Of a stretch of DNA of 64,000 nucleotides, positions 1-64,000 are shown piece by piece. The position numbers were made by a program, and so were the translations under genes. The notes beneath the pieces were generated by a model, which saw only the letters and a program-made list of their open reading frames with translations, did not search any database and was not told the origin of the DNA. The stretch's first letter is position 1. Every line of letters starts with the position of its first letter. This stretch comes from Salinibacterium sp. SWN167. Lineage in GTDB: Bacteria; Actinomycetota; Actinomycetes; Actinomycetales; Microbacteriaceae. Where the stretch lies: contig NZ_JADYWU010000002.1 of the NCBI RefSeq assembly GCF_015864665.1, forward strand, positions 248,001 to 312,000. Reading direction: 5' to 3'.

Positions 1-594
1 GGCGCAGCGGTCGGCAACACGGTGCTGGCTGAAGTTAAGTCGCAACCTGTCAGCGTGCTCGTGGAGCAGATGTTGATCAGTGGCGATGACTCCTTGGCTG
101 AGTCGCTTGCCCGTCTGGTTTCCAAACAGCAAGGTCTCAGCGGCGCTGCAAGCACCCTGAACCAGGCGATCCAGAGTGTGCTGTCGGATGCCGGACTCGA
201 TGATGCCGGAACCATCACCATCACCGATGGTTCAGGTCTCAGTGCCAAAAACCAAGTCTCGCCGTTGTTCGTCGCACAGTTCATGGCGGCAGGGGCATCA
301 GGCAGCGGCGCAATCGCGACAGCGTTCTCGATGCTTCCGGTTGGGGGCGAAAGCGGCGACCTTTATAACCGTTTTGAGGGGGATGCCGCTGCGGCATCCG
401 GTCACGTCGCGGCTAAATCAGGGTGGACGAACCAGGAGCATTCGCTTGGTGGCGTGGTGAATGCCAAGGATGGTACTCAGCTCGCTTTCGCGTTCTACGC
501 GATCGGCGAGGGCATCTCCACCGACGCACGCACCGCGCTCGACAACCTCGTCGCTGGCGTTTATGCCTGTGGAAGCAATCTCTCCAACTACTAA
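1..594 (+). CDS. dacB: D-alanyl-D-alanine carboxypeptidase/endopeptidase (PBP4, peptidase S13), 3' part
   Basis: The frame is open from base 1, so the gene begins upstream and only its last 197 codons are here; the GTG at 22 is internal. The family is secreted and trims peptidoglycan peptides. Visible are the helix that usually carries the SxN motif (GDDSLAESLAR, codons 28-38), the family segment ending GSGLSAKNQVSP, and a KSG at codon 139 (base 415) at the KTG box. The SxxK nucleophile lies outside the window. Oddities: the SxN box reads GDD and KTG reads KSG, so activity may be altered. The stop falls inside a 16-bp tandem repeat. Family assignment is fairly firm; catalytic competence is uncertain. 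Confidence 0.8.
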   Translation, partial: GAAVGNTVLAEVKSQPVSVLVEQMLISGDDSLAESLARLVSKQQGLSGAASTLNQAIQSVLSDAGLDDAGTITITDGSGLSAKNQVSPLFVAQFMAAGASGSGAIATAFSMLPVGGESGDLYNRFEGDAAAASGHVAAKSGWTNQEHSLGGVVNAKDGTQLAFAFYAIGEGISTDARTALDNLVAGVYACGSNLSNY

Positions 595-628
595 GCTCTC
601 CAACTACTCAGCTCGCCAACTACTCAAG
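580..628. repeat. Three tandem 16-bp repeats across the dacB stop codon
   Basis: Units at 580-595, 596-611 and 612-627 (ctctccaactactaag and close variants) follow head to tail. The dacB TAA (592-594) lies in the first unit. The unit is not a multiple of three, so loss or gain of a copy would not extend the reading frame cleanly. This looks like replication slippage. Confidence 0.8.
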
Positions 629-675
629 CCTGCGGCGATCGGTTGTGGGGCGTCGGCGCGACTTAGACTGGCATC

Positions 676-1260
676 GTGGTTGCTGCACTTTTCATTATTG
701 ATGTTCAGAACGATTTCACCGAGGGCGGCGCGTTAGGCGTCGACGGCGGTGCTGCTGTGGCGGCCGGAATCACCGACTATCTGCGGGCCAATCCCGATCG
801 CTATGACGTGGTGATCGCATCCCGTGACTGGCACGATGCTGACAATGACAACGGTGGCCACTTCGCCACGGATGCCGAACCCAACTTTGTTGACACTTGG
901 CCCGTTCACTGTGTCGCGGGCACAGCTGGGGCCGAGTACCACCCCGCGCTCGACACCTCGCTCGTGCAGGTGCACGTGCGTAAGGGGCAGGGCGTTCCCG
1001 CGTACTCAATCTTCGAGGGCACTACCGAAGATGGCGAGACGGTGCCCGCCCTGCTTGATCGTCTCGGTGTCGACACGATCGATGTCGCTGGCATCGCTAC
1101 CGACTACTGCGTTCTTGCTTCTGCTCTGGATGCCGCGGGCAGCGGCCGCGACGTGTCGGTGCTCACCGGCCTAGTCGCCGGTGTCGCTCCGGAATCGAGC
1201 GCCGCCGCTCTCAGCACGATGGCAGACACGGGCATCACCCTTGTCTCTACCGAAGACTGA
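676..1260 (+). CDS. pncA: Nicotinamidase / pyrazinamidase
   Basis: Hydrolyses nicotinamide to nicotinate and ammonia in NAD salvage (cytoplasmic). It is 194 aa, normal for PncA. The cysteine-hydrolase triad is visible as D9 (IIDVQNDF), K103 (VRKGQ) and C145 (ATDYCV). The metal site is D51-W-H53 with H62. The start is GTG at 676, chosen because the first beta strand begins immediately after it. It stands 80 bp after dacB and just ahead of a small membrane protein gene. No regulatory site was seen. Confidence is high from the complete motif set. Confidence 0.93.
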   Translation: MVAALFIIDVQNDFTEGGALGVDGGAAVAAGITDYLRANPDRYDVVIASRDWHDADNDNGGHFATDAEPNFVDTWPVHCVAGTAGAEYHPALDTSLVQVHVRKGQGVPAYSIFEGTTEDGETVPALLDRLGVDTIDVAGIATDYCVLASALDAAGSGRDVSVLTGLVAGVAPESSAAALSTMADTGITLVSTED

Positions 1261-1277
1261 CGAGTGGTGGCCGAGAA

Positions 1278-1832
1278 ATGACAAACGATATGAGCGAGCC
1301 AGAGCTGAGCCTCCCGGGTTTCATCGCTGAGTCAGACGTTCTGCCACCGAGTAAGGGCTTGGGCTGGCGTCTGCTGGCGTTGCTGGTGGGTTTGGGACTC
1401 GTGATCGGCCTCGCCATTGCGGGTGGCGCAGCAGTCTTCACAGCGATCTGGCCGACCAGCGAGACACTGTGCGATTCCTCTGCCGGCACCTGTAGCGATG
1501 TTTCGGCTGAGCAGATCGCCGAGTTCTCGCTCATTGATCTTCCCGAGGGCGTCGAGGTCGAGAGCGTGCAGTTCGCGACGGTCGAGGATTCGTTCGGGCT
1601 GCTGTATGCCACCGTCGTGCTGCCTGAAGGAGCGGCTGATCCATTGCGTGGAGGTAACTACCGTGTTGCGGCAACGCTGTCGTGGGCATCCGAAGTGGAT
1701 TCACTCGGGCTAGACAATGCGCTGCTGTACGAGGGCATTGAGTCGATCACCGGGCCCGACTTTGAGGCCGCGAGTGGGCAGCGTGCCGATGGACGCACCG
1801 TGATTCTCATCCGCGTGAGTCGGGCACTCTAG
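1278..1832 (+). CDS. Single-pass membrane protein of unknown function
   Basis: A 184-aa protein I do not recognise. An acidic N-terminal stretch (about residues 1-30) is followed by one hydrophobic segment (about 33-58, rich in L, V, G, A) and a predicted extracytoplasmic domain of about 125 residues with two cysteines near residues 64 and 71 that could form a disulphide. No catalytic motif is visible. It lies 17 bp after pncA and ends 1 bp before the start of the SpoU methyltransferase gene, so the three are probably co-transcribed. Confidence 0.7.
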   Translation: MTNDMSEPELSLPGFIAESDVLPPSKGLGWRLLALLVGLGLVIGLAIAGGAAVFTAIWPTSETLCDSSAGTCSDVSAEQIAEFSLIDLPEGVEVESVQFATVEDSFGLLYATVVLPEGAADPLRGGNYRVAATLSWASEVDSLGLDNALLYEGIESITGPDFEAASGQRADGRTVILIRVSRAL

Positions 1833-1833
1833 C

Positions 1834-2634
1834 GTGCCGGTCATCCCGATCACCGAGCTCAGCGATCCGCGGCTCGCGGACTATTCGCACCAGACCGATG
1901 TTGCACTGCGCAAAGCGCAGGGCACCGAGCACGGCCTTTATCTGGCCGAGTCGACACTCGTGCTGCAGCGCGCGCTGCGCTCCGGTCATCGCGTGCGCTC
2001 GGTGCTCGCGCTCGGCACTTCGGTGGACGAGATTGTTGACCTCGTCGGCGACGAGGTTCCCATTTTCACGGGCGACGGGTCGCTGCTCGCGGAGCTCACC
2101 GGCTACGTGCTGCACCGCGGTGTCATCGCGTCAATGCACCGGCCGCCACTGCCGGCTCCCGAGACGCTGCTGGCGGATGCTCGCCGCATCGTCATTCTCG
2201 AAAACGTCGTTGATCCCACCAACGTTGGTGCCATCTTCCGCTCGGTCGCCGGCATCGGGGCAGATGCCGTGCTCGTCACCGAGCAGTGCTCCGACCCGTT
2301 CTACCGGCGCGCGATCCGCGTCTCGATGGGAACCGTGCTCCAGGTGCCGTGGACCCGCATCGGCAACTGGACAGAGACTCGTGAACTGCTCACGGCATCC
2401 GGTTTTCAGATCGCAGCGCTAGCGCTCGAGGATGGTGCGGTGTCGTTGCGCGATTATGCGGCGGATGCTCCCGAGAAGGTCGCGCTCGTGCTCGGCACCG
2501 AGGGCCACGGTCTTACCCGCGATGCCATCGACGCCGCTGATTCGATCGTGCAGATCCCGATGCGGCACGGCATCGATTCGCTCAACGTTGCTGCGACCGC
2601 CGCGGTCGCGATGTTCGCTCTCGCGGTCGAATAG
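1834..2634 (+). CDS. TrmH/SpoU-family RNA 2'-O-methyltransferase
   Basis: SAM-dependent 2'-O-ribose methyltransferase of rRNA or tRNA (SPOUT fold, trefoil knot). It is 266 aa with an N-terminal substrate-binding domain (about 1-105) and the catalytic domain after it. All three SpoU motifs are visible: DPTNVGAIFRSVAG (motif 1), LVLGTEGHGL (motif 2) and IPMRHGIDSLNVAATAA (motif 3). The GTG start at 1834 is two bases beyond the preceding stop. The target nucleotide cannot be told from sequence, so no gene symbol is given. Confidence 0.9.
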   Translation: MPVIPITELSDPRLADYSHQTDVALRKAQGTEHGLYLAESTLVLQRALRSGHRVRSVLALGTSVDEIVDLVGDEVPIFTGDGSLLAELTGYVLHRGVIASMHRPPLPAPETLLADARRIVILENVVDPTNVGAIFRSVAGIGADAVLVTEQCSDPFYRRAIRVSMGTVLQVPWTRIGNWTETRELLTASGFQIAALALEDGAVSLRDYAADAPEKVALVLGTEGHGLTRDAIDAADSIVQIPMRHGIDSLNVAATAAVAMFALAVE

Positions 2635-2735
2635 CGGCAGCGCACCCGCTCCGTAGCGGAGAGCCGAGCGGCCCGGCAGCAGCGGCAGGGCCCTAGCGCG
2701 CGGGCGCACCGCCGAAGCGGCGCACCCGCGAACCG

Positions 2736-4607
2736 CTAAACGAGCAGCTGGTGCTTGGCGAGGTCCTTGTAGAGCGGGGTCGACTTCACGAGCTCGGAGT
2801 GGGTTCCGACGCCCACAACCTTGCCCTTGTCGAGCACCACGATCTGGTCGGAGTCGACGACGGTCGAGAGACGGTGCGCGATCACGATGAGGGTGCGGTT
2901 CTCGGCCACAGCGTCGATGGCTTCGCGGAGCATTTGCTCGTTGAGGCCGTCCAAACTGGAGGTCGATTCGTCGAGCAGCAGAATCGGGGGAGCGGCGAGA
3001 AGCGTGCGGGCGATCGCGAGACGCTGACGCTCACCACCGGAGAGCATCACTCCGTCTTCGCCGACAGCGGCATCCAAACCGGCAGGATTGCGGTCGAGCA
3101 CACCGGTGAGGTTCACGGCCGCGATCACCTTGGTGCATTCCTCGTCGGTGGCGTTGGGGGCCCCGATGAGGAGGTTCTGACGCAGGGTTCCGGCAAGCAC
3201 GGGCGCATCTTGCTCGACGTAGCCGATCTGGGCGCGCAACTCTTCACGGTTGAGGGCACGGAGGTCGTCGCCGCCGAGGCGTACAACACCGCCCGTGGGG
3301 TCGTAGAAGCGCTCGACGAGGGCGAGGATGGTGCTCTTGCCGGCACCCGACGGGCCGACGATGGCGGTGCGTTCGCCGCGCTTCACGGTGAAGCTGACTC
3401 CGCGCAGCACGGTGAGGTCGATCTCCTCGGCGGCCGCTTCTGCGCCGCCGTGCTTGAGCGAGGCCAGTTCCGTTTCGGCTTGCACGAGCACCGAGTCGCG
3501 GGGGTACGAGAACTCGACGTTCTCGAACGTGATCGCGGCATCCGATTCGATGCTCGGAACGGCAACGACGTTGACGTCGGATTCGAGCTCGCTGGGCAGC
3601 TTGATGATTTCTTGAATGCGCCCGAGCGCACCGAGCGCCTGGTTGACGGCGGTGACGGCGCCGAAGGCTTGGCCGAGCGGCATGATCATGAGGAAGAGGA
3701 AGAGGATGAACGCGACGAGGTCAGCGATCTCGATGGCGCCGCTGGCCACGCGGTAGCCACCGACACCGAGGACGACGAGGAACGACACTTGCAGCGCGAT
3801 TCCGGCAATCGGAACCACGAGTGCCGAGATCTTGGCGACGCTGATGCCCATCTTCCAGGCGCCGAGCGCGTCTTCGTTCACGGCCTCGATTTCACGCTCG
3901 GTGGCGTTGGATGCTCGCAGCGTGCGCACGGCGGAGATCGCACGTTCCACAGCGGCGGCTAGGTCGCCGACCTTGCGCTGGGCGCGCTGGCTGGCCACAC
4001 GGATGCGCTTCGAGAGGGTGGTAACCGTGACGACGGCGATTGCGATCACGAGCACGGTGAGGCCGAGCAGCACGGGGTCGATGATGAGCATCGCGATGAG
4101 CGCACCGATGAAGGTGATGGAGCCACCGATGGCTTCGACGAGTCCCTGCGTGAGTACGGCGCGCAGCAGGGTCGTGTCGCTGCCGACACGCGAGACGAGG
4201 TCACCGGTGCGGCGACGGTCGAACTCCGAGATGGGAAGGTTGAGCATCCGGCTCACGAGACGACGACGGCTGGAGAGCACGACGCCCTCACCGGTGCGCT
4301 GCAGGAGGTAGTGCTGGTAACCGCTGATGAGGCCCGAGATGACGACGAGGCCGATGAGTAGCCACACGAGGGTGCCGAGCGATTCGTCGGCCTCGACGAT
4401 CGTGATGACCTGGCTGACGAGCAGCGGCTGCGCGAGCGAAGCGCCCGCGCCGAGGATGCTGAGGATGATCACGAAGATCATGACCTTGCGGTGCTCGAAG
4501 AGGTAGGGGAGCAGCTCGCTGAACTTGGCGCGGGGGCCGTCGTCGGGGTTGTCGCGTGATCCAGAACGTCCGCGACGCGGTGCAGCGGTGTGTGAAGTCG
4601 AGCTCAT
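2736..4607 (-). CDS. ABC transporter, fused transmembrane and ATP-binding domains (exporter type)
   Basis: A 623-aa half-transporter that should work as a dimer in the membrane, most likely in export. A basic N-terminal tail (RRGRSGSRD) precedes six membrane segments (about residues 40-330), with the nucleotide-binding domain from about 365. Walker A (GPSGAGKST, near 420), the signature LSGGERQRL (near 525), Walker B (ILLLDEST, near 543) and the switch histidine (IAHRLST) are all present. An insert of about 30 residues (ETELASLKHGGAEAAAEE) follows the first strand of the ATPase domain. The gene stands alone; substrate is unknown (drug, lipid or peptide). Confidence 0.88.
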   Translation of the reverse strand: MSSTSHTAAPRRGRSGSRDNPDDGPRAKFSELLPYLFEHRKVMIFVIILSILGAGASLAQPLLVSQVITIVEADESLGTLVWLLIGLVVISGLISGYQHYLLQRTGEGVVLSSRRRLVSRMLNLPISEFDRRRTGDLVSRVGSDTTLLRAVLTQGLVEAIGGSITFIGALIAMLIIDPVLLGLTVLVIAIAVVTVTTLSKRIRVASQRAQRKVGDLAAAVERAISAVRTLRASNATEREIEAVNEDALGAWKMGISVAKISALVVPIAGIALQVSFLVVLGVGGYRVASGAIEIADLVAFILFLFLMIMPLGQAFGAVTAVNQALGALGRIQEIIKLPSELESDVNVVAVPSIESDAAITFENVEFSYPRDSVLVQAETELASLKHGGAEAAAEEIDLTVLRGVSFTVKRGERTAIVGPSGAGKSTILALVERFYDPTGGVVRLGGDDLRALNREELRAQIGYVEQDAPVLAGTLRQNLLIGAPNATDEECTKVIAAVNLTGVLDRNPAGLDAAVGEDGVMLSGGERQRLAIARTLLAAPPILLLDESTSSLDGLNEQMLREAIDAVAENRTLIVIAHRLSTVVDSDQIVVLDKGKVVGVGTHSELVKSTPLYKDLAKHQLLV

Positions 4608-4806
4608 GAAGTTTCTCGTTGTCCCAAAACTGGAGGGCGAAGGTGCCGCGAGTGTTCAGCGGCATCGGCATCAGCAATCAGCCTCTAAAACACTAAGCCT
4701 TTCCGCTGGATGCTGCGTACAACATCCGGTGTATCTGTGTTGCGGGAGCTGCTTCGCGGGGAGGCCGCCGGGTACTGCGGAACGAGCACAAAGCTTGTAG
4801 CCGCAG

Positions 4807-5175
4807 CTACAGGGATTGAATTGTCGGGACCATGCCGAGTGCGGCAAACACCGCACCGACGACGGCGAGCACGAAAACGGCCAGCGCCCACAAGAACAGC
4901 GGGGCAGCACTCGTGAGGCGAATGCGATCGGTGGATGCCTGAACAAGCTTCGTATGCACGGTGCGGTATCTACGATGCCCCACCCAGAACAGCACGGCGG
5001 TCAAGATGAGGCCAATCGCCGCGACGGCGTAGCTGGCAATGCTGACGGTGTTGAGGAGCAGTCGCGCGGAGACGAGCGCGGCAATCGCAAACGACAGCAC
5101 GGTGCGTTGCCAGGCGAGGGCGGTGCGTTCCGCTTGCAGTCCGGCATCGAATGGACGGTCGAAGGCGCGCGTCAC
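4807..5175 (-). CDS. DUF202 family membrane protein
   Basis: A 122-aa protein with the DUF202 signature LQAERTALAWQRTVLSF near the N-terminus and three hydrophobic segments (about 25-45, 50-70, 90-115). The family is small, membrane-bound and of unknown function. The GTG start (5173-5175) overlaps the upstream gene's stop in a GTGA arrangement, indicating translational coupling with the second DUF202 gene. A 6-bp stem (tgtagc/gctaca, 4796-4811) at its 3' end may be a weak terminator. Confidence 0.82.
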   Translation of the reverse strand: MTRAFDRPFDAGLQAERTALAWQRTVLSFAIAALVSARLLLNTVSIASYAVAAIGLILTAVLFWVGHRRYRTVHTKLVQASTDRIRLTSAAPLFLWALAVFVLAVVGAVFAALGMVPTIQSL

Positions 5176-5552
5176 TGGAGGAGGATACCGATCGCGAGCA
5201 GCAGCCCGGCCACAACAACGCCGCCACCGATGGGGCCAGCAAGGTTAGGGGAGGGCAACGGGCGCCCGAGTCGCAGCGACTGCTCGGCCTTCATCCAACC
5301 GAACCACGCCTGCATCGGGGCGAGCACGCCCAACAGAATCAGCAGCACGGATGCCCCGAGTCGGAACCCGGGAGCGATCGGCAACACGAATGCCTCTAGT
5401 GCCACACCCGCGGCGATCAGCGCGAGGGCGGTGCGGATCCACGCCAGAAACGTGCGCTCGTTCGCCAAGCTGAAACGGGCATCCGGCTCAGTGCCAACGC
5501 CGTAGACGCGGCGCGGAAAGCGGCGAGGAGGTGGCTGTACTGGTTCGGTCAC
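5172..5552 (-). CDS. YidH-like DUF202 membrane protein
   Basis: A 126-aa protein with the family motif FSLANERTFLAWIRTALAL after a proline/arginine-rich N-terminus, and three membrane segments. YidH and its shorter DUF202 partner usually occur as a pair, as here, where the two genes overlap. The start is GTG at 5552, preceded by AAGGA at a good spacing. Function is unknown; the pair is likely a small inner-membrane complex. Confidence 0.82.
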   Translation of the reverse strand: MTEPVQPPPRRFPRRVYGVGTEPDARFSLANERTFLAWIRTALALIAAGVALEAFVLPIAPGFRLGASVLLILLGVLAPMQAWFGWMKAEQSLRLGRPLPSPNLAGPIGGGVVVAGLLLAIGILLQ

Positions 5553-5609
5553 GAGCGATCCTTCATGCCCCGATCCTAGCGGGGACGAGGAGCACTGGTC
5601 GTCGCACGT

Positions 5610-6101
5610 TTACTCCGTCGGCCTCACGAAGTCTTCAATGAAGTCAAAGTCGTCGAGGGTTCCATTTACGAGAAACTCGCCATACTCGCCGGCGGGGAGC
5701 GAGTCGACAACCACGCTCGGCGCACCCTGTCGGATCTCAAGGATTACGATGCCTGTGTCGGGTCCGCCGCCCGCAAGCTCTAGGCCGTCACCGGGGCGAA
5801 AAACGCCGGTCAAGGCTTGGCCGACGATAATGACCAAGCCGTCGCCATCTTCGTACTTGGTGTACTTATCGTGCATCTGGAACGCGACTTCGCTGCCGGG
5901 CGCCGTACTTTCGATCGGCTCGCTCGTGGGATCCGCCGAAGCTGACGCGCTAGCTTCATCCGCGATGAACGTCGGTGTTGCGGTGGAATCCGCATCTGAG
6001 GGGCTTCCGGGCGTGCATCCGGAGACCGCTATCGCGAGGCCGAGAATCACCAGGGCGGCCAGGGATCGAGCGGAGTGCGTCATTCGTGGTGAGTTTCGCA
6101 T
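5610..6101 (-). CDS. Putative lipoprotein
   Basis: A 163-aa secreted protein with a type II signal peptide: basic start (MRNSPRMTHSARS), hydrophobic core and lipobox AVSGC (Cys about residue 29). A low-complexity Ser/Thr/Ala/Asp linker (about 30-75) precedes a folded domain ending in acidic residues. No homologous family is recognised. In the inferred ancestral order it lay immediately downstream of ribH on the same strand, before the RHS cassette separated them. Confidence 0.75.
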   Translation of the reverse strand: MRNSPRMTHSARSLAALVILGLAIAVSGCTPGSPSDADSTATPTFIADEASASASADPTSEPIESTAPGSEVAFQMHDKYTKYEDGDGLVIIVGQALTGVFRPGDGLELAGGGPDTGIVILEIRQGAPSVVVDSLPAGEYGEFLVNGTLDDFDFIEDFVRPTE

Positions 6102-6178
6102 ACCGCCAGCCTAGGCCGGGTTTCGAGGCAGCGGCTAGGGTTTCTGAAAAACTTTCACGCTAGCCGTGCCGTCACAGG

Positions 6179-6222
6179 TTATTCGCCTCGAAGCTGACGC
6201 AACAGCACCGCGGTCGCGGTTG
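6179..6222 (-). pseudogene. Remnant of a ribH 3' end (left copy of the flanking repeat)
   Basis: Read on the minus strand, this stretch encodes [13 protein letters not shown] followed by TAA (6179-6181). The intact ribH ends [12 protein letters not shown]. Over 34 bp (6189-6222 against 8292-8325) 30 bases match in the same orientation, and the in-frame stop is kept. It is therefore a detached ribH terminus, not chance similarity. Nothing of the rest of ribH is present here. It marks the left border of the RHS/immunity cassette. Confidence 0.8.
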
Positions 6223-7388
6223 TCGCCCCGGATGCCTCAGAGACGATCGGCTACACCAGCAACGGCGACGGCCTCCGTCAGACTCGAACCGATAGTGACG
6301 GCACGCGCAACTTCACCTGGCAGACCGGTAGCAGCTTGCCGTTGCTGCTCGATGACGGAATTAGCTCGTACCTTTACGGGCCATCATTGGCGCCAATCGC
6401 TCAGATCGACAATGCCACTGGTGCTGTGCAGTATTTGCATTCAGATCTGATCGGGTCCACCCGAGTGATCACCGACTCCGCGGGCGCCGCGGTGGGCATA
6501 ACTCAGTACGACGAGTACGGCAACCGCACCGCGCACGCGGGTGCCGCCGATAGCGAGTTTGGGTTTAGCGGTAACTGGACTGACCCGGATACTGGGTTCG
6601 TTTATCTCCGAGCACGTGACTATGACACGACGACCGGTCAGTTCACGACGGTGGATCCTGCGGTGGACTCCACTCGTCAGCCGTACGCGTATGCCGCGAA
6701 CAACCCACTACAGAACATAGACCCGACCGGCTTGGACTTCTGGGGGGACGTCGGAAACAACGGCCTAGCTTTCGGCGCCGGCTTGCTCGATAGCGCCACC
6801 TTCGGGCTTTCCGGCGCTGTACTCGGTGCTGTTGTCCCAGGCTATAACTGCCTCACGGAGGGCAATCCGTGGTTCACCGCGGGCGTCATCGTTGGCACGA
6901 TCGCGGTAGGACTAGCGACTGCCGGGGTCGGGGCCGGCGTTGCTATTGCCGCAATTGCCGCGAGAACTGCCATCAAGGTCGCGGTGAAAACGGCTGTCTC
7001 AGCGAGTCAAAGAGTTGTCACGGGCGGGGTAGTAAGGGCGCCCGCGAGGCTCGGCGCTGCAGCGACTCAGAGCGCTACAAAAAGCGGGACTAATGTTGTC
7101 AACGAGGGCATCTATGTAGTGCGCACGGAGATCGGGGGAACGTACACTGGGCAATCGGGCAACATCGCTCAACGGCTTCCTGCGCACGTTAGGCAGGGCA
7201 AATTTACTCAGGCGGAGGTTGACGGCGCTGTGCGCACTGAAGTTCTAGGTGGGAAGACTGCGCGCGAGATCGCGGAGCAGCTCAAGTTGGACTCGCTAGG
7301 TGGGCGTGACGCTCCTGGGGTGCTAAATAAGGTAAACCCAATTGGAGAGTCCCGCATGGAACTGATGCCGCCAGGATACTCTCGATGA
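6198..7388 (+). pseudogene. 5'-truncated RHS-repeat protein with C-terminal GIY-YIG (URI)-like toxin domain
   Basis: The frame is open from 6198 but has no proper start; the first possible start is TTG at 6336. RHS similarity begins near 6240 (GYTSNGDGLRQTRT). The RHS-associated core is clear: YLHSDLIGSTRVITD, YDEYGNRTA, FVYLRARDYDTTTGQFTTVD and the boundary motif NPLQNIDPTGLD (near 6700-6735). A hydrophobic Ala/Gly-rich segment (6750-7010) leads into a terminal domain with GIY (7107-7115), YTG (7143-7151), NIAQRL and a closing NKVNPIGESR, which resembles GIY-YIG nucleases of the polymorphic-toxin URI type. The long RHS shell and export signals are missing, so this is a displaced toxin tip or a decayed gene. 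The nuclease call is a family inference. Confidence 0.7.
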
Positions 7389-8266
7389 GTTTCGAAGTCG
7401 TCGAGACGCCATTGGGAACCGATTTGGTTGTGACAGGTGACTGGTCCGCTGCCGCGAGTCGACAGATTGATGCGGGCGCAGCTGATGGCTTAGTGCTCAA
7501 CTACGCACTCGGCTTTCGCGAAAGAGATTTGGAGTTCGTCCGTGGACTGCCGATTCGCCGCCTGAAGCTTCTGGCGAGAACCCACAGAGACATATCTCCT
7601 GTGTACTCACTAGCGGATACTTTGACCTGGCTATCGGTACAGTCGCATCCGAGGGTACAAATCGAATGCGAGCGTCTTCCTCTTCTCTCGCACCTCTCTG
7701 CTGACTGGAGTCAGGTCCAAGGATCGATCCGGTTTCTCCCTCACCTTCAACAACTTTTTCTTGGTCACTACTCTGAACGAGACCTCTCCGCTCTCGGGAC
7801 GCTCGAGTCGCTGACAAGCATCGTGATGAAGGACTATCCCCAGCTGCGCTCCCTTGACGGACTAGAACTATTCCCGGCGCTCGCAGAGTTGGGAATTCAT
7901 CTCGCGAAGAACCTCGGAGATATCGAGGCATTGCGACGTTCATCCTCCCCACTCCTGAAGACAGTGCAACTGCCGGCCTGTCGAAAGATCACAGACATCA
8001 GTGCAGTTTCTGGATGCACGTCACTTCGCGTCTTCGAACTAAGCGATGGGACAGAGCTACCGACGGTCGAGCCGCTATCGGCGCTAGTCCGTTTGGAGCA
8101 CCTCGCGCTATTCGGCTCGACAACAGTGGCGGATGGCGACCTCACACCGATCGCCGGGCTACCCCAACTAACTGACTTCCGGATGATGAACCGGCGCCAT
8201 TATTCGCCATCAGTGCCAGAAATTCAGAGTGTCATTGATGGTCGAGTCAGGGATGCCGGACTCTAG
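7385..8266 (+). CDS. Leucine-rich-repeat-like protein, putative immunity protein for the RHS toxin
   Basis: A 293-aa cytoplasmic protein whose ATG overlaps the toxin stop (ATGA, 7385-7388), the classic toxin-immunity arrangement. From about residue 110 it shows degenerate leucine-rich repeats of about 22-25 residues (FLPHLQQLFLGH, LGTLESLTSIVMKDYPQLRSL, TDISAVSGCTSLRVFELS, PLSALVRLEHLALFGST). No signal peptide or membrane segment. Base composition is less GC-rich than in neighbouring genes, which points to transfer. The role is inferred from position and from the known use of LRR-like folds as immunity proteins; no direct family hit can be claimed. Confidence 0.65.
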   Translation: MSFEVVETPLGTDLVVTGDWSAAASRQIDAGAADGLVLNYALGFRERDLEFVRGLPIRRLKLLARTHRDISPVYSLADTLTWLSVQSHPRVQIECERLPLLSHLSADWSQVQGSIRFLPHLQQLFLGHYSERDLSALGTLESLTSIVMKDYPQLRSLDGLELFPALAELGIHLAKNLGDIEALRRSSSPLLKTVQLPACRKITDISAVSGCTSLRVFELSDGTELPTVEPLSALVRLEHLALFGSTTVADGDLTPIAGLPQLTDFRMMNRRHYSPSVPEIQSVIDGRVRDAGL

Positions 8267-8281
8267 CGAGTTGAGAGCTGG

Positions 8282-8755
8282 CTAGGCGCCGCGAAGCTGC
8301 CGCAACAGCACCGCAGTCGCAATTGCGGCGTTGGCGGCTTCTTCACCCTTGTCCTCTTTTGAGCCCTCAAGCCCGGCACGATCGAGGCCCTGCTGTTCGT
8401 CGTCGAGCGTGAGGACGCCGAAGCCCACCGGTTTGCCGGTCAGGATCGAGACCTGCGTGAGGCCGCTGGTGGCGGCATCCGACACGTATTCAAAGTGGGG
8501 TGTTCCGCCACGGATGATGACGCCGAGAGCAACAACGGCATCCGCCCCAGCATCGAGGGCTGCTTTGCTCGCGACGGGCAGCTCGAAGCTGCCGGGAACC
8601 CGCACCTCGGTCACCTCGGCATTGGCCGCCTTGAGGGCGCGGTGCGCGCCGGCGAGCAGGCCGTTGGTGATGACCTCATGCCACTGGCCGGCAATGATCG
8701 TGACCTTGAGGCCGGTTGCATCGGTAACGATTTCGGGGGATCCTGCGCCACTCAT
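8282..8755 (-). CDS. ribH: 6,7-dimethyl-8-ribityllumazine synthase
   Basis: Condenses 5-amino-6-ribitylaminouracil with 3,4-dihydroxy-2-butanone 4-phosphate, the penultimate step of riboflavin synthesis. At 157 aa it has normal length. The family features are seen: [26 protein letters not shown] (catalytic His) and [14 protein letters not shown]. The ATG overlaps the ribBA stop by one base. Its last 34 bp (8292-8325) are duplicated at 6189-6222, so this 3' end is the right border of the RHS cassette. Confidence 0.95.
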
Positions 8756-10047
8756 CAGAGGCCTTTCGCGGTAAGTCGTGCTTCGTCAAGCACGGCGGTA
8801 GAGGGAAGTTGGTGACCCATACGGTCACGCTTGGTTTCGAGGTAACCCTCATTGCCGGCGCCGACGCCAACGACGAGGGGCACAAGTTCGCCGACAATAA
8901 CGCCACGCTCTTCAAGCTGACGCTTCTTCTCGGGGTTGTTGCTGAGCAGGCTGACCGACGAGATTCCAAGATCCTTGAGGATCCCAACAGCAGCCCCATA
9001 ATCGCGGGAGTCAGCGGGCAGGCCCAGGGCTAGGTTCGCATCCAGAGTGTCGAGCCCATCCTCTTGCAGACGGTAGGCGCGCAGCTTGTTGATGAGGCCG
9101 ATGCCACGGCCTTCGTGGCCGCGAAGGTAAATCACGGCGCCACCATCACGTTGGATGGTCTCGAGCGCACTATCGAGCTGGGGGCCGCACTCGCACTTGA
9201 GCGAACCGAACGCTTCCCCCGTGAGGCACTCCGAGTGCACGCGCACCAGGGTGGGGCCCTCGCCGATGCGCTCGAGGGTTCCGGGCGCGATGAACGCGAC
9301 GTGATCGGCGCCCGTCGAGTTATCGCGGTAGGCGCGTACGGTGAAGGAACCATGCACGGTCGGGATGGTGGTTTCGACCTCGAACTGCACGCGACTCATC
9401 TCGGGGATCGGTTCGATCGGTGCCGGGATGGTGTCGCAGCGGTTCTCTTCGAGCCAGTGCATGAGGTCCAGAATCGTGATGACGAGCACATCTTCGCGCG
9501 CACCGAACTCGATCAGTTCGGGCAGCCGCATCATTTCGCCCGAGTCGAGCACGATCTCCGAAATCGCCGCGACGGGGCGCAACCCCGCGAGCTTCATGAG
9601 ATCGACGGATGCTTCGGTGTGGCCGTCACGCTCGCGCACTCCACCATCGACTGCGCGCAGCGGCATGATGTGCCCGGGGCGGTGCAGGCTCGACGGTATC
9701 GAGAGCGGATCGGCGAGCACCCGCAGAGTGTGGGCCCGATCGGAGGCGCTGATGCCGGTGCTGAGACGGTTGGCGGCATCCACCGACACGGTGTACGCCG
9801 TGCCGCGAGGGTCTTCGTTCACAGCGACCATCGGCGGAAGCGCCAGTGCGTCAGCGATCTCGTTGGTCATCGGAGCGCAGATGAAGCCGGAGGAGTGGCG
9901 CACCATCCACGCGATCCACTCTTGACTGGCGAGCTCGGCGGAAATGATGACATCGCCCTCGTTCTCGCGGCCTTCATCGTCGGCGACGATCACGGGGCGA
10001 CCCGCGCGGATCGCCTCAATGGCATCGGGGATAGTGGCGAGACTCAT
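8755..10047 (-). CDS. ribBA: Bifunctional 3,4-dihydroxy-2-butanone-4-phosphate synthase / GTP cyclohydrolase II
   Basis: A 430-aa fusion supplying both riboflavin precursors. The N-terminal half (about 1-200) is DHBP synthase, with the acidic metal loop [11 protein letters not shown] and the [10 protein letters not shown] segment. The C-terminal half is GTP cyclohydrolase II, with zinc cysteines in [15 protein letters not shown] and the catalytic segment GHEGRGIGL. The ATG lies in a 4-bp overlap with the ribE stop and the gene's own stop overlaps ribH by one base, so the genes are translationally coupled. Confidence 0.95.
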
Positions 10048-10667
10048 GACTCGGTCCTTTCGTGACGCTGATCAGCGTCGGTGAACTCCGCCATCCGGGC
10101 CACATGGCGGGCGAGGATGTCGGTTTCGATGTTGACGGAGTCGCCCACAGCGAGCGCTCCCAACGTTGTAGCGGTGAGGGTTTCGGGAATCAGCGAAACC
10201 TCGAACCAGTCGCGACCCACGGCACTCACCGTGAGAGAGACGCCGTGCACCGCGATGGAGCCCTTGCGGGCGACGAGCGGGGCGAGTTCTTCGGTGAGGT
10301 TGAAACGCAGGATGCTCCAGCTGCCCTCATCGGTAATGCTCAGCACCGAGCTCGTGCCGTCGATGTGCCCCTGCACGATGTGGCCGCCGAGGCGATCGCC
10401 GACCTGCATGGCGCGCTCGATGTTCACGCGGGCGCCAGCAGCGAGCGAGCCGAGCGTGCTCATGTCGAGAGTGACGCCCATGACGTCGGCCGTGAACCAG
10501 TCGGCGCCCTGATCGACAACGGTGAGACACACGCCGCTGACGCTGATCGAGTCACCGTGGCCGGCATCCGACACCGCATTCGGAGCGCGCACCGTGAGGC
10601 GGGCACCATCATCGGTCGCGGCCAGCTCGACGACATCGCCGAGCTCTTCAATGATTCCGGTAAACAT
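10044..10667 (-). CDS. ribE: Riboflavin synthase, alpha subunit
   Basis: Dismutates two 6,7-dimethyl-8-ribityllumazine molecules to riboflavin. It has 207 aa and the two tandem lumazine-binding barrels of the family: the first opens MFTGIIEELGDV with VSGVCLTVVDQ, the second has GHIVQGHIDGTS and VHGVSLTVSAV. Two bases separate it from the ribD stop, and it overlaps ribBA by four bases (ATGA). Confidence 0.95.
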   Translation of the reverse strand: MFTGIIEELGDVVELAATDDGARLTVRAPNAVSDAGHGDSISVSGVCLTVVDQGADWFTADVMGVTLDMSTLGSLAAGARVNIERAMQVGDRLGGHIVQGHIDGTSSVLSITDEGSWSILRFNLTEELAPLVARKGSIAVHGVSLTVSAVGRDWFEVSLIPETLTATTLGALAVGDSVNIETDILARHVARMAEFTDADQRHERTES

Positions 10668-10669
10668 GG

Positions 10670-11719
10670 TTACGCTCTCGTTTCTGTCGCCGGGCGGGCG
10701 ACAATCAGTACGTCGTTGCCCAGCGGGCGAAGTTCAGTGATGCTGAGGTCTTTGGCCTCAGCCATGGTCGTAATCCCGAGCTCGCCGAGCGCGACCTTGG
10801 GTCCACCCAACAGCTTCGGGGCCAGGTAGATGAGCAGTTCATCCGCAAGCCCAGCAGCGATGAAGGCGCTCGCGATAGTCGGGCCGCCTTCAACGAAGAC
10901 GCGCCGGATGCCCGCCTCGAACAATTCGCTCAGTGCGGCGTCGAGGTCGTTGCCGTCAATCTGACGCAGTTTCTCGGGGTGTTGGCGCAGTTGCGCATCC
11001 GCCGGAATCTCGCGCCGACCGAGCACCACCGGCTGCGGTTGCGACTCGAGAAGTTCGCCGGCGTCGCCCCGCGCGGTCAGGCTCGGGTCATCGGCGAGCA
11101 CCGTGCCTGTGCCCACGACGATCGCATCGGCGCGCGCTCGTTGCTCGTGCACGTGCTGGCGGGCGGCGGTGCCGGTGATCCACTGGCTCGTGCCATCGGC
11201 GGCCGCAGCGCGACCGTCGAGGGTGGATGCCCACTTCACGGTCACGTGCGGACGCTGCAGTCGAGCGGCGGTCAGCCACGAGTGCAAAAACTCTTCAGCG
11301 TCGGCCTGAGCGATGCCGGCGATCACTTCGACGCCACCAGCGCGGAGCCGTTCGGCACCGCCAGCGGAATGTGGCCCAGGATCAGACACCGCGTAGACGA
11401 CGCGGCTCACGCCAGCATCGAGCAGGGCTTGAGCGCACGGGCCGGTGCGCCCGTGATGGTTACAGGGCTCGAGGGTAACGACGGCGGTGAGGCCTGCGGC
11501 GATGCCGTCGAGGTTGGCGAGAGCATCCACTTCGGCGTGCGGAGTGCCCGCACCGTGGTGCCAGCCTTCGGCCACGATCTCGCCGGTGGCATCCACGAGC
11601 ACGCAGCCCACTTGAGGGTTGCCACCGGTGATCGGCCCGTGGCTCGCCAACGACAGCGCATGGTGCATCAGCTTCTCCAGCTGTTGCACCTGCTGTGCGG
11701 TCTGCTCTGGGGCGGTCAT
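10670..11719 (-). CDS. ribD: Bifunctional pyrimidine deaminase / reductase of riboflavin synthesis
   Basis: Deaminates and then reduces the pyrimidine intermediate of riboflavin synthesis. The N-terminal deaminase has the zinc motif HAEVDAL and the second zinc segment LEPCNHHGRTGPCAQAL. The reductase half contains VKWASTLDGRAAA and FVEGGPTIASAF. The ATG at 11719 (349 aa) is chosen because the conserved deaminase helix begins soon after it and a GAGAG precedes it. A GTG at 11806 in the same frame would add 29 non-conserved residues encoded in the riboswitch leader. First gene of ribD-ribE-ribBA-ribH, controlled by the FMN riboswitch upstream. Confidence 0.92.
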   Translation of the reverse strand: MTAPEQTAQQVQQLEKLMHHALSLASHGPITGGNPQVGCVLVDATGEIVAEGWHHGAGTPHAEVDALANLDGIAAGLTAVVTLEPCNHHGRTGPCAQALLDAGVSRVVYAVSDPGPHSAGGAERLRAGGVEVIAGIAQADAEEFLHSWLTAARLQRPHVTVKWASTLDGRAAAADGTSQWITGTAARQHVHEQRARADAIVVGTGTVLADDPSLTARGDAGELLESQPQPVVLGRREIPADAQLRQHPEKLRQIDGNDLDAALSELFEAGIRRVFVEGGPTIASAFIAAGLADELLIYLAPKLLGGPKVALGELGITTMAEAKDLSITELRPLGNDVLIVARPATETRA

Positions 11720-11835
11720 CCGGGCTCTCGTCTCGTGGGACGCGCTCCGGGAAAGTGGGTTCGAAAAACCACACTGCACCACTAATCGCGCCCAGAATGC
11801 GGGCACGTTCGTTGGTTCAGCTCGTGCTTCCTCTT

Positions 11836-11985
11836 ATCCGGACTGAGAAATCTTGCGATCTCATTACCGTCGGTCCCGGAGTTTCACCAGGTCAACCGTT
11901 TCGAAGTTTTCACTTCGGCGCGGGTCGCGGACTATAACCGCCGGTTCGGAATCTCACCGAGCCCCGGAGCACGTTTTGCTTTGCT
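11836..11985 (-). ncRNA. FMN riboswitch (RFN element)
   Basis: On the minus strand the conserved RFN blocks appear in order: GCTCCGGGGC, then GGTGAGATTCCGAACCGGCGGT, TATAGTCCGCGACCCG, a variable stem (AAGTGAAAACTT), CTGGTGAAACTCCGGGACCGACGGT, and the closing AGTCCGGAT (forward 11836-11844). These match the aptamer that binds FMN and represses rib operons. About 117 nt separate it from the ribD ATG, which leaves room for an expression platform; I could not identify a clear terminator or sequestering helix there. Confidence 0.93.
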
Positions 11986-12120
11986 TAGTCTACTCAACGC
12001 GTTTCGCCGCGAACTATTCCCGCCCCAACCTCTCAGTTTGTTACGCGAGGCAGGAGGGACTGGCGCGACTGTTTCGGGCGAGTCCTCGCGCTACGGCCGC
12101 AGCCGAAGCGTGCGGCCAGC
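11986..12120. other. Intergenic stretch between riboswitch and HAD gene
   Basis: No gene is seen. The rib operon promoter should lie at about 11990-12060 reading leftward, but no convincing -35/-10 pair is visible. A hairpin ggccgca/tgcggcc near 12096-12118 could end transcription running rightward or out of the HAD gene's 3' side. Confidence 0.35.
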
Positions 12121-12876
12121 TCAGTCGAGCAGCCCGTCCAATTCATCAAGCGAGTGGATGACACTAACGCCAGCCGCCCGAGCTTCCTCACGCTGGTCGG
12201 TGGTTGCGCTGCGCTCGCGGTCGAGCCACACTCCGGTGAGTCCGGCATTCGCGGCTCCCAGCGCATCCGTCGCTAGCCGGTCGCCGATGTAGACCGCGTT
12301 GGCGGGTTCGACGCCGAAGAGTTCGCAGGTGTGGTGAAAGATGCGCGGGTCGGGCTTGGTGTGTCCGAATTCGCCGCTCGCGACGAGGTGCTCAACCCGG
12401 TGAGTGAGACCGACTGTCTCAACTTTGCGCGTCTGAAAGTCGAGTTCGCCGTTGGTGATGATGCCGAGGCGGGTGGCGGGGGAGCGGGTCTCCAGCGAAT
12501 CGAGGCAGGCGAGGGCGTCGTCGTGCAGGTGCCAGGCGTCGCGGTACGCCTCGAAGTAGGTGTCGAACCACTGGCTGGATTCGGCATCGTTGAGCATCAC
12601 GCCGTAGGGCTCGACGAAACCGCGGGCGCGCGCTTGGCGTTGGCCTTCGAAGGTCAGTTCGCCGCCGAGGTAGCGGTGGTAGTGATGTTCCTCCAGCGCG
12701 GTCCAGCGCACACTCTCCGATGCATCGTCGGGCCACACCGCACTCCCGTCGACGCTGGGCCCGGCAGCAAATGCGGCCCCCAACGAACGTCGGTGATTGC
12801 GAATACCGAGATCCACGGATGCCCGGTGAGCAAACAGGGTGTCGTCAAGGTCAAAGAGGGCGACTGTGATTGTCAA
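12121..12876 (-). CDS. HAD-superfamily hydrolase (phosphatase-like)
   Basis: A 251-aa haloacid-dehalogenase-type hydrolase with all four motifs: DLDDTLF (nucleophile and acid aspartates, about residues 8-14), TNGE (motif II), GHTKPDPRIF (motif III lysine) and YIGDRLATDALGA (motif IV acidic pair). The cap lies between motifs I and II, as in subclass I. Substrate is unknown; small phosphorylated metabolites are usual for this group. The gene lies downstream of the GNAT gene with a 21-bp gap on the same strand. Confidence 0.85.
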   Translation of the reverse strand: MTITVALFDLDDTLFAHRASVDLGIRNHRRSLGAAFAAGPSVDGSAVWPDDASESVRWTALEEHHYHRYLGGELTFEGQRQARARGFVEPYGVMLNDAESSQWFDTYFEAYRDAWHLHDDALACLDSLETRSPATRLGIITNGELDFQTRKVETVGLTHRVEHLVASGEFGHTKPDPRIFHHTCELFGVEPANAVYIGDRLATDALGAANAGLTGVWLDRERSATTDQREEARAAGVSVIHSLDELDGLLD

Positions 12877-12897
12877 TGCGTCAGCGCTTTCTCAGTT

Positions 12898-13463
12898 CTA
12901 AACCGGCCACGGCTGGCCGGATTCGACCTCATAGGTGGGGTTCTCATCCGGAGCGGTGAGCGTTGCCCACCACGATGGCGGATGCGTGCCGCCGCGATAC
13001 TCGCTCGAGGCGGGTTCGATGCCGGTGTAGATGAAGCCGAGGCTCTTGGCGATGGCGGCGGAGGCTTTGTTGCCCACGAGGGCTTCCCAGCGCACTTCGG
13101 GGCGACCGGTGGAGAACACCCAGCGGCTGACCTCGGCGACGGCTTCTTTCATGAAGCCTTTGCCGCGGTGGGGTTCGCCCATCCAGTAGCCGATGGTGTC
13201 GTTGTAGAGGCGAAAGCTGATGACGCCGAGCAGTTCAGGCTTGCCGGTTTCGCGGATTGCCCAGGTGTATTCGTCGTCGTCGTCCCACCACTGCGCCACC
13301 AGATTGTTGATGAAGAATTCGGCATCTGATGCAGCGTAGGGCCAGGGGATCGTGAGCGTGTGCTCGAAGATTGGGTCTTGGCAGTAGGCGGTCATGAGCT
13401 CGACATCGTCGCCGGTGAGGGCATCCAACGTCAGGCGTTCGCTCGAAAGATTAAAGACCTGCA

Positions 13464-13464
<1 letters not shown>
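12898..13464 (-). CDS. GNAT-family N-acetyltransferase (RimJ/RimL-like)
   Basis: A 188-aa acetyl-CoA-dependent acyltransferase. The opening SSERLTLDALTGDDVELM and the acetyl-CoA loop region IGYWMGEPHRGKGFMKEAV are typical of the RimJ/RimL-like branch, which acetylates protein N-termini or small amines. The ATG overlaps the trpS stop by one base (TAATG), so it is probably translated with trpS. The acceptor is not evident. Confidence 0.85.
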
Positions 13465-14477
<1,013 letters not shown>

Positions 14478-14486
14478 CTAAGTCTT

Positions 14487-15347
14487 TCAGATCGAATAGT
14501 CAACAACGACGGGAGCATGGTCGCTCCAGCGCTCATCCCAGGCGCCGGCCTTGTCGATGCGGTAATCCGCAACGGTGGCCGCAAGCGCGGGGGTGGCGAC
14601 GTGGTAGTCGATACGCCAACCGGTGTCGGTGTCGAAAGCTTGGCCGCGCTGCGACCACCAGGAGTACGGGCCGTCGACTTCACCAGCGAACTGGCGGCCG
14701 ACATCCACCCAACCGAGGCCGGGGCCAGTGGTGCCGTCGACGCATTCGATGGTCTCGCCAGCAGCGCCGAAGAAGCGGTCAAAGTAGGCGCGCTCTTCAA
14801 GGAGGAAGCCCGCCTTCTTGCGGTTGCCGCGCCAGTTCTTGATGTCGAGTTCGCGGTGACCAACGTTGAGGTCGCCGACGATGAGGGCATGGTCGCTGTG
14901 CGCGGCAAGTTCGGGCAGGCGCACGAGCATGGCTTCTAAGAACTTGTACTTCTCGACCTGCTTCGGGGTATCGACAACGCCCGAGTGAACGTAGGTGCTG
15001 ACGACGGTGACGGTCGTGCCGTTGACATCGAAGTCGGCTTCGAGCCAGCGACCGGCGCTGTCGAAGTCGTCGGCGCCGAGCGCAACGCGGTGAGCGAGAG
15101 GGGCGGATGCCGCAGATCCCTTGCGTGAGGCAACAGCGACGCCCGCGCGGCCCTTCGCTGTCGCGGCGTCGTGCAGGATGTTCCAGCCATCGCCGAGCAA
15201 CCCTTCGATGTCGGCGTCGGCGGCGCGAACCTCTTGCAACGCGAGAATGTCGACGTCACGGGCATCCAGCCAGTCGCCCATTCCCTTGCGGTAAGCGGCG
15301 CGAACACCATTGACGTTGACGGATGCGATGCGAAGACGTGTTGCCAT
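14487..15347 (-). CDS. xthA: Exodeoxyribonuclease III (AP endonuclease)
   Basis: Apurinic/apyrimidinic endonuclease and 3' exonuclease of base-excision repair. The 286-aa protein shows the EEP-fold landmarks: ASVNVNGVRAA, ILALQEVRA (metal Glu), ALIVGDLNVGHRELDI (DxN) and the terminal SDHAPVVVDY with the catalytic Asp-His. It lies 12 bp upstream of trpS on the same strand. Confidence 0.94.
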   Translation of the reverse strand: MATRLRIASVNVNGVRAAYRKGMGDWLDARDVDILALQEVRAADADIEGLLGDGWNILHDAATAKGRAGVAVASRKGSAASAPLAHRVALGADDFDSAGRWLEADFDVNGTTVTVVSTYVHSGVVDTPKQVEKYKFLEAMLVRLPELAAHSDHALIVGDLNVGHRELDIKNWRGNRKKAGFLLEERAYFDRFFGAAGETIECVDGTTGPGLGWVDVGRQFAGEVDGPYSWWSQRGQAFDTDTGWRIDYHVATPALAATVADYRIDKAGAWDERWSDHAPVVVDYSI

Positions 15348-15391
15348 GCCTCAAGACTACCGAGCGCCACTGACCCTGTGGTGACCGTCAG

Positions 15392-16504
15392 CTACCTCTT
15401 GCTGTTGCGCTTCATCATCCGTTTAAAGGTGCGCTTGAACTTCACTTCGTTGGCCTTGTCGAGTTCGCTCTGCTCGTCGGGAGTTGCCTGCGGTTTGCGG
15501 TTGGCCTGACGCTGAGCCTTGCGGTCGGCTTTGACGGCCTTGTTCGCTTTCGCGTCATTGGCGGCCTTCGTCGCTGCCACGGCCCGCGGCGCCTCAGCAT
15601 CACGCTTCTCGCCGCTGATGTCGAGGTCAGCGTCATCGGCGGAGACGGCAATCCACGCCGAACCGATGAGAATGATTTGGCAGATCAAGTTGAACCAGAT
15701 CAGCAAACCGATAATCACGGCGAAGGATGCCAACAGCGGGTTGCGGGTGGCACCTTCCAGCAGGAAGCCACCACCAAACTTCAGCGCACCAAGCGCTACG
15801 GCCGCAATGATCGTTCCCTGAGCGAGCACACGGAAGGGGATCTTGATGCCGGAAACTACCCGATAGAACACGGCGAGAGTGGCGGTGTCGAGAAGCAGCA
15901 CAATCACGAGGGCGACACCGCGAGTGGCGATGATCGCGACATCGGAGTCTTCATCGATCGATACGAGGCCGAGTATCCAGTTCAGGGCGGCGGAACTCAC
16001 GACAGAGATCGCAGCCGACAGCAGAACGGCAAGGCCGAAGCCAATCGCCAGCCCGACATCTTTCAGTTTCAAAATAAGGAAGTTCGTCTCGGAACTCTCG
16101 AGGCCAAACATGGAACGAACGGCACTGCGGCCGGAGGCGATCCAGCCCAGAGCAGTAAACGCCAAACCGAAGGCAGCAATGACACCAGTGATACCCAGAA
16201 TGCTGGTGTCGGCGAGGGTGTCGCGGCTGATCGCGCCGTTGCCGCTGCCATCGCCAATGAGGCCAGGGATGTTCGTGGAAATGAAGTTGTAGACCGCATC
16301 GAGCAACACTGGATCGCCCTGCACGATGAAGCCAGCGACAGCGAAACCAACCCAGATTGCGGCAAAGACGGCGAAGATCGCTTGGTAGGAAAGTCCCGAT
16401 GAGAGGAGTGGTCCTAACTTTTCCGCGTAGTGCATGAAGACACGCACCGGGCGTAGCTGGAGTACCCACTCAATGGCTGGTTTCAGTCGTTGCGCAAGCT
16501 GCAT
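15392..16504 (-). CDS. YihY/BrkB-family inner membrane protein
   Basis: A 370-aa protein with about six membrane segments (residues ~25-300) and a strongly basic, Lys/Ala-rich cytoplasmic tail ending FKRTFKRMMKRNSKR. The family signature around HYAEKLGPLLSSGLSYQAIFAVFAA is present (given here only as a landmark at residues 24-48). The family is often misnamed ribonuclease BN and has no secure function; transport or envelope roles have been proposed. It is divergent from ptsI, whose leader overlaps its start region. Confidence 0.85.
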   Translation of the reverse strand: MQLAQRLKPAIEWVLQLRPVRVFMHYAEKLGPLLSSGLSYQAIFAVFAAIWVGFAVAGFIVQGDPVLLDAVYNFISTNIPGLIGDGSGNGAISRDTLADTSILGITGVIAAFGLAFTALGWIASGRSAVRSMFGLESSETNFLILKLKDVGLAIGFGLAVLLSAAISVVSSAALNWILGLVSIDEDSDVAIIATRGVALVIVLLLDTATLAVFYRVVSGIKIPFRVLAQGTIIAAVALGALKFGGGFLLEGATRNPLLASFAVIIGLLIWFNLICQIILIGSAWIAVSADDADLDISGEKRDAEAPRAVAATKAANDAKANKAVKADRKAQRQANRKPQATPDEQSELDKANEVKFKRTFKRMMKRNSKR

Positions 16505-16558
16505 CCAATAAGAATAGCTAGGCTGTCTGTGCGTAACTCAGAGGAGAGGTCAGATCAC

Positions 16559-18205
16559 ATGGAACTTCAGGGTGTTGGAGTCGGACGATCGGTTGCTGTC
16601 GGAAAAGTCGTGCGGATGCCCGACCCCCTTCCGGAACCGAAAGATGCTCGCCATTCCGGCGATGCTGCAGCAGAAAAAGAAGCGGCAGCATCCGCACTGA
16701 CTTTTGTGGCTGCTGACCTGCGCGCCCGCGCAGAAAAAGCGGATGCCGAAGCCAACGAGGTTCTCACCGCTACAGCCCTCATGGCTGAAGACCCCTCGAT
16801 TCTCGACAGTGTGAACGAACTGATCGACGGCGGCAAAGCTGCCGAGCGCGCAGTGTTCGAGGCCTTCGCTTCGTTCCGCGAGATGCTGATTTCGCTCGGC
16901 GGAATGATGGCCGAGCGTGCCACTGACCTCAGTGACGTGAGCCAGCGCGTAGTCGCTCGCCTGCGTGGCGTCGAAGCCCCTGGCGTTCCGCAGCGCGACG
17001 AGCCGTTCGTGCTCGTTGCCGACGACCTCGCTCCGGCAGACACTGCACTGCTCGAACTCGACAAGGTTCTCGCTCTCGTCACTCGCCAGGGTGGCCCCAC
17101 GAGCCACACCGCGATCCTCGCTCGCTCGAAGGCGATCCCCGCCATCATGGGCGTCGCAGAAGCACTCGACCTTGCCGATGACACCCTGGTAATTGTGGAT
17201 GCCGGTGCTGGCATCATCACGACAGAGCCCACCGCTGAGCAAGTCTCCGCAGCAGAGGCCCGCATCGCCGAGCTCGCTGCCGCAGCAAACGCTCCCATCA
17301 CTGATGGAGCTCTCGCTGACGGAACCCTCGTTCCGCTCCTCGCCAACTTGGGCACTCCCTCTGAGGCCGCGCAGGCGGTTGAGCTGGGCGCTGAAGGTGT
17401 TGGTCTGTTCCGCACCGAGCTCATGTTCCTTGACGCCAAGACTGCGCCGACGGTTGAAGAGCAGACCAAGGAATACACCGAGATGCTGCAGCATTTCCCG
17501 GGCAAGAAGGTTGTCGTTCGCGCGCTCGATGCTGGTGCCGACAAGCCCCTGAGCTTTATGGACATGGGCGAAGAAGTGAACCCCGCCCTCGGCCAGCGCG
17601 GCCTCCGCTCGCTTCGTGTCAACGAGAACATCCTCCGCGACCAGCTCACTGCCCTTGTCAATGCGCAGAACGCCACGGATGCCGACCTCTGGGTCATGGC
17701 CCCGATGGTGTCGGATGCCGAAGAGACCGAATACTTCGTCGCCCTAGGCCGCGAACTCGGCCTCAACACTGTGGGTGTCATGGCCGAGGTTCCCTCGCTC
17801 GCCGTGCTCGCCGACCAGGTTGCCGAGCGCAGTGACTTTGTCTCGATCGGCTCCAACGACCTCACCCAGTACACGCTCGCTGCAGACCGGATGCTCGGCA
17901 CCCTCGCCAAGTTCCAAGACCCATGGCACCCTGCCGTGCTTCGCATGGTGAAGATGCTCGGAGACGCTGGTGCTGCTGCGGGCAAGCCCGTCGGAGTCTG
18001 TGGCGAAGCTGCTGCCGATCCGCAACTCGCGATCGTCCTTGTCGGTCTGGGAGTCACAAGCCTCTCGATGACGCCCGCGGCGCTCGCCGACGTGCGCGCC
18101 GAGCTTCTGACGGTCACGCTTGAGCAGGCTAAGGCTCGCGCTGCTGCTGCTATCAACGCAACGACCGGGCCGACGGCTCGCGAAGCTGCTGCACAGGCTG
18201 CCTAA
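16559..18205 (+). CDS. ptsI: Phosphoenolpyruvate-protein phosphotransferase (PTS enzyme I)
   Basis: Transfers phosphate from PEP to HPr, the common entry of all PTS sugar uptake. The start at 16559 is chosen because GAGGAGAGG (16541-16549) precedes it. The 548-aa protein has the phosphohistidine loop GGPTSHTAILARS (about residue 185), the PEP-binding segments GLFRTELMFLD and VMAEVPSLAVL, and SIGSNDLTQYTLAADR. No HPr gene is adjacent. PTS IIA and IIB genes occur further right (39.9-40.6 kb). Confidence 0.95.
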   Translation: MELQGVGVGRSVAVGKVVRMPDPLPEPKDARHSGDAAAEKEAAASALTFVAADLRARAEKADAEANEVLTATALMAEDPSILDSVNELIDGGKAAERAVFEAFASFREMLISLGGMMAERATDLSDVSQRVVARLRGVEAPGVPQRDEPFVLVADDLAPADTALLELDKVLALVTRQGGPTSHTAILARSKAIPAIMGVAEALDLADDTLVIVDAGAGIITTEPTAEQVSAAEARIAELAAAANAPITDGALADGTLVPLLANLGTPSEAAQAVELGAEGVGLFRTELMFLDAKTAPTVEEQTKEYTEMLQHFPGKKVVVRALDAGADKPLSFMDMGEEVNPALGQRGLRSLRVNENILRDQLTALVNAQNATDADLWVMAPMVSDAEETEYFVALGRELGLNTVGVMAEVPSLAVLADQVAERSDFVSIGSNDLTQYTLAADRMLGTLAKFQDPWHPAVLRMVKMLGDAGAAAGKPVGVCGEAAADPQLAIVLVGLGVTSLSMTPAALADVRAELLTVTLEQAKARAAAAINATTGPTAREAAAQAA

Positions 18206-18218
18206 GACCTAGAACACA

Positions 18219-18256
18219 CGAAGTGCCGCCACCCCAATACGGGTGGCGGCACTTCG
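18219..18256 (+). terminator. Intrinsic terminator of ptsI
   Basis: A perfect 16-bp stem (cgaagtgccgccaccc at 18219-18234 pairing with 18241-18256) with the loop CAATAC begins 13 bp after the ptsI stop. The trailing sequence TCGTTAAAG has few T residues, so efficiency may be modest. Confidence 0.8.
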
Positions 18257-18801
18257 TCGTTAAAGGGGGCTCACGCTGGTGCTGCGCTCGCTCCACTCGT
18301 GCGCTGTGAGCGCGAAGTGGTCCACTCTGAAGGCTGATTACAGGGATGGTCGCGGGGTCTGCAGCGGGGTGGTGTGGGCTTCCCAAGCACGCCGAGGAAG
18401 GTGATCGGGGTACATGGAACACAGGTGAGTGGTTCTGGTGTATTCCGCGGAAGGTGGTCCTGATCGGCAAAAGTGGTTTTCGCTGGCGGCCGTGAAGTGG
18501 TCAGCGTGGTTGCTAATGGGCAGCCGAGATTCCGGCAGAGAGAGCCCTCTCCAGCGGCGCAGGTGGTCTAGTTCGGGAGGCAATGCGTCGGCGTGCGCCG
18601 CTAGTCTAAAAACCGCTAGAACGCGGCACTATTCGGGTCAGAACGATCTGTTCCCCCCTAGTGGGGGCACAATTTTTCGAGAAAAGTCGATAGTCTGCGT
18701 CATAGAGAACGGGTTCATCGGTCTCTTTGGGTAAGAAGGTTTTGTTTTTAGAATCTTCGCCCCAAAGGGACAAAGAGAGGCCCGGGAAATGGATCAGGGG
18801 G
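18257..18801. other. Gene-poor spacer with repeated RRGTGGT motifs
   Basis: About 545 bp without a credible gene. Short motifs recur on the plus strand: gaagtggtcc (18314), gaaggtggtcc (18450), aaagtggttt (18470), gaagtggtca (18494) and caggtggtct (18560). Repeated short boxes of this kind can be the terminal region of a decayed insertion element, but no transposase remnant is recognisable. The last 150 bp must hold the promoter of the sigma-factor gene; it is less GC-rich and contains poly-T/A runs (18728-18755). Confidence 0.4.
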
Positions 18802-20424
18802 ATGAGCGGAATCGTGGCACCGAAGCTAACCACTTCGGACGAGCAGCTGCTGGCACAGGCGCGTACGGGGGTACAAAACGCCTTTGCCGAGCTCTGGAGT
18901 CGCCACTACCGCTCGGGAATATGTGTTGCCCGTCAGTACACGTCGATAGACGCGGACGATCTCGTGTCTGAGTCGTTCGCGCGTATTTACCAGCGTGTGC
19001 TGGCGGGTGGCGGCCCACAGGGTGCCTTTCGCCCCTACCTCTATACGACCATCCGCAACCTCGCGTCGACGTGGGGCGCTGCCTCCCGCGAAGTGCAAGT
19101 GGATGAGATCGCCGACTTCGAAGACCCCAAGACTCTCGACGACCCCATTGCCGTTGCGCTCGATCACTCGCTCACCGCCAAAGCCTTCCGTGAACTTCCG
19201 GAACGCTGGCAGTCAGTGCTCTGGTACACCGAGGTTGAAGGCATGGACCCTCACGAGGTGGCGCCACTACTGGGCATGAGCGCTAACAGCGTCGCTGCGC
19301 TGTCGTACCGCGCGCGTGAAGGTCTTCGCAAAGCCTGGTTGCAAGCCCATATCAACGACGCAACGGCATCCGGCGAATGCCAGTGGGCGATGTCAAAGTT
19401 TGGCGAGCATGCTCGCAAGAGCCTCAGCGGCAGAGATACCACACGCATCGAAGCCCATCTTGCTTCGTGCGCTCGCTGTGCGATCGTGTGTGAAGAGGTC
19501 GACGAGGTTGGTTCACGCCTAGCACTCGTGATGATCCCGATGCTGCTGGGCGGCGTTGCTGGTGGCGGTTTCCTGAGTGCCTTCGGGCAGGGCGGCGCAG
19601 CGTCGCTTACCGCAGCAGCAGCGCCGGCCATGCCAGCAGCGGTGGTCGCCAGTACGCATCTGGTGGGCGCTGGCGGCGTGGCTGCCGCAGGCGGAGCCAG
19701 CGCGGGGGTACTTCCCGTCGCGGTCGCCGGCACGCTTGCTGCCGCGCTAGCCCTTACCGGCTCACTTGTTGTTCTTGCTCCGACAACTCCCGGATCCACG
19801 AGTGCCGAGGGCACAACGACGAGCCAAACCTCTGACGGTCAGGGCAACCCCGACGTGACGAACTCGGGAGTCAGTGACAACCTCGGCGGTTCTCGCACCG
19901 ATCCCAGCGACATCACGATTCCTACGGTCCCCACGGTTCCCTCCATTGAGGCGAGCACCGATACCGGTGGCATTACAACCGGCTCGGGTGGGCTCGTCGA
20001 TTCTGTTGGAGATGTCGTCGGGGGGCTTGTCGACTCCGTCATCGGCACTGTCACCGGAGGAGCTGCTCCCGAAGGTCACACGGCCCCAGGCGGCGTTGTG
20101 GGTACCGACATCGACCTGAACCTCATCGGAACCGCCACTCCGGGCGCGCACCTCTCGCTGCAGGCGGCGGGGCTCGTCTACGCGACGACGACTGTGTCAA
20201 GCGACGGTACCTTTGCGCTCAACGTCACCGGTATCCCGGGTGGGTTGTCATCGCTCGACTTGGTGCAGACCGTCGATCGTGACTATTTGGGCGGCCTGGT
20301 GGGCGGCGGCGGCTTGCTCGGGGGACTCCTCGGCACCGTCGATGGCCTCATCAATGACCTCATCGAACCCCTCCAGCTATCGTCGGGTAATAACCAAGGC
20401 GTCAACGTTCGTTTACTGAGCTAA
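18802..20424 (+). CDS. ECF-like sigma factor fused to zinc-finger anti-sigma domain, membrane segments and secreted tail
   Basis: A 540-aa multidomain regulator. Sigma region 2 (about residues 25-85, DADDLVSESFARIYQRV) and region 4 (about 155-210, LPERWQSVLWYTEVEG, HEVAPLLGMSANSVAAL) make an ECF-type sigma factor. It is followed by a zinc-binding anti-sigma motif HLASCARC (about 242-249), hydrophobic segments (about 262-290 and 320-345), a Ser/Thr/Gly-rich linker, and a C-terminal beta-rich domain (DIDLNLIGTATPGAHLSL). The ATG at 18802 follows AGGGGG; longer in-frame starts lack a ribosome site. The fusion suggests a membrane-held sigma factor that responds to an outside signal; this is inferred. 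Confidence 0.82.
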   Translation: MSGIVAPKLTTSDEQLLAQARTGVQNAFAELWSRHYRSGICVARQYTSIDADDLVSESFARIYQRVLAGGGPQGAFRPYLYTTIRNLASTWGAASREVQVDEIADFEDPKTLDDPIAVALDHSLTAKAFRELPERWQSVLWYTEVEGMDPHEVAPLLGMSANSVAALSYRAREGLRKAWLQAHINDATASGECQWAMSKFGEHARKSLSGRDTTRIEAHLASCARCAIVCEEVDEVGSRLALVMIPMLLGGVAGGGFLSAFGQGGAASLTAAAAPAMPAAVVASTHLVGAGGVAAAGGASAGVLPVAVAGTLAAALALTGSLVVLAPTTPGSTSAEGTTTSQTSDGQGNPDVTNSGVSDNLGGSRTDPSDITIPTVPTVPSIEASTDTGGITTGSGGLVDSVGDVVGGLVDSVIGTVTGGAAPEGHTAPGGVVGTDIDLNLIGTATPGAHLSLQAAGLVYATTTVSSDGTFALNVTGIPGGLSSLDLVQTVDRDYLGGLVGGGGLLGGLLGTVDGLINDLIEPLQLSSGNNQGVNVRLLS

Positions 20425-20444
20425 ACCCCAGTTCGGGGGTGTTT
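20425..20444 (+). terminator. Short hairpin after the sigma-factor gene
   Basis: Immediately after the stop, acccc (20425-20429) pairs with ggggt (20436-20440), followed by GTTT. A weak intrinsic terminator is plausible; a much stronger one lies about 110 bp downstream. Confidence 0.4.
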
Positions 20445-20549
20445 GCAGATTCTTCTCGTCATAATGTGTCGAGAGACCAGTCTCTTTTAGTAGGCAACCC
20501 GAATGCCTACTGTGGGCGTTCGCCGTGGGTGACGGACGCACACAAACAA

Positions 20550-20587
20550 ATCGCCCCTGGAGCTACCTCGGTAGCGCCAGGGGCGAT
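20550..20587. terminator. Bidirectional terminator between sigma-factor gene and sdhB
   Basis: A long hairpin: atcgcccctgg (20550-20560) pairs with ccaggggcgat (20577-20587), and inside it gctacc pairs with ggtagc. T-rich tracts flank it on both strands (CTTGTTT rightward, TTTGTTTGTG leftward). It ends the sdhCDAB transcript and probably also the convergent sigma-factor transcript. Confidence 0.85.
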
Positions 20588-20608
20588 CTTGTTTAAGCGA
20601 GCGTACGG

Positions 20609-21367
20609 TTACGGCTTGCCCTTGATGATGGCCTGCTTCACTTCAGCGATTGCCTGAGTTACTTGGATGCCACGGGGGCACGCGTCGGTGCAGTTGAAGG
20701 TAGTGCGGCAACGCCACACGCCCTCTTTGTCGTTGAGGATGTCGAGGCGAACGCCGGCGCCCTCATCGCGCGAGTCAAAGATGAAGCGGTGCGCGTTCAC
20801 GATGGCAGCAGGACCGAAGTACTGTCCGTCGGTCCAGAACACGGGGCAGCTCGACGTGCACGCAGCGCACAGGATGCACTTTGTGGTGTCGTCGAAGCGG
20901 GCGCGCTCCACAGGACTCTGCTTGCGTTCCTTGCCGCCCTTGACGGGGCCAGCCATGAGGAACGGGTTGACCTCTTTGAAGGAGTCGAAGAACGGCTCCA
21001 TATCGACGATCAAGTCTTTCTCTAGGGGGAGACCCTTGATGGCCTCCACGTAGATCGGCTTCGAAATGTCGAGGTCCTTGATCAGCGTCTTGCAGGCGAG
21101 GCGGTTGCGGCCGTTGATGCGCATTGCATCCGAACCACAAATACCGTGTGCGCAGGAGCGACGGAAGGTCAGCGACCCGTCCATCTCCCACTTGATCTTG
21201 TGAAGAGCGTCGAGAACACGGTCGGTCTCGTACAGCTCGACGTCGAAGTCTTCCCAGCGCGGTTCTTCATCCACCTCGGGGTCGAATCGACGAATCATGA
21301 GCGTCGCAGTGAAGGTCGGAACGACCTCTGCTGCGGCAGGCTTGTTATCAGCGACGGCAGTGCTCAT
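20609..21367 (-). CDS. sdhB: Succinate dehydrogenase iron-sulfur subunit
   Basis: Electron-transfer subunit of complex II. The 252-aa protein has the N-terminal plant-type 2Fe-2S cysteines (CAHGICGSDAM and the later RLAC) and the C-terminal ferredoxin-like pair of cysteine clusters (CILCAACTSSCP and CRTTFNCTDACPRG) for the 4Fe-4S and 3Fe-4S centres. It overlaps the sdhA stop by one base and is the last gene of the operon. Confidence 0.96.
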   Translation of the reverse strand: MSTAVADNKPAAAEVVPTFTATLMIRRFDPEVDEEPRWEDFDVELYETDRVLDALHKIKWEMDGSLTFRRSCAHGICGSDAMRINGRNRLACKTLIKDLDISKPIYVEAIKGLPLEKDLIVDMEPFFDSFKEVNPFLMAGPVKGGKERKQSPVERARFDDTTKCILCAACTSSCPVFWTDGQYFGPAAIVNAHRFIFDSRDEGAGVRLDILNDKEGVWRCRTTFNCTDACPRGIQVTQAIAEVKQAIIKGKP

Positions 21368-23181
21368 TAGTACTTTCTTTCCATCGGCGGGTAGTTGGTG
21401 ATCACTACCGGCTTCCAGTCGAGACGGATGTGGTCACCCGCCTCTTCTGATTCTGGGTCGCCCGTGAGGTACGCCATGGTGTGCACGAGGAAGTTCTCGT
21501 CGTCACGATCGGGGTAGTCCTCACGCATGTGGCCGCCACGGCTTTCCTTACGAGACCGAGCCGAGAACACGAGCACTTCAGCGAGGTCGAGCAGGAAGCC
21601 AAGCTCTACGGCTTCGAGCAGGTCGGTGTTGAACCGCTTGCCCTTGTCGTCGAGGCGGATGTTCTTGTAGCGAGCGCGCAAAGTCTGGATGAGCTTGGTT
21701 ACCTCTTCGAGGCTTTCATCGGTGCGGAAGATCTGCGCGTTGCGGTCCATCGAGACCTGCAGTTCCTTGCGGATAACGGCAATGCGCTCGGTGCCATCGC
21801 CAGCACGAACCATGTCGAGGATGTTCTTGACGCCCCCGGCAGGATTCTCGGGCAGCGGCACGAATTCAGCAGTCTTGACGTACTCGACGGCTGCCTTTCC
21901 GGCACGCTTTCCGAAGACGTTGATGTCGAGCAGCGAGTTGGTTCCCAAACGGTTGGATCCGTGAACGGAAACACACGCACACTCGCCAGCGGCGTAGAGG
22001 CCCTTGACGACATCAGTGTTGTTGCGCAGCACTTCGGCCTGAACGTTGGTGGGAATGCCGCCCATCGCGTAGTGCGCGGTTGGCAGCACGGGAACGGGCT
22101 CGGTGTACGGCTCGACGCCCAGGTAGGTGCGAGCGAACTCGGTGATGTCGGGGAGCTTCTCGTCGATGACAGCAGGCTCGAGGTGAGTGATGTCGAGGAA
22201 AAGGTAGTCCTTGTCGGGACCAGCTCCACGGCCTTCACGAATCTCAGTGGCCATCGAACGCGCAACGATGTCACGCGGCGCGAGGTCCTTGAGCGTCGGC
22301 GTGTAGCGCTCCATGAAGCGTTCGCCCTCGGAGTTGCGCAGAATCGCGCCCTCTCCACGAGCAGCTTCGGAGAGCAGGATGCCGAGGCCAGCCAACCCGG
22401 TGGGGTGGAACTGGAAGAACTCCATGTCCTCCAGCGGCAGGCCCTTGCGCCAGATGATTCCGACGCCATCACCGGTGAGGGTGTGCGCGTTGGACGTCGT
22501 CTTGAAGATCTTGCCGAATCCACCGGTAGCGAAGATGATCGCCTTCGACTGGAACACGTGCAGCTCGCCGGTAGCGAGCTCGTAGGCAACAACGCCCGAC
22601 GGTTCGTCAACGCCATCAACCTCGGTCATGACCAGGTCGAGCACGTAGAACTCGTTGAAGAAGTTGATGCCGAGCTTGACGCAGTTTTGGTACAACGTCT
22701 GAAGGATCATGTGGCCGGTGCGGTCAGCGGCGTAGCAGGCGCGGCGAACCGGAGCCTTGCCGTGTTCGCGAGTGTGGCCACCGAAGCGACGCTGGTCGAT
22801 CTTGCCGTCTTCGGTGCGGTTGAACGGAAGACCCATGTTCTCAAGGTCTACAACGGCGTCGATCGCTTCTTTGGCGAGAATCTCTGCCGCGTCTTGGTCG
22901 ACAAGGTAGTCGCCACCCTTGACGGTGTCGTAGGTGTGCCATTCCCAGTTGTCTTCTTCAACGTTGGCGAGAGCCGCAGCCATACCGCCCTGCGCTGCAC
23001 CGGTGTGCGAACGCGTGGGGTAGAGCTTGGAAATCACAGCGGTCTTGGCGTGCGGGCCAGCTTCAATAGCGGCGCGCATGCCAGCACCACCGGCACCCAC
23101 AATGACGATGTCGAACTGGTGGTAGTGGATTCCGTCAATAACGGTTCCGTCGGCGATGTCGCCGGTGTTAATCGTTGCCAA
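21367..23181 (-). CDS. sdhA: Succinate dehydrogenase flavoprotein subunit
   Basis: Oxidises succinate to fumarate with covalent FAD. It is 604 aa. The Rossmann motif [16 protein letters not shown], the FAD-attachment region [11 protein letters not shown] (His), the substrate segment [14 protein letters not shown], and the later HPTG and [12 protein letters not shown] motifs are all present. It follows sdhD with no gap and overlaps sdhB by one base. Confidence 0.97.
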
Positions 23182-23634
23182 TTAAGATGCCTCACAGAAG
23201 CTGGGGAGCAGAGCTGGGTCAGCTCCGGCTGGGCAGGGGTCAAAGGTGGTGATCACGAGCGTTCCCAAAATAATCAGGATGACCGTGGATGCGGCAATTC
23301 CGATCAGGAGAACCTTGCGCACCTTGGGGTTGGTTGCATAGTCGTTCACGAGCGTGCGCATTCCGTTGCCGCCGTGGATGAGTGCGAGCCACAGCATGAG
23401 GCCGTCCCACACAATCCAGAACGGGTCAGCGAGCTTGCCGCCGACGAATGCGAAGTCGATGGCTTTGACGCCCTCGCCGGCAACAAGGTTGACGAAGAGG
23501 TGGCCGAAGATGAGAACGATCAGCACGACGCCAGAGGCGCGCATGTAGATCCATCCCCATTTTTCCCAGTTAATTCCACCGGTGCGGTGGCCACGGGTTG
23601 GGGTGCGGGGGGCTTCGATGAGACTCATGCTCAA
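23182..23634 (-). CDS. sdhD: Succinate dehydrogenase hydrophobic membrane anchor
   Basis: A 150-aa anchor with three membrane segments and the heme/quinone-side motif LALIHGGNGMRTLVNDY, typical of actinobacterial SdhD. It starts in a 4-bp overlap with sdhC and abuts sdhA. Operon order and the histidine-bearing helix define it; it is too divergent for a firm statement on heme ligands. Confidence 0.88.
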   Translation of the reverse strand: MSMSLIEAPRTPTRGHRTGGINWEKWGWIYMRASGVVLIVLIFGHLFVNLVAGEGVKAIDFAFVGGKLADPFWIVWDGLMLWLALIHGGNGMRTLVNDYATNPKVRKVLLIGIAASTVILIILGTLVITTFDPCPAGADPALLPSFCEAS

Positions 23635-24068
23635 CCTCCGAAGACGTGCATTAGCTGGCGGGGGATGAACGCGGCAAGCAGAACCACCCAGAGACCAATG
23701 ACGACCCAGAACATGGTGCGCTGGTGCTTGGCGCCGAATGCCCAGAAGTCGATCAGGATGATGCGGAGGCCGTTGAATGCGTGGAACGCGATCGCCGCAA
23801 CCAGCGCGATTTCACCCAGACCCATGAGAGGCGTTTTGTAGGTGTCGATCACCGCGTTGTACGCCTCAGGACTCACGCGAACGAGCGCGGTGTCGAGAAT
23901 GTGCACGAGGAGGAAGAAGTAGATAGCAACACCGGTAATTCGGTGTAGCACCCACGACCACATGCCCTCTTTACCCCGGTACAGGGTGCCAGCAGGTCTC
24001 TTGGGTGAGCGAATCTTGGGCGGCGACTGCGGCTCCGCCACTAGGTTACTCGCCGACTTCTCTGGCAC
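23631..24068 (-). CDS. sdhC: Succinate dehydrogenase cytochrome b556 subunit
   Basis: Membrane anchor carrying heme b. The GTG at 24068 is chosen because AAGGAGG precedes it by six bases; the frame is open further upstream but that part is not SdhC-like. The 145-aa protein has the signature LHRITGVAIYFFLLVHILDT (heme-region His) and a second histidine helix AFHAFNGLRIILID. First gene of sdhCDAB. Confidence 0.92.
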   Translation of the reverse strand: MPEKSASNLVAEPQSPPKIRSPKRPAGTLYRGKEGMWSWVLHRITGVAIYFFLLVHILDTALVRVSPEAYNAVIDTYKTPLMGLGEIALVAAIAFHAFNGLRIILIDFWAFGAKHQRTMFWVVIGLWVVLLAAFIPRQLMHVFGG

Positions 24069-24256
24069 GAGGACCCTCCTTGCGGTGTGGGGTCGCGTCC
24101 ACCGCGACCGATGAGTGTCCGCACAGGCGGACTCTCTCATTCTATTCCCGTGCGGAGGCCCTCGCTTCCCAGTCGACCCTAAATAGGGAGATATCCGGAA
24201 TGTTTTCGAGAATATTGTGAAACTTAACGAGGCCTTCTGGCGATGCAGCGCCGAAT

Positions 24257-24691
24257 CTACTGCGCAAGCGCAGCTGACGACAAAGATTCTACGAACTGTG
24301 CACCAGAATCTTGTCGCTGATCCATCGCTGCTCGATACCACTCGATTTTCAGAGTGATTCCGTCGAGGTGCTTCTGTTGTTCGGCTAAGTCGCGCACAAC
24401 GTTTTCGCGGTGTTGCTCGAGCAAGCGCATCCGTTCCGCTGAGGTGTCTTTGCCGCTCCGCACCAGATCGGCATACTCCCGGATGGTGCGGATGGGCATT
24501 CCTGTACGGCGAAGATGGCCGATGAACTCGACGGCCTTGACATCCATCTCGCGGTAGCGTCGCTGGCCATTAGCTAACCGGGGCACCACCAGCAGGCCCG
24601 CCTTTTCGTAGTAGCGCAGCGTGTGATCGGTGACTCCGGTCGCTTCCGCAACTTCGCCAATAGTGAGTACTCGTTCGTTAGCCGTTGTCAT
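24257..24691 (-). CDS. MerR-family transcriptional regulator
   Basis: A 144-aa activator/repressor with an N-terminal winged helix (LTIGEVAEATGVTDHTLRYYEKAGLL, residues ~9-34) and the wing NGQRRYREMD, followed by a long coiled coil (about 80-125) for dimerisation. No cysteine cluster for metal binding is present, so it may belong to the organic or aldehyde/stress-responding subgroup. Its own promoter shows the 19-bp spacer typical of MerR control, so self-regulation is likely. Confidence 0.88.
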   Translation of the reverse strand: MTTANERVLTIGEVAEATGVTDHTLRYYEKAGLLVVPRLANGQRRYREMDVKAVEFIGHLRRTGMPIRTIREYADLVRSGKDTSAERMRLLEQHRENVVRDLAEQQKHLDGITLKIEWYRAAMDQRQDSGAQFVESLSSAALAQ

Positions 24692-24701
24692 CGTGCCACC
24701 T

Positions 24702-24732
24702 ATGTTCCTTGCTAGAGCGCACTCTAAGTCAA
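24702..24732 (-). promoter_or_regulatory. MerR-type promoter/operator upstream of the merR-like gene
   Basis: On the minus strand: -35 TTGACT (24732-24727), a 19-bp spacer holding the inverted repeat TAGAG-N4-CTCTA (forward 24713-24726), then -10-like GAACAT (24707-24702). A 19-bp spacer with a central dyad is the hallmark of MerR-controlled promoters. The ATG follows 11 bp later after AGGTGG. Confidence 0.65.
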
Positions 24733-24759
24733 GTCACTGTGGCCACAGTGCGCAACTAG

Positions 24760-25890
24760 TTAGCGAGGAAGCGGTGCGGGTACTGCCGCGATTGTTGCTT
24801 CGTAGTGCTGGACGAGCTCGGCGCAGATGCCGCTCCACGATTTGCCGAGCACCGTGCGCCGGCCGGCTTCACCCATTCGAGCTCGCAGTGCTGGGTCGAT
24901 GGCGAGTGCCTCTATATAGGCGCGCAACTGATCCTCGTTGTCGGCTTCGAACAGGAAGCCGTTAGTGCCATGGTCGATCAGGTCAATCGGGCCGCCAGAG
25001 CGGGGCGCTACTACGGGCAAGCCCGCCGAGTGTGCTTCTTGCAAGGTTTGGCCAAAGGTCTCTTCTGTTCCCGTGTGCGCAAAAATGTCGAACGCCGCGT
25101 AAGCGGTAGCGAGCTCCTCGCCCCCCAACTTGCCCAACCATGTCACCGGGATGCCGGCAAGCTCCCTCTTAACAAGAGGCACAGATGAACCGTCTCCCAC
25201 GATTGCTACCCGCACCCCGCTGAGTCCCTGAAGTGATCGCAGCCGCTCCACCTGCTTCTCGGGAGCGATGCGTCCCACGTACCCCACGACGACTTCACCG
25301 TGGGGGGAGAGGCGCTTGCGCAGCTTCACCGTCGCGGGCGAGAGTTTCTTCGCGGGGTGATACATCGTGAGGTCCACGCCGCGACCCCAGCGTTCAAGTT
25401 TGGTGAGGCCGATAGCGCGCAGATCCGTCATAGCGGTGCTCGACGGGGCAAGCGTGAGCTCGGCACCATCGTGGATCCAACGCACGATGCGCCACGCCAG
25501 CTTGGTCGCCTGACCGAGGCGGTGGCGGCGCGCGTAGCCAGCGACATCCGTTTGGAAGATTGCGACAGCAGGGATGCCGAGGCGATTCGCTGACGATATC
25601 GCTTGAGCACCGAGAAGAAAGGGAGCAGCCGCGTGCACCACATCGGGGCGAAAATCGGCGATCAGTTTGTGGACTTGCGGATTAGGCAAGCCAACAGGAA
25701 ATTGCCGATAAGCCAGTGCGGGCACCGCATGCACCGTGAATCCCGCGTAGGTCTTGGGGGCGCCGGCCGATGGACAAATCACAATGGCCTCATGGCCTTC
25801 GGCGCTCAAATAGTCGAGCACCTTCAGCACGCTGTTGGTGACGCCGTTGACAGTGGGGAGGAAGCTTTCGCTCACAATGGCGACTCGCAC
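24760..25890 (-). CDS. GT4-family glycosyltransferase, probable GDP-mannose-dependent mannosyltransferase
   Basis: A 376-aa GT-B enzyme resembling actinobacterial MgtA-type mannosyltransferases. The N-terminal acceptor motif ESFLPTVNGVTNSV is present. The nucleotide-sugar half has VGYVGRIAPEKQVERL and the catalytic EX7E segment HTGTEETFGQTLQEA. The GTG at 25890 has TTGAGG at proper spacing; the GTG at 25899 does not. It is divergent from manC, which makes GDP-mannose, supporting mannose as the donor sugar. The likely product is a mannosylated lipid, by inference. Confidence 0.82.
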   Translation of the reverse strand: MRVAIVSESFLPTVNGVTNSVLKVLDYLSAEGHEAIVICPSAGAPKTYAGFTVHAVPALAYRQFPVGLPNPQVHKLIADFRPDVVHAAAPFLLGAQAISSANRLGIPAVAIFQTDVAGYARRHRLGQATKLAWRIVRWIHDGAELTLAPSSTAMTDLRAIGLTKLERWGRGVDLTMYHPAKKLSPATVKLRKRLSPHGEVVVGYVGRIAPEKQVERLRSLQGLSGVRVAIVGDGSSVPLVKRELAGIPVTWLGKLGGEELATAYAAFDIFAHTGTEETFGQTLQEAHSAGLPVVAPRSGGPIDLIDHGTNGFLFEADNEDQLRAYIEALAIDPALRARMGEAGRRTVLGKSWSGICAELVQHYEATIAAVPAPLPR

Positions 25891-25980
25891 AATCAGCACC
25901 TCAATCGGTTGTCGTGACCCTGACTGTAGAAGGTGCGGATAACCGGCGAGTTAACGGGTGCTGAAGTCTAAGGTGGAGGA

Positions 25981-27102
25981 ATGAGCCACAACCAGGCACC
26001 ATTCGACAATTTTTACAGCGTGATCCCTGCGGGTGGTATCGGGTCACGCTTGTGGCCGCTATCGCGTGCCGACGCCCCCAAGTTCCTGCACGACCTCACC
26101 GGATCAGGCCAGACCTTGCTGCGGGACACCTGGGACCGCCTCGCACCGATCTCCGGTGCCGACCGCATCATGGTCGTCACAGGGCGCGCGCACCGTGCCG
26201 CTGTCGAAAAGCAGTTGCCCGAGCTCAGCGACCCCAACGTTGTTCTTGAAAGCGAGCCAAAAGACTCCTCCGCAGCGATCGGGCTTGCGGCCGCGATCCT
26301 GCTCAAACGCGACCCCAACGTCATTATCGGATCGTTTGCTGCTGACCATGTGATTCGCGACATCCGCGGCTTTAGGCGCAGTGTTCGCGAATCAATCGCC
26401 GTGGCCAACGCCGGCTACATCGCCGCGATCGGCATCACCCCCACTGAGCCCGCCATCGGATTTGGCTACATCCACTGCGGTGAGGCTCTTGAAATTGAAG
26501 GTGCTCCGAGTGCGGTCATGGCGAAGTCATTCGTCGAGAAGCCCAACTTCGAGACTGCCCAGGCGTACGTCGCCAGTGGCGACTACCTCTGGAATGGAGG
26601 GATGTTCATCTCGCGTGCCGACGTGCTGCTCGAACAGCTCGGCAAAGCGCAGCCTGAACTGCTCGCGGGGCTCACTCAGCTTGCCGAGGTCTGGGACACT
26701 CCTGAGCGCGGCGCCGTTGTGGATGCCGTGTGGCCGCATCTGGCCAAGATCGCCATCGACTACACCGTGGCCGAACCGGCCGCTGAAGAGGGCCGCCTCG
26801 TTGTTATCCCCGGAGACTTCGATTGGGACGACGTTGGAGACTTCGCCTCGATCGCCAAGTTGCACTCGGGTGGGCGCAAATCAGACCTCGCGATTCTCGG
26901 AGAGAACGCTCGCGTTTTGGCCGATAAGTCGACCGGAGTGGTCATTAGCCAGACTGATCGGCTTATTTCCCTAATTGGGGTAAACGACATTGTCGTGGTC
27001 GATACGCCCGATGCTTTGCTGGTTACTACAACTGCAAACGCTCAGAGAGTGAAATCTGTAGTGGATGCTCTAAAAGTCTCCGGACGCAATGATGTGTTGT
27101 GA
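25981..27102 (+). CDS. manC: Mannose-1-phosphate guanylyltransferase
   Basis: Makes GDP-mannose from mannose-1-phosphate and GTP. The 373-aa single-domain enzyme has the nucleotidyltransferase loop PAGGIGSRLWPLSR (about 18-31), the GSFAADHVI segment and the sugar-binding FVEKPN. GGTGGAGGA precedes the ATG. No C-terminal isomerase domain is present, unlike bifunctional proteobacterial ManC. Neighbour of the probable mannosyltransferase. Confidence 0.92.
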   Translation: MSHNQAPFDNFYSVIPAGGIGSRLWPLSRADAPKFLHDLTGSGQTLLRDTWDRLAPISGADRIMVVTGRAHRAAVEKQLPELSDPNVVLESEPKDSSAAIGLAAAILLKRDPNVIIGSFAADHVIRDIRGFRRSVRESIAVANAGYIAAIGITPTEPAIGFGYIHCGEALEIEGAPSAVMAKSFVEKPNFETAQAYVASGDYLWNGGMFISRADVLLEQLGKAQPELLAGLTQLAEVWDTPERGAVVDAVWPHLAKIAIDYTVAEPAAEEGRLVVIPGDFDWDDVGDFASIAKLHSGGRKSDLAILGENARVLADKSTGVVISQTDRLISLIGVNDIVVVDTPDALLVTTTANAQRVKSVVDALKVSGRNDVL

Positions 27103-27232
27103 CAACCGTATTTCGCGTTTGTAACCATTCGGCTTCGGCGCTCATATTCGCACAATGGAACGCTTGATTCTTCGGTAGCGTAGGTTCACTATGTTTCGAC
27201 AATTTCTGTCGAACAGCATCTTGGAGGACACC

Positions 27233-28330
27233 TTGAGAATCAGCACTCACGGCCGCGCACTCAGCGGCATGGCGCTTGTTGCAACGAGCGCACTCGTACT
27301 CGCCGGTTGCGCTGCAGCACCCGAAGAGACCGAAGCCGGATCAGGCGAAATGCTTGACTACCTTCCCTGCATGGTTTCTGACTCGGGCGGATTCGACGAC
27401 AAGTCGTTCAACCAGCTCGGTTACGAAGGTATCGAAAAGGCAGCCAACGAACTCGGTGTTGAATTCAACGCTGTCGAGTCGACCAGCGATGCAGACTACG
27501 CACCCAACATCGAAAGCCTCGTAGCTGAGGGTTGCGACCTGATCGTCACCGTCGGATTCAACCTCTCCGCAGCCACCGTTGAGTTCGCTCTCGCGAACCC
27601 CGACATCGACTTCGCAATTGTCGATGACGCGGCAGACAACGACTTCGATGGCACCATCGACGCTCCGAACATCAAGCCGATCCTCTTCGACACCGCTGGT
27701 GCTGCATTCCTCGCGGGCTACGCTGCGGCTAGCTACTCCAAGACCGGTGTTATCGGAATGTACGGCGGAATGAACTTCCCCACCGTTTCGATCTTCCTCG
27801 ACGGAACCGCTCAGGGTGTTGAGTACTACAACTCCGAAAAGGGCACCGACGTCACCGTTCGTGGTTGGGACATTGCAGCGCAGGACGGAACCTTCATCGG
27901 TACCTTCGCTCCGGGAACCGACTCGCGTGCAGCAGCTCAGAACCTGATCGACCAGGGTGCAGACGTTCTGCTTCCTGCTGGTGGACCCATCTTCCAGAGC
28001 GCGGTTGAGGCAATCCGCGACTCCGGCAAGGACATCGCCATGATCGGTGTAGACGCTGACCTGACCGAGACCGAGACCGCAGCAGCGGACTTGTTCCTCA
28101 CCTCGATCCTTAAGCAGATCGGTGTTGCTGTCGAAGACGTTGTCAACGAAGCTTCCACCGGAACGCTTGACTACACGCCGTACATCGGAACCCTCGAAAA
28201 CGGTGGAGTTGGCATCGCGCCGTTCCACGACTTCGAGTCGATGGTTGACGGTGGTCTCGAAGCTGAGCTCGTCACCGTCAAGGACGGCATCATTTCCGGC
28301 GACATCGCCGTAACGTCGTACCTTAACTAA
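27233..28330 (+). CDS. BMP-family nucleoside-binding lipoprotein (ABC importer)
   Basis: Surface-anchored substrate-binding protein of the Med/BMP (PnrA-like) family, which binds purine and pyrimidine nucleosides. The TTG at 27233 is chosen because GGAGG lies seven bases before it; an ATG at 27191 has no ribosome site. The 365-aa precursor has a lipobox LVLAGC (about residue 26). Family motifs DSGGFDDKSFNQ and VGFNLSAATVEFA are visible. It heads the importer operon and is followed by a hairpin before the ATPase gene. Confidence 0.92.
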   Translation: MRISTHGRALSGMALVATSALVLAGCAAAPEETEAGSGEMLDYLPCMVSDSGGFDDKSFNQLGYEGIEKAANELGVEFNAVESTSDADYAPNIESLVAEGCDLIVTVGFNLSAATVEFALANPDIDFAIVDDAADNDFDGTIDAPNIKPILFDTAGAAFLAGYAAASYSKTGVIGMYGGMNFPTVSIFLDGTAQGVEYYNSEKGTDVTVRGWDIAAQDGTFIGTFAPGTDSRAAAQNLIDQGADVLLPAGGPIFQSAVEAIRDSGKDIAMIGVDADLTETETAAADLFLTSILKQIGVAVEDVVNEASTGTLDYTPYIGTLENGGVGIAPFHDFESMVDGGLEAELVTVKDGIISGDIAVTSYLN

Positions 28331-28344
28331 TTAGATAGCACTGA

Positions 28345-28378
28345 GGGGGCTGGCCTGTGGGTCAGCCCCCTTCGTTTT
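28345..28378 (+). terminator. Hairpin between binding-protein and ATPase genes
   Basis: gggggctggcc (28345-28355) pairs with ggtcagccccc (28360-28370, one G-T pair), loop TGTG, followed by TTCGTTTT. A strong intrinsic terminator inside the importer operon would make the binding protein more abundant than the membrane complex. Confidence 0.8.
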
Positions 28379-28453
28379 GGACTAGTCTTCTGAGGCTATT
28401 CTTGAGAAACCCGACGACGGCGATGATGCCCGTCACAGTACTGAGGAGAGATT

Positions 28454-29968
28454 GTGAAGCTTGAGCTGCGAGGTATAACCAAGCGCTTCGGTGACCTGAT
28501 CGCGAATGATCATATTGATCTCACTGTCGAAGAGGGCGAAATCCACTGCCTCCTCGGCGAGAATGGCGCGGGCAAGTCAACGTTGATGAATGTGCTCTAC
28601 GGCCTGTATCAGGCTGAAGAGGGCGAAATTCTCATCGATGACGAGGTGCGTCACTTTGCGGGCCCAGGAGACGCGATGCGCTCCGGTATCGGCATGGTCC
28701 ACCAACACTTCATGCTGATCCCCGTGTTCACGGTCGCAGAGAACGTGGCGCTCGGCCACGAAGAGGTCTATGGCCCCGGGCTCCTCAACCTCGAAGCCGC
28801 CCGCACCCTCGTGCGCGACATATCCGCTCGCTTCGGGTTCGACATCGACCCGGACGCTCTCGTTGAAGATCTACCGGTTGGCGTGCAGCAGCGTGTAGAG
28901 ATCGTCAAGGCGCTCTCTCGTGAAGCTAAAATTCTGGTCTTCGATGAGCCGACCGCCGTGCTCACGCCTCAAGAGACAGACGAGTTCATGGCCATTATGC
29001 GCCAGCTCAAATCCGAAGGCACCTCCATTGTTTTCATCACGCACAAGTTGCGTGAAGTCCGCGAAGTAGCGGACCGCATCACCGTCATCCGCCTCGGAAA
29101 AGTTGTCGGCGAAGCAGACCCGAGTGCGAACAAGGAAGAACTGGCATCGCTTATGGTCGGCCGCGCTGTCGACCTCACCATCGACAAGGCTCCGGCGCAG
29201 CTCACCGACAACTCCCTCGTGATCGACAAACTATCGATCGCTGATGAACTTGGGCACCGTGCAGTCAAAGACCTCAGCGTCACGATTCAGGGTGGAGAGA
29301 TCCTGTGCATCGCGGGCGTACAGGGCAACGGTCAAACTGAACTGGCCGAAGCGCTGCTCGGCATGCAAGAGCGAGCATCCGGGTCAATTGCGTTGAACGG
29401 CATCGAATTGCTCGGGCTCAACGCCCGCCAAATCCTTGATGCCGGCGTTGGATATGTGCCGGAAGACCGCACTCTCGATGGTCTCGTCGGTGCGTTCTCG
29501 GTTGCCGAAAACTTGATGCTCGACCGTAGTGACGGGGAACCGTTCGTCAAGTACGGCACGTTGCAAACGGACGTGCTCACCGAGTTCGCGACCGAGAAGC
29601 TTGAAGAATACGACATCCGCGCTCAGAGCATTGGCGAGCTCGTCTCGAAGCTCTCGGGTGGTAACCAGCAGAAGGTAGTGCTGGCTCGAGAACTCAGCCG
29701 CGAGCTGTCGTTGTTGGTCGTTTCGCAGCCCACGCGTGGACTCGACGTTGGTTCGATCGAGTTTGTTCACGAGCAGATCGTTCGAGTGCGTGATCGCGGT
29801 GTGCCCGTGATCGTCGTCTCGACTGAACTCGACGAAGTCGTTTCCCTCGCTGACCGCATCGCGGTCATGTACAAGGGACAAATTGTTGGAATCGTGCCTG
29901 CGGATACCCCGCGCGAAAAACTCGGCCTCATGATGGCCGGCGAACGCATTACGGAGGAGGCAGCATGA
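28454..29968 (+). CDS. Nucleoside ABC importer, ATP-binding protein (two ATPase domains)
   Basis: A 504-aa ATPase with two cassettes, as in ribose and BMP-type importers. The first has Walker A GENGAGKST (about 38-46), signature LPVGVQQRVEIVKAL and Walker B ILVFDEPT. The second has a weaker Walker A (GVQGNGQTE) and signature LSGGNQQKVVLARE. The gene starts with GTG... ATG-like context GTGAAGCTT at 28454 after GAGGAGA, and ends in a 4-bp overlap with the first permease. Substrate is inferred to be nucleosides from the following cdd and deoA. Confidence 0.93.
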   Translation: MKLELRGITKRFGDLIANDHIDLTVEEGEIHCLLGENGAGKSTLMNVLYGLYQAEEGEILIDDEVRHFAGPGDAMRSGIGMVHQHFMLIPVFTVAENVALGHEEVYGPGLLNLEAARTLVRDISARFGFDIDPDALVEDLPVGVQQRVEIVKALSREAKILVFDEPTAVLTPQETDEFMAIMRQLKSEGTSIVFITHKLREVREVADRITVIRLGKVVGEADPSANKEELASLMVGRAVDLTIDKAPAQLTDNSLVIDKLSIADELGHRAVKDLSVTIQGGEILCIAGVQGNGQTELAEALLGMQERASGSIALNGIELLGLNARQILDAGVGYVPEDRTLDGLVGAFSVAENLMLDRSDGEPFVKYGTLQTDVLTEFATEKLEEYDIRAQSIGELVSKLSGGNQQKVVLARELSRELSLLVVSQPTRGLDVGSIEFVHEQIVRVRDRGVPVIVVSTELDEVVSLADRIAVMYKGQIVGIVPADTPREKLGLMMAGERITEEAA

Positions 29969-31251
29969 GCGAGCCAACACCACAGAAACCTGAAGACCAG
30001 AAGCCTGAAGACCTGAAAGCTGAAGAAGCGGCCGTGACAGAGACTGCCACGACCTCGGAAACAAATCAGGACACCGTCCGCTGGACGAATGCGTTCCGCG
30101 AAATCGCCTCGGGCAACGCACTGCTGTCGCTGCTCGCCGTCGTCTTGGCCATCCTGATTGGTGGCGTGCTCATTGCCTTCACCGATTCCGACGTGCAAGA
30201 GGCGGCCGGATACTTCTTCGCGCGCCCCGGCGATTTCTTCGCTGCTATTGGCTCTGCCGTCGGTGGTGCCTACCTGGCTCTCTTCCAAGGATCGATCTAC
30301 GACTTCCGTCGTGACGACTTTCTCTCGGCCATCAAGCCGCTGACACAAACCTTGGTCTTCGCAACTCCATTGATCGCCGCCGGCCTCGGTGTCGCGATCG
30401 CGTTCCGTGTTGGTTTGTTCAACATTGGTGGCCGCGGTCAGATCATCGTCGGTGCCGCATTCGCTGGTTACGCGAGCTTCGCGTGGGATCTGCCCATCGT
30501 CATCCACGTCACCGTTGCAGTGATCATGGGAATCATCGGTGGTGCCCTTTGGGGTGCGATTGCTGGCCTCTTGAAAGCTCGCACCGGCGCTCATGAGGTG
30601 ATCGTCACGATCATGCTCAACTACGTTGCCTACTACCTGATCAGCTTCTTGCTGCGTACCGACCTGCTCAAGAACCCTGGTTCCAACAACCCGAAGACAC
30701 CGCCGGCAGCAGAAAACGCGATTCTGCAGCCCATTTTCGGCGACGGGTTCAAACTGCACTGGGGCTTCGTGCTCGTGGTTGCCGCGACCGTTGTGGCCTG
30801 GTGGCTCATCGACCGCTCTAGCCTCGGTTTCAAGTTCCGCGCTGTGGGCCTCAACCCTCACGCGGCTCGCGTTGCCGGGGTCAAGGTTGAGCGCATCTAC
30901 ATCTACGTCATGCTGATTGCAGGTGGCTACGCCGGTCTCGCTGCGAGCACCGAGGTGCTCGGAACGACCACGAGTGGATTTACCTCTGGGGTCGATGCGG
31001 GAATCGGCTTCGATGCCATTACCGTTGCGCTCCTCGGCCGTTCTACTCCCTGGGGAACCTTCGCTGCAGGAATCCTGTTCGGCGCTTTCAAAGCCGGTGG
31101 ATTCACGATGCAGGCGTCTCAGGGCATCCCGATCGACATCGTGCTGGTTGTCCAGTCCCTCATCGTTCTGTTTATCGCAGCTCCGCCGCTCGTGAGGGCT
31201 GTGTTCCGACTGCCGCAACCCGGCGCTCGCGCAAAGAAGGTGGTCAGCTAA
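29965..31251 (+). CDS. Nucleoside ABC importer permease 1
   Basis: A 428-aa membrane protein of the BMP/ribose permease family. A charged Pro/Glu/Lys-rich N-terminal tail (about 1-45) is followed by eight to ten membrane segments. The EAA-like loop RTGAHEVIVTIMLNYVAYY and the segment GFKFRAVGLNPHAARVAGV are family hallmarks. It is coupled to the ATPase gene (ATGA overlap) and to the second permease (TAATG overlap). Confidence 0.92.
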   Translation: MSEPTPQKPEDQKPEDLKAEEAAVTETATTSETNQDTVRWTNAFREIASGNALLSLLAVVLAILIGGVLIAFTDSDVQEAAGYFFARPGDFFAAIGSAVGGAYLALFQGSIYDFRRDDFLSAIKPLTQTLVFATPLIAAGLGVAIAFRVGLFNIGGRGQIIVGAAFAGYASFAWDLPIVIHVTVAVIMGIIGGALWGAIAGLLKARTGAHEVIVTIMLNYVAYYLISFLLRTDLLKNPGSNNPKTPPAAENAILQPIFGDGFKLHWGFVLVVAATVVAWWLIDRSSLGFKFRAVGLNPHAARVAGVKVERIYIYVMLIAGGYAGLAASTEVLGTTTSGFTSGVDAGIGFDAITVALLGRSTPWGTFAAGILFGAFKAGGFTMQASQGIPIDIVLVVQSLIVLFIAAPPLVRAVFRLPQPGARAKKVVS

Positions 31252-32531
31252 TGACTCTCACCACAACCTCCGAAGTCAAGACTCACGGCGGATCGAAGAT
31301 CGACCGTCGTAGTTGGAAGCTCCCGATCGCTTTTGCGATTGTTTCGCTTATCTCTGGCGTGCTCTTCATCGGGTTCGCTGAGGACGCCCCCACCGGGTTC
31401 AACCTCTCCACGGGCACTGACCTGATTCAGTTGCCCATCGTTCACCTGCCTGCTCTGGCCACCGGTGTTATCGTGACGATCCTGACCGCGCTCATCGCGG
31501 TCGGCTCGGCATTCATGATTTCGAAGGATCGCGCAGTTCCTAAGTGGATTCCGATCGTGGGTGCGATTCTCGCTCTCACCGGCTTCCTCACGTGGGCTGC
31601 TGCCGATGAGACGCTTCGCGTTCCTGAACTGCTGGCTGGCTCGCTTGTGCTTGCCGTTCCACTCGTGTTCGGTGCTCTCGGTGGCGTCATCTCCGAGCGC
31701 GTCGGTGTCGTCAACATCGCTATCGAAGCCCAATTGCTGGCCGGTGCGTTTGTCTCCGCCGTCGTCGGAACCCTCACTGGCTCCGCATTCGCGGGACTCT
31801 TTGCGGCAGCTGTCGCCGGAATGCTCGTCTCGTTCTTGCTCTCGGTCTTCGCGATCAAGTACCTCGTCAATCAGATCATCGTTGGTGTTGTCATCAACGT
31901 TCTGGTATCCGGGCTCACCGGATTCCTCTACTCGACGTGGCTTACGGACAACCCCGAGCAGCTGAACAATCCTGAAGGGTTCTCGACGCTATCGATTCCG
32001 ATCTTGAGCGGCATCCCGATCATCGGACCGGTGCTGTTCAAGCAAACTCTGATCGTGTACCTGCTGTACATCATCGTTGCCGCTGTAGCCTTCGCGCTGT
32101 ACCGCACTCGCTGGGGACTGCGCCTGCGCGCGGTCGGTGAGCACCCCAAGGCTGCTGACACTGTCGGTATCAATGTGACGCTCACCCGCTTCTGGAACGT
32201 CGCCCTTGCCGGTGCGATTGCCGGACTGGGTGGAGCATTCATCACGCTGAGCCAGACAGGTCAGTTCGGCAAGGACGTCACGGCGGGCGCCGGCTTCATC
32301 GCTCTCGCCGCGGTGATCTTCGGTCGCTGGGATCCCATCAAGGCAACGCTCGCTGCGCTGCTCTTCGGTTTTGCCAGCAACCTGCAGAATGCTCTCAGCG
32401 TTGTTGGTTCGCCGGTGCCGAGCGAGTTCATGCTCATGCTGCCGTACGTGGTGACAATCATCGCCGTTGCCGGTCTGGTCGGAAAGTCCCGGCCGCCAGC
32501 AGCATCCGGAACACCATACATAAAGGGGTAA
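31251..32531 (+). CDS. Nucleoside ABC importer permease 2
   Basis: A 426-aa membrane protein with about ten segments, paralogous to the first permease. Landmarks are GGVISERVGVVNIAIEAQLL, NQIIVGVVINVLVSGLTGF and RLRAVGEHPKAADTVGI. Four bases separate its stop from the cytidine deaminase start, so uptake and salvage are co-expressed. Confidence 0.92.
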   Translation: MTLTTTSEVKTHGGSKIDRRSWKLPIAFAIVSLISGVLFIGFAEDAPTGFNLSTGTDLIQLPIVHLPALATGVIVTILTALIAVGSAFMISKDRAVPKWIPIVGAILALTGFLTWAAADETLRVPELLAGSLVLAVPLVFGALGGVISERVGVVNIAIEAQLLAGAFVSAVVGTLTGSAFAGLFAAAVAGMLVSFLLSVFAIKYLVNQIIVGVVINVLVSGLTGFLYSTWLTDNPEQLNNPEGFSTLSIPILSGIPIIGPVLFKQTLIVYLLYIIVAAVAFALYRTRWGLRLRAVGEHPKAADTVGINVTLTRFWNVALAGAIAGLGGAFITLSQTGQFGKDVTAGAGFIALAAVIFGRWDPIKATLAALLFGFASNLQNALSVVGSPVPSEFMLMLPYVVTIIAVAGLVGKSRPPAASGTPYIKG

Positions 32532-32535
32532 CGCT

Positions 32536-32952
32536 ATGACGATTGAGCCGCAATCTATTGACTGGGATGCGCTGAGGCTCGTCGCCACAGAAGCCCTTAC
32601 CCACGCCTACGTTCCTTATTCGAAGTTCCCGGTCGGCGTCGCCGCAATTGTCGACGACGGCCGGGTAATTTCGGGCGCGAACGTGGAGAACGCCTCCTAT
32701 GGCCTCACGCTGTGCGCCGAATGTTCCATGGTGTCAGCGCTACACATGTCGGGTGGCGGCAAGCTCGTCGCCTTCACGTGTGTTGATGGCAAGGGCAACG
32801 CCCTCATGCCGTGCGGCCGCTGTCGTCAGTTGCTCTTTGAGCACTCCGCTGATGGCATGCTGCTGGAGACGGTTTCTGGCATCAAAACGATTGACGAAGT
32901 GATCCCCGACGCGTTCGGGCCACGCACCCTTGAGGAGTACCGCGGTGAATAA
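32536..32952 (+). CDS. cdd: Cytidine deaminase
   Basis: Deaminates cytidine and deoxycytidine to uridine and deoxyuridine. The 138-aa tetramer-type enzyme has FPVGVAAIVDDGR, the catalytic zinc motif NVENASYGLTLCAECSMV (first Cys and Glu) and MPCGRCRQLLFE (second and third Cys). Directly follows the importer and overlaps deoA by 8 bp. Confidence 0.95.
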   Translation: MTIEPQSIDWDALRLVATEALTHAYVPYSKFPVGVAAIVDDGRVISGANVENASYGLTLCAECSMVSALHMSGGGKLVAFTCVDGKGNALMPCGRCRQLLFEHSADGMLLETVSGIKTIDEVIPDAFGPRTLEEYRGE

Positions 32953-34261
32953 CACAGCAGCAGAGCCAGCAATCGAGCGTTTCGACGCCGTAGACCTCAT
33001 CCACACCAAGCGTGACAAGGGTGTGCTGAGCACCGACCAGATCAACTGGCTCGTGGATGCCTACACTCGCGGTTACGTCGGCGACGAGCAGATGGCTGCC
33101 ATGACAATGGCCATCTTCATCAACGGCATGGAGCGCGAAGAGATCCGCGACCTCACCCTCGCCATGATCGCCAGCGGCGAGACGCTGAGCTTCGAAGGAC
33201 TGGGCAAGCCCACGACCGACAAGCACTCCACCGGTGGAGTGGGCGACAAGATCACCTTGCCGCTCGCGCCGCTTGTCGCTTCCTTCGGCGTTGCTGTTCC
33301 GCAGCTTTCGGGTCGCGGTCTTGGCCACACCGGTGGAACCCTCGACAAGCTCGAGAGCATCCCGGGCTGGCGTGCAGACCTCACCAATGAAGAGTTCTAC
33401 GCGCAGCTTCGCGGCGTCGGTGGCGTTATCTGTGCCGCAGGCTCGGGGCTCGCTCCGGCCGACAAGAAGTTGTATGCCCTGCGCGACATCACCGGAACCG
33501 TCGAGGCGATTCCGCTGATTGCATCCTCGATCATGAGTAAGAAAATCGCCGAAGGAACGTCGGCCCTCGTGCTCGATGTTAAGTTCGGCTCTGGCGCTTT
33601 CATGAAGGATGCCGATCGCAGTCGCGAGCTCGCCGAAACCATGGTTCGCCTGGGCAAGGATGCGGGAGTCAAGACTGTTGCGCTGCTCACCAACATGAAC
33701 GTTCCCCTCGGTCTCACCATCGGAAACGCTAATGAAGTGCGCGAGTCGGTGGAGGTTCTTGCCGGCGGCGGTCCCTCCGATGTGCGCGCGTTGACGGTAG
33801 CGCTTGCCCGCGAAATGTTGGCTCAGGTTGGCCACGAAGATGCGGATGTGGAAGCTGCTCTCGACAACGGCCAAGCGATGGATGCCTGGCGCGGCATGAT
33901 CTCCGCTCAAGGCGGAGACCCGGATGCTGCCTTGCCGCAGCCCAAGGAAAGCCATGTTGTTGTCGCCGAGCGCGATGGCGTACTCGTCGAACAAGAAGCT
34001 CTCCCGTTTGGTGTTGCTGCGTGGCGTCTGGGCGCCGGTCGTGCTCGCAAACAAGACCCAGTGCAGCACGCCGCTGGCATCGATCTGCATGCCAAGCCGG
34101 GCGACGCTGTGCGCAAGGGCGAGCCGTTGTTCACAATGCACGCCGACGAGCCTGCTCGTTTTGAGCGCGCACTTGAGTCGCTCGAGGGCGCTTACCGCAT
34201 CGGCGATGCCGGGGACACCATCCACGATGGTGGCCCGCTTATTGCTGGGCGCATCGATTAG
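32945..34261 (+). CDS. deoA: Thymidine phosphorylase
   Basis: Phosphorolysis of thymidine and deoxyuridine to base and deoxyribose-1-phosphate. The GTG at 32945 (438 aa) follows GAGGAG by six bases, whereas the codon at 32930 lies inside cdd with no site. The family signature around SGRGLGHTGGTLDKLESI, the phosphate segment KHSTGGVGDK and the C-terminal glycine-rich domain are present. It uses the product of cdd, consistent with a pyrimidine salvage operon. Confidence 0.95.
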   Translation: MNNTAAEPAIERFDAVDLIHTKRDKGVLSTDQINWLVDAYTRGYVGDEQMAAMTMAIFINGMEREEIRDLTLAMIASGETLSFEGLGKPTTDKHSTGGVGDKITLPLAPLVASFGVAVPQLSGRGLGHTGGTLDKLESIPGWRADLTNEEFYAQLRGVGGVICAAGSGLAPADKKLYALRDITGTVEAIPLIASSIMSKKIAEGTSALVLDVKFGSGAFMKDADRSRELAETMVRLGKDAGVKTVALLTNMNVPLGLTIGNANEVRESVEVLAGGGPSDVRALTVALAREMLAQVGHEDADVEAALDNGQAMDAWRGMISAQGGDPDAALPQPKESHVVVAERDGVLVEQEALPFGVAAWRLGAGRARKQDPVQHAAGIDLHAKPGDAVRKGEPLFTMHADEPARFERALESLEGAYRIGDAGDTIHDGGPLIAGRID

Positions 34262-34330
34262 AGCACGCCCCTGCATTCTGGCTTCGTAAGCTGAACGGTG
34301 GGTCTCATCCGCTGACGTAATGTTGTCTCA

Positions 34331-35848
34331 ATGACGACCGCGGATGAGACCGCCGCCAGCGCTGATCCGGCCCTGAGTGGCGCACACACTACCGAAACCG
34401 AAGCCGAACACTCGGCTAAGTGGCGTGCCTTCTGGGTGTGCGTGGTGGTTGCCGCCATCACGATTCTTGACCTCTCGAAGGTCAACGTGGCCCTTCCGTC
34501 GATCGAGGATGCTCTCGGCGCAACATCCACTCAACTGCAGCTCATCGTCTCGGGCTATGTGCTGACATTTGGGCTTGTTCTCGTGCCGGCGGGCCGCCTC
34601 GGCGATCAGCGTTCGCGCAAGAAGCTGTTTCTCGTGGGGCTGACGCTCTTCACTCTCGCCAGTGTCGCGTGTGCGCTCGCCCCGAATGCGACCCTGTTGT
34701 TGGTGTTCCGATTGTTGCAGGGTGTCGCGGCTGGCATCCAGATGCCTCAGGTCATTGGCCTTATTCAGCAGTTGTTCCGTGGGCCGGAGCGCGGCCGCGC
34801 TTTTGGCCTGTTTGGCGCGATGATCGGTGTTGCCACCGCCTTCGGCCCCACCCTTGGCGGGCTCATGATCGCGATTGGCGGCGCTGACGACGGCTGGCGT
34901 TACATCTTCTGGATGAATGTGCCTCTCGGCATTATCGCCCTCATTCTGGCGTGGCGCATTCTCCCCGCTACCTCCAAAGCCAGCTACGAGCGTCTCAGCC
35001 TCGACCCGGTCGGTATCGCGATCTTCGGTGTCACGGTGCTTGCGCTGATGTGGCCGTTCCTCTTTACGACGGGTGCTCCGACGGATGACCCGAACCGCTG
35101 GTGGTTGCTGGTGCTTTTTGTGCTTTCTGCCGCCGCTTTCGTCTCGTGGGAGCGTCGTTACGCAGCAGGGGGACGGGCGCCTCTCGTTCCGCTTCAGCTA
35201 TTCCGCATCAGCTCGTTCCGCAACGGAACGTTGCTCGCGACCGTGTACTTTGCGGCGATGCCAGCGATGTTCCTCATGACGACGCTCTACCTGCAGTTGG
35301 GGCTTGGTCTCGAACCCGTCTTCGCGGGGATGGTAACGATTGGTTTTGCGCTCACGAGCGCGGTGTCGTCGTGGCGCGGGGGCATCCTCGTCGAACGTTA
35401 TGGCCGGTCGCTCGTGGTGGTGGGGCTTGCGATCTTGCTCGTCGGGCTCGGGCTTCTCATGGCTGCCGCGATACTGACTCCGCCCCAGCTGACGCCCTAC
35501 GTCATGGCGGCAGCCTTGATTGTCGGAGGCGCCGGCGGTGGGCTCGTCGTTTCGCCAAACCAGACCCTCACGCTGCACGATATTTCGCCCGTCGAGGGCG
35601 GCCTGGCGGGATCCGTGGGGCAACTTGGCCAACGTATTGGCACGGCAATCGGCACCGCCGTAGCACTGTCGTTGTTTTATTCCACGCTCTATAACGAACG
35701 CAACAACGGCGACAGCACGGTCGAGCTGTACCACCATGCTTACGGCACGGGGATGCTCGCCACGACGCTGTTCTTCTCGATCGCGATGCTTATCGGTGTT
35801 GTCGATCTTGGCGCACGCAAGCGTCGCGCGCGTGCGCTGAAGGTTTAG
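34331..35848 (+). CDS. MFS transporter, DHA2-type (14 membrane segments)
   Basis: A 505-aa transporter with 13-14 hydrophobic segments. The motif A loop GRLGDQRSRKKLFLVG after the second segment and LLQGVAAGIQMPQVIGLIQ (motif C region) are typical of DHA2 drug:H+ antiporters. The last four bases overlap the stop of the convergent nucleoside hydrolase gene. Placement among nucleoside genes hints at a nucleoside or base-analogue efflux role, but that is guesswork. Confidence 0.85.
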   Translation: MTTADETAASADPALSGAHTTETEAEHSAKWRAFWVCVVVAAITILDLSKVNVALPSIEDALGATSTQLQLIVSGYVLTFGLVLVPAGRLGDQRSRKKLFLVGLTLFTLASVACALAPNATLLLVFRLLQGVAAGIQMPQVIGLIQQLFRGPERGRAFGLFGAMIGVATAFGPTLGGLMIAIGGADDGWRYIFWMNVPLGIIALILAWRILPATSKASYERLSLDPVGIAIFGVTVLALMWPFLFTTGAPTDDPNRWWLLVLFVLSAAAFVSWERRYAAGGRAPLVPLQLFRISSFRNGTLLATVYFAAMPAMFLMTTLYLQLGLGLEPVFAGMVTIGFALTSAVSSWRGGILVERYGRSLVVVGLAILLVGLGLLMAAAILTPPQLTPYVMAAALIVGGAGGGLVVSPNQTLTLHDISPVEGGLAGSVGQLGQRIGTAIGTAVALSLFYSTLYNERNNGDSTVELYHHAYGTGMLATTLFFSIAMLIGVVDLGARKRRARALKV

Positions 35849-36792
35849 AGCTTAGGGTCGCCGATGCGTTCGAGGGCGTCGACGATCATGCCCCAGAACT
35901 TGGGAACGTCGATATTGCGTGCGACCTGAGTCGTGCAGTCGTCGGGAGCCGGTGCGCGGAAGTCGGTGACGGTCATGCCGAGGGTGAGCGTTCCCGTGAG
36001 CTCGACGTTGAGGGGCACCTTTGCGGTTTCCATGATGGTCGGGTCGATCACAAAGGCGACGGCACACGGGTCGTGCACGGGAGGGTGCTCGAAGCCTTGA
36101 GCTTCGCGGTAGGTGGTGCCGAAGAATTCAAGAAGCTCGCCGACGAATGCTGCGGGAGCGGTGCCCACGGCGGCGATCGCAGCGGCGACGTCGTCGGTTG
36201 CAAGGGCGTCGTGAGTGACGTCAATGCCCACCATGGTGAGCGGCCAGGATTCGTTGACGACGATGTGCGCTGCTTCGGGGTCGATCACAATGTTGAACTC
36301 GGCGGTCGCGCTCCAATTGCCGACGTTGACGCCGCCACCCATCATGACGACCTGCTTCACGCGCTGCGCAATGCGCGGTTCTTTGCGCACGGCGAGGGCG
36401 AGGTTGGTGAGGGCTCCGGTGGGTACGAGAGTGACAGTGCCTGGCTCGTTCTGCATCACGGTGTCGATGATGAAATCGACGGCGTGACGAGCGTCCAACT
36501 CAATAAGGGGTTCGGGGAGCACGGGGCCGTCGAGACCGGATTCGCCGTGAATGGATTCGGCTACTTCGACTTCGCGCACAAGCGGGCGGTGGGCTCCGCG
36601 AGCGAAGGGCACATCGGTGATGCCGGCGACGCGGGCAACGGCTAGAGCGTTGCGAGTGACTTTCTCAATGGTCTGATTGCCCATCACAGTCGTGACTCCG
36701 AGGAGTTCGATGTGGGGGCTACCGTGAGCGAGCAGGATCGCAATCGCGTCGTCGTGCCCGGGATCGCAGTCGAGGATAATTTTTTCAGCCAT
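35845..36792 (-). CDS. Nucleoside hydrolase (inosine-uridine preferring type)
   Basis: Hydrolyses ribonucleosides to base and ribose. The calcium-binding motif ILDCDPGHDDAIAI is at the N-terminus, GGGVNVGNWSATAEFNI and DPEAAHIV follow, and the active-site His segment DPCAVAFVID is near residue 235. Three in-frame ATGs exist (36819, 36804, 36792); the last (315 aa) is preferred because the motif starts five residues after it and a TATGCT -10-like box sits seven bases upstream, suggesting a leaderless transcript. Divergent from the SAHH-like gene across a palindrome. Confidence 0.9.
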   Translation of the reverse strand: MAEKIILDCDPGHDDAIAILLAHGSPHIELLGVTTVMGNQTIEKVTRNALAVARVAGITDVPFARGAHRPLVREVEVAESIHGESGLDGPVLPEPLIELDARHAVDFIIDTVMQNEPGTVTLVPTGALTNLALAVRKEPRIAQRVKQVVMMGGGVNVGNWSATAEFNIVIDPEAAHIVVNESWPLTMVGIDVTHDALATDDVAAAIAAVGTAPAAFVGELLEFFGTTYREAQGFEHPPVHDPCAVAFVIDPTIMETAKVPLNVELTGTLTLGMTVTDFRAPAPDDCTTQVARNIDVPKFWGMIVDALERIGDPKL

Positions 36793-36801
36793 AGCGAAAA
36801 G

Positions 36802-36828
36802 CATATATGAAAACCCCATTCATATATG
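36802..36828. promoter_or_regulatory. 27-bp inverted repeat, candidate IclR operator in a divergent promoter
   Basis: catatatgaa (36802-36811), a 7-bp spacer and ttcatatatg (36819-36828) make a perfect 10-bp inverted repeat. It lies exactly between the divergent nucleoside hydrolase and SAHH-like genes, 13 bp from the latter's ATG. The IclR gene two genes downstream is the obvious candidate binder. Assignment is inferred. Confidence 0.6.
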
Positions 36829-36840
36829 TAGAGTGAAGAT

Positions 36841-38019
36841 ATGACAAATGATCTTATTGCGGGTGCGACCGCCCGGTTGCTCTGGGTGAGATCTCGCATG
36901 CCGTTGCTCGCCGAAGTGCGAGAGCGATTCGAGCAGACGAAACCCTTCGCTGGGCACCGCATCGGCATGGCGATGCACCTCGAGCCGAAGACCGCAGTGT
37001 TGCTTGAAACCCTGAAGGCCGGGGGAGCGGAGATCGTAGCGACCGGCAATCTCGGGTCGACGCAGGATGATGTTGTTGCCTATTTGCGCTCGCAGGGAAT
37101 GACGATTTTTGGTGCCCGAGATGACTCTGAGTGCGAATACGAGGCGCATATCCGGAACGTGGTGGAGTCGAAACCAGACATCATCCTCGACAACGGCGCG
37201 GGCCTGGTTGCTCGTCTCGTTGAGCTCGGGGACACCGAGCGCATCGTCGGCGGTACCGAAGAAACCACCTCAGGAAGTTACCGGCTACGCGAGGAGCTCG
37301 CTCGGCACATCCGTTTTCCCATCATCGTTATCGACGACAACCCACTGACTGTGATCAACGAAAACAAGCATGCGGCAGGACAGTCAGTTGTTGAGAGCTT
37401 TATGCGTGTCACGAACGTCATGGTCTCTGGGCGCCGCTTCGTGGTGGTCGGCTACGGCTGGTGTGGTCGCGGCGTGGCGCATTATCTTCGTGCTCTGGGT
37501 GGCAAAGTCGCTGTCGTAGAGGTCGATGAGATCAAGGCCCTTGAGGCAGCACTCGATGGCTATCGAGTGGCAAATGTGTTCGACCTCGCCGGTTGGGGCG
37601 AGGTCTTCATCACGGCAACCGGCCATCCGCAGGTTCTCGCTACCGACTTCTTCGAGGTTGTCGCAGACGGAGCGATGCTCGTGAACTGCGGTCACTTCGA
37701 CTGGGAAATCGACGTTCTGGCTCTGCGTGATGTGGCGACGAGTACGACAGTGATCGACGGTGCAATCGAGCGAGTTGACCTCCCGGGAAACCGCCACATC
37801 ACCTTGCTCGCGGACGGCCGCATGATCAATCTCGCGGGGCGCGAGGCTCGGGGCAACTCGATCGAATCGATGGATCTCGGGTTTCTGCTTCAAGCGCTTT
37901 CCCTCGAACGCATCGCGACAGCGGCTGGCACGCTCGAACCGGGTGCTCAGCCTGTCCCCGACAGCATCAACCGTGAAGCGGCGCGTCGGATGCTCGCCAC
38001 GATGAAAGCGGACCGCTAA
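36841..38019 (+). CDS. S-adenosylhomocysteine-hydrolase-like protein, catalytic residues changed
   Basis: A 392-aa member of the SAHH superfamily. Kept features: MHLEPKTAVLLETL (His46, equivalent to the active-site His), STQDDVVAYL, EETTSGSYRL (140-149) and the NAD Rossmann loop VVGYGWCGRGVA (203-213). Changed features: the signature segment at 163-182 reads with T170 where the catalytic Lys stands and E174 for the Asp; ILDDGGDL reads ILDNGAGL; the C-terminal NAD-binding KxxxYRY tail is absent. It may act on another adenosine or inosine thioether, or as a sensor. In an operon with IclR, adenosine deaminase and PTS genes. Confidence 0.75.
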   Translation: MTNDLIAGATARLLWVRSRMPLLAEVRERFEQTKPFAGHRIGMAMHLEPKTAVLLETLKAGGAEIVATGNLGSTQDDVVAYLRSQGMTIFGARDDSECEYEAHIRNVVESKPDIILDNGAGLVARLVELGDTERIVGGTEETTSGSYRLREELARHIRFPIIVIDDNPLTVINENKHAAGQSVVESFMRVTNVMVSGRRFVVVGYGWCGRGVAHYLRALGGKVAVVEVDEIKALEAALDGYRVANVFDLAGWGEVFITATGHPQVLATDFFEVVADGAMLVNCGHFDWEIDVLALRDVATSTTVIDGAIERVDLPGNRHITLLADGRMINLAGREARGNSIESMDLGFLLQALSLERIATAAGTLEPGAQPVPDSINREAARRMLATMKADR

Positions 38020-38702
38020 TGGCGACCGCCCCCGAGTACACCGCGCCAGCCCTCGACAAGGGGCTCGACATTCTCGAACTGCTCGCAGCGACCTCTGGCG
38101 CCCTCAGCCAGTCGGAGATCGCAGAAGCAACCGGGCGCAGCATCGGTCAGATCTTCCGGGTGCTGTCGACGCTCGAACGGCGCGGCTACGTGTTCCGCGA
38201 CAAGCAATCGGGGCTCTACACGCTGGCTATGAAGCTGTTTGAGCTCGCGCACCGGCATCCGCCACTTCGGGGATTGGTCAGCGTGGCGCAACCCATCATG
38301 CAGGTTCTCGCGGAGCAGGTGCGGCAATCGTGCAACCTCGCCGTGCTCGATGGCAGTGAAGTGCGTGTCGTCGCCCAGGTGGAGTCTCCCGCCGACTTCG
38401 GTTTTCGAGTGCGCGTCGGGGCAACATTCGATTTGACGACGACGGCGACAGGTTCGGTGCTTTCGGCAACATCACCATTGACGGCTGACACGGTCGTGCG
38501 CGCCGATACCTTGCACCCCGGAATCACCGATGTAGTGGCGCCGATTCTCGGGGCGAGTGGCGCGGTGGTGGCCGCGCTGACGGTGCCATACGTGGCACCA
38601 ACGTTCAGCGAAGTGGATGTGGACCGTGTTCAAGAATTAGCCTCCGCCGCCGCAAAAGAAATTGCGATTCTGCTCAGCGGGGAAGCTTTCACCGGATCGT
38701 AA
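38019..38702 (+). CDS. IclR-family transcriptional regulator
   Basis: A 227-aa regulator. The N-terminal winged helix (LDKGLDILELLAATSGALSQ, with ATGRSIGQIFRVLSTLERRGY as recognition region, about 10-60) precedes a ligand-binding GAF-like domain (about 80-220). The ATG overlaps the SAHH-like stop (TAATG). Likely local regulator of the purine nucleoside genes through the palindrome at 36802-36828; the inducer could be a purine nucleoside or ribose derivative. Confidence 0.88.
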   Translation: MATAPEYTAPALDKGLDILELLAATSGALSQSEIAEATGRSIGQIFRVLSTLERRGYVFRDKQSGLYTLAMKLFELAHRHPPLRGLVSVAQPIMQVLAEQVRQSCNLAVLDGSEVRVVAQVESPADFGFRVRVGATFDLTTTATGSVLSATSPLTADTVVRADTLHPGITDVVAPILGASGAVVAALTVPYVAPTFSEVDVDRVQELASAAAKEIAILLSGEAFTGS

Positions 38703-38759
38703 CGCCGTTCAGCGGAGGCACAGCGCGCTTTCAGCGTGATCCACGGTAGATTTAGAGGC

Positions 38760-39881
38760 ATGAACGCCGCTGTTGAAAACTTTTTGATGCCCGGAGGTGG
38801 CGCGAGCATTACTGCGCTTCCCAAGGTTTCCCTCCACGATCACCTCGATGGAGGGTTGCGGCCTCAGACCATCGTTGAACTTGCCGACGAGGTCGGCTAT
38901 GCGCTCCCCGAGAATGACTCGGAGGCGCTGAAATCGTGGTTTGCGACTCAGGCCGATTCTGGCTCGCTCGTGAACTACCTCGCGACTTTCGACGCCACCA
39001 TCGCCGTCATGCAGACCACCGAGGGTCTCCAGCGGGTCGCACGGGAATTCGTCGAAGACCTCGCTGACGATGGCGTCATCTATGGCGAGATCCGTTGGGC
39101 ACCCGAACAGCACCTGCAGAAGGGACTCGACCTCGATCAGGCCGTTGCTGCAGTGCAAGAGGGTCTCGAGCAGGGTGTGGATTCGGTGCGCTCGAGCGGC
39201 CGCAGCCTCCGCGTTGGTCAGTTGCTCACGGCTATGCGCCAGACCGATCGTGGCACTGACATTGCCGAATTGGCCATCCGTCACCGCGATCGTGGCGTCA
39301 TCGGCTTCGACATCGCAGGCCCAGAAGCCGGCTTCCCGCCGAGCCGGATGCGCGGAGCTTTCGATCTGCTCGCGCACAATTACATTCCCGCCACTGTTCA
39401 CGCGGGGGAGGCGGATGGCCTCGACAGCATCCGTAGCGCACTCTTCGACGGGCGCGCCCTGCGTCTCGGTCACGGTGTTCGCCTGGCTGAAGACATCACG
39501 ATCGCCAACGAAGACGACGAGAACACTTACGTGACGCTGGGTGATTTGGCGCAGTGGGTAAAGGATCGTGAGATTGCGCTCGAACTGAGCCCGTCATCCA
39601 ATCTTCAGACCGGTGCCATCGAGCAGTGGGGCGACGAAATCATCGACCACCCCTTCGACTTGCTCTACCAGCTCGGATTCCGCGTGACGGTCAACACCGA
39701 TAACCGCCTCATGAGCGCCACGACCCTCAGTCGCGAACTCTCGTTGCTCACCGAAGCGTTCGGGTACGACCTCACGGACCTCGAGGTCTTCCAACTCAAT
39801 GCTGCTGCCGCAGCGTTCCTGCCCCTTGAAGAACGCGAAGAGCTTTCCGAGGCCATCAGCGTCGGTTTTGAAAGAGCGTAG
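38760..39881 (+). CDS. add: Adenosine deaminase
   Basis: Converts adenosine to inosine. The start at 38760 follows TAGAGG; an ATG at 38736 has none. The 373-aa TIM-barrel enzyme has LPKVSLHDHLDGGLRP (zinc HxH), the catalytic Glu region GPEAGFP, VHAGEAD (zinc His and Glu neighbours), and the terminal SSNLQTG and VNTDNR (zinc Asp) segments. Product inosine feeds the nearby PNP or nucleoside hydrolase. Confidence 0.94.
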   Translation: MNAAVENFLMPGGGASITALPKVSLHDHLDGGLRPQTIVELADEVGYALPENDSEALKSWFATQADSGSLVNYLATFDATIAVMQTTEGLQRVAREFVEDLADDGVIYGEIRWAPEQHLQKGLDLDQAVAAVQEGLEQGVDSVRSSGRSLRVGQLLTAMRQTDRGTDIAELAIRHRDRGVIGFDIAGPEAGFPPSRMRGAFDLLAHNYIPATVHAGEADGLDSIRSALFDGRALRLGHGVRLAEDITIANEDDENTYVTLGDLAQWVKDREIALELSPSSNLQTGAIEQWGDEIIDHPFDLLYQLGFRVTVNTDNRLMSATTLSRELSLLTEAFGYDLTDLEVFQLNAAAAAFLPLEEREELSEAISVGFERA

Positions 39882-39883
39882 TT

Positions 39884-40333
39884 ATGTCCCTTCCTCCGCT
39901 GCCCGAATCAGCGATAGAAATTGATGCCTTCGCGGCTGACTGGCGTGCCGCCGTGCGGTTGTCAGGTGAAGCCCTTGTGCGTTCCGGCGCGGCCAAGTCG
40001 GGTTATGCCGACGAGATGATCCGCATGATCGAGGATCACGGTCCCTACGTGGTGATCGCGCCCGGTCTTGCTTTGGCTCATGCACGCCCCGGTCCGCAAG
40101 TGATCGCTAACGGACTCTCAGTTGTCACGCTCAAAGAACCTGTGCGGTTCGGTCACGCCCACAACGATCCGGTTCGGGTGGTGCTTGGCCTCGCTATTTC
40201 TGAGGCAGGCGCACACTTGGCAGCGGTCGCGGCTGTCGCTAACATCTTCAATGACTCCTCGGCGATAAACGAGCTGGCGGCCGCAACGAGCCCCGCCGAG
40301 GTGCAACGCATCATGGGAGTGAATCCGTCGTGA
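39884..40333 (+). CDS. PTS IIA component (ascorbate/UlaC-like, fructose-mannitol superfamily)
   Basis: A 149-aa cytoplasmic phosphocarrier. The phosphorylated His is in APGLALAHARPGP (about residue 66), and FGHAHNDPVRVVLGLAI is a family segment. It begins two bases after add and overlaps the IIB gene by four bases. No IIC permease gene lies in this window, so substrate or even transport function cannot be assigned. Confidence 0.85.
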   Translation: MSLPPLPESAIEIDAFAADWRAAVRLSGEALVRSGAAKSGYADEMIRMIEDHGPYVVIAPGLALAHARPGPQVIANGLSVVTLKEPVRFGHAHNDPVRVVLGLAISEAGAHLAAVAAVANIFNDSSAINELAAATSPAEVQRIMGVNPS

Positions 40334-40602
40334 AAATCGTGACCATCTGTGGTGCGGGAATCGGCAGTTCCGGTGTGCTCAAGGTCAACGCAGAACGAGC
40401 GTTGCGCGCGCTTGATCTCGAAGCCACAGTCGTTGCCGCTGAAGTGAGCACCGTTCGCACGGTTGCCGCGGATGCTCAGATTATTCTCACGACGCAAGAG
40501 TTCGTTGAGGCGATCGGCAAGACGAACGCCGATGTCATCGTGATTGTGAACCTCTTTGACACATCGGAGCTTGCCCAAAAACTAGAGGACGCCCTCGGCT
40601 GA
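40330..40602 (+). CDS. PTS IIB component (lactose/ascorbate-type)
   Basis: A 90-aa protein with the phosphocysteine loop VTICGAGIGSSGVLK (Cys about residue 7). It starts at GTG 40330 within the IIA stop. The small, separate IIB and IIA resemble the UlaB/UlaC pair. The stop codon lies in the loop of a 7-bp stem (cctcggc 40593-40599 with gccgagg 40603-40609), followed by a direct repeat of gaggacgccctc; this may end the operon. Confidence 0.85.
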   Translation: MKIVTICGAGIGSSGVLKVNAERALRALDLEATVVAAEVSTVRTVAADAQIILTTQEFVEAIGKTNADVIVIVNLFDTSELAQKLEDALG

Positions 40603-40663
40603 GCCGAGGACGCCCTCTTCACGTTTCTCTGCGCACTGCTGTTCGGCAGTAGCGCCAGCGGTA

Positions 40664-42331
40664 TTAGCTGAGAATCTCGCGCATGCCCGCTTCAAGCTGG
40701 CTCGCGACCGCTTCGGCCGCAGCCTGACGCTCAGCGCCTTCGCCTGACGTGCTCGAGGCATCCACATAGAACTTGAGTTTGGGCTCTGTGCCACTGGGGC
40801 GCACGATGACGCGTGCTCCGCCCTCGAATTGCAGGCGAATGATGTTGCTGGGCGCGAAGCCGTCAACACCGTTTTCAAAGTCATCGAAGGATGCCACAGC
40901 GAGACCACCGACGGTGGCGGGAGCGTTCGCACGCAAGCGCGTCATCGTCTCACCAATCTCTGAAATCTTGGTGAAGCGCAGCGAGACCTGGCGGGAGGCA
41001 AACGCACCGAAGCGGGCCGCAAACTCGTCGAGACGATCGAGCACTGTCTTGCCTTCGGCCTTGAGCTCGGCGGCCATCGAGAGGAAGTCGACCGACGCTG
41101 AAATACCGTCTTTGTCGCGCACCTTGTCGGGATCAACGAGGTAACCAAGGGCCTCTTCATAACCGAACACGAGGCCGTCGATGCGGGAGATCCATTTGAA
41201 GCCCGTGAGGGTGTCGGCGTAGTCCAGGTTGTAACCCGCGGCGATTGTACGCAGCGCTGGAGACGAGACGATGGATGCCGCGAGAACACCAGTGCCGTTG
41301 GCGCGTTCTGCCGCGCGCCAGCCCAGCAAAATTCCCACTTCGTTTCCGCTCAGCCGACGCCATTCGCCGTCGCGACCGGGCACAGCCACGGCGAGGCGGT
41401 CGGCGTCGGGATCGTGGGCAATGGCGAGGTCGGCGCTGACTTCGCGTGCTTTCGCGAAGCTGAGATCCATGGCGCCCGGCTCTTCGGGATTGGGGAAGGC
41501 GACGGTGGGGAACGCGGCGTCAGGGTGCGCTTGTTCTTCGACAAGTGCGGGGGCGGCGAATCCGGCCTTCTCATACACGGCCTTGCTGGTTTCCCAACCC
41601 ACACCGTGCATGGCGGTATAGGTGTAGACGACGTCCTTGACGGGGCCGGCGAGGGCTGCCGTGCGGGCAATGTATTCGTCAACAACACCCTCGTCAGTGG
41701 TGACGAAATCGGTGGAGCGTGGCAGCTCGGCAATCGAGCCCTTGGCGACGATCGCAATGGCGTGTGCAATGTCGGCGTCGGCGGGCGGCACGATCTGTGA
41801 GCCGTGGTTGTCGCCGCCGAGGTACACCTTGTAGCCGTTGTCGTTGGCCGGGTTGTGGCTGGCCGTAACCATGACGCCAGCACTCACGTTGAGATGGCGC
41901 ACCGCGAAGGCGAGCACGGGCGTGGGCAGCAGTCGGGGCAACAGGATGGCGCGCACACCGGCCCCGGCCATGATGGTTGCGGTGTCGCGAGCAAAAACTT
42001 CAGAATTGATGCGACCGTCGTAGCCGATCACGATGCTCGGGCTGAGCTCATGGGTGAGCAAATAGGCGGCAAGTCCCGCGGCCGCCTGAGTGACCAACAC
42101 CCGGTTCATGCGGTTCGGGCCGGCACCGAGCTCGCCGCGCAACCCTGCCGTGCCAAACGCGAGCCGCGAATCGAAGCGGTCATGAAGGCCAGCGATGGCG
42201 GCCTCGTCGCCCTGGGCGGCATCCGTAATCAGAGCCTCGAGCTCGGTGTGGGTGACGGCGTCGGGGTCTTGCTCGAGCCACGCGTTCGCGGCGGCGATGA
42301 GGTCGGCGGTGCTGAGAATTTCGGTGCTCAT
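40664..42331 (-). CDS. Phosphohexomutase family enzyme, PGM2/PgcA-like (probable phosphopentomutase or phosphoglucomutase)
   Basis: A 555-aa alpha-D-phosphohexomutase. The phosphoserine loop VTASHNPANDNGYK (S158), metal loop AHDPDADRLAVA, sugar loop GYEEALGYLV and phosphate loop RPSGTEPKLKFYV are complete. Length and the N-terminal extension fit the PgcA/PGM2 branch, some members of which interconvert ribose-1-P and ribose-5-P. Adjacency to PNP (4-bp overlap) and to deoA, cdd and add makes the phosphopentomutase role attractive. Phosphomannomutase or phosphoglucomutase activity is the alternative. Confidence 0.85.
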   Translation of the reverse strand: MSTEILSTADLIAAANAWLEQDPDAVTHTELEALITDAAQGDEAAIAGLHDRFDSRLAFGTAGLRGELGAGPNRMNRVLVTQAAAGLAAYLLTHELSPSIVIGYDGRINSEVFARDTATIMAGAGVRAILLPRLLPTPVLAFAVRHLNVSAGVMVTASHNPANDNGYKVYLGGDNHGSQIVPPADADIAHAIAIVAKGSIAELPRSTDFVTTDEGVVDEYIARTAALAGPVKDVVYTYTAMHGVGWETSKAVYEKAGFAAPALVEEQAHPDAAFPTVAFPNPEEPGAMDLSFAKAREVSADLAIAHDPDADRLAVAVPGRDGEWRRLSGNEVGILLGWRAAERANGTGVLAASIVSSPALRTIAAGYNLDYADTLTGFKWISRIDGLVFGYEEALGYLVDPDKVRDKDGISASVDFLSMAAELKAEGKTVLDRLDEFAARFGAFASRQVSLRFTKISEIGETMTRLRANAPATVGGLAVASFDDFENGVDGFAPSNIIRLQFEGGARVIVRPSGTEPKLKFYVDASSTSGEGAERQAAAEAVASQLEAGMREILS

Positions 42332-43164
42332 AGTGCGGTCACAATCTGGGCGAGAAGACTGCTGATCTGTACTTCAGCATCCTTGCCCGCCTGAATCACT
42401 TCTTCGTGGCTGAGGGGAGTGGACTGGATGCCAGCAGCAAGGTTGGTGATGAGGGACATTCCCAAGATTTCCATGCCTGCCTGGCGCGCGGCAATCGCTT
42501 CGAGCGCCGTGGACATTCCCACGATGTCACCGCCGATTGTTTTAGCCATCTGCACTTCGGCCGGGGTCTCGTAGTGCGGGCCGCGGAACTGGGTGTACAC
42601 ACCCTCGTCGAGGCTCGGATCGATCGACTTGGCGATCTCGCGTAGGCGCTTGCTGTAGAGGTCGGTGAGGTCGATGAACGTCGCACCTTCGAGGGGCGAG
42701 TCTGCCGTGAGGTTGAGGTGATCACTGATCAGCACGGGGGTTCCGGGCTTCCACGTCTCTTTGATGCCGCCGGCACCGTTCGTGAGGATCATGGTCGTCG
42801 CGCCGGTGGCGGCAGCGGTGCGTACCGAGTGAACAACGCGGCGAACGCCGTGGTTTTCGTAGTAGTGCGTGCGAGCGCCAATGACGAGGGCGCGCTTGCC
42901 GCTCGGCAACAGGATTGAACGCAGGGTTCCGACGTGGCCTTCGAGGGCCGGCTTCGAGAAACCGGGGATGTCCGAGGCCGGAATCGTGGCGGTGGTTTCA
43001 CCAATCAGGTCGGCAGCTTTGCCCCACCCGCTTCCGAGCGTGAGGGCAATGTCGTGCTTCTCGACGCCGGTCGCGGCTGCGATTGCTGCAGCGGCGTCTT
43101 TCGCGACCGCGAACGGGTCTGCGGTGGGGTCGTCGAGGGGGTTTGTGGTGGGCGACTGTGACAT
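42328..43164 (-). CDS. punA: Purine-nucleoside phosphorylase (trimeric type)
   Basis: Cleaves inosine and guanosine with phosphate to base and ribose-1-phosphate. The 278-aa form from ATG 43164 is chosen; the upstream open frame is non-conserved. Landmarks are LTLGSGWGKAAD, the phosphate His in GARTHYYENHGVRRVVHSVR, ILTNGAGGIKETW and the purine-site QFRGPHYETPAEVQM. The stop overlaps the phosphomutase start, coupling production and use of ribose-1-phosphate. Confidence 0.93.
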   Translation of the reverse strand: MSQSPTTNPLDDPTADPFAVAKDAAAAIAAATGVEKHDIALTLGSGWGKAADLIGETTATIPASDIPGFSKPALEGHVGTLRSILLPSGKRALVIGARTHYYENHGVRRVVHSVRTAAATGATTMILTNGAGGIKETWKPGTPVLISDHLNLTADSPLEGATFIDLTDLYSKRLREIAKSIDPSLDEGVYTQFRGPHYETPAEVQMAKTIGGDIVGMSTALEAIAARQAGMEILGMSLITNLAAGIQSTPLSHEEVIQAGKDAEVQISSLLAQIVTAL

Positions 43165-43328
43165 GGCATCCACTCTAAACGGTGGTGACTGCGACTCACC
43201 GGTGCATTCAGCGCGAATGTGAGCACGCCGGCGCGCACGACGCGGGTGATTCGGCCTGAGCAGCGCGCTAACGCACACGTGTGAGTGTGTGGTTTGTCGC
43301 TGAGGCAGAACCGCGAGAGAATTGCTGC

Positions 43329-44768
43329 ATGGCCTATGAGTTCGAGCGCACCCAACGAATTGCAGTACTCGGCGGTGGCCCCGGTGGCTACGAAGCAGCC
43401 TTGGCGGGCGCGCAACTCGGCGCGGAGGTGACCCTCGTTGAACGCGAAGGTGTTGGCGGCTCTGCTGTGCTCACCGATGTGGTGCCGTCGAAGACGCTCA
43501 TCGCTACTGCTGAAGCAACCAACGCGATTCGGGATGCCGCAGAGCTGGGCGTGCAGTTCTACTCGCGCTCCGATTCCGGTCGTGCCGTTCGCCCTGAAAT
43601 CACCGTCAACCTTGCCGCCGTCAACGCGCGCCTCATGCGCCTCGCCCAGCAGCAGTCAGACGACATGAAGTCGCAGCTCATCAAGGCTGGCGTGCGCATC
43701 ATCCACGGTGAAGGCCGTCTCGATGGCCCGCAGCGTCTGGTCGTCTCGACCGGCAAGGGCAAAGCCGGAACCGACTTCGATGAAGTGGATGCCGACACCG
43801 TCATAGTCTCGGTCGGCGCCCGCCCGCGCGTGCTCGACTCCGCACTGCCTGATGGCAAGCGCATCCTCACGTGGACGCAGCTCTACACGCTCACCGAAAC
43901 CCCCGAACACCTCATCGTGGTCGGTTCCGGTGTAACCGGTGCCGAATTCGCGTCGGCGTACACGGCGCTCGGCGCCAAAGTCACCCTGATTTCTTCGCGC
44001 GACCGCGTGCTGCCCGGTGAAGACGAAGATGCCGCCCGCGTGATTGAAGACGTGTTCAAGCGCAACGGTATGACCGTGCTCTCCAAGTCGCGGGCCGAAT
44101 CCGTCACCACCACCAAGAATGGCGTGATTGCTACGCTCAGCGACGGACGAACGGTTGAAGGCAGCCACTGCCTCATGGCCGTGGGTTCGCTGCCGAATAC
44201 CGAAGGTCTCGGACTCGAAGAGGCTGGCGTGCAACTGACCGAGTCTGGTCACATCCGGGTCAACCGTGTTGCCCGCACCTCAATGCCGTCGATCTACGCG
44301 GCCGGTGACTGTTCAGACTTCTTCCCGCTCGCCTCGGTTGCTTCTATGCAGGGCCGCACCGCCGTATTCCACGCGATGGGCGACGGCGTGACGCCGATTG
44401 AACTGCGCAACGTGGCATCCAACATCTTCACTCAGCCTGAAATCGCCACGGTTGGCTGGTCGCAAAAGCAGATCGAAGACGGGCTCGTTCAGGGCACGAT
44501 CTACAAGTTGCCGCTGGCATCGAACCCGCGCGCCAAGATGATGGGCATCAAGGACGGCTTCGTGAAGCTCTTTGCTCGCACCGGTTCTGGCACGGTGATT
44601 GGTGGAGTCATCGTTGCCCCCAACGCCTCCGAGCTGATCATCTCGATCGCGCTCGCGGTAGAGCACCGCCTTACCGTCGACCAAATGGCTCGCGCGTTCT
44701 CTGTTTACCCGTCACTGACGGGAAGCATCACGGATGCCGCCCGCGCCATGCACGTCGTCGCCGAGTAG
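43329..44768 (+). CDS. NAD(P)H-quinone dehydrogenase (LpdA-like, no redox disulphide)
   Basis: A 479-aa flavoprotein of the lipoamide-dehydrogenase fold. FAD loop GGGPGGYEAALAGAQLG, NAD(P) loop VVGSGVTGAEFASAYTALG and the AGDCSDFFPLASVASMQGR segment are present. The usual CxxxxC redox pair is replaced (GVGGSAVLTDVVPSK), as in mycobacterial LpdA (Rv3303c) proteins that reduce quinones rather than lipoamide. It stands alone, divergent from PNP; a CACACGTGTG palindrome is at 43274-43283 in the shared spacer. Confidence 0.85.
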   Translation: MAYEFERTQRIAVLGGGPGGYEAALAGAQLGAEVTLVEREGVGGSAVLTDVVPSKTLIATAEATNAIRDAAELGVQFYSRSDSGRAVRPEITVNLAAVNARLMRLAQQQSDDMKSQLIKAGVRIIHGEGRLDGPQRLVVSTGKGKAGTDFDEVDADTVIVSVGARPRVLDSALPDGKRILTWTQLYTLTETPEHLIVVGSGVTGAEFASAYTALGAKVTLISSRDRVLPGEDEDAARVIEDVFKRNGMTVLSKSRAESVTTTKNGVIATLSDGRTVEGSHCLMAVGSLPNTEGLGLEEAGVQLTESGHIRVNRVARTSMPSIYAAGDCSDFFPLASVASMQGRTAVFHAMGDGVTPIELRNVASNIFTQPEIATVGWSQKQIEDGLVQGTIYKLPLASNPRAKMMGIKDGFVKLFARTGSGTVIGGVIVAPNASELIISIALAVEHRLTVDQMARAFSVYPSLTGSITDAARAMHVVAE

Positions 44769-44910
44769 CCTGCCGGAGCTTTTTCCGCACGGTTCCGCGA
44801 TTGACGCCAGCTCGATTCTCTGATGTCGCAATTTTCGCACTCCCACATACGCGTGTGGGTGGCCTCCTGCGGCGACCGCATCTTGGTCCAATTCACGCCA
44901 AATCGGTTTG

Positions 44911-44982
44911 TTGTATACCTAAACCACCAAACCATGTTCTACTGGAGGTGACATCGCGCGATTTCCCCTAAATTGTATGCAG
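44911..44982. promoter_or_regulatory. Pair of GTATAC-type operators upstream of the MFS gene
   Basis: ttgtatacct (44911-44920) and the weaker ttgtatgcag (44973-44982) have centres 62 bp apart. They match the palindrome found at the other promoters of the catabolic island. Candidate binding sites for the FCD-GntR regulator encoded at 46335-47108. Confidence 0.6.
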
Positions 44983-45023
44983 GGAAATGGACGCGGTGAA
45001 GAATTCGACAGAAGAGAGAACGA

Positions 45024-46274
45024 ATGGTTAGGGCGCGGCTTCCCAAAGAAGTGTGGATCGTATCCCTGATAGGGTTCATCGTCACGCTGGGGTTCGGAGT
45101 CATCGGGCCGTCGCTCCCGGCGCTCGGCCGCGAGTTCAATGCTGGCACCACTCTTATGAGCCTGGCCATTAGCGGTTTCGCTGCCGCCCGTCTCATCACG
45201 AACTTGGCGTTCGCCAAATACCTCGACCGGCTTCGACTCCGAACGGTTCTGTGGGTCGGCCTTTTGGTCCAATCGGTGTGCAGCATTATCGCGGGCTTGT
45301 CTCCTGATTATCTCGGCTTTATCACGTTCAGAACCATCAGCGGTGTCGGTAGCGCGGCGTTCACAATCGCATCCTCGGCGCTGCTGCTCGTGCTGGCTCC
45401 CGTCGCCGTGAGAGGCCGGGCCATGAGCGTCTTCGCCAGTTCAACGGCGTTGGGGACAGTGGCAGGCCCAGCCCTTGGCGGCCTGCTTGCCATTTTCGAT
45501 CCGCGGTTGCCTCTTCTCGGCTATGGCGGTGCGCTGGCCCTAGCATCCGCGGTCACTGTGGTTTTGCTCCGCTCTGCACGTGATGTAAAAGCGGTCCCCG
45601 CCGAGGTCGCTCCCGAAGGGGGAGTAATCGGTGGTCGTAGAGCTGCTTTTGCCGCGATCTTTTCCGATCGGCTCTTCGTCGCCGCTGTTGCATGTCAGGT
45701 TCTAGTGGGGTGGGTTTTCTATGGAATGCGCACTACCACTCTGCCGCTCAACCTCTCCAGCATCGGGTACTCGGTAGGCGTCATTGGACTGTTGCTCTCG
45801 ATTTCTGCAGTTCTGCAGATCGTCGGGTCATCCACTGGTGGTACCATCTCCGACCGAATCGGGCGCATTAAACCCCTCGTCGTCGGACTCGGTCTCGCTT
45901 TCTTAGCAGCCGTCGGCTTGAATTTTTCGGAGTACTTCACTATTGCGGTCATCACGTTCATGACTTTGGGACTTGCGGGTGGCCTCATCGCGACAGCCGC
46001 TATCTCTCTTTTGGGCGATTCCAAGGTCGGCCGTTCTGGATTTGGTCTCGCGGCGTACTGGGTTGGAAGCGACCTTGCCGGAATCCTTGGGCCGCTCGTT
46101 AGCGGCTTGCTCGCTGAGAGCTTGGGCTTCGGGGCCGCCTATGTAGTCGCTGCAATGCTCGTGGTGACGACGTTGATATTCGTGCTCCGGGCGGGTCGAT
46201 CTTTGGGCCCTACCTTCCCTGGCGCAAACCAAACCGGGCCGACCGCTCCGTACAACCGGCCGGAACTGGGTTAG
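45024..46274 (+). CDS. MFS transporter (12 membrane segments)
   Basis: A 416-aa major facilitator. Twelve hydrophobic segments; the motif A-type loops are AKYLDRLRLRTVLWVGLL and GTISDRIGRIKPLVVGLG. AGAGAG precedes the ATG. It is convergent with the GntR gene and controlled from a promoter with two GTATAC-type sites, so it probably moves the island's substrate or a pathway intermediate. Direction of transport is not evident. Confidence 0.82.
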   Translation: MVRARLPKEVWIVSLIGFIVTLGFGVIGPSLPALGREFNAGTTLMSLAISGFAAARLITNLAFAKYLDRLRLRTVLWVGLLVQSVCSIIAGLSPDYLGFITFRTISGVGSAAFTIASSALLLVLAPVAVRGRAMSVFASSTALGTVAGPALGGLLAIFDPRLPLLGYGGALALASAVTVVLLRSARDVKAVPAEVAPEGGVIGGRRAAFAAIFSDRLFVAAVACQVLVGWVFYGMRTTTLPLNLSSIGYSVGVIGLLLSISAVLQIVGSSTGGTISDRIGRIKPLVVGLGLAFLAAVGLNFSEYFTIAVITFMTLGLAGGLIATAAISLLGDSKVGRSGFGLAAYWVGSDLAGILGPLVSGLLAESLGFGAAYVVAAMLVVTTLIFVLRAGRSLGPTFPGANQTGPTAPYNRPELG

Positions 46275-46334
46275 AGCAGCACGCAGCTTCGTCGCCGATA
46301 AGCGGAGCCTGTGTGTAGTGCGCGGCGCTGGGGC

Positions 46335-47108
46335 CTAGTCGTCAGTCAGCGGAAGCGTTGACAATACGTTGGCAAGACTATTGTGGAGATGTACAGCCGT
46401 AGCGTGCACCGCGAGAGCTTCGTTTTGCTCGAGGATCGCTTCGACGATGAGGAGGTGCTCCTCGGTAGCGCGTTGAAGTCGACCGGGAACGGAATGAGCA
46501 TTGCGTCGGACTCGAGCGAGGTGGCCCCGCAGAGTGGTCTGAGCATTCCGCAGGTAAATGCTATCCGCGGCCTGATCGATGGCGAGATCCAGTGCGTCAG
46601 CAAGAAAATAAGGACGTGGCTGATCGAGACCTTCTGGTTCGGTCTCACTTGGTCCGGCAAGGAAGTCTGCTCGCAACTTTTCGAAAACGATTGGATCTCG
46701 TTTGCGTGCCGCCAGCCTGGCAGATTGTGCCTCGAGCGCTTCGCGTAGTTCGAAGAGCTCGATGACGTTGGCGCGCGAGAGGCTTGACACGGCCGCGGTT
46801 CTTCCATTGACGGTGTCAACTAGCCCCTCTGCCGTAAGGCGAGAAAGAGCCTCACGAACCGGAGTCCGTGAGACGCCGATGCGTGCGGCGGTTTCCACTT
46901 CACCGAGAGGCGTGCCGGGCTGCAGCCGCCATTGAATGATGTCATCCCGCAGTCGACGATAGGCAGTTTCACTAGCACGCATAGGAGTTATACTAGCGCT
47001 CGGTTTCCCCCGAGCACTCTTTTTGCTTGTGCGTGGAGGCAAGCGAGGTTGCTCGCCGTTTTTTCCCGATTCCGGAGTTTCGCGCTTTTCTCGCTTTAGC
47101 GAAGGCAT
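46335..47108 (-). CDS. GntR-family regulator, FCD-type; probable repressor of the catabolic island
   Basis: A 257-aa regulator with a basic leader (about 1-40), a winged helix (AYRRLRDDIIQWRLQPGTPL, then ARIGVSRTPVREALSRLTAEGL, about 49-95) and an all-helical FCD effector domain (ELFELREALEAQSARLAA onward). The metal/ligand histidines of FCD domains are partly present (TEEHLLIVEAIL, AVHLHNSL). It is the last gene of a DUF35-thiolase-GntR unit whose promoter has two GTATAC-type sites, so it would be self-regulated. FCD-GntR proteins often bind TNGTNNNACNA palindromes, which the TTGTATACAA sites fit. Start at 47108 is uncertain; 46982 is an alternative. Confidence 0.85.
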   Translation of the reverse strand: MPSLKREKRETPESGKNGEQPRLPPRTSKKSARGKPSASITPMRASETAYRRLRDDIIQWRLQPGTPLGEVETAARIGVSRTPVREALSRLTAEGLVDTVNGRTAAVSSLSRANVIELFELREALEAQSARLAARKRDPIVFEKLRADFLAGPSETEPEGLDQPRPYFLADALDLAIDQAADSIYLRNAQTTLRGHLARVRRNAHSVPGRLQRATEEHLLIVEAILEQNEALAVHATAVHLHNSLANVLSTLPLTDD

Positions 47109-47118
47109 CGCGAGCGCG

Positions 47119-48276
47119 CTAGTTCTCTTTGTTGCTGAGCACCAGGCTGCCAGCGGCGCCGAACATCATCCCCACTCCCTGAACGAAACTGATCTCGACA
47201 TCAGGAACTTGCGCAGCGGCTTCGCCGCGAAGCTGGCGTACGGCCTCTTGGATGGCGAACATGCCGTATTTGCCGGTGTGAGTGTAAGAGAGACCACCGC
47301 CATTGGTATTCATGGGTAACGAACCACCGGCACGCGTGTGACCTTCGCGAATAAACGCGCCAGACTCTCCGCGGCCCACGAAACCTGTGTCTTCGAGCAT
47401 GTAAAGAGGAAGGTGCGCGAAAGCGTCGTAGAACATCGCGTGATCGACGTCGGCGCGTTCGATGCCTGCTGTCCGAAATGCTTCATCGCTTGATCGGCGG
47501 AACGCGCCGAAGCTGTCGAGATCATCCATCTGCGAGATGATGGCGCTTTCTGACGACTCTCCAGACCCGAGCAGATAAATCGCCCGGTTAGCGGAAGGAA
47601 GGTCTTTGGCCCGTTCCGCGCTCATCATGACGAGCGCGCCGCCGCCATCCGTTACAACGCAGCACATATCGCGCGTAAAGGGGTACGCGACGGGGGGTGC
47701 GTCGAGCACCTCGTCAACGGTGATGGGAGTCTGGCGAAGCGCTCGAGGGTTGCGCTCCGCCCACGAGCGCTGTGCTGAAGCAACTTCAGCGAGATCTCGC
47801 CTGGACATTCCTCGAGACTCAAGGAAGCCCATGACGGGAAGGGTGAAGCTCGAGTACGGGGCGAGGGCGCCATAGGGGTGTTCGAACTGTCCGGCCAAGG
47901 AAGACGGGTCGCCTACGTAGGGCTTAGTGCCGACACGGGATCGTCCTGATTCACCGTGCGTAATGAGCACGACGTTGGCTGCGCCAGAAGCAATGGCGGA
48001 AGCGGCGTGGCGGACGTGCAGCATAAAACTGCACCCTCCGACCGAAGTGCCGTCGAGCCACCGCGGACGAATTCCGAGCATGTCGGCAACTTCATACGCC
48101 GGCATTACATCGTTAGCGATGCCATCAACATCCGCCGGGGTTAGGCCGGCGTCAGCGAGCGCGTTAAGGGCGGACTCTACGTGCAGCTCAAGAACAGACA
48201 TATCCGGGATGGTCCCGAGACGGGTGGATTCTGAAGCGCCAACGATTGCTACATCGCCACCGTGCATCGAGGTCAT
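47119..48276 (-). CDS. Thiolase-superfamily protein (SCP2/Ltp2-like acyl-CoA thiolase or aldolase)
   Basis: A 385-aa thiolase-fold enzyme. A cysteine at the nucleophile position is seen (VGGCSF, C82). The HDCF loop of SCP2 thiolases reads FYDAFAHLPL, and the GHPLGATG loop reads NTNGGGLSYTHTGKYG; the latter pattern resembles Ltp2-type proteins. Those act with a DUF35 partner in retro-aldol cleavage of side-chain hydroxyacyl-CoAs. Here the DUF35 gene is directly upstream, overlapping by four bases. It may therefore be a thiolase or an aldolase; sequence alone does not settle it. Confidence 0.8.
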   Translation of the reverse strand: MTSMHGGDVAIVGASESTRLGTIPDMSVLELHVESALNALADAGLTPADVDGIANDVMPAYEVADMLGIRPRWLDGTSVGGCSFMLHVRHAASAIASGAANVVLITHGESGRSRVGTKPYVGDPSSLAGQFEHPYGALAPYSSFTLPVMGFLESRGMSRRDLAEVASAQRSWAERNPRALRQTPITVDEVLDAPPVAYPFTRDMCCVVTDGGGALVMMSAERAKDLPSANRAIYLLGSGESSESAIISQMDDLDSFGAFRRSSDEAFRTAGIERADVDHAMFYDAFAHLPLYMLEDTGFVGRGESGAFIREGHTRAGGSLPMNTNGGGLSYTHTGKYGMFAIQEAVRQLRGEAAAQVPDVEISFVQGVGMMFGAAGSLVLSNKEN

Positions 48277-48689
48277 TTGTTTCTCACTTCTACTGGGCCA
48301 AACACCGGCAGCATCTGGTCGCCTCGCTCTTCGAAGCTCACATATAGAGCCATCCCAATAGAGATGGCTTCGGGGCGCGGTTCCACGCCGATGAGGGTGC
48401 AGACCATTCGCGGCCCCTCTTCCAGATCAACGAGTGCGATGACTTGGGGTTCCTTCGTCTCGAAGAACGGCAACGGGCGGTAGTTGATGATGTAGGACGC
48501 GAGCGTTGCTCGTCCAGAAGTCGTCACCCACTCCAAGTCTGACGACTGGCAGTACCGACAAATCGGTCTGGGATAGAAAAAGTGGCGGCTGCATGCGCGG
48601 CAGCGTTGCACCCGCAATTCACTGTTTCGCGTTCCGTCCCAGAACGGAGCTGTCTGGGGAGTGGGTAGGGGTACCGGCCCGGCTGTCAT
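48273..48689 (-). CDS. Zinc-ribbon OB-fold protein (DUF35 / ChsH2-C-terminal-like)
   Basis: A 138-aa accessory subunit. The rubredoxin-like zinc ribbon CRACSRHFFYPRPICRYC (about residues 26-43) precedes an OB fold. Such proteins bind thiolase-like enzymes and are needed for their activity, as in Ltp2-ChsH2 and related complexes. The ATG at 48689 follows AAGGG. First gene of the DUF35-thiolase-GntR unit, with two operator-like sites 52-81 bp upstream. Confidence 0.85.
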   Translation of the reverse strand: MTAGPVPLPTPQTAPFWDGTRNSELRVQRCRACSRHFFYPRPICRYCQSSDLEWVTTSGRATLASYIINYRPLPFFETKEPQVIALVDLEEGPRMVCTLIGVEPRPEAISIGMALYVSFEERGDQMLPVFGPVEVRNK

Positions 48690-48740
48690 GGTTGCCCTTC
48701 GACGACGATGTCGGCGCGTGATCCGCGCTGCTGACGCCCA

Positions 48741-48770
48741 CTGTATACGAATTTCACGTTCTGTACACAA
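48741..48770. promoter_or_regulatory. Two GTATAC-type sites upstream of the DUF35-thiolase-GntR unit
   Basis: ctgtatacga (48741-48750) and ctgtacacaa (48761-48770), centres 20 bp apart (about two helical turns). Read leftward they precede the DUF35 start at 48689. Likely self-regulatory sites of the GntR protein. Confidence 0.6.
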
Positions 48771-48946
48771 AAAGCCCAAAAGGGGCGCACGAGTGAGGAT
48801 TATCCGACCCCTCTCGCGTTGCGACTATTGGGTTAAGAAACTCCAATTCAGGCCGAAAAATCAAGAAAATTGTTCAGTTTCACGATGGCACGATGGTCAG
48901 TCCTAATGTCTGCGCGCGTGGGAAGATAAATTCGACAACCTGATAA

Positions 48947-48976
48947 TTGTCGCCAATTTGCAACAGTTGTATACAA
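48947..48976 (+). promoter_or_regulatory. Promoter of the P450 operon with perfect TTGTATACAA operator over the -10 box
   Basis: TTGTCG (48947-48952), a 17-bp spacer and TATACA (48970-48975) fit a -35/-10 pair. The -10 lies inside a perfect palindrome TTGTATACAA (48967-48976). A repressor bound here would block RNA polymerase. The first gene starts 64 bp downstream at 49040. Confidence 0.65.
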
Positions 48977-49039
48977 GTTGCCGAATGACGGCTATTGTTC
49001 TGCTAAGTCAAAGATAAAACAGAACACAAAGGAGTGATT

Positions 49040-49957
49040 GTGGGAATTCTCGAAGGTAAAGTAGCCATCATTACGGGCGGCGGACGGGGCATCGGCGCTT
49101 CCATTACCCGCGCCTTCGTCAAAGAAGGCGCATCGGTCGTAGTGAATGACCTCGGTTCCACCGCAGATGGCACCGGGCTTGACGCTGGGCCTGCAACAGA
49201 CATCGCCGCTGAACTCAACGTAAATGGGCTCCGCGTTGTCGCCGATGGCGGAGATATCGCTGATGTCGCGACCGGCGAGCGCCTGGTCGCCGCAGCTATT
49301 GAGAACTTTGGAAAGCTCGACATCGTGGTCAACGTCGCCGGCATTCTTCGCGACCGTATGATTTTCAACCTCGAAGAAAAAGACTGGGACGCGGTCATCC
49401 GTGTACACATGAAAGGCGTGTACAGCACCGTGCGCCCTGCATCCGCCTACTGGCGTGAGCAGCGCAACCCCGAGGGAAACTACCGAATCATCAACTTCAC
49501 CTCGGTATCGGGCCTTCACGGTTCGCCGGGACAGCCCAACTACGCTGCAGCGAAGATGGGCGTCGTCGGACTTACTCAGTCGCTCGCGCAGGGATTGGCT
49601 CGCTACGGCGTAACGGCCAACGCAATCGCACCAGGCGCCGCGACTCGTCTCGTCGCTACGATCCCGGATGGGAAAAAGATGGGTGAGGCGCCGGCTGACG
49701 AGAGGGTTATGTCGCCGGACAACATTGCACCTGTTGCCGTGTATCTCGCTTCGGATCGCTCAGATTGGATGAGCGGCCGAGTTGTCGCTGCCGCCGGCTA
49801 CAAGGTCGGACTGTACAACGTGCCCGAGCAGATTGCGGAAATCTCAGGCGACGAGCCGTGGGCAGTTCAGGATCTTGCCACCGAGATCGAGAGCACGTTC
49901 CGCCCCCTCGCTGAGGGCCTCGCTCCGAGCCCGTTCTCGTCCCAGACAAAGAAGTAG
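49040..49957 (+). CDS. Short-chain dehydrogenase (MFE-2/HSD17B4-like 3-hydroxyacyl-CoA dehydrogenase)
   Basis: A 305-aa NAD(P)-dependent oxidoreductase. GTG at 49040 is used since AAAGGAG lies five bases before it. The coenzyme loop TGGGRGIG (about 12-19), NVAGIL, and the catalytic Ser-Tyr-Lys (NFTSVSG, NYAAAK) are seen. The segment VVVNDLGSTADGTG and the extra C-terminal stretch recall the dehydrogenase domain of multifunctional enzyme type 2, which oxidises 3-hydroxyacyl-CoAs. It heads the operon that continues with the P450 genes; a MaoC hydratase gene, the other half of MFE-2 chemistry, is nearby. Confidence 0.88.
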   Translation: MGILEGKVAIITGGGRGIGASITRAFVKEGASVVVNDLGSTADGTGLDAGPATDIAAELNVNGLRVVADGGDIADVATGERLVAAAIENFGKLDIVVNVAGILRDRMIFNLEEKDWDAVIRVHMKGVYSTVRPASAYWREQRNPEGNYRIINFTSVSGLHGSPGQPNYAAAKMGVVGLTQSLAQGLARYGVTANAIAPGAATRLVATIPDGKKMGEAPADERVMSPDNIAPVAVYLASDRSDWMSGRVVAAAGYKVGLYNVPEQIAEISGDEPWAVQDLATEIESTFRPLAEGLAPSPFSSQTKK

Positions 49958-49994
49958 CTCGTTCAACGAGCACAAAGAAATAGGAGCAAAGTCA

Positions 49995-51269
49995 ATGACG
50001 ACAGTTTATTCCACAGAGCACGAGTTGACGACCGACGAAGACATCTCCAGCGAAGATTTCTGGAGAAAGAGTTTTGAACAGCGAGACGAAACATTCGCGC
50101 GACTTCGCAAGGATAATCCCGTCAGCTGGCACCGATCGCTTGAGGTTCCGACAATGCCTCAGGAGGTGCATGGGGAAGCTGGGTTCTGGGCTGTAACTCT
50201 GGCCGAAGACATCCGCTTCGTTAGCGAGAACAACGAGATCTTTAGCTCCGCTGAGCCAGGACACATCAGTTTGGCGCCTCGTTATCCTGGGCTTCTGATT
50301 CCGCCGACATTCCTCAGCATGGACCCTCCATTTCATACCCGATACCGCCAGATCATGAGCCGGGCCTTCACTCCCAAGGCAGTCGGTGTGTTGAGCGTCA
50401 AGATTAAAGAACGAGCCGCACAGATTGTCGACCGGGTCGTCGGCGCTGGTGAATTCGACTTCGTACACGAAGTGTCGGCAAAGCTGCCGATGCTGACTGT
50501 TGCGGACATGGTGGGTGTTCCAGAAGACCTCGTAGGGGCCTTCGCGCAAGCCGGCGACAATCAGGTTGGTGCGAGCGACCCTGACATTCTTCCGGCCGGA
50601 GTGAATCCGTTAGATTTCGTGCTGCAGCAAATCGCAATTCTGCAGGAGATTGGCGTCGACATTGTCAATCACCGCCGCAAGTACCCTGCTGCAGACATTG
50701 CGACGGCACTGGCAAATGCCGATTTCGACGGCAAACCGTTGAGCGATGACGACATCGGCGCAATGATGCTGTTGTTGAGCGTCGCCGGCAACGATACGAC
50801 GAAGCAGACGACGTCACGGACTGTTGTGTCACTTGACCGTAACCCGGACCAGCGCGACTGGCTCATGGAAGACTACGAAGGCCGTATTGCTGGGTCGATC
50901 GAAGAGTTCGTTCGCCATGCATCGCCCGTCATTGAGTTCGCGCGCACCGCACGCGAAGACATCGAGCTGCGTGGACAGAAGATTCTCAAGGGCGACAAGG
51001 TCGTCATCTTCTACGGATCGGGAAACCGTGACGAACGCGAATTCGAGGATCCTCACAAGTTCGACCTCACCCGTGGACGCAGCCCACACGTTGGTTTCGG
51101 TGGCGGTGGAGTGCACTTCTGTCTCGGCAATGGTGTCGCGAAGGCTCAACTGAACGCGCTCTTCAGTGAGATTACGACCAAGCTGCCGAACATGGAGGTT
51201 GGTGAGCCAGTGAACCTGTACAGCAATTTCATTAATGGCGTCAAGAACCTTCCAGTGAAGGTGAGCTGA
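49995..51269 (+). CDS. Cytochrome P450
   Basis: A 424-aa soluble bacterial P450, probably the pathway's first hydroxylase. The I-helix motif SVAGNDTTKQ (about 255-265), the K-helix ExxR (EEFVRHASPV) and the heme loop HVGFGGGGVHFCLGNG (Cys about 377) are intact. The ATG at 49995 follows TAGGAG. Ferredoxin and ferredoxin reductase genes follow at once, making a complete class I system. The sequence resembles P450s of isoprenoid and steroid side-chain catabolism only in general terms; I cannot assign a CYP family or substrate. Confidence 0.93.
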   Translation: MTTVYSTEHELTTDEDISSEDFWRKSFEQRDETFARLRKDNPVSWHRSLEVPTMPQEVHGEAGFWAVTLAEDIRFVSENNEIFSSAEPGHISLAPRYPGLLIPPTFLSMDPPFHTRYRQIMSRAFTPKAVGVLSVKIKERAAQIVDRVVGAGEFDFVHEVSAKLPMLTVADMVGVPEDLVGAFAQAGDNQVGASDPDILPAGVNPLDFVLQQIAILQEIGVDIVNHRRKYPAADIATALANADFDGKPLSDDDIGAMMLLLSVAGNDTTKQTTSRTVVSLDRNPDQRDWLMEDYEGRIAGSIEEFVRHASPVIEFARTAREDIELRGQKILKGDKVVIFYGSGNRDEREFEDPHKFDLTRGRSPHVGFGGGGVHFCLGNGVAKAQLNALFSEITTKLPNMEVGEPVNLYSNFINGVKNLPVKVS

Positions 51270-51271
51270 TC

Positions 51272-51496
51272 ATGAGTGACGTTCACACCGAAGCGGCACG
51301 CATGAGGATCGTTGTTGACCGCGGCCGCTGCACTGGCATTGGCATCTGTGAATCCTTGGCACCCGAGCACTTTGAAGTCAGTGACGATGGGTCACTGCTG
51401 CTGCTCAGCGAAACAGTCACGGATGCTGATCTAGAAGACGTAGAAACGGCCGTGCGCTCGTGCCCAGCAAAAGCGCTCAAGCTAGAGGTAATCTGA
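51272..51496 (+). CDS. 3Fe-4S-type ferredoxin for the P450
   Basis: A 74-aa ferredoxin with three cysteines in the pattern C20-x5-C26 ... C64-P (CTGIGIC and SCPAKAL). The position that would carry a fourth ligand is Ile23, so a 3Fe-4S cluster is expected, as in many actinobacterial P450 partners. It starts three bases after the P450 stop and ends three bases before the reductase gene. Confidence 0.93.
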   Translation: MSDVHTEAARMRIVVDRGRCTGIGICESLAPEHFEVSDDGSLLLLSETVTDADLEDVETAVRSCPAKALKLEVI

Positions 51497-51498
51497 AA

Positions 51499-52734
51499 AT
51501 GACTAATGAAGCAGGAGCCGGGCTCGTTGTAGTTGGAGCGAGCCTGGCCGGCCTTCGCGCGGTTGAATCCGCGCGACGTGGTGGGTATACCGATTCCATT
51601 ACACTCATCGGGGCCGAGATCTATCTCCCGTACGACCGCCCTCCGCTGTCAAAAGGATTCCTCGCTGAGGGAGCGTCTCCCGACTACTTCCTCACAGAAG
51701 AGGAACTTCGCACTGAGCTCAACGTAGATCTTCGGTTGGGTACTTTCGTCGACGGCGTTGACACGGAACGAAAGGTGGTCACGGTTGGCGATCAAGAGAT
51801 TCCCTATGAACGCCTCATCATTGCAACGGGCGCAGAGCCACGGGTACTTGCGCACCTTCCCGCGATTGACGGCATTCTGACGCTACGTACCCTCGAGGAT
51901 GCGCGTCAGATCCGCGATGCAATCGGCGAAGGTAGCAACCTTGTTGTCATCGGTGCAGGCTTCATCGGTTCAGAGATCGCGTCCTCGGCGCAGGCCAGAG
52001 GTGCGACGGTCACGGTGATCGAAGCCGCACCTGTTCCGCTAGTGCGTGCGGTCGGCGAAGTTGTGGGAAAGGCAATCTCTGCGCTCCACGGGAGAAACGG
52101 AACTCGCCTGCTCACCAGCGTACAAATCGATGAGGTAATCGGAACGGATCATGTCGAGGCGGTGCGCCTCAACAACGGCGAGATCATTCCTGCCGATCTC
52201 ATTATCGTGGGAGTAGGAGCCGCACCAGCAACCAGCTGGCTTGCCGACTCGGGCCTCGAAATGAGCCCTATTGACGGTGGCATCGTCTGCGACGCCTTCA
52301 TGCAGACATCTGCTGAGGGTGTGTACGCGGCAGGAGATGTCGCTCACTGGCCGAATGGGCTCATGGATTCTACGATGCGCCTCGAGAATTGGACGAATGC
52401 CGCAGACCAAGGCACGCAGGCCGCGACTAACGCGCTCTTCTCTGAAAAGGCAAAGAAGTACGAAACTGTGCCTTACTTCTGGAGCGATTGGTATGGCAAT
52501 CGGATCCAGTTCGTAGGAACGGCAATTGCCGACAGCGTGAGTTTTGTCTCCGGTGGTCCCGACGAAGACAAGTTCGTCGCGCTCTACCGTGCAGGAGACC
52601 GCCTCGTCGGGGTAGCGACGCTGAACGAGCCACGACGAATCATGAAATACCGTCGTTTCATCGCTGAGCGCGGCGACTTCGATCGTGCAGGCGACATTCT
52701 TCAGCCCGCCACAGCGGCATCCTCCAGCCGCTGA
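51499..52734 (+). CDS. FAD-dependent ferredoxin reductase (putidaredoxin-reductase type)
   Basis: Passes electrons from NAD(P)H to the ferredoxin. A 411-aa two-dinucleotide-domain flavoprotein with VVVGASLAGLRAVESARR (FAD), YDRPPLSKGFL, the NAD loop VVIGAGFIGSEIASSA and VYAAGDVAHWPN (FAD ribityl). The ATG at 51499 follows directly on the ferredoxin stop. Its place after P450 and ferredoxin completes the electron chain. Confidence 0.93.
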   Translation: MTNEAGAGLVVVGASLAGLRAVESARRGGYTDSITLIGAEIYLPYDRPPLSKGFLAEGASPDYFLTEEELRTELNVDLRLGTFVDGVDTERKVVTVGDQEIPYERLIIATGAEPRVLAHLPAIDGILTLRTLEDARQIRDAIGEGSNLVVIGAGFIGSEIASSAQARGATVTVIEAAPVPLVRAVGEVVGKAISALHGRNGTRLLTSVQIDEVIGTDHVEAVRLNNGEIIPADLIIVGVGAAPATSWLADSGLEMSPIDGGIVCDAFMQTSAEGVYAAGDVAHWPNGLMDSTMRLENWTNAADQGTQAATNALFSEKAKKYETVPYFWSDWYGNRIQFVGTAIADSVSFVSGGPDEDKFVALYRAGDRLVGVATLNEPRRIMKYRRFIAERGDFDRAGDILQPATAASSSR

Positions 52735-52780
52735 CCCCACCCCCATTTCAACAGTATTCAACAAGGAAGTTGTCAAAGAA

Positions 52781-53872
52781 ATGAAAGCAGCAGTACTCAA
52801 AGGCCACGACCAGCCGTTCGTAGTGGAAGAGGTCACTCTAGGCGAACTCGCTCAGAACGAGGTGCTTGTTCGCGTGGTCGGAGCAGGCATGTGTCACACA
52901 GACATGTTGCCTCGGATCCCCGAATTCGGTGCCATGGTCGCGCCGGTAGTCCTCGGACATGAAGGGTCAGGTGTGGTCGAAAAGATCGGTTCGGCCGTAA
53001 CCCGCACCGCCGTTGGCGATCACGTACTTATGAGCTTTGACTCCTGTGGCTGGTGCGAATCGTGCCTTCGCGGAGCGCCGGCGTATTGCGTTGAATTCGA
53101 GCTGCGGAACGTGACAGGTCGTCGTGCTGACGGCTCCGTCAGCGCGACGACCGAGTCTGGGGATCCAGTCGCCAACCGTTGGTTCGGCCAATCCTCTTTC
53201 GCCGAATACTCGATTGCGACAGAGCGCAACATTGTTGTAGTCGACAAGGAAGTGCCGCTTGATCTTCTCGGGCCGCTTGGCTGCGGCATCCAGACCGGTG
53301 CTGGCTCAGTGCTCAACGAGATGAAGCTTGCCGCAGGCCAGAGCATTGCAATCTTTGGAGCGGGTGCTGTTGGTCTCTCCGCAGTGATGGCCGCCAAAAT
53401 TGCGGGCGCCAGTGAGATCGTCGTGATCGATCTCAATGAGAGCCGATTGGAGATGGCGCTTGAGCTCGGAGCGACCCGCGTCGTGCGGGGCGACGACCCT
53501 GACGTTCAGGCGGCAGTGGTGGCAGGCAGCAGTGGGGTTGACTTCACGTTCGAGACGACCGCGGTCAGCTCAGTGATCCAAACCTCCATCACCGTGCTCG
53601 CTCGTCCGGGCAAAGCTGTTCTTGTCGGCGCTGGTGGTGGAGACCTAGTTGTCGCCCCCAATCTCCTCGCGGGACGCACCGTGACGTATGCCCTAGAAGG
53701 TAGCTCAATACCTCAAATTTTCATTCCGCAGTTGCTCGAATTTTGGAAAAAGGGGCTGTTTCCCTTTGAGAAGCTCATTCGAACCTACCCGCTCGCGGAC
53801 ATCAACCAGGCGGAAGCCGACTCATTGTCGGGCGTGACGATCAAGCCTGTACTCGTTGTCAGCGAAGCCTGA
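52781..53872 (+). CDS. Zinc-dependent alcohol dehydrogenase (class III / aryl-alcohol type)
   Basis: A 363-aa MDR oxidoreductase. Catalytic zinc ligands are in GMCHTDML and LGHEGSGVVEKIG, structural zinc cysteines in CGWCESCLRGAPAYC, and the NAD loop is IFGAGAVGLSAVMAA. ATG at 52781 is used, with AAGGAAG upstream. It likely oxidises the primary alcohol made by the P450 to the aldehyde, which the next gene product oxidises further. Confidence 0.9.
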   Translation: MKAAVLKGHDQPFVVEEVTLGELAQNEVLVRVVGAGMCHTDMLPRIPEFGAMVAPVVLGHEGSGVVEKIGSAVTRTAVGDHVLMSFDSCGWCESCLRGAPAYCVEFELRNVTGRRADGSVSATTESGDPVANRWFGQSSFAEYSIATERNIVVVDKEVPLDLLGPLGCGIQTGAGSVLNEMKLAAGQSIAIFGAGAVGLSAVMAAKIAGASEIVVIDLNESRLEMALELGATRVVRGDDPDVQAAVVAGSSGVDFTFETTAVSSVIQTSITVLARPGKAVLVGAGGGDLVVAPNLLAGRTVTYALEGSSIPQIFIPQLLEFWKKGLFPFEKLIRTYPLADINQAEADSLSGVTIKPVLVVSEA

Positions 53873-53891
53873 TCGAGGGGGGGAAACAATC

Positions 53892-55331
53892 ATGAGAAGT
53901 GCAGACCTATTCTCGATGCCAGCTCTGGCGACAGTGAACGGCGCAGATTTTGCGACCGAAACAACCTTTGGCGTTATTAACCCGTCGACAGGCGCCGTCT
54001 TTGCCCAAGCACCCGCGGTGACTCCGCTGCAGCTAGATCTCGTTTTTGCTGCAGCGGATCGAGCCTTCCAGATGTGGAAGCGGGACGACGAGTTCCGTCG
54101 TGCCGGCCTGCTGGCCGCAGCAGCCGCGATTGAGGCTGCCGTCGAGGAACTGGCGCCTATCCTCACCGCTGAACAGGGGAAACCGCTCGCTGACTCACGG
54201 ATGGAATTTCTCGGCGCTGCCATGTGGCTGCGTTACTTCGCGGAGCTCGAGGTGCCGAGGGAAGTAATCCGAGACGACGCCGAAGGGTACGAAGAGGTTT
54301 TGCGCCGCCCGATGGGCGTCGTGAGCGCCATAACGCCGTGGAATTTTCCCATCACGCTCGCTATGTGGAAGATCGCACCAGCATTGCGCGCTGGAAACAC
54401 AATTGTGGTGAAGCCTTCTCCCTATACGCCTCTAGCTACACTCGCCCTCGCGAAGGTTTTGCGCGGGGTGTTGCCGGATGGCGTGCTCAACGTTGTTACG
54501 GGGCCGGATCCGCTTGGTGCCGCAATGGTTTCGCATCCAGTTCCGCGTAAGGTCAGCTTCACCGGATCGACCGCAGTGGGCAAGCGCGTTGCTGTTGCAG
54601 CCGCAGAAGATCTCAAACGAGTCACTCTTGAGTTGGGCGGCAACGACCCCGCCATTATTCTCCGGGACGTCAATGTCCAGGAGGTCGCAGACAGCCTCTT
54701 CTGGAGCGCGTTCGCCAATAACGGCCAGATTTGCCTAGCCGTCAAACGTGTATATGCGCACAAAGATGTCAAGCAGGAACTGGTAGAAGCACTCGGCGAG
54801 ATCGCGCGTAAGGCCCGCATCGATGACGGTATGACTGACGGGGTGCAGCTCGGTCCGATCAATAACAAGCCACAGTTCGAGCGAGTGAAAGACCTTGTGC
54901 GCGACGCTGTGGGGCGGGGAGCTCGGGTGGTTGCCGGTGGTGAAGCGCTTGACCGGGACGGCTACTTCTACAAGCCAACCATTCTCGACGGTGTCGAGGA
55001 TGATTTCAGAGTTGTTGACGAAGAACAGTTTGGACCTGTTCTGCCGATTCTCGAGTTCACCGATGAATCCGATGCAATCGACCGGGCGAACAACAGCGAG
55101 TACGGGCTCACCGCATCAGTGTGGTCAGCCGATACCGAGCACGCGCTTGCGGTCGCGTCACACATCGACAGTGGGCAGGTTTCGATCAACGCCCATGGGC
55201 GAGGAGTGTTGCCACACCTTCCATTCGGTGGCCACAAATGGAGCGGCGTTGGAGTTGAGAACGGCCCGTGGGGGCTGCACAGCTTCACCGAGCTCCAGGT
55301 CGTCGCGGGCCCACCGCGAAAGAAGAACTAA
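53892..55331 (+). CDS. Aldehyde dehydrogenase
   Basis: A 479-aa NAD(P)-dependent enzyme. VVSAITPWNFPITLAMWKIA, the cofactor loop SFTGSTAVGKR, the general-base Glu in LELGGNDPAI and the nucleophile Cys in NNGQICLAVKRV are all present. The ATG at 53892 follows GAGGGGGGG. It is close in sequence to the second aldehyde dehydrogenase starting at 62728; the two share most motif segments. Expected to make the carboxylic acid later activated by the CoA transferase. Confidence 0.92.
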   Translation: MRSADLFSMPALATVNGADFATETTFGVINPSTGAVFAQAPAVTPLQLDLVFAAADRAFQMWKRDDEFRRAGLLAAAAAIEAAVEELAPILTAEQGKPLADSRMEFLGAAMWLRYFAELEVPREVIRDDAEGYEEVLRRPMGVVSAITPWNFPITLAMWKIAPALRAGNTIVVKPSPYTPLATLALAKVLRGVLPDGVLNVVTGPDPLGAAMVSHPVPRKVSFTGSTAVGKRVAVAAAEDLKRVTLELGGNDPAIILRDVNVQEVADSLFWSAFANNGQICLAVKRVYAHKDVKQELVEALGEIARKARIDDGMTDGVQLGPINNKPQFERVKDLVRDAVGRGARVVAGGEALDRDGYFYKPTILDGVEDDFRVVDEEQFGPVLPILEFTDESDAIDRANNSEYGLTASVWSADTEHALAVASHIDSGQVSINAHGRGVLPHLPFGGHKWSGVGVENGPWGLHSFTELQVVAGPPRKKN

Positions 55332-55440
55332 AGGACTAGAACACCATTTTCCGGGGTGGCGTGCAGGCGTCACCTCGGTCTATCAAGGCCAACTGGTCGG
55401 GCGACCGTAGCCGCTACATGAAACTCAATGAGGAGAAATA

Positions 55441-56799
55441 ATGAGCATGACTACCGCTGTTCGAAAAAGACGGAGCCCGTGGTGGGTGGTATTTGGCGGG
55501 GGTGTCGCTGGCGCGTTCGGTCCCGGTCCGGTCGTTCTCAGCACCCTCGGTATCTTTGTTATCCCGATCACTGATGAGACGGGGTGGGGGAGGACTGTCG
55601 TTACTGGCGCCTATTCTGTGGCGGCTATCGGCATGGCCATCGGACTTCCCATCGTCGGCCGTATGGTTGACAAGTATGCGTTGCGCCCGGTCCTTGTGAT
55701 TTGCTGGACCGGCTTCACAGCCTTCACCGCGGTCATCGCGCTTACGCCGGCTGATAACGTCGTACTTTTCTTGGTACCTTTCTTCCTGCTTGGCTTCTTC
55801 GGAGCAGGAACATCGCTCACCTTCACCAAGGCGTTAATGAGTTGGTTCGACAACAAGCGGGCACTCGCCGTCGGTGTCATGGCAGCGATTACTGGGCTCG
55901 GTACTTCGTTCGTGCCCATCATCGCGGGTGTATTTATTGGCAACTACGGTTGGCGTACCGCCTACCCGCTGATGGCTCTCATCGCCTTGGTTGTCGCGCT
56001 CACCATGACCTTTGCGTTTGTCCGCGTGCGTGCCGAGCGCAGTGTTAAGGGGCGACTAGTTACCGAGTCCGTCGAAGATGGCGAGGTTGTCAGCCTTGAA
56101 TTGCCAGGGCTCACCTTGGGAGAGGCGCTGCGAGGGCGCCACTTCTGGATGCTCGCGCTCGCACTTGGTTTTGTCGGTGTCACAATCGTTGGCTTGCAAG
56201 TTCACTTGGTGCCCATGATGTCGGACCGCGGGCTTGGTGTGCCGCAAGCGGTATTGCTGGTGACGATATTCGGGCTCGCATCGCTCGTTGGGCGACTTGT
56301 TGGGGGCGTGCTCATCGACAGGATTGATGGGCGCATTATTGGCCCGATCGTGATTATCGCTCCGGCCATCGGCATTTTCTTCCTTCACACCCCCTTCTTG
56401 AGCGCGGCGATCGCGGTCGGTCTCATCGGGCTTGCGTACGGAATTGAAGCGGACTTGATCGCTTTCTTTGTCAGCCGTTACCTCGGCATGAAGCACTTCG
56501 GACGTATCCTCGGCGTCGTGCTTTCTGCCTTCCTGCTGGGAACCGCGTTCGGCCCGCTCTTGCTCGGTCTTGCCTACGACACATTCGGGTCGTACGAGCC
56601 GGTGATTCCGGTACTCGCAGGTGTACTCGTGGTTTCTGCGATCACGATTGCGTTTCTCGGTAAGTACCCCTACCCCGCTATCGAAGGCTTCGATAAGGTC
56701 GCGGCGACAGATGAAATGGCCGCTGCTGAAGCGCTGAGCAAACTTGCTCGGCAGGAGGACTCGCAGGCAGAGGCAAGTGAGACTGTGCTGACCAAGTAG
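55441..56799 (+). CDS. MFS transporter, oxalate/formate- or monocarboxylate-type
   Basis: A 452-aa transporter with twelve membrane segments; WWVVFGGGVAGAFGPGPV at the N-terminus and the loop GRMVDKYALRPVLVICW after segment 2 are typical of the OFA/monocarboxylate branch. The C-terminal 45 residues are polar and Glu/Ala-rich. Part of the P450 operon by spacing (109 bp after the aldehyde dehydrogenase); it probably moves an acid substrate or product. Confidence 0.82.
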   Translation: MSMTTAVRKRRSPWWVVFGGGVAGAFGPGPVVLSTLGIFVIPITDETGWGRTVVTGAYSVAAIGMAIGLPIVGRMVDKYALRPVLVICWTGFTAFTAVIALTPADNVVLFLVPFFLLGFFGAGTSLTFTKALMSWFDNKRALAVGVMAAITGLGTSFVPIIAGVFIGNYGWRTAYPLMALIALVVALTMTFAFVRVRAERSVKGRLVTESVEDGEVVSLELPGLTLGEALRGRHFWMLALALGFVGVTIVGLQVHLVPMMSDRGLGVPQAVLLVTIFGLASLVGRLVGGVLIDRIDGRIIGPIVIIAPAIGIFFLHTPFLSAAIAVGLIGLAYGIEADLIAFFVSRYLGMKHFGRILGVVLSAFLLGTAFGPLLLGLAYDTFGSYEPVIPVLAGVLVVSAITIAFLGKYPYPAIEGFDKVAATDEMAAAEALSKLARQEDSQAEASETVLTK

Positions 56800-56814
56800 T
56801 ACCCGTTTGTTTGA

Positions 56815-56851
56815 GTGCGCCGCGCAGGAATCAGTTTTTTGCGCGGCGCAC
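56815..56851 (+). terminator. Hairpin between the MFS and HtaA-domain genes
   Basis: gtgcgccgcgca (56815-56826) pairs perfectly with tgcgcggcgcac (56840-56851); the 13-nt loop contains six T. It lies just ahead of the ribosome site of the next gene and may terminate or attenuate the P450 operon, or protect its 3' end. Confidence 0.65.
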
Positions 56852-56876
56852 ATCAATACCACTGAGGAGTAACCAT

Positions 56877-57341
56877 ATGTCAGGACCGGTCAGCCCTTAT
56901 TTGGCATGGAATGTAAAAACGGCATTCCGCTCTTACGTTGAAGACGTTGGTGGAACTATCGAGGTGACTGATGGTGCGGCAAAGCAGCAGCAAGCTTTTT
57001 TGTTCCCGTTTGTTGCGGAGGGCGACGGGGTTCTGAAATTCGGTGGAGCGGTTCGGTTTAGTGCCCACGCTGGAGCCATGAACTTGTTGATCTCGGACCC
57101 CTGGGTCCACGTGGATAATGACGGCAGTCGGCTCAGCGTTGCTGGCACAGAGGCCACCCGCACTGCCGGGCTCCGCTTGTTCCTTGCGCAGTTGAGCACT
57201 CCGGCTCACGGCGCCGAGGGGGCCGATGTTTCTTCAGTTCTTCTCGAAGCAGCGTTGCTTTCAGAGGGCGCTGTAGCGTTCGATTTCCGCTACGCGGCCG
57301 GCACGCAGCTCGACCCCGTTCGCCATTCTGTTTCTACGTGA
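56877..57341 (+). CDS. HtaA-domain protein without signal peptide
   Basis: A 154-aa protein made of one HtaA-like domain: YLAWNVKTAFRSYV at the start and the stretch GGAVRFSAHAGAMNLLISDP in the middle match the heme-transport-associated domain of corynebacterial HtaA proteins, including the conserved Tyr and His positions. Those relatives are exported and membrane-anchored; this one has neither signal peptide nor anchor, so it should be cytoplasmic. ATG 56877 follows GAGGAG. Its place beside a P450 operon allows a heme-handling role, or a lipocalin-like role with the hydrophobic substrate; both are guesses. Confidence 0.7.
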   Translation: MSGPVSPYLAWNVKTAFRSYVEDVGGTIEVTDGAAKQQQAFLFPFVAEGDGVLKFGGAVRFSAHAGAMNLLISDPWVHVDNDGSRLSVAGTEATRTAGLRLFLAQLSTPAHGAEGADVSSVLLEAALLSEGAVAFDFRYAAGTQLDPVRHSVST

Positions 57342-57407
57342 GCGTCAGAGCAGTTCATTCCTAAATCGAGTTCACCTCTCCCTGTAGCGGCGTCGCGAGT
57401 TCCGGCG

Positions 57408-57478
57408 ATGCATACATTTCTCACGATTCAGGCGGTTTGAGCCTCAATTTCTGAATTGAATGCGCTGAATGTATACAA
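57408..57478. promoter_or_regulatory. Pair of GTATAC-type sites upstream of the MaoC gene
   Basis: atgtatacaa (57469-57478) is a good match and atgcatacat (57408-57417) a weaker one; centres are 61 bp apart. The MaoC start is at 57528 after AAAGGAG. Confidence 0.55.
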
Positions 57479-57527
57479 AAAGTCTAAATCCGGCTAATCT
57501 GGATCCATCAAACAAAGGAGTTCGATC

Positions 57528-58367
57528 GTGGCCATCGATACGTCATACGTAGGTAAAACTGGCGCCCCGCTGCGGCGCACGTGGGAATCAAAAGATGCAT
57601 TGCTCTATGCGGTCGCTGTGGGCGCGGGTCAGGGCGATGCGTCAGCCGAGCTGGAGTTCACTACAGAGAATTCTGCTGTTCAACAGCGCGTGCTGCCATC
57701 ATTCATTTGTGTCGCGGCTGGCGGACCACTGCCCGACGGCTTCAGCATCGATATGACCAAGATGCTGCACGCGGACATGGGGTTCGAGTTGTTCGGCGAC
57801 TTGGATGCCAGCGGAGACGTCACATCCACCGCTTCGATCACTGGAATTTTTGACAAGGGTTCAGGCGCCCTAGTATCAACCGCTACCGACGTGGTCGACA
57901 CGGCTAGTGGAGAGCTCGTTGCGCGTCTACAGTCGGGAATGTTCGTGCGCGGTGAAGGCGGATTCGGAGGCGAGCGTGGACCCGGCGATGGTTGGGAGCA
58001 GCCCGATCGAGAACCCGACGTCATCATCACCTACGAGACTCGCCCAGAACAAGCACTGCTCTACCGTTTGACTGGCGACCGCAACCCGTTGCACAGCGAC
58101 CCAACATTTGCCGCACGTGCAGGATTTCCGGCGCCGATTTTGCACGGCATGTGCACCTATGGCTTCACCGCCCGAGCACTCCTGCACGGCATCGCGGGTT
58201 CCGATCCGTCGCGATTCGGCAGTATGCACGCACGATTCACAAAGGTCGTTTCCCTCGGGGAGACGCTCACTGTGCGGATGTGGTCGGAGGATTCGGGCGC
58301 CCGATTCCAGACGCTCAATAGTGCGGGCGAAGTTGTGCTCGACCGCGGATCGATGACGCTACGATGA
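57528..58367 (+). CDS. MaoC-family (R)-enoyl-CoA hydratase, double hot-dog
   Basis: A 279-aa hydratase 2 homologue. The N-terminal hot-dog begins with LLYAVAVGAG; the C-terminal one carries the hydratase 2 signature YRLTGDRNPLHSDPTFA (catalytic Asp and His) and FPAPILHGMCTYGF. This is the hydratase half of MFE-2-type beta-oxidation, matching the SDR at 49040. GTG start after AAAGGAG; 4-bp overlap with the CoA-transferase gene. Confidence 0.93.
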   Translation: MAIDTSYVGKTGAPLRRTWESKDALLYAVAVGAGQGDASAELEFTTENSAVQQRVLPSFICVAAGGPLPDGFSIDMTKMLHADMGFELFGDLDASGDVTSTASITGIFDKGSGALVSTATDVVDTASGELVARLQSGMFVRGEGGFGGERGPGDGWEQPDREPDVIITYETRPEQALLYRLTGDRNPLHSDPTFAARAGFPAPILHGMCTYGFTARALLHGIAGSDPSRFGSMHARFTKVVSLGETLTVRMWSEDSGARFQTLNSAGEVVLDRGSMTLR

Positions 58368-60715
58368 GCGTCCGTAAACAGGCCGGGGGCGACGATACGA
58401 GCGCACTGGCAGACATCCGAGTACTCGATCTCAGCACCGGAATCGCGGCGCCCGTCGCGAGTATGTTCCTTGGTGACTTCGGCGCAGACGTGATCAAAGT
58501 CGCCTCGCCTGAACCAGACGTCTACGATTCGCTGCCCGGTGCCGCTGTATGGAATCGTAACAAGCGCTCCGTCGTCATTGATTCGACGGTGGAAGCGGAC
58601 CGAGACTGGTTAGTGGCTGCCATCGGCAACGCGGATGTGTGCATTCTGGGCGCCGCAGACAGCCTAGCGGCCTGGGGCCCGGAGGTTGAGTCTGCGGCTG
58701 CGGCAAACATCAGACTCATCGAGCTTCGAATGCCGCCCTACCTTGACGGTTACGCACCGTGGGAGGGTGAGTCAAATGGTCTCTTGGCAGCATATGGCGG
58801 ACAAGCGATGCGGCAGTCGTCAGTCGCGGGCGGTCCGATCGAGACCATGTCGCCGTATCTCCTCTATATCCATGGCGTGTGGGCAGCGGCATGTTTAGTT
58901 GCTGCGTTGGTCGAACGCACGGTTTCCGGGCTCGGGCAAGTGGTGACGGTCACTGGTGTTCAAGGATTGATCGAGGCAACAGTCACTGCGATGAGCGTCG
59001 ATCCCACCCTGCCTGACCCCTCGATGAAAGTTGGTCCAGCGGGGCGTCATCCTACCTACCGTCAGTTCCGCTGTTCCGACGGTACCTGGATTTCCTGTGG
59101 TGCTCTCGGCCCGAAGTTTGAAACGGGTCTGCTGAAAGCCCTCGGCCTCGACGACATTCTCGCTGACCCAAGAATCGACGGGGTATCAGCTCGAATGGCG
59201 CTCACGGAGAATTTCGAATGGTGTTTGCCAAAACTCGTCGACGCTTTCGCTTCGCGCACGCGGGAGGAATCGCTCGCGCTGCTTTCCAGCATTGGCATTC
59301 CTTGCGGCCCCGCGATGAGCAGGGAAGAATGGCTCGATCACCCACAGATTCGCGGAATCGGTATGCGGGTGGAGATCGACGATCCGGCCCGTGGTCGTGT
59401 CGTAATGCCTGGCTCAGCGATTAATCTCACACGCACACCAGCACGATTCGACCGCCATGCTCCCTCGCATGGCGAACACAACGGCGCCACGCCTTGGAGC
59501 GCTCGTCCCGTTTCTGAGGAGCCGGCGCCCCGTTTCGTTGAGGGCCCGCTCGCGGGATTCCGAGTACTCAATATGGGAACCTTTGTGGCCTCGCCCTACG
59601 CAGGATTCCTCTTGAAGGAACTGGGGGCTGATGTGATCAAGGTTGAGCCACTCACAGGCGACCCATTCCGCGGTTCGGGTTACGCCTACAACAGAGGGAT
59701 GCGCAGTCTTGCGATTGATCTGAAATCTGAGGCAGGGCAGGGCGCGTTCCATCGGCTCGTCAAGGTCAGTGATGTCGTGATCGACGGCATGCGCCCTGGG
59801 GTGATGTCCAGTCTTAATATCGACTACGAGAAACTCGCCGAAATCAACCAAAATATCGTCACGATGTCGCTCTCTGCCTATGGTGAAGGTGGGCCGCTCT
59901 CGCAGGCTCCGGGGGTCGACATGGTCGTTCAGGCGATGAGCGGAATGATGACATCGTGGGGCGGGGAGGATGACCCTGTTGCAAATACGATCGCTATCAA
60001 CGACGTGACTGCAGCCGCGCTCTCTGCGCTCACGTGCGTTCTAGCGCTCTACGACAGGCAGCAAACCGGTCGGGGGCAGCGCACCTGGGACTCGCTGGCG
60101 GCGGTTTCGGTCTTCCTGCAGATGGGAGACATGGTCAAGTACGATGGCCGTCCGGAGCTGGCCGTTGGGCGCAGCGACCTTCGAGGCCTCTCACCAGTGC
60201 AGTCATACTATGAGACTTCGGATGGGTGGATCTACGTTGATTCCACGCTCGTCAAGGGAGGGCCGGCAGCAGCAACCTCGATGCTGGTGTTCGCGGAACT
60301 CATAAACTCAGACACTTCTTCCGGTGACATGGACGCTGTTCGTGAGTCGCTGGCAAAGTCGTTGCGCGAGTTGACGAGCGAGGAGGCGGTGGCTGCTGTT
60401 TCGGCGGCAGGGCTTCGTGCAGTGCAAGCGCGGCCGCTGAGTTCAGTGCTCCGTGATCCACGTTTGCTTGACGCAGAGGCAGTGCATGTGCGCACAGCCG
60501 ACGATAAGAGCAGCTTCATGATGACAGCGCGTTATGCCGGATTCAGTCGGACTCAGCGTCGCGGGCCTTTGAGCCCGGATGGGGTCGGGCAAAGCACGGT
60601 AGCCGTGCTCACAGAAGCCGGGTTCGACGACGACGAGATCACTGCGTTGCTTGAGGTTGGCGCTGTGCGGACGGGCGGCCCTGTGCAGCACGTCTTGCCG
60701 ATCGCGTACCGCTAG
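58364..60715 (+). CDS. Two-domain CaiB/BaiF-type (class III) CoA transferase
   Basis: A 783-aa fusion of two CoA-transferase III domains. Domain 1 (about 15-390) opens IRVLDLSTGIAAPVASMFLG; domain 2 (about 397-780) opens FRVLNMGTFVASPYAGFLL. The catalytic Asp segment PGVDMVVQAMSG is visible in domain 2 only; the matching stretch of domain 1 (LAAYGGQAMRQSS) has no Asp, so the first half is probably structural. Family proteins work as interlocked dimers, and a fusion may mimic that. Likely activates the carboxylate from the aldehyde dehydrogenase step. Confidence 0.88.
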   Translation: MSVRKQAGGDDTSALADIRVLDLSTGIAAPVASMFLGDFGADVIKVASPEPDVYDSLPGAAVWNRNKRSVVIDSTVEADRDWLVAAIGNADVCILGAADSLAAWGPEVESAAAANIRLIELRMPPYLDGYAPWEGESNGLLAAYGGQAMRQSSVAGGPIETMSPYLLYIHGVWAAACLVAALVERTVSGLGQVVTVTGVQGLIEATVTAMSVDPTLPDPSMKVGPAGRHPTYRQFRCSDGTWISCGALGPKFETGLLKALGLDDILADPRIDGVSARMALTENFEWCLPKLVDAFASRTREESLALLSSIGIPCGPAMSREEWLDHPQIRGIGMRVEIDDPARGRVVMPGSAINLTRTPARFDRHAPSHGEHNGATPWSARPVSEEPAPRFVEGPLAGFRVLNMGTFVASPYAGFLLKELGADVIKVEPLTGDPFRGSGYAYNRGMRSLAIDLKSEAGQGAFHRLVKVSDVVIDGMRPGVMSSLNIDYEKLAEINQNIVTMSLSAYGEGGPLSQAPGVDMVVQAMSGMMTSWGGEDDPVANTIAINDVTAAALSALTCVLALYDRQQTGRGQRTWDSLAAVSVFLQMGDMVKYDGRPELAVGRSDLRGLSPVQSYYETSDGWIYVDSTLVKGGPAAATSMLVFAELINSDTSSGDMDAVRESLAKSLRELTSEEAVAAVSAAGLRAVQARPLSSVLRDPRLLDAEAVHVRTADDKSSFMMTARYAGFSRTQRRGPLSPDGVGQSTVAVLTEAGFDDDEITALLEVGAVRTGGPVQHVLPIAYR

Positions 60716-60737
60716 GGGACCAAGCCAGAGTGACTCT

Positions 60738-60774
60738 CTTCCGGCCCAGTACCGCTATGCGGCTGGGCCGGAAG
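60738..60774. terminator. Bidirectional terminator between CoA transferase and aldo/keto reductase genes
   Basis: cttccggcccag (60738-60749) pairs perfectly with ctgggccggaag (60763-60774), with a further ccgc/gcgg inner stem. It stands between convergent genes and can serve both. Confidence 0.8.
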
Positions 60775-60780
60775 CCGAGT

Positions 60781-61626
60781 TTAACCGTGGAGTGAAGCGA
60801 ATTGCTCGTCAGTCAGAGTGATTTCTTCCGCTCCGAGATTTTCGCGAAGATGCTGTTGAGACGATGTACCTGGAATTGGCAGCATGACGTCTGAGCGCTT
60901 GAGCAGCCAAGCGATGGCGACCTGCGCGGGAGTGCTTCCCGTCTCCGATGCAACGCGAACCACGGCGTCTGCCGTCGTGAGGTTGCCGGTATCGAGCGGA
61001 AACCACGGGATGAAACCAATCCCATTGGCTGCGGCGTAATCAAGTACATTCTCGAAGTCGCGGAATCCAAGGTTGTAGCGATTCTGGACGGTGACGATCT
61101 CGGCGACAGCGCGAGCTTGCTCGATTTGCTCGACGGTTACCTCGGAGAGTCCAATGTGACGAATCTTGCCTTCTTGCTGCAGCGCCTTCAGCTCACCGAC
61201 TTGATCCTCGAGTGGAACCGTCGGGTCAACCCGATGCAACTGTAATAGGTCGATGCGTTCGAGGCCGAGGTTGCGCAGGCTTAACTCAGTCTGCTGACGA
61301 AGGTACTCGGGGCGACCAAGGGGGATCCACTGGTTGGGGCCCTGTCGGGTGAATCCAACTTTGGTGGCGATTACGACATCGTTGCGGTAGGGGTGAAGTG
61401 CCTCTCGGATAAGGGCATCGGTGACGTACGGGCCGTAGACGTCTGCGGTGTCGATCAGCGTGACGCCGAGTTCCACAGCGAGTCTGATCACCGCGACGGC
61501 GTCGTCGCGGTTGGTTGGCCAATCCCAAACGCCGGGCCCAGTGAGTTGCATGGTTCCGTAGCCGATTCGACGCACGGGGAGGTCGCCGCCGATTGCTAGT
61601 TGCTGGTTGATCGCTTCGGTGCTCAT
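60781..61626 (-). CDS. Aldo/keto reductase
   Basis: A 281-aa NADPH-dependent TIM-barrel reductase. The catalytic tetrad is Asp and Tyr in LIDTADVYGP, Lys in VIATKVGF and His in LLQLHRVDP. It resembles the YdbC/oxidoreductase group. Divergent from the enoyl-CoA hydratase-like gene, with an operator-like site upstream; AAAGGAA precedes the ATG. It may reduce a keto or aldehyde intermediate. Confidence 0.9.
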   Translation of the reverse strand: MSTEAINQQLAIGGDLPVRRIGYGTMQLTGPGVWDWPTNRDDAVAVIRLAVELGVTLIDTADVYGPYVTDALIREALHPYRNDVVIATKVGFTRQGPNQWIPLGRPEYLRQQTELSLRNLGLERIDLLQLHRVDPTVPLEDQVGELKALQQEGKIRHIGLSEVTVEQIEQARAVAEIVTVQNRYNLGFRDFENVLDYAAANGIGFIPWFPLDTGNLTTADAVVRVASETGSTPAQVAIAWLLKRSDVMLPIPGTSSQQHLRENLGAEEITLTDEQFASLHG

Positions 61627-61648
61627 CGTGTTCCTTTCGATCTGCGTA

Positions 61649-61721
61649 TTGTATACTTTTGCGCCCAGAACGCTAGACTGTTAGGCGTGAATCGCTTAGA
61701 AATTGTTTCATTGGTATACAA
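61649..61721. promoter_or_regulatory. Two GTATAC operators in the divergent AKR / enoyl-CoA hydratase promoter
   Basis: ttgtatactt (61649-61658) and tggtatacaa (61712-61721) have centres exactly 63 bp apart (six helical turns). The first overlaps a leftward -10 (TACAAT) for the aldo/keto reductase; the second overlaps a rightward TATACA 16 bp from the hydratase ATG. Confidence 0.65.
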
Positions 61722-61736
61722 CATCGGTCTCGCGTG

Positions 61737-62516
61737 ATGACGGACGGAAACCTCGCCGTGACGCAGGACTGTGCCGTCGCGACCATCACAATTTCCAACC
61801 CGCCCCGACGAAACGCGATGACGCTATCGATGTGGCAGTCGTTCGAGCCGACTCTGGCGAGGCTAGCGGATGACTCAACCGTCACCGTCGTGGTGATTCG
61901 CGGTGCGGAGGGGCACTTCTCGGCGGGCGCAGATATTGGCTCGCTCGATTCCATCCTTGATCCAAGCGTGGGGTTAGGAGGGTGGGTTTCTCGTGCAGAG
62001 GAGGCGATCGCTGCCTTCCCCAAGCCGACAGTGGCCGCGATCGAGGGGATTTGTTTTGGCGGTGGTTGGGAAGTTGCGGCGGCCTGTGACCTACGTGTGG
62101 CGGCCACGAGTTCAAGTTTGGCCATAACGCCGGCAAAAATTGGCATCATCTACCCGTTGTCGGGCATCACGAGGCTAGTGAATATCGTCGGCCCGGCCCG
62201 GGCCAAGTACTTGCTCTTTACTGGCAATAGCGTCTCGGCTACCGAGGCTTACGAAATGGGATTGATCACTTCGGTCGTCGCGGATGAACATTTCCCATCG
62301 AGCCTTGAGTCGCTCTGTGCCGATCTGGTGGCTAGATCTCAGCTCTCGATTCATTCTACTAAGCAGCTCATCGGCGCTCTCGTGTCAGGCGATGGCGATG
62401 TCGAGCAGCTCTACGCGCGCTGGTGGGAAGAGCTGAAGGTGAGCGAGGACCCCTCGATCGGGGCCGCAGCTTTCGCCGCACGGGAGAAACCTAGGTTCGT
62501 GTGGGGGCGCGACTAG
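61737..62516 (+). CDS. Enoyl-CoA hydratase/isomerase-family protein
   Basis: A 259-aa crotonase-fold enzyme. The CoA oxyanion segments HFSAGADIGSL and GICFGGGWEVAAACDL (first catalytic Glu) are present. The second catalytic Glu is lost: the usual PEIxLG loop reads TPAKIGIIYPLSG. It could therefore be an isomerase, lyase or specialised hydratase. ATG 61737 is used; a GTG at 61734 adds one residue. No clear ribosome site; the transcript may be almost leaderless. Confidence 0.85.
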   Translation: MTDGNLAVTQDCAVATITISNPPRRNAMTLSMWQSFEPTLARLADDSTVTVVVIRGAEGHFSAGADIGSLDSILDPSVGLGGWVSRAEEAIAAFPKPTVAAIEGICFGGGWEVAAACDLRVAATSSSLAITPAKIGIIYPLSGITRLVNIVGPARAKYLLFTGNSVSATEAYEMGLITSVVADEHFPSSLESLCADLVARSQLSIHSTKQLIGALVSGDGDVEQLYARWWEELKVSEDPSIGAAAFAAREKPRFVWGRD

Positions 62517-62546
62517 CTGTCACGCCCTGTGTCGCAAGAATGCATG

Positions 62547-62619
62547 ATGTATACAATCTTGCGTTTTAGGATCCCTGTGAGGATGAATACCCCACATTTT
62601 CAGATTAAAAAGTATACAA
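62547..62619. promoter_or_regulatory. Two GTATAC operators upstream of the second aldehyde dehydrogenase
   Basis: atgtatacaa (62547-62556) and aagtatacaa (62610-62619) have centres exactly 63 bp apart, the same spacing as at the AKR/hydratase promoter. The rest of the 211-bp spacer 62517-62727 holds no gene. Confidence 0.65.
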
Positions 62620-62727
62620 ACAACGCACGTCGGACTATTCTGGCGAGTACGCTTTCAACGGCGTCAAAGGGTTTAGCAACACCAGGTCGTCGGAGTCGAT
62701 GACCTCGGTTACGAGAGGAAGATTTCA

Positions 62728-64000
62728 ATGACGATTTCCGACACGCAGATGCTGAAAATTGCGGCCACCAGTGGCGGAAAGGACCTTAACGCGTCCAGTT
62801 CCTTCTCTGTCATTAACCCAGCGACGGGTCGCTTTTTTGCGGAGGCACCCTCGATCACCGCAGAGCAGCTCCACGGTGTCTTCGAAGTGGCTCAGTCTGC
62901 TTTTGCTACGTGGAAGAGGGACGACAACTACCGCCGCGAAGTGCTCAGAGAGATGGCGAACGCGGTTCGGAACGGAGTCAGTTCGATTGCGCCCATTCTC
63001 ACTGCCGAGCAGGGGAAGCCATTGGATGTGGCGGCGAGCGAACTGATGGCCGCGGCTGCATGGTTCGATTACTACGCAGAGTTAGAGATTCCGCGCGAGG
63101 TGATCCGCGATGATGCAGCCGGTTACGAAGAAATCTTCCGGCGCCCGCTCGGAGTCGTCAGCGCGATCACTCCCTGGAATTTCCCTATCGCACTCGCCGT
63201 CTGGAAGATCGCCCCGGCGCTTCGTGCGGGCAACACCGTGGTGGTCAAGCCATCGCAATTCACCCCTATGTCAACTCTTGCGCTGGGGCAGCTTTTCCGC
63301 GGGATCGTTCCGGACGGCGTGCTCAACGTGGTCTCGGGAACCCTGGGGTCGGCTATGGTCTCGGATCCAATTCCGCGCAAGGTGAGTTTCACGGGCTCCA
63401 CTGAGATTGGCAAGATCGTCGCCCTTAACGCAGCGGATGACCTCAAGCGCGTCACTCTGGAACTGGGCGGCAACGACCCGGCGATCATCCTTCCGGACGT
63501 AAACGTCTCCGAGGTAGCCGAGACTTTGTTCTGGAATGCCTTTTACAACAACGGTCAACTCTGCTATGCCGTCAAGAGGGTTTACGCGCACGAGAGCATT
63601 CGCGCTGAGCTCACCGAAGCACTGGGTGAGATTGCTCGCTCCGTGAAGGTCGATGACGGCACTGTGGCCGGAGCACAGCTCGGCCCGATCAACAACGAAC
63701 CCCAGTTGAGCCGCGTGGCGGAGCTGGTCGAGGATGCGACAAGCAACGGCGCACGCACCGTTGCTGGGGGCTCACGAATCGACAGGGACGGATACTTCTT
63801 CCAACCTACGATTCTCGACAATGTTTCTGACAGCACACGGGTCGTTGCTGAAGAGCAGTTCGGGCCTGTGTTGCCCGTTTTGTCATACACCGATATCGAT
63901 GACGCAATCAAGCGTGCAAACAAGAGTGAGTACGGATTGACGGCATCCGTTTGGTCGGGTGATCCGGAGCGTGCCTATAGCATCGCCGGCGAGCTCGATG
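62728..64000 (+). CDS. Aldehyde dehydrogenase, 5' part (runs off the window)
   Basis: The ATG at 62728 follows AGAGGAAG; 424 codons are visible and the frame is open at base 64000. Landmarks: VVSAITPWNFPIALAVWKIA, SFTGSTEIGK, LELGGNDPAI (Glu) and NNGQLCYAVKRV (Cys). It is a paralogue of the enzyme at 53892 (shared segments such as PREVIRDDA and KRVTLELGGNDPAII), under its own pair of operators. Two paralogues suggest two aldehydes in the pathway or a duplicated step. Confidence 0.92.
   Translation, partial: MTISDTQMLKIAATSGGKDLNASSSFSVINPATGRFFAEAPSITAEQLHGVFEVAQSAFATWKRDDNYRREVLREMANAVRNGVSSIAPILTAEQGKPLDVAASELMAAAAWFDYYAELEIPREVIRDDAAGYEEIFRRPLGVVSAITPWNFPIALAVWKIAPALRAGNTVVVKPSQFTPMSTLALGQLFRGIVPDGVLNVVSGTLGSAMVSDPIPRKVSFTGSTEIGKIVALNAADDLKRVTLELGGNDPAIILPDVNVSEVAETLFWNAFYNNGQLCYAVKRVYAHESIRAELTEALGEIARSVKVDDGTVAGAQLGPINNEPQLSRVAELVEDATSNGARTVAGGSRIDRDGYFFQPTILDNVSDSTRVVAEEQFGPVLPVLSYTDIDDAIKRANKSEYGLTASVWSGDPERAYSIAGELD

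Follow-up and report, generated by a model that had tools for sequence, protein, structure and literature searches.

The window, a 64,000-nucleotide stretch of DNA from Salinibacterium sp. SWN167, contains an island of catabolic genes whose promoter spacers carry palindromes with the core GTATAC, and judged by their sequence these palindromes do look like the common control site of the island. The repressor that would bind them was probably borrowed from propionate metabolism, with the FCD-type GntR protein encoded in the island as the best candidate, and the regulon seems to be wider than the island, including the prp operon and a second locus on contig C1. The sites are paired at whole-turn spacing, a new observation which suggests that the repressor may clamp each promoter from both sides.

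GTATAC palindromes in the promoter spacers of the island

The following genes make up the island (positions in the window, strand):

45024-46274, +, MFS transporter
46335-47108, -, FCD-type GntR protein of 257 aa, candidate regulator; last gene of the OB-fold/thiolase/GntR operon
47119-48276, -, thiolase-like protein
48273-48689, -, OB-fold/rubredoxin-like ChsH2-type protein, ATG at 48689 (the longest open reading frame, to 48779, would overlap the operators)
49034-49957, +, short-chain dehydrogenase (SDR)
49782-51269, +, cytochrome P450 (longest open reading frame; the true start is probably further in)
51272-51496, +, small iron-sulfur ferredoxin
51460-52734, +, ferredoxin reductase
52685-53872, +, zinc alcohol dehydrogenase
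53856-55331, +, aldehyde dehydrogenase
55441-56799, +, MFS transporter
56811-57341, +, HtaA-domain protein
57528-58367, +, MaoC-type hydratase
58364-60715, +, family III CoA-transferase, 783 aa
60781-61626, -, aldo-keto reductase
61734-62516, +, enoyl-CoA hydratase family protein
62729-64000, +, aldehyde dehydrogenase, continuing beyond the end of the window (3' part at L015:22-1155)

A literature search on the substrate of the pathway returned nothing useful. The sites are listed below; every position given in the original prediction proved exact on re-checking, with the one at 48761 being a variant.

44911-44920, palindrome TTGTATACCT, before the transporter gene at 45024; member of a 62-bp pair
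44973-44982, degenerate partner TTGTATGCAG (GTATGC at 44975), motif score 10.4
48741-48750, palindrome CTGTATACGA, upstream of the OB-fold/thiolase/GntR operon
48761-48770, variant CTGTACACAA, 20 bp from the 48741 palindrome
48967-48976, perfect TTGTATACAA, before the SDR-P450 operon; no partner at five to seven turns
57408-57417, degenerate partner ATGCATACAT (GCATAC at 57410), motif score 10.1; 61 bp to the 57469 palindrome
57469-57478, palindrome ATGTATACAA, before the MaoC/CoA-transferase genes
61649-61658, palindrome TTGTATACTT, before the aldo-keto reductase gene (-); member of a 63-bp pair
61712-61721, palindrome TGGTATACAA, before the enoyl-CoA hydratase gene (+); 63 bp from the 61649 palindrome
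62547-62556, palindrome ATGTATACAA, ahead of the aldehyde dehydrogenase gene, whose start is near 62729; member of a 63-bp pair
62610-62619, palindrome AAGTATACAA, second member of the 62547 pair

Since GTATAC occurs only 80 times in the whole genome (reversed control motif: 84), about 0.4 sites are expected in the 17.7-kb island, which holds nine (Poisson, 8e-10). Eight of these are intergenic, at 44913, 48743, 48969, 57471, 61651, 61714, 62549 and 62612, and a recount of the region agreed with the earlier count of a single genic site, at 51585 within the ferredoxin-reductase gene. Among the control sites, which comprise 45 of the 80, all on contig C1 and flanks included, with genes called by our own crude caller, 12 were intergenic, compared with 8 of 9 for the island (Fisher, 8e-4). 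In dinucleotide shuffles of the island spacers, a mean of 0.11 and a maximum of 2 sites were obtained, and none of 5000 shuffles reached the observed eight. Chance or AT-rich spacers as the source of the sites were rejected on the genome counts, the intergenic placement and the shuffles. That sites occur in every promoter spacer held for the five promoter-bearing spacers; none was present in 46275-46334, 60716-60780 or 51270-51459. The first two of these siteless spacers lie between convergent genes and the third is internal to an operon.

The perfect sequence TGTATACA has six copies in the genome: three belong to the island, one to the prp promoter and one, at C1:547307, to a second catabolic locus, and the sixth, at C1:634588, is inside a gene (L020 ORF 8108-11131). 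Exact TTGTATACAA has a single copy in the genome, at 48967.

It is very improbable that GTATAC is nothing more than the -10 box (TATACA/T) that ordinary promoters would have in AT-rich spacers. In favour of this reading, TATACA makes a fair -10 box and several sites overlap predicted ones. The site of the P450 operon had been described as covering the -10 box, which fits TTGTCG-N17-TATACA at 48947-48975, with TATACA at 48970, 17 bp from TTGTCG, as one of several equal-scoring matches. However, the shuffle counts (0.11 on average against 8) led us to reject this explanation, and the exact symmetry of the sites, the phased second copies away from the -10 box and the presence of this motif ahead of prp operons in dozens of genomes also argue against it.

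Sites are paired at whole helical turns

The original prediction had listed the sites and missed their pairing: sites of the island lie 61-63 bp apart, two with degenerate partners, and like sites exist outside the island. Seven pairs at 61-63 bp were computed in this genome, in four of the five promoter regions of the island, at the prp promoter and at two promoters of the second locus. By contrast, no phased pair exists in the divergent spacer 48690-49039, where the distances among three strong sites are 20, 206 and 226 bp. When the complete genome was searched for exact pairs spaced by 36-66 bp, three turned up, each at 62 or 63 bp, and the reversed control gave 0.

For related genomes, 67 GTATAC sites served to build the motif; they come from 39 prp-linked loci (L067-L103 from 37 relatives, L021 from the genome itself, and L065), drawn from the 46 GntR matches listed. 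Left out of the spacing test were G014, G090, the prp copy of G005, the second match each in G052 and G024, and L104, which is not prp-linked. In each of the 52 prpD-linked loci examined, one palindrome is accompanied by another at a distance of 51-53 or 62-64 bp, or in a single case 73 bp, with L067 entered as 52 bp though its best-scoring partner sits at 24 bp. These distances correspond to about five, six or seven helical turns, and none of the 52 loci fell between them. Thirteen of the 52 lie outside the motif-building set. Among 16 held-out loci, many of them from one genus and the relatives not independent of each other, each of the 13 that are prpD-linked has its partner at 52, 53 or 63 bp, although low partner scores in two (L219, 8.5; L222, 7.7) kept these out of the automatic tally of 11; the three held-out loci without prpD have no such partner. 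Shuffling of the flanks produced a partner scoring at least 9 in 2.2% of cases. On the tree, 11 changes between five and six turns were counted, of which at least seven are forced by well supported branches. Across 99 genomes, 53 exact GTATAC pairs at 36-66 bp were found versus 37 in the reversed control; counted by hand, those at 62-64 bp number 27 and those at 51-53 bp 10. As to an origin of the pairs from a copied segment, the DNA between paired sites does not look alike from one listed pair to the next.

The FCD-GntR protein of the island as candidate regulator

The protein encoded at 46335-47108 contains both domains of the FCD subfamily, the GntR winged helix (PF00392, 64.1 bits, cut-off 27, 9e-18) and the FCD domain (PF07729, 55.8 bits, cut-off 24.3, 8e-15). 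In the alignment its recognition helix SRTPVREALSRLT is identical to that of Atu1419, and E70, R81, T82 and R85 are spaced as the DNA contacts Glu34, Arg45, Thr46 and Arg49 of that protein. A helix of this type is found in two of the ten FCD genes of the genome. The palindrome regulon fits the proposed FCD-GntR type of site, except that GT and AC are separated by three bases in the quoted TNGTNNNACNA and by two in the sites here. An FCD-GntR regulon as such is well supported by the Atu1419-type helix and by the matching palindrome upstream of the prpD-linked relatives (52/52).

In the tree, the island protein is sister to the prpDBC-linked GntR of L065 (65-66% identity, support 100/99) and lies inside the prp-linked GntR clade (support 96/90; midpoint root, bootstrap not fully settled). 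It does not adjoin prpDBC; its neighbours are the thiolase and OB-fold genes. VanR-type proteins have a six-helix effector domain, and the low-confidence model of the island protein (mean pLDDT 66, pTM 0.46) shows six longer helices plus a four-residue one. Its top Foldseek matches were PmiR and Atu1419, at a TM of only about 0.3 for this model, and PmiR (PDB 7xp0), the top fold match, is also the nearest solved sequence (4e-17). Many FCD proteins have a metal site of an aspartate and three histidines. In the alignment, the canonical first metal-ligand histidine is replaced by aspartate in the island and Prp proteins, with the two later histidines retained, and because of this replacement the ligand analogy is weak.

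A single regulator of the pathway, as originally proposed, is favoured; it is not the only reading, because a second, prp-linked GntR of the genome (C2:370430-371128, 48-50% identical to the island protein) has a recognition helix that is almost the same (SRTPLREALSRL versus SRTPVREALSRL). It appears less likely that the sites of the island and of C1 are bound by this native methylcitrate regulator, by itself or jointly with the island protein, which would link the pathway to propionyl-CoA disposal. The promoter of its own gene carries the motif too, with a pair 62 bp apart, and the motif built from prp sites recovers those of the island. The nearest solved structures to the P450, CYP268A2, a CYP125-type enzyme and CYP124, act by their PDB names on branched or sterol chains, the breakdown of which would yield propionyl-CoA. 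On the other hand, the island has its own GntR gene, in an operon preceded by sites, and in 26 other genomes of the genus exact GTATAC pairs (36-66 bp) outside prp were confined to G005, a genome with the island, and to G004, with one pair at 47 bp. Since the island and C1 genes are at high identity confined to this genome and G005, the pair distribution does not separate the two GntR proteins.

The contig search with the island GntR gave two loci only, one with the same island and one prp locus. Over the island this genome and G005 are 99.6% identical (71 differences in 19,256 bp), so site conservation between them says little; no difference falls in an operator 10-mer and one, at 57407, in a flank. 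CoA-transferase matches were present in two further genomes of 394 (38-40% identity), and a plasmid search gave two partial GntR matches at about 50% identity.

Proposed mechanism and comparison with known systems

We consider it likely, from the sequence evidence, that a VanR-type FCD-GntR repressor, co-opted from methylcitrate regulators, brackets promoters with helically phased dimers, perhaps forming a short loop. We infer that the palindromes are putative operators of this repressor, most likely the 46335-47108 protein, whose gene closes an operon that itself carries them and which would have been taken over from the regulators of methylcitrate operons. Two dimers would sit on the same face of the DNA, five to seven helical turns apart (about six here), flanking or overlapping the promoter, and may be in contact with one another, possibly as a tetramer that closes a very short loop. 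RNA polymerase would be kept off until a pathway metabolite, by analogy 2-methylcitrate, 2-methylisocitrate or an acyl-CoA product, releases the repressor.

Promoters were predicted between the operators of the HIBCH operon (10/12 matches, the best found) and of prp (9/12), and outside the 62-bp pair for the TRAP promoter (9/12); for the MaoC and aldo-keto reductase genes none was above threshold. The best predicted promoters are flanked by operators, which would also fit two dimers that bind without contact, with the whole-turn spacing arising from placement on one face relative to RNA polymerase: one dimer could act as a roadblock at the start site and the other compete with or contact the polymerase upstream. 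FCD proteins are usually dimers (PMC12042122). This arrangement is doubtful, as the position of the promoter relative to the pair seems variable, whereas the distance between sites stays quantised, and Atu1419, with the same helix, is reported to be tetrameric in solution (PMC7797058).

Atu1419, a VanR-type FCD GntR of Agrobacterium fabrum (PDB 6z74, 6za3), shares the 10-bp palindrome core ATGTATACAT, and likewise has several sites per promoter region and sites that overlap -10 boxes; its tetramer has been observed by electron microscopy to loop DNA (PMC7797058). Its sites are 190 and 109 bp apart, in contrast to 51-73 bp, in whole turns, for the island and prp relatives; its ligand is a methylene-tetrahydrofolate compound and its genes concern hydroxycinnamic acids. 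PrpR, the GntR of the Pseudomonas aeruginosa methylcitrate operon, represses the prp genes; its reported motif is, in contrast to the sites here, a single ATTGTCGACAAT (PMC9765439). AlkR (GntR/VanR, P. aeruginosa) is likewise a VanR-type FCD repressor of hydrocarbon oxidation genes with a motif over -10 boxes, but this motif, ATTGTCAGACAAT, has odd spacing and one main site. For the Lac repressor, of a different protein family and looping DNA over short operator distances, repression depends on the helical phase between two operators (PMC1762422); the measurements there were made on constructs with spacings from 57.5 bp and not on a natural multi-species series. PmiR, which we take to be the same protein as PrpR, reportedly senses 2-methylisocitrate; it is a methylcitrate-operon regulator, unlike the island GntR, which is not beside prp genes.

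Taken together, these results turn a motif list into a regulatory geometry open to direct test. The natural promoter series, in which operators are about 52, 62-63 and 73 bp apart, makes helical phasing, short loops and repressor oligomerisation testable with existing sequences. A concrete candidate regulator, its targets and candidate ligands are provided for a P450-containing catabolic pathway, which would be a case of a core-metabolism repressor recruited, operators included, by a newly gained pathway. We put forward tentatively, as a possibility somewhat short of an even chance, that this GntR branch seals promoters in very short natural loops, the length of which evolves by whole turns (five, six or seven; 52 promoters, at least seven switches), and that the two-site code was carried along when the repressor was recruited to a two-locus catabolic regulon run with the methylcitrate cycle.

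Excess of GTATAC sites in the catabolic island

Of the 80 copies of GTATAC in the 3.0 Mb genome (three contigs), nine lie in the island region (Poisson 8e-10), and all site positions listed in the original prediction were borne out. Eight of these nine copies were intergenic, compared with 12 of 45 control sites on contig C1 (Fisher 8e-4), whose genic or intergenic status was taken from our own crude gene caller. Shuffling of the spacers (n=5000) gave a mean of 0.11 and a maximum of 2 copies, against 8 observed. The window spans C2:248001-312000. The island is also present in the same-genus genome Salinibacterium sp. SWN248 (L064), and its gene content is as follows.

First unit: transporter
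Second unit: operon of OB-fold protein, thiolase and GntR (island GntR, 46335-47108, minus strand)
Third unit: operon of SDR, P450, ferredoxin, ferredoxin reductase, alcohol and aldehyde dehydrogenases, transporter and HtaA protein
After the P450 operon: MaoC with CoA-transferase, aldo-keto reductase, enoyl-CoA hydratase and a further aldehyde dehydrogenase

Glycerol genes (L015) lie past the island. The ferredoxin, a 74-aa iron-sulfur protein (51272-51496), is flanked by the P450 and the ferredoxin reductase, and the last gene of the P450 operon encodes a haem-uptake-type HtaA domain protein (56811-57341). Five of the 71 differences from the same-genus genome G005 are bunched at 48978-49001, directly behind the unchanged perfect palindrome 48967-48976.

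Two GntR proteins share a recognition helix

Among the ten FCD genes of the genome, the helix SRTP(V/L)REALSRL was found in two, the island GntR and C2:370430-371128. The latter precedes PrpD, PrpB and PrpC-like genes, as do its orthologs within the order; the PrpD label rests on MmgE/PrpD, while the PrpB and PrpC labels are presumed from gene order. A third FCD gene (match at C1:1190909-1191274) carries a slightly different helix, SKTPVREAL, and two TGGTATACCA palindromes (C1:1190044 and C1:1193201, L183) stand on either side of it, which hints at a neighbouring but distinct code. In the alignment the recognition helix of the island GntR is identical to that of Atu1419. The target of Atu1419, ATGTATACAT, is known from a crystal complex together with gel shifts, and its essential G is read by Arg45 (PMC7797058).

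Candidate operators of prp-linked relatives are paired in helical phase

In the motif-building set (37 relatives fetched by region, the Microbacteriaceae MAG locus L065 and the own locus), a palindrome with a second one nearby was detected in 39/39 loci. Best partners lay at 51 (n=1), 52 (12), 53 (1), 62 (16), 63 (6), 64 (1), 73 (1) and 24 bp (1), the last being L067, which also has an exact pair at 52 bp. Sixteen loci were held out from motif building: the 13 prpD-linked ones had partners at 52 (8), 53 (2) or 63 bp (3), and no such pair was found in the three without prpD, two of which (L224 and L225, GntR relatives in other families) carry a single strong TTTGTATACAAT with no phased partner. 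Over the 52 prpD-linked loci, with L067 counted at 52 bp, the spacing was 51-53 bp in 25, 62-64 bp in 26 and 73 bp in one, with none at 54-61 bp. Vector strength was 0.96 at a 10.5-bp period; since periods of 10 to 11 fit almost equally, this shows quantisation and does not measure the period itself. On the tree, switches between five and six turns amount to 11 changes, at least seven of them forced. Even between G023 and G016, which are sister genomes, the spacing changes by one turn.

The island pairs obey the same spacing rule.

Site pairs in the genome
44913/44975: 62 bp, island
57410/57471: 61 bp, island
61651/61714: 63 bp, island
62549/62612: 63 bp, island
L021 10356/10418: 62 bp, own prp promoter
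L018 16690/16752 (C1): 62 bp, precedes TRAP transporter genes and is flanked on its opposite side by an F420-type oxidoreductase gene
L019 4077/4140 (C1): 63 bp, precedes hydrolase/enoyl-CoA hydratase/thiolase/OB-fold operon

The exception is formed by 48743, 48763 and 48969, at distances of 20, 206 and 226 bp. Exact pairs spaced 36-66 bp number three in the whole genome, all at 62 or 63 bp (reversed control: 0). The strong single site C1:547308, 125 bp ahead of an SDR gene, falls within the longest reading of an opposite metallo-beta-lactamase-fold ORF. A second catabolic locus (L018:15340-20000 and L019:1-7535, C1 ~537-550 kb) has island-type operators and no FCD-GntR of its own; it encodes a TRAP transporter, F420-type oxidoreductase, CoA-ester hydrolase, hydratase, thiolase, OB-fold protein, SDR and flavin oxidoreductase. 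In the largely non-subscription literature covered on GntR proteins with TGTATACA, methylcitrate, looping or helical turns, no description of phased pairs of this kind turned up; the single paper matching GntR with TGTATACA was that on Atu1419.

Proposed mode of repression

A promoter was predicted between the two operators of the C1 hydrolase operon (10/12 matches) and of prp (9/12). The TRAP prediction does not fit this layout, those of P450 and others possibly overlap an operator, and none above threshold was obtained for MaoC and aldo-keto reductase. A repressor occupying the two sites together would either cover the promoter or close it in. Joint binding of a pair is the step we favour, with moderate confidence; a loop formed by a tetramer, by analogy with Atu1419, would be somewhat less probable. 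Atu1419 forms tetramers with looping at 190 bp (PMC7797058), whereas the pairs are spaced 51-73 bp in the prp relatives and 61-63 bp here. For lac repressor, helical phase matters at spacings as short as 57.5 bp (PMC1762422). As to the ligand, 2-methylcitrate probably releases the repressor PrpR of P. aeruginosa (PMC9765439).

Origin of the island GntR and implications for the pathway

The tree joins the island GntR and the prp-linked GntR of L065 as sisters (65-66% identity). Both group with L067 inside the prp-linked clade, and the island GntR is nearer to these than to the own prp regulator. We read the island GntR as a putative recruited methylcitrate regulator, transferred from another lineage. 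PmiR was nearest to it in sequence and fold searches and, going by a paper title, reportedly senses 2-methylisocitrate.

Across 99 genomes, the DctP and hydrolase genes of C1 were found at 98-100% identity in just two, the own genome and G005 (other matches ≤45%). G005 carries the island too, so the C1 locus and the island may be parts of one pathway. The P450 resembles CYP268A2, CYP125-type and CYP124 enzymes, a likeness that would fit a methyl-branched substrate with propionyl-CoA among its products.
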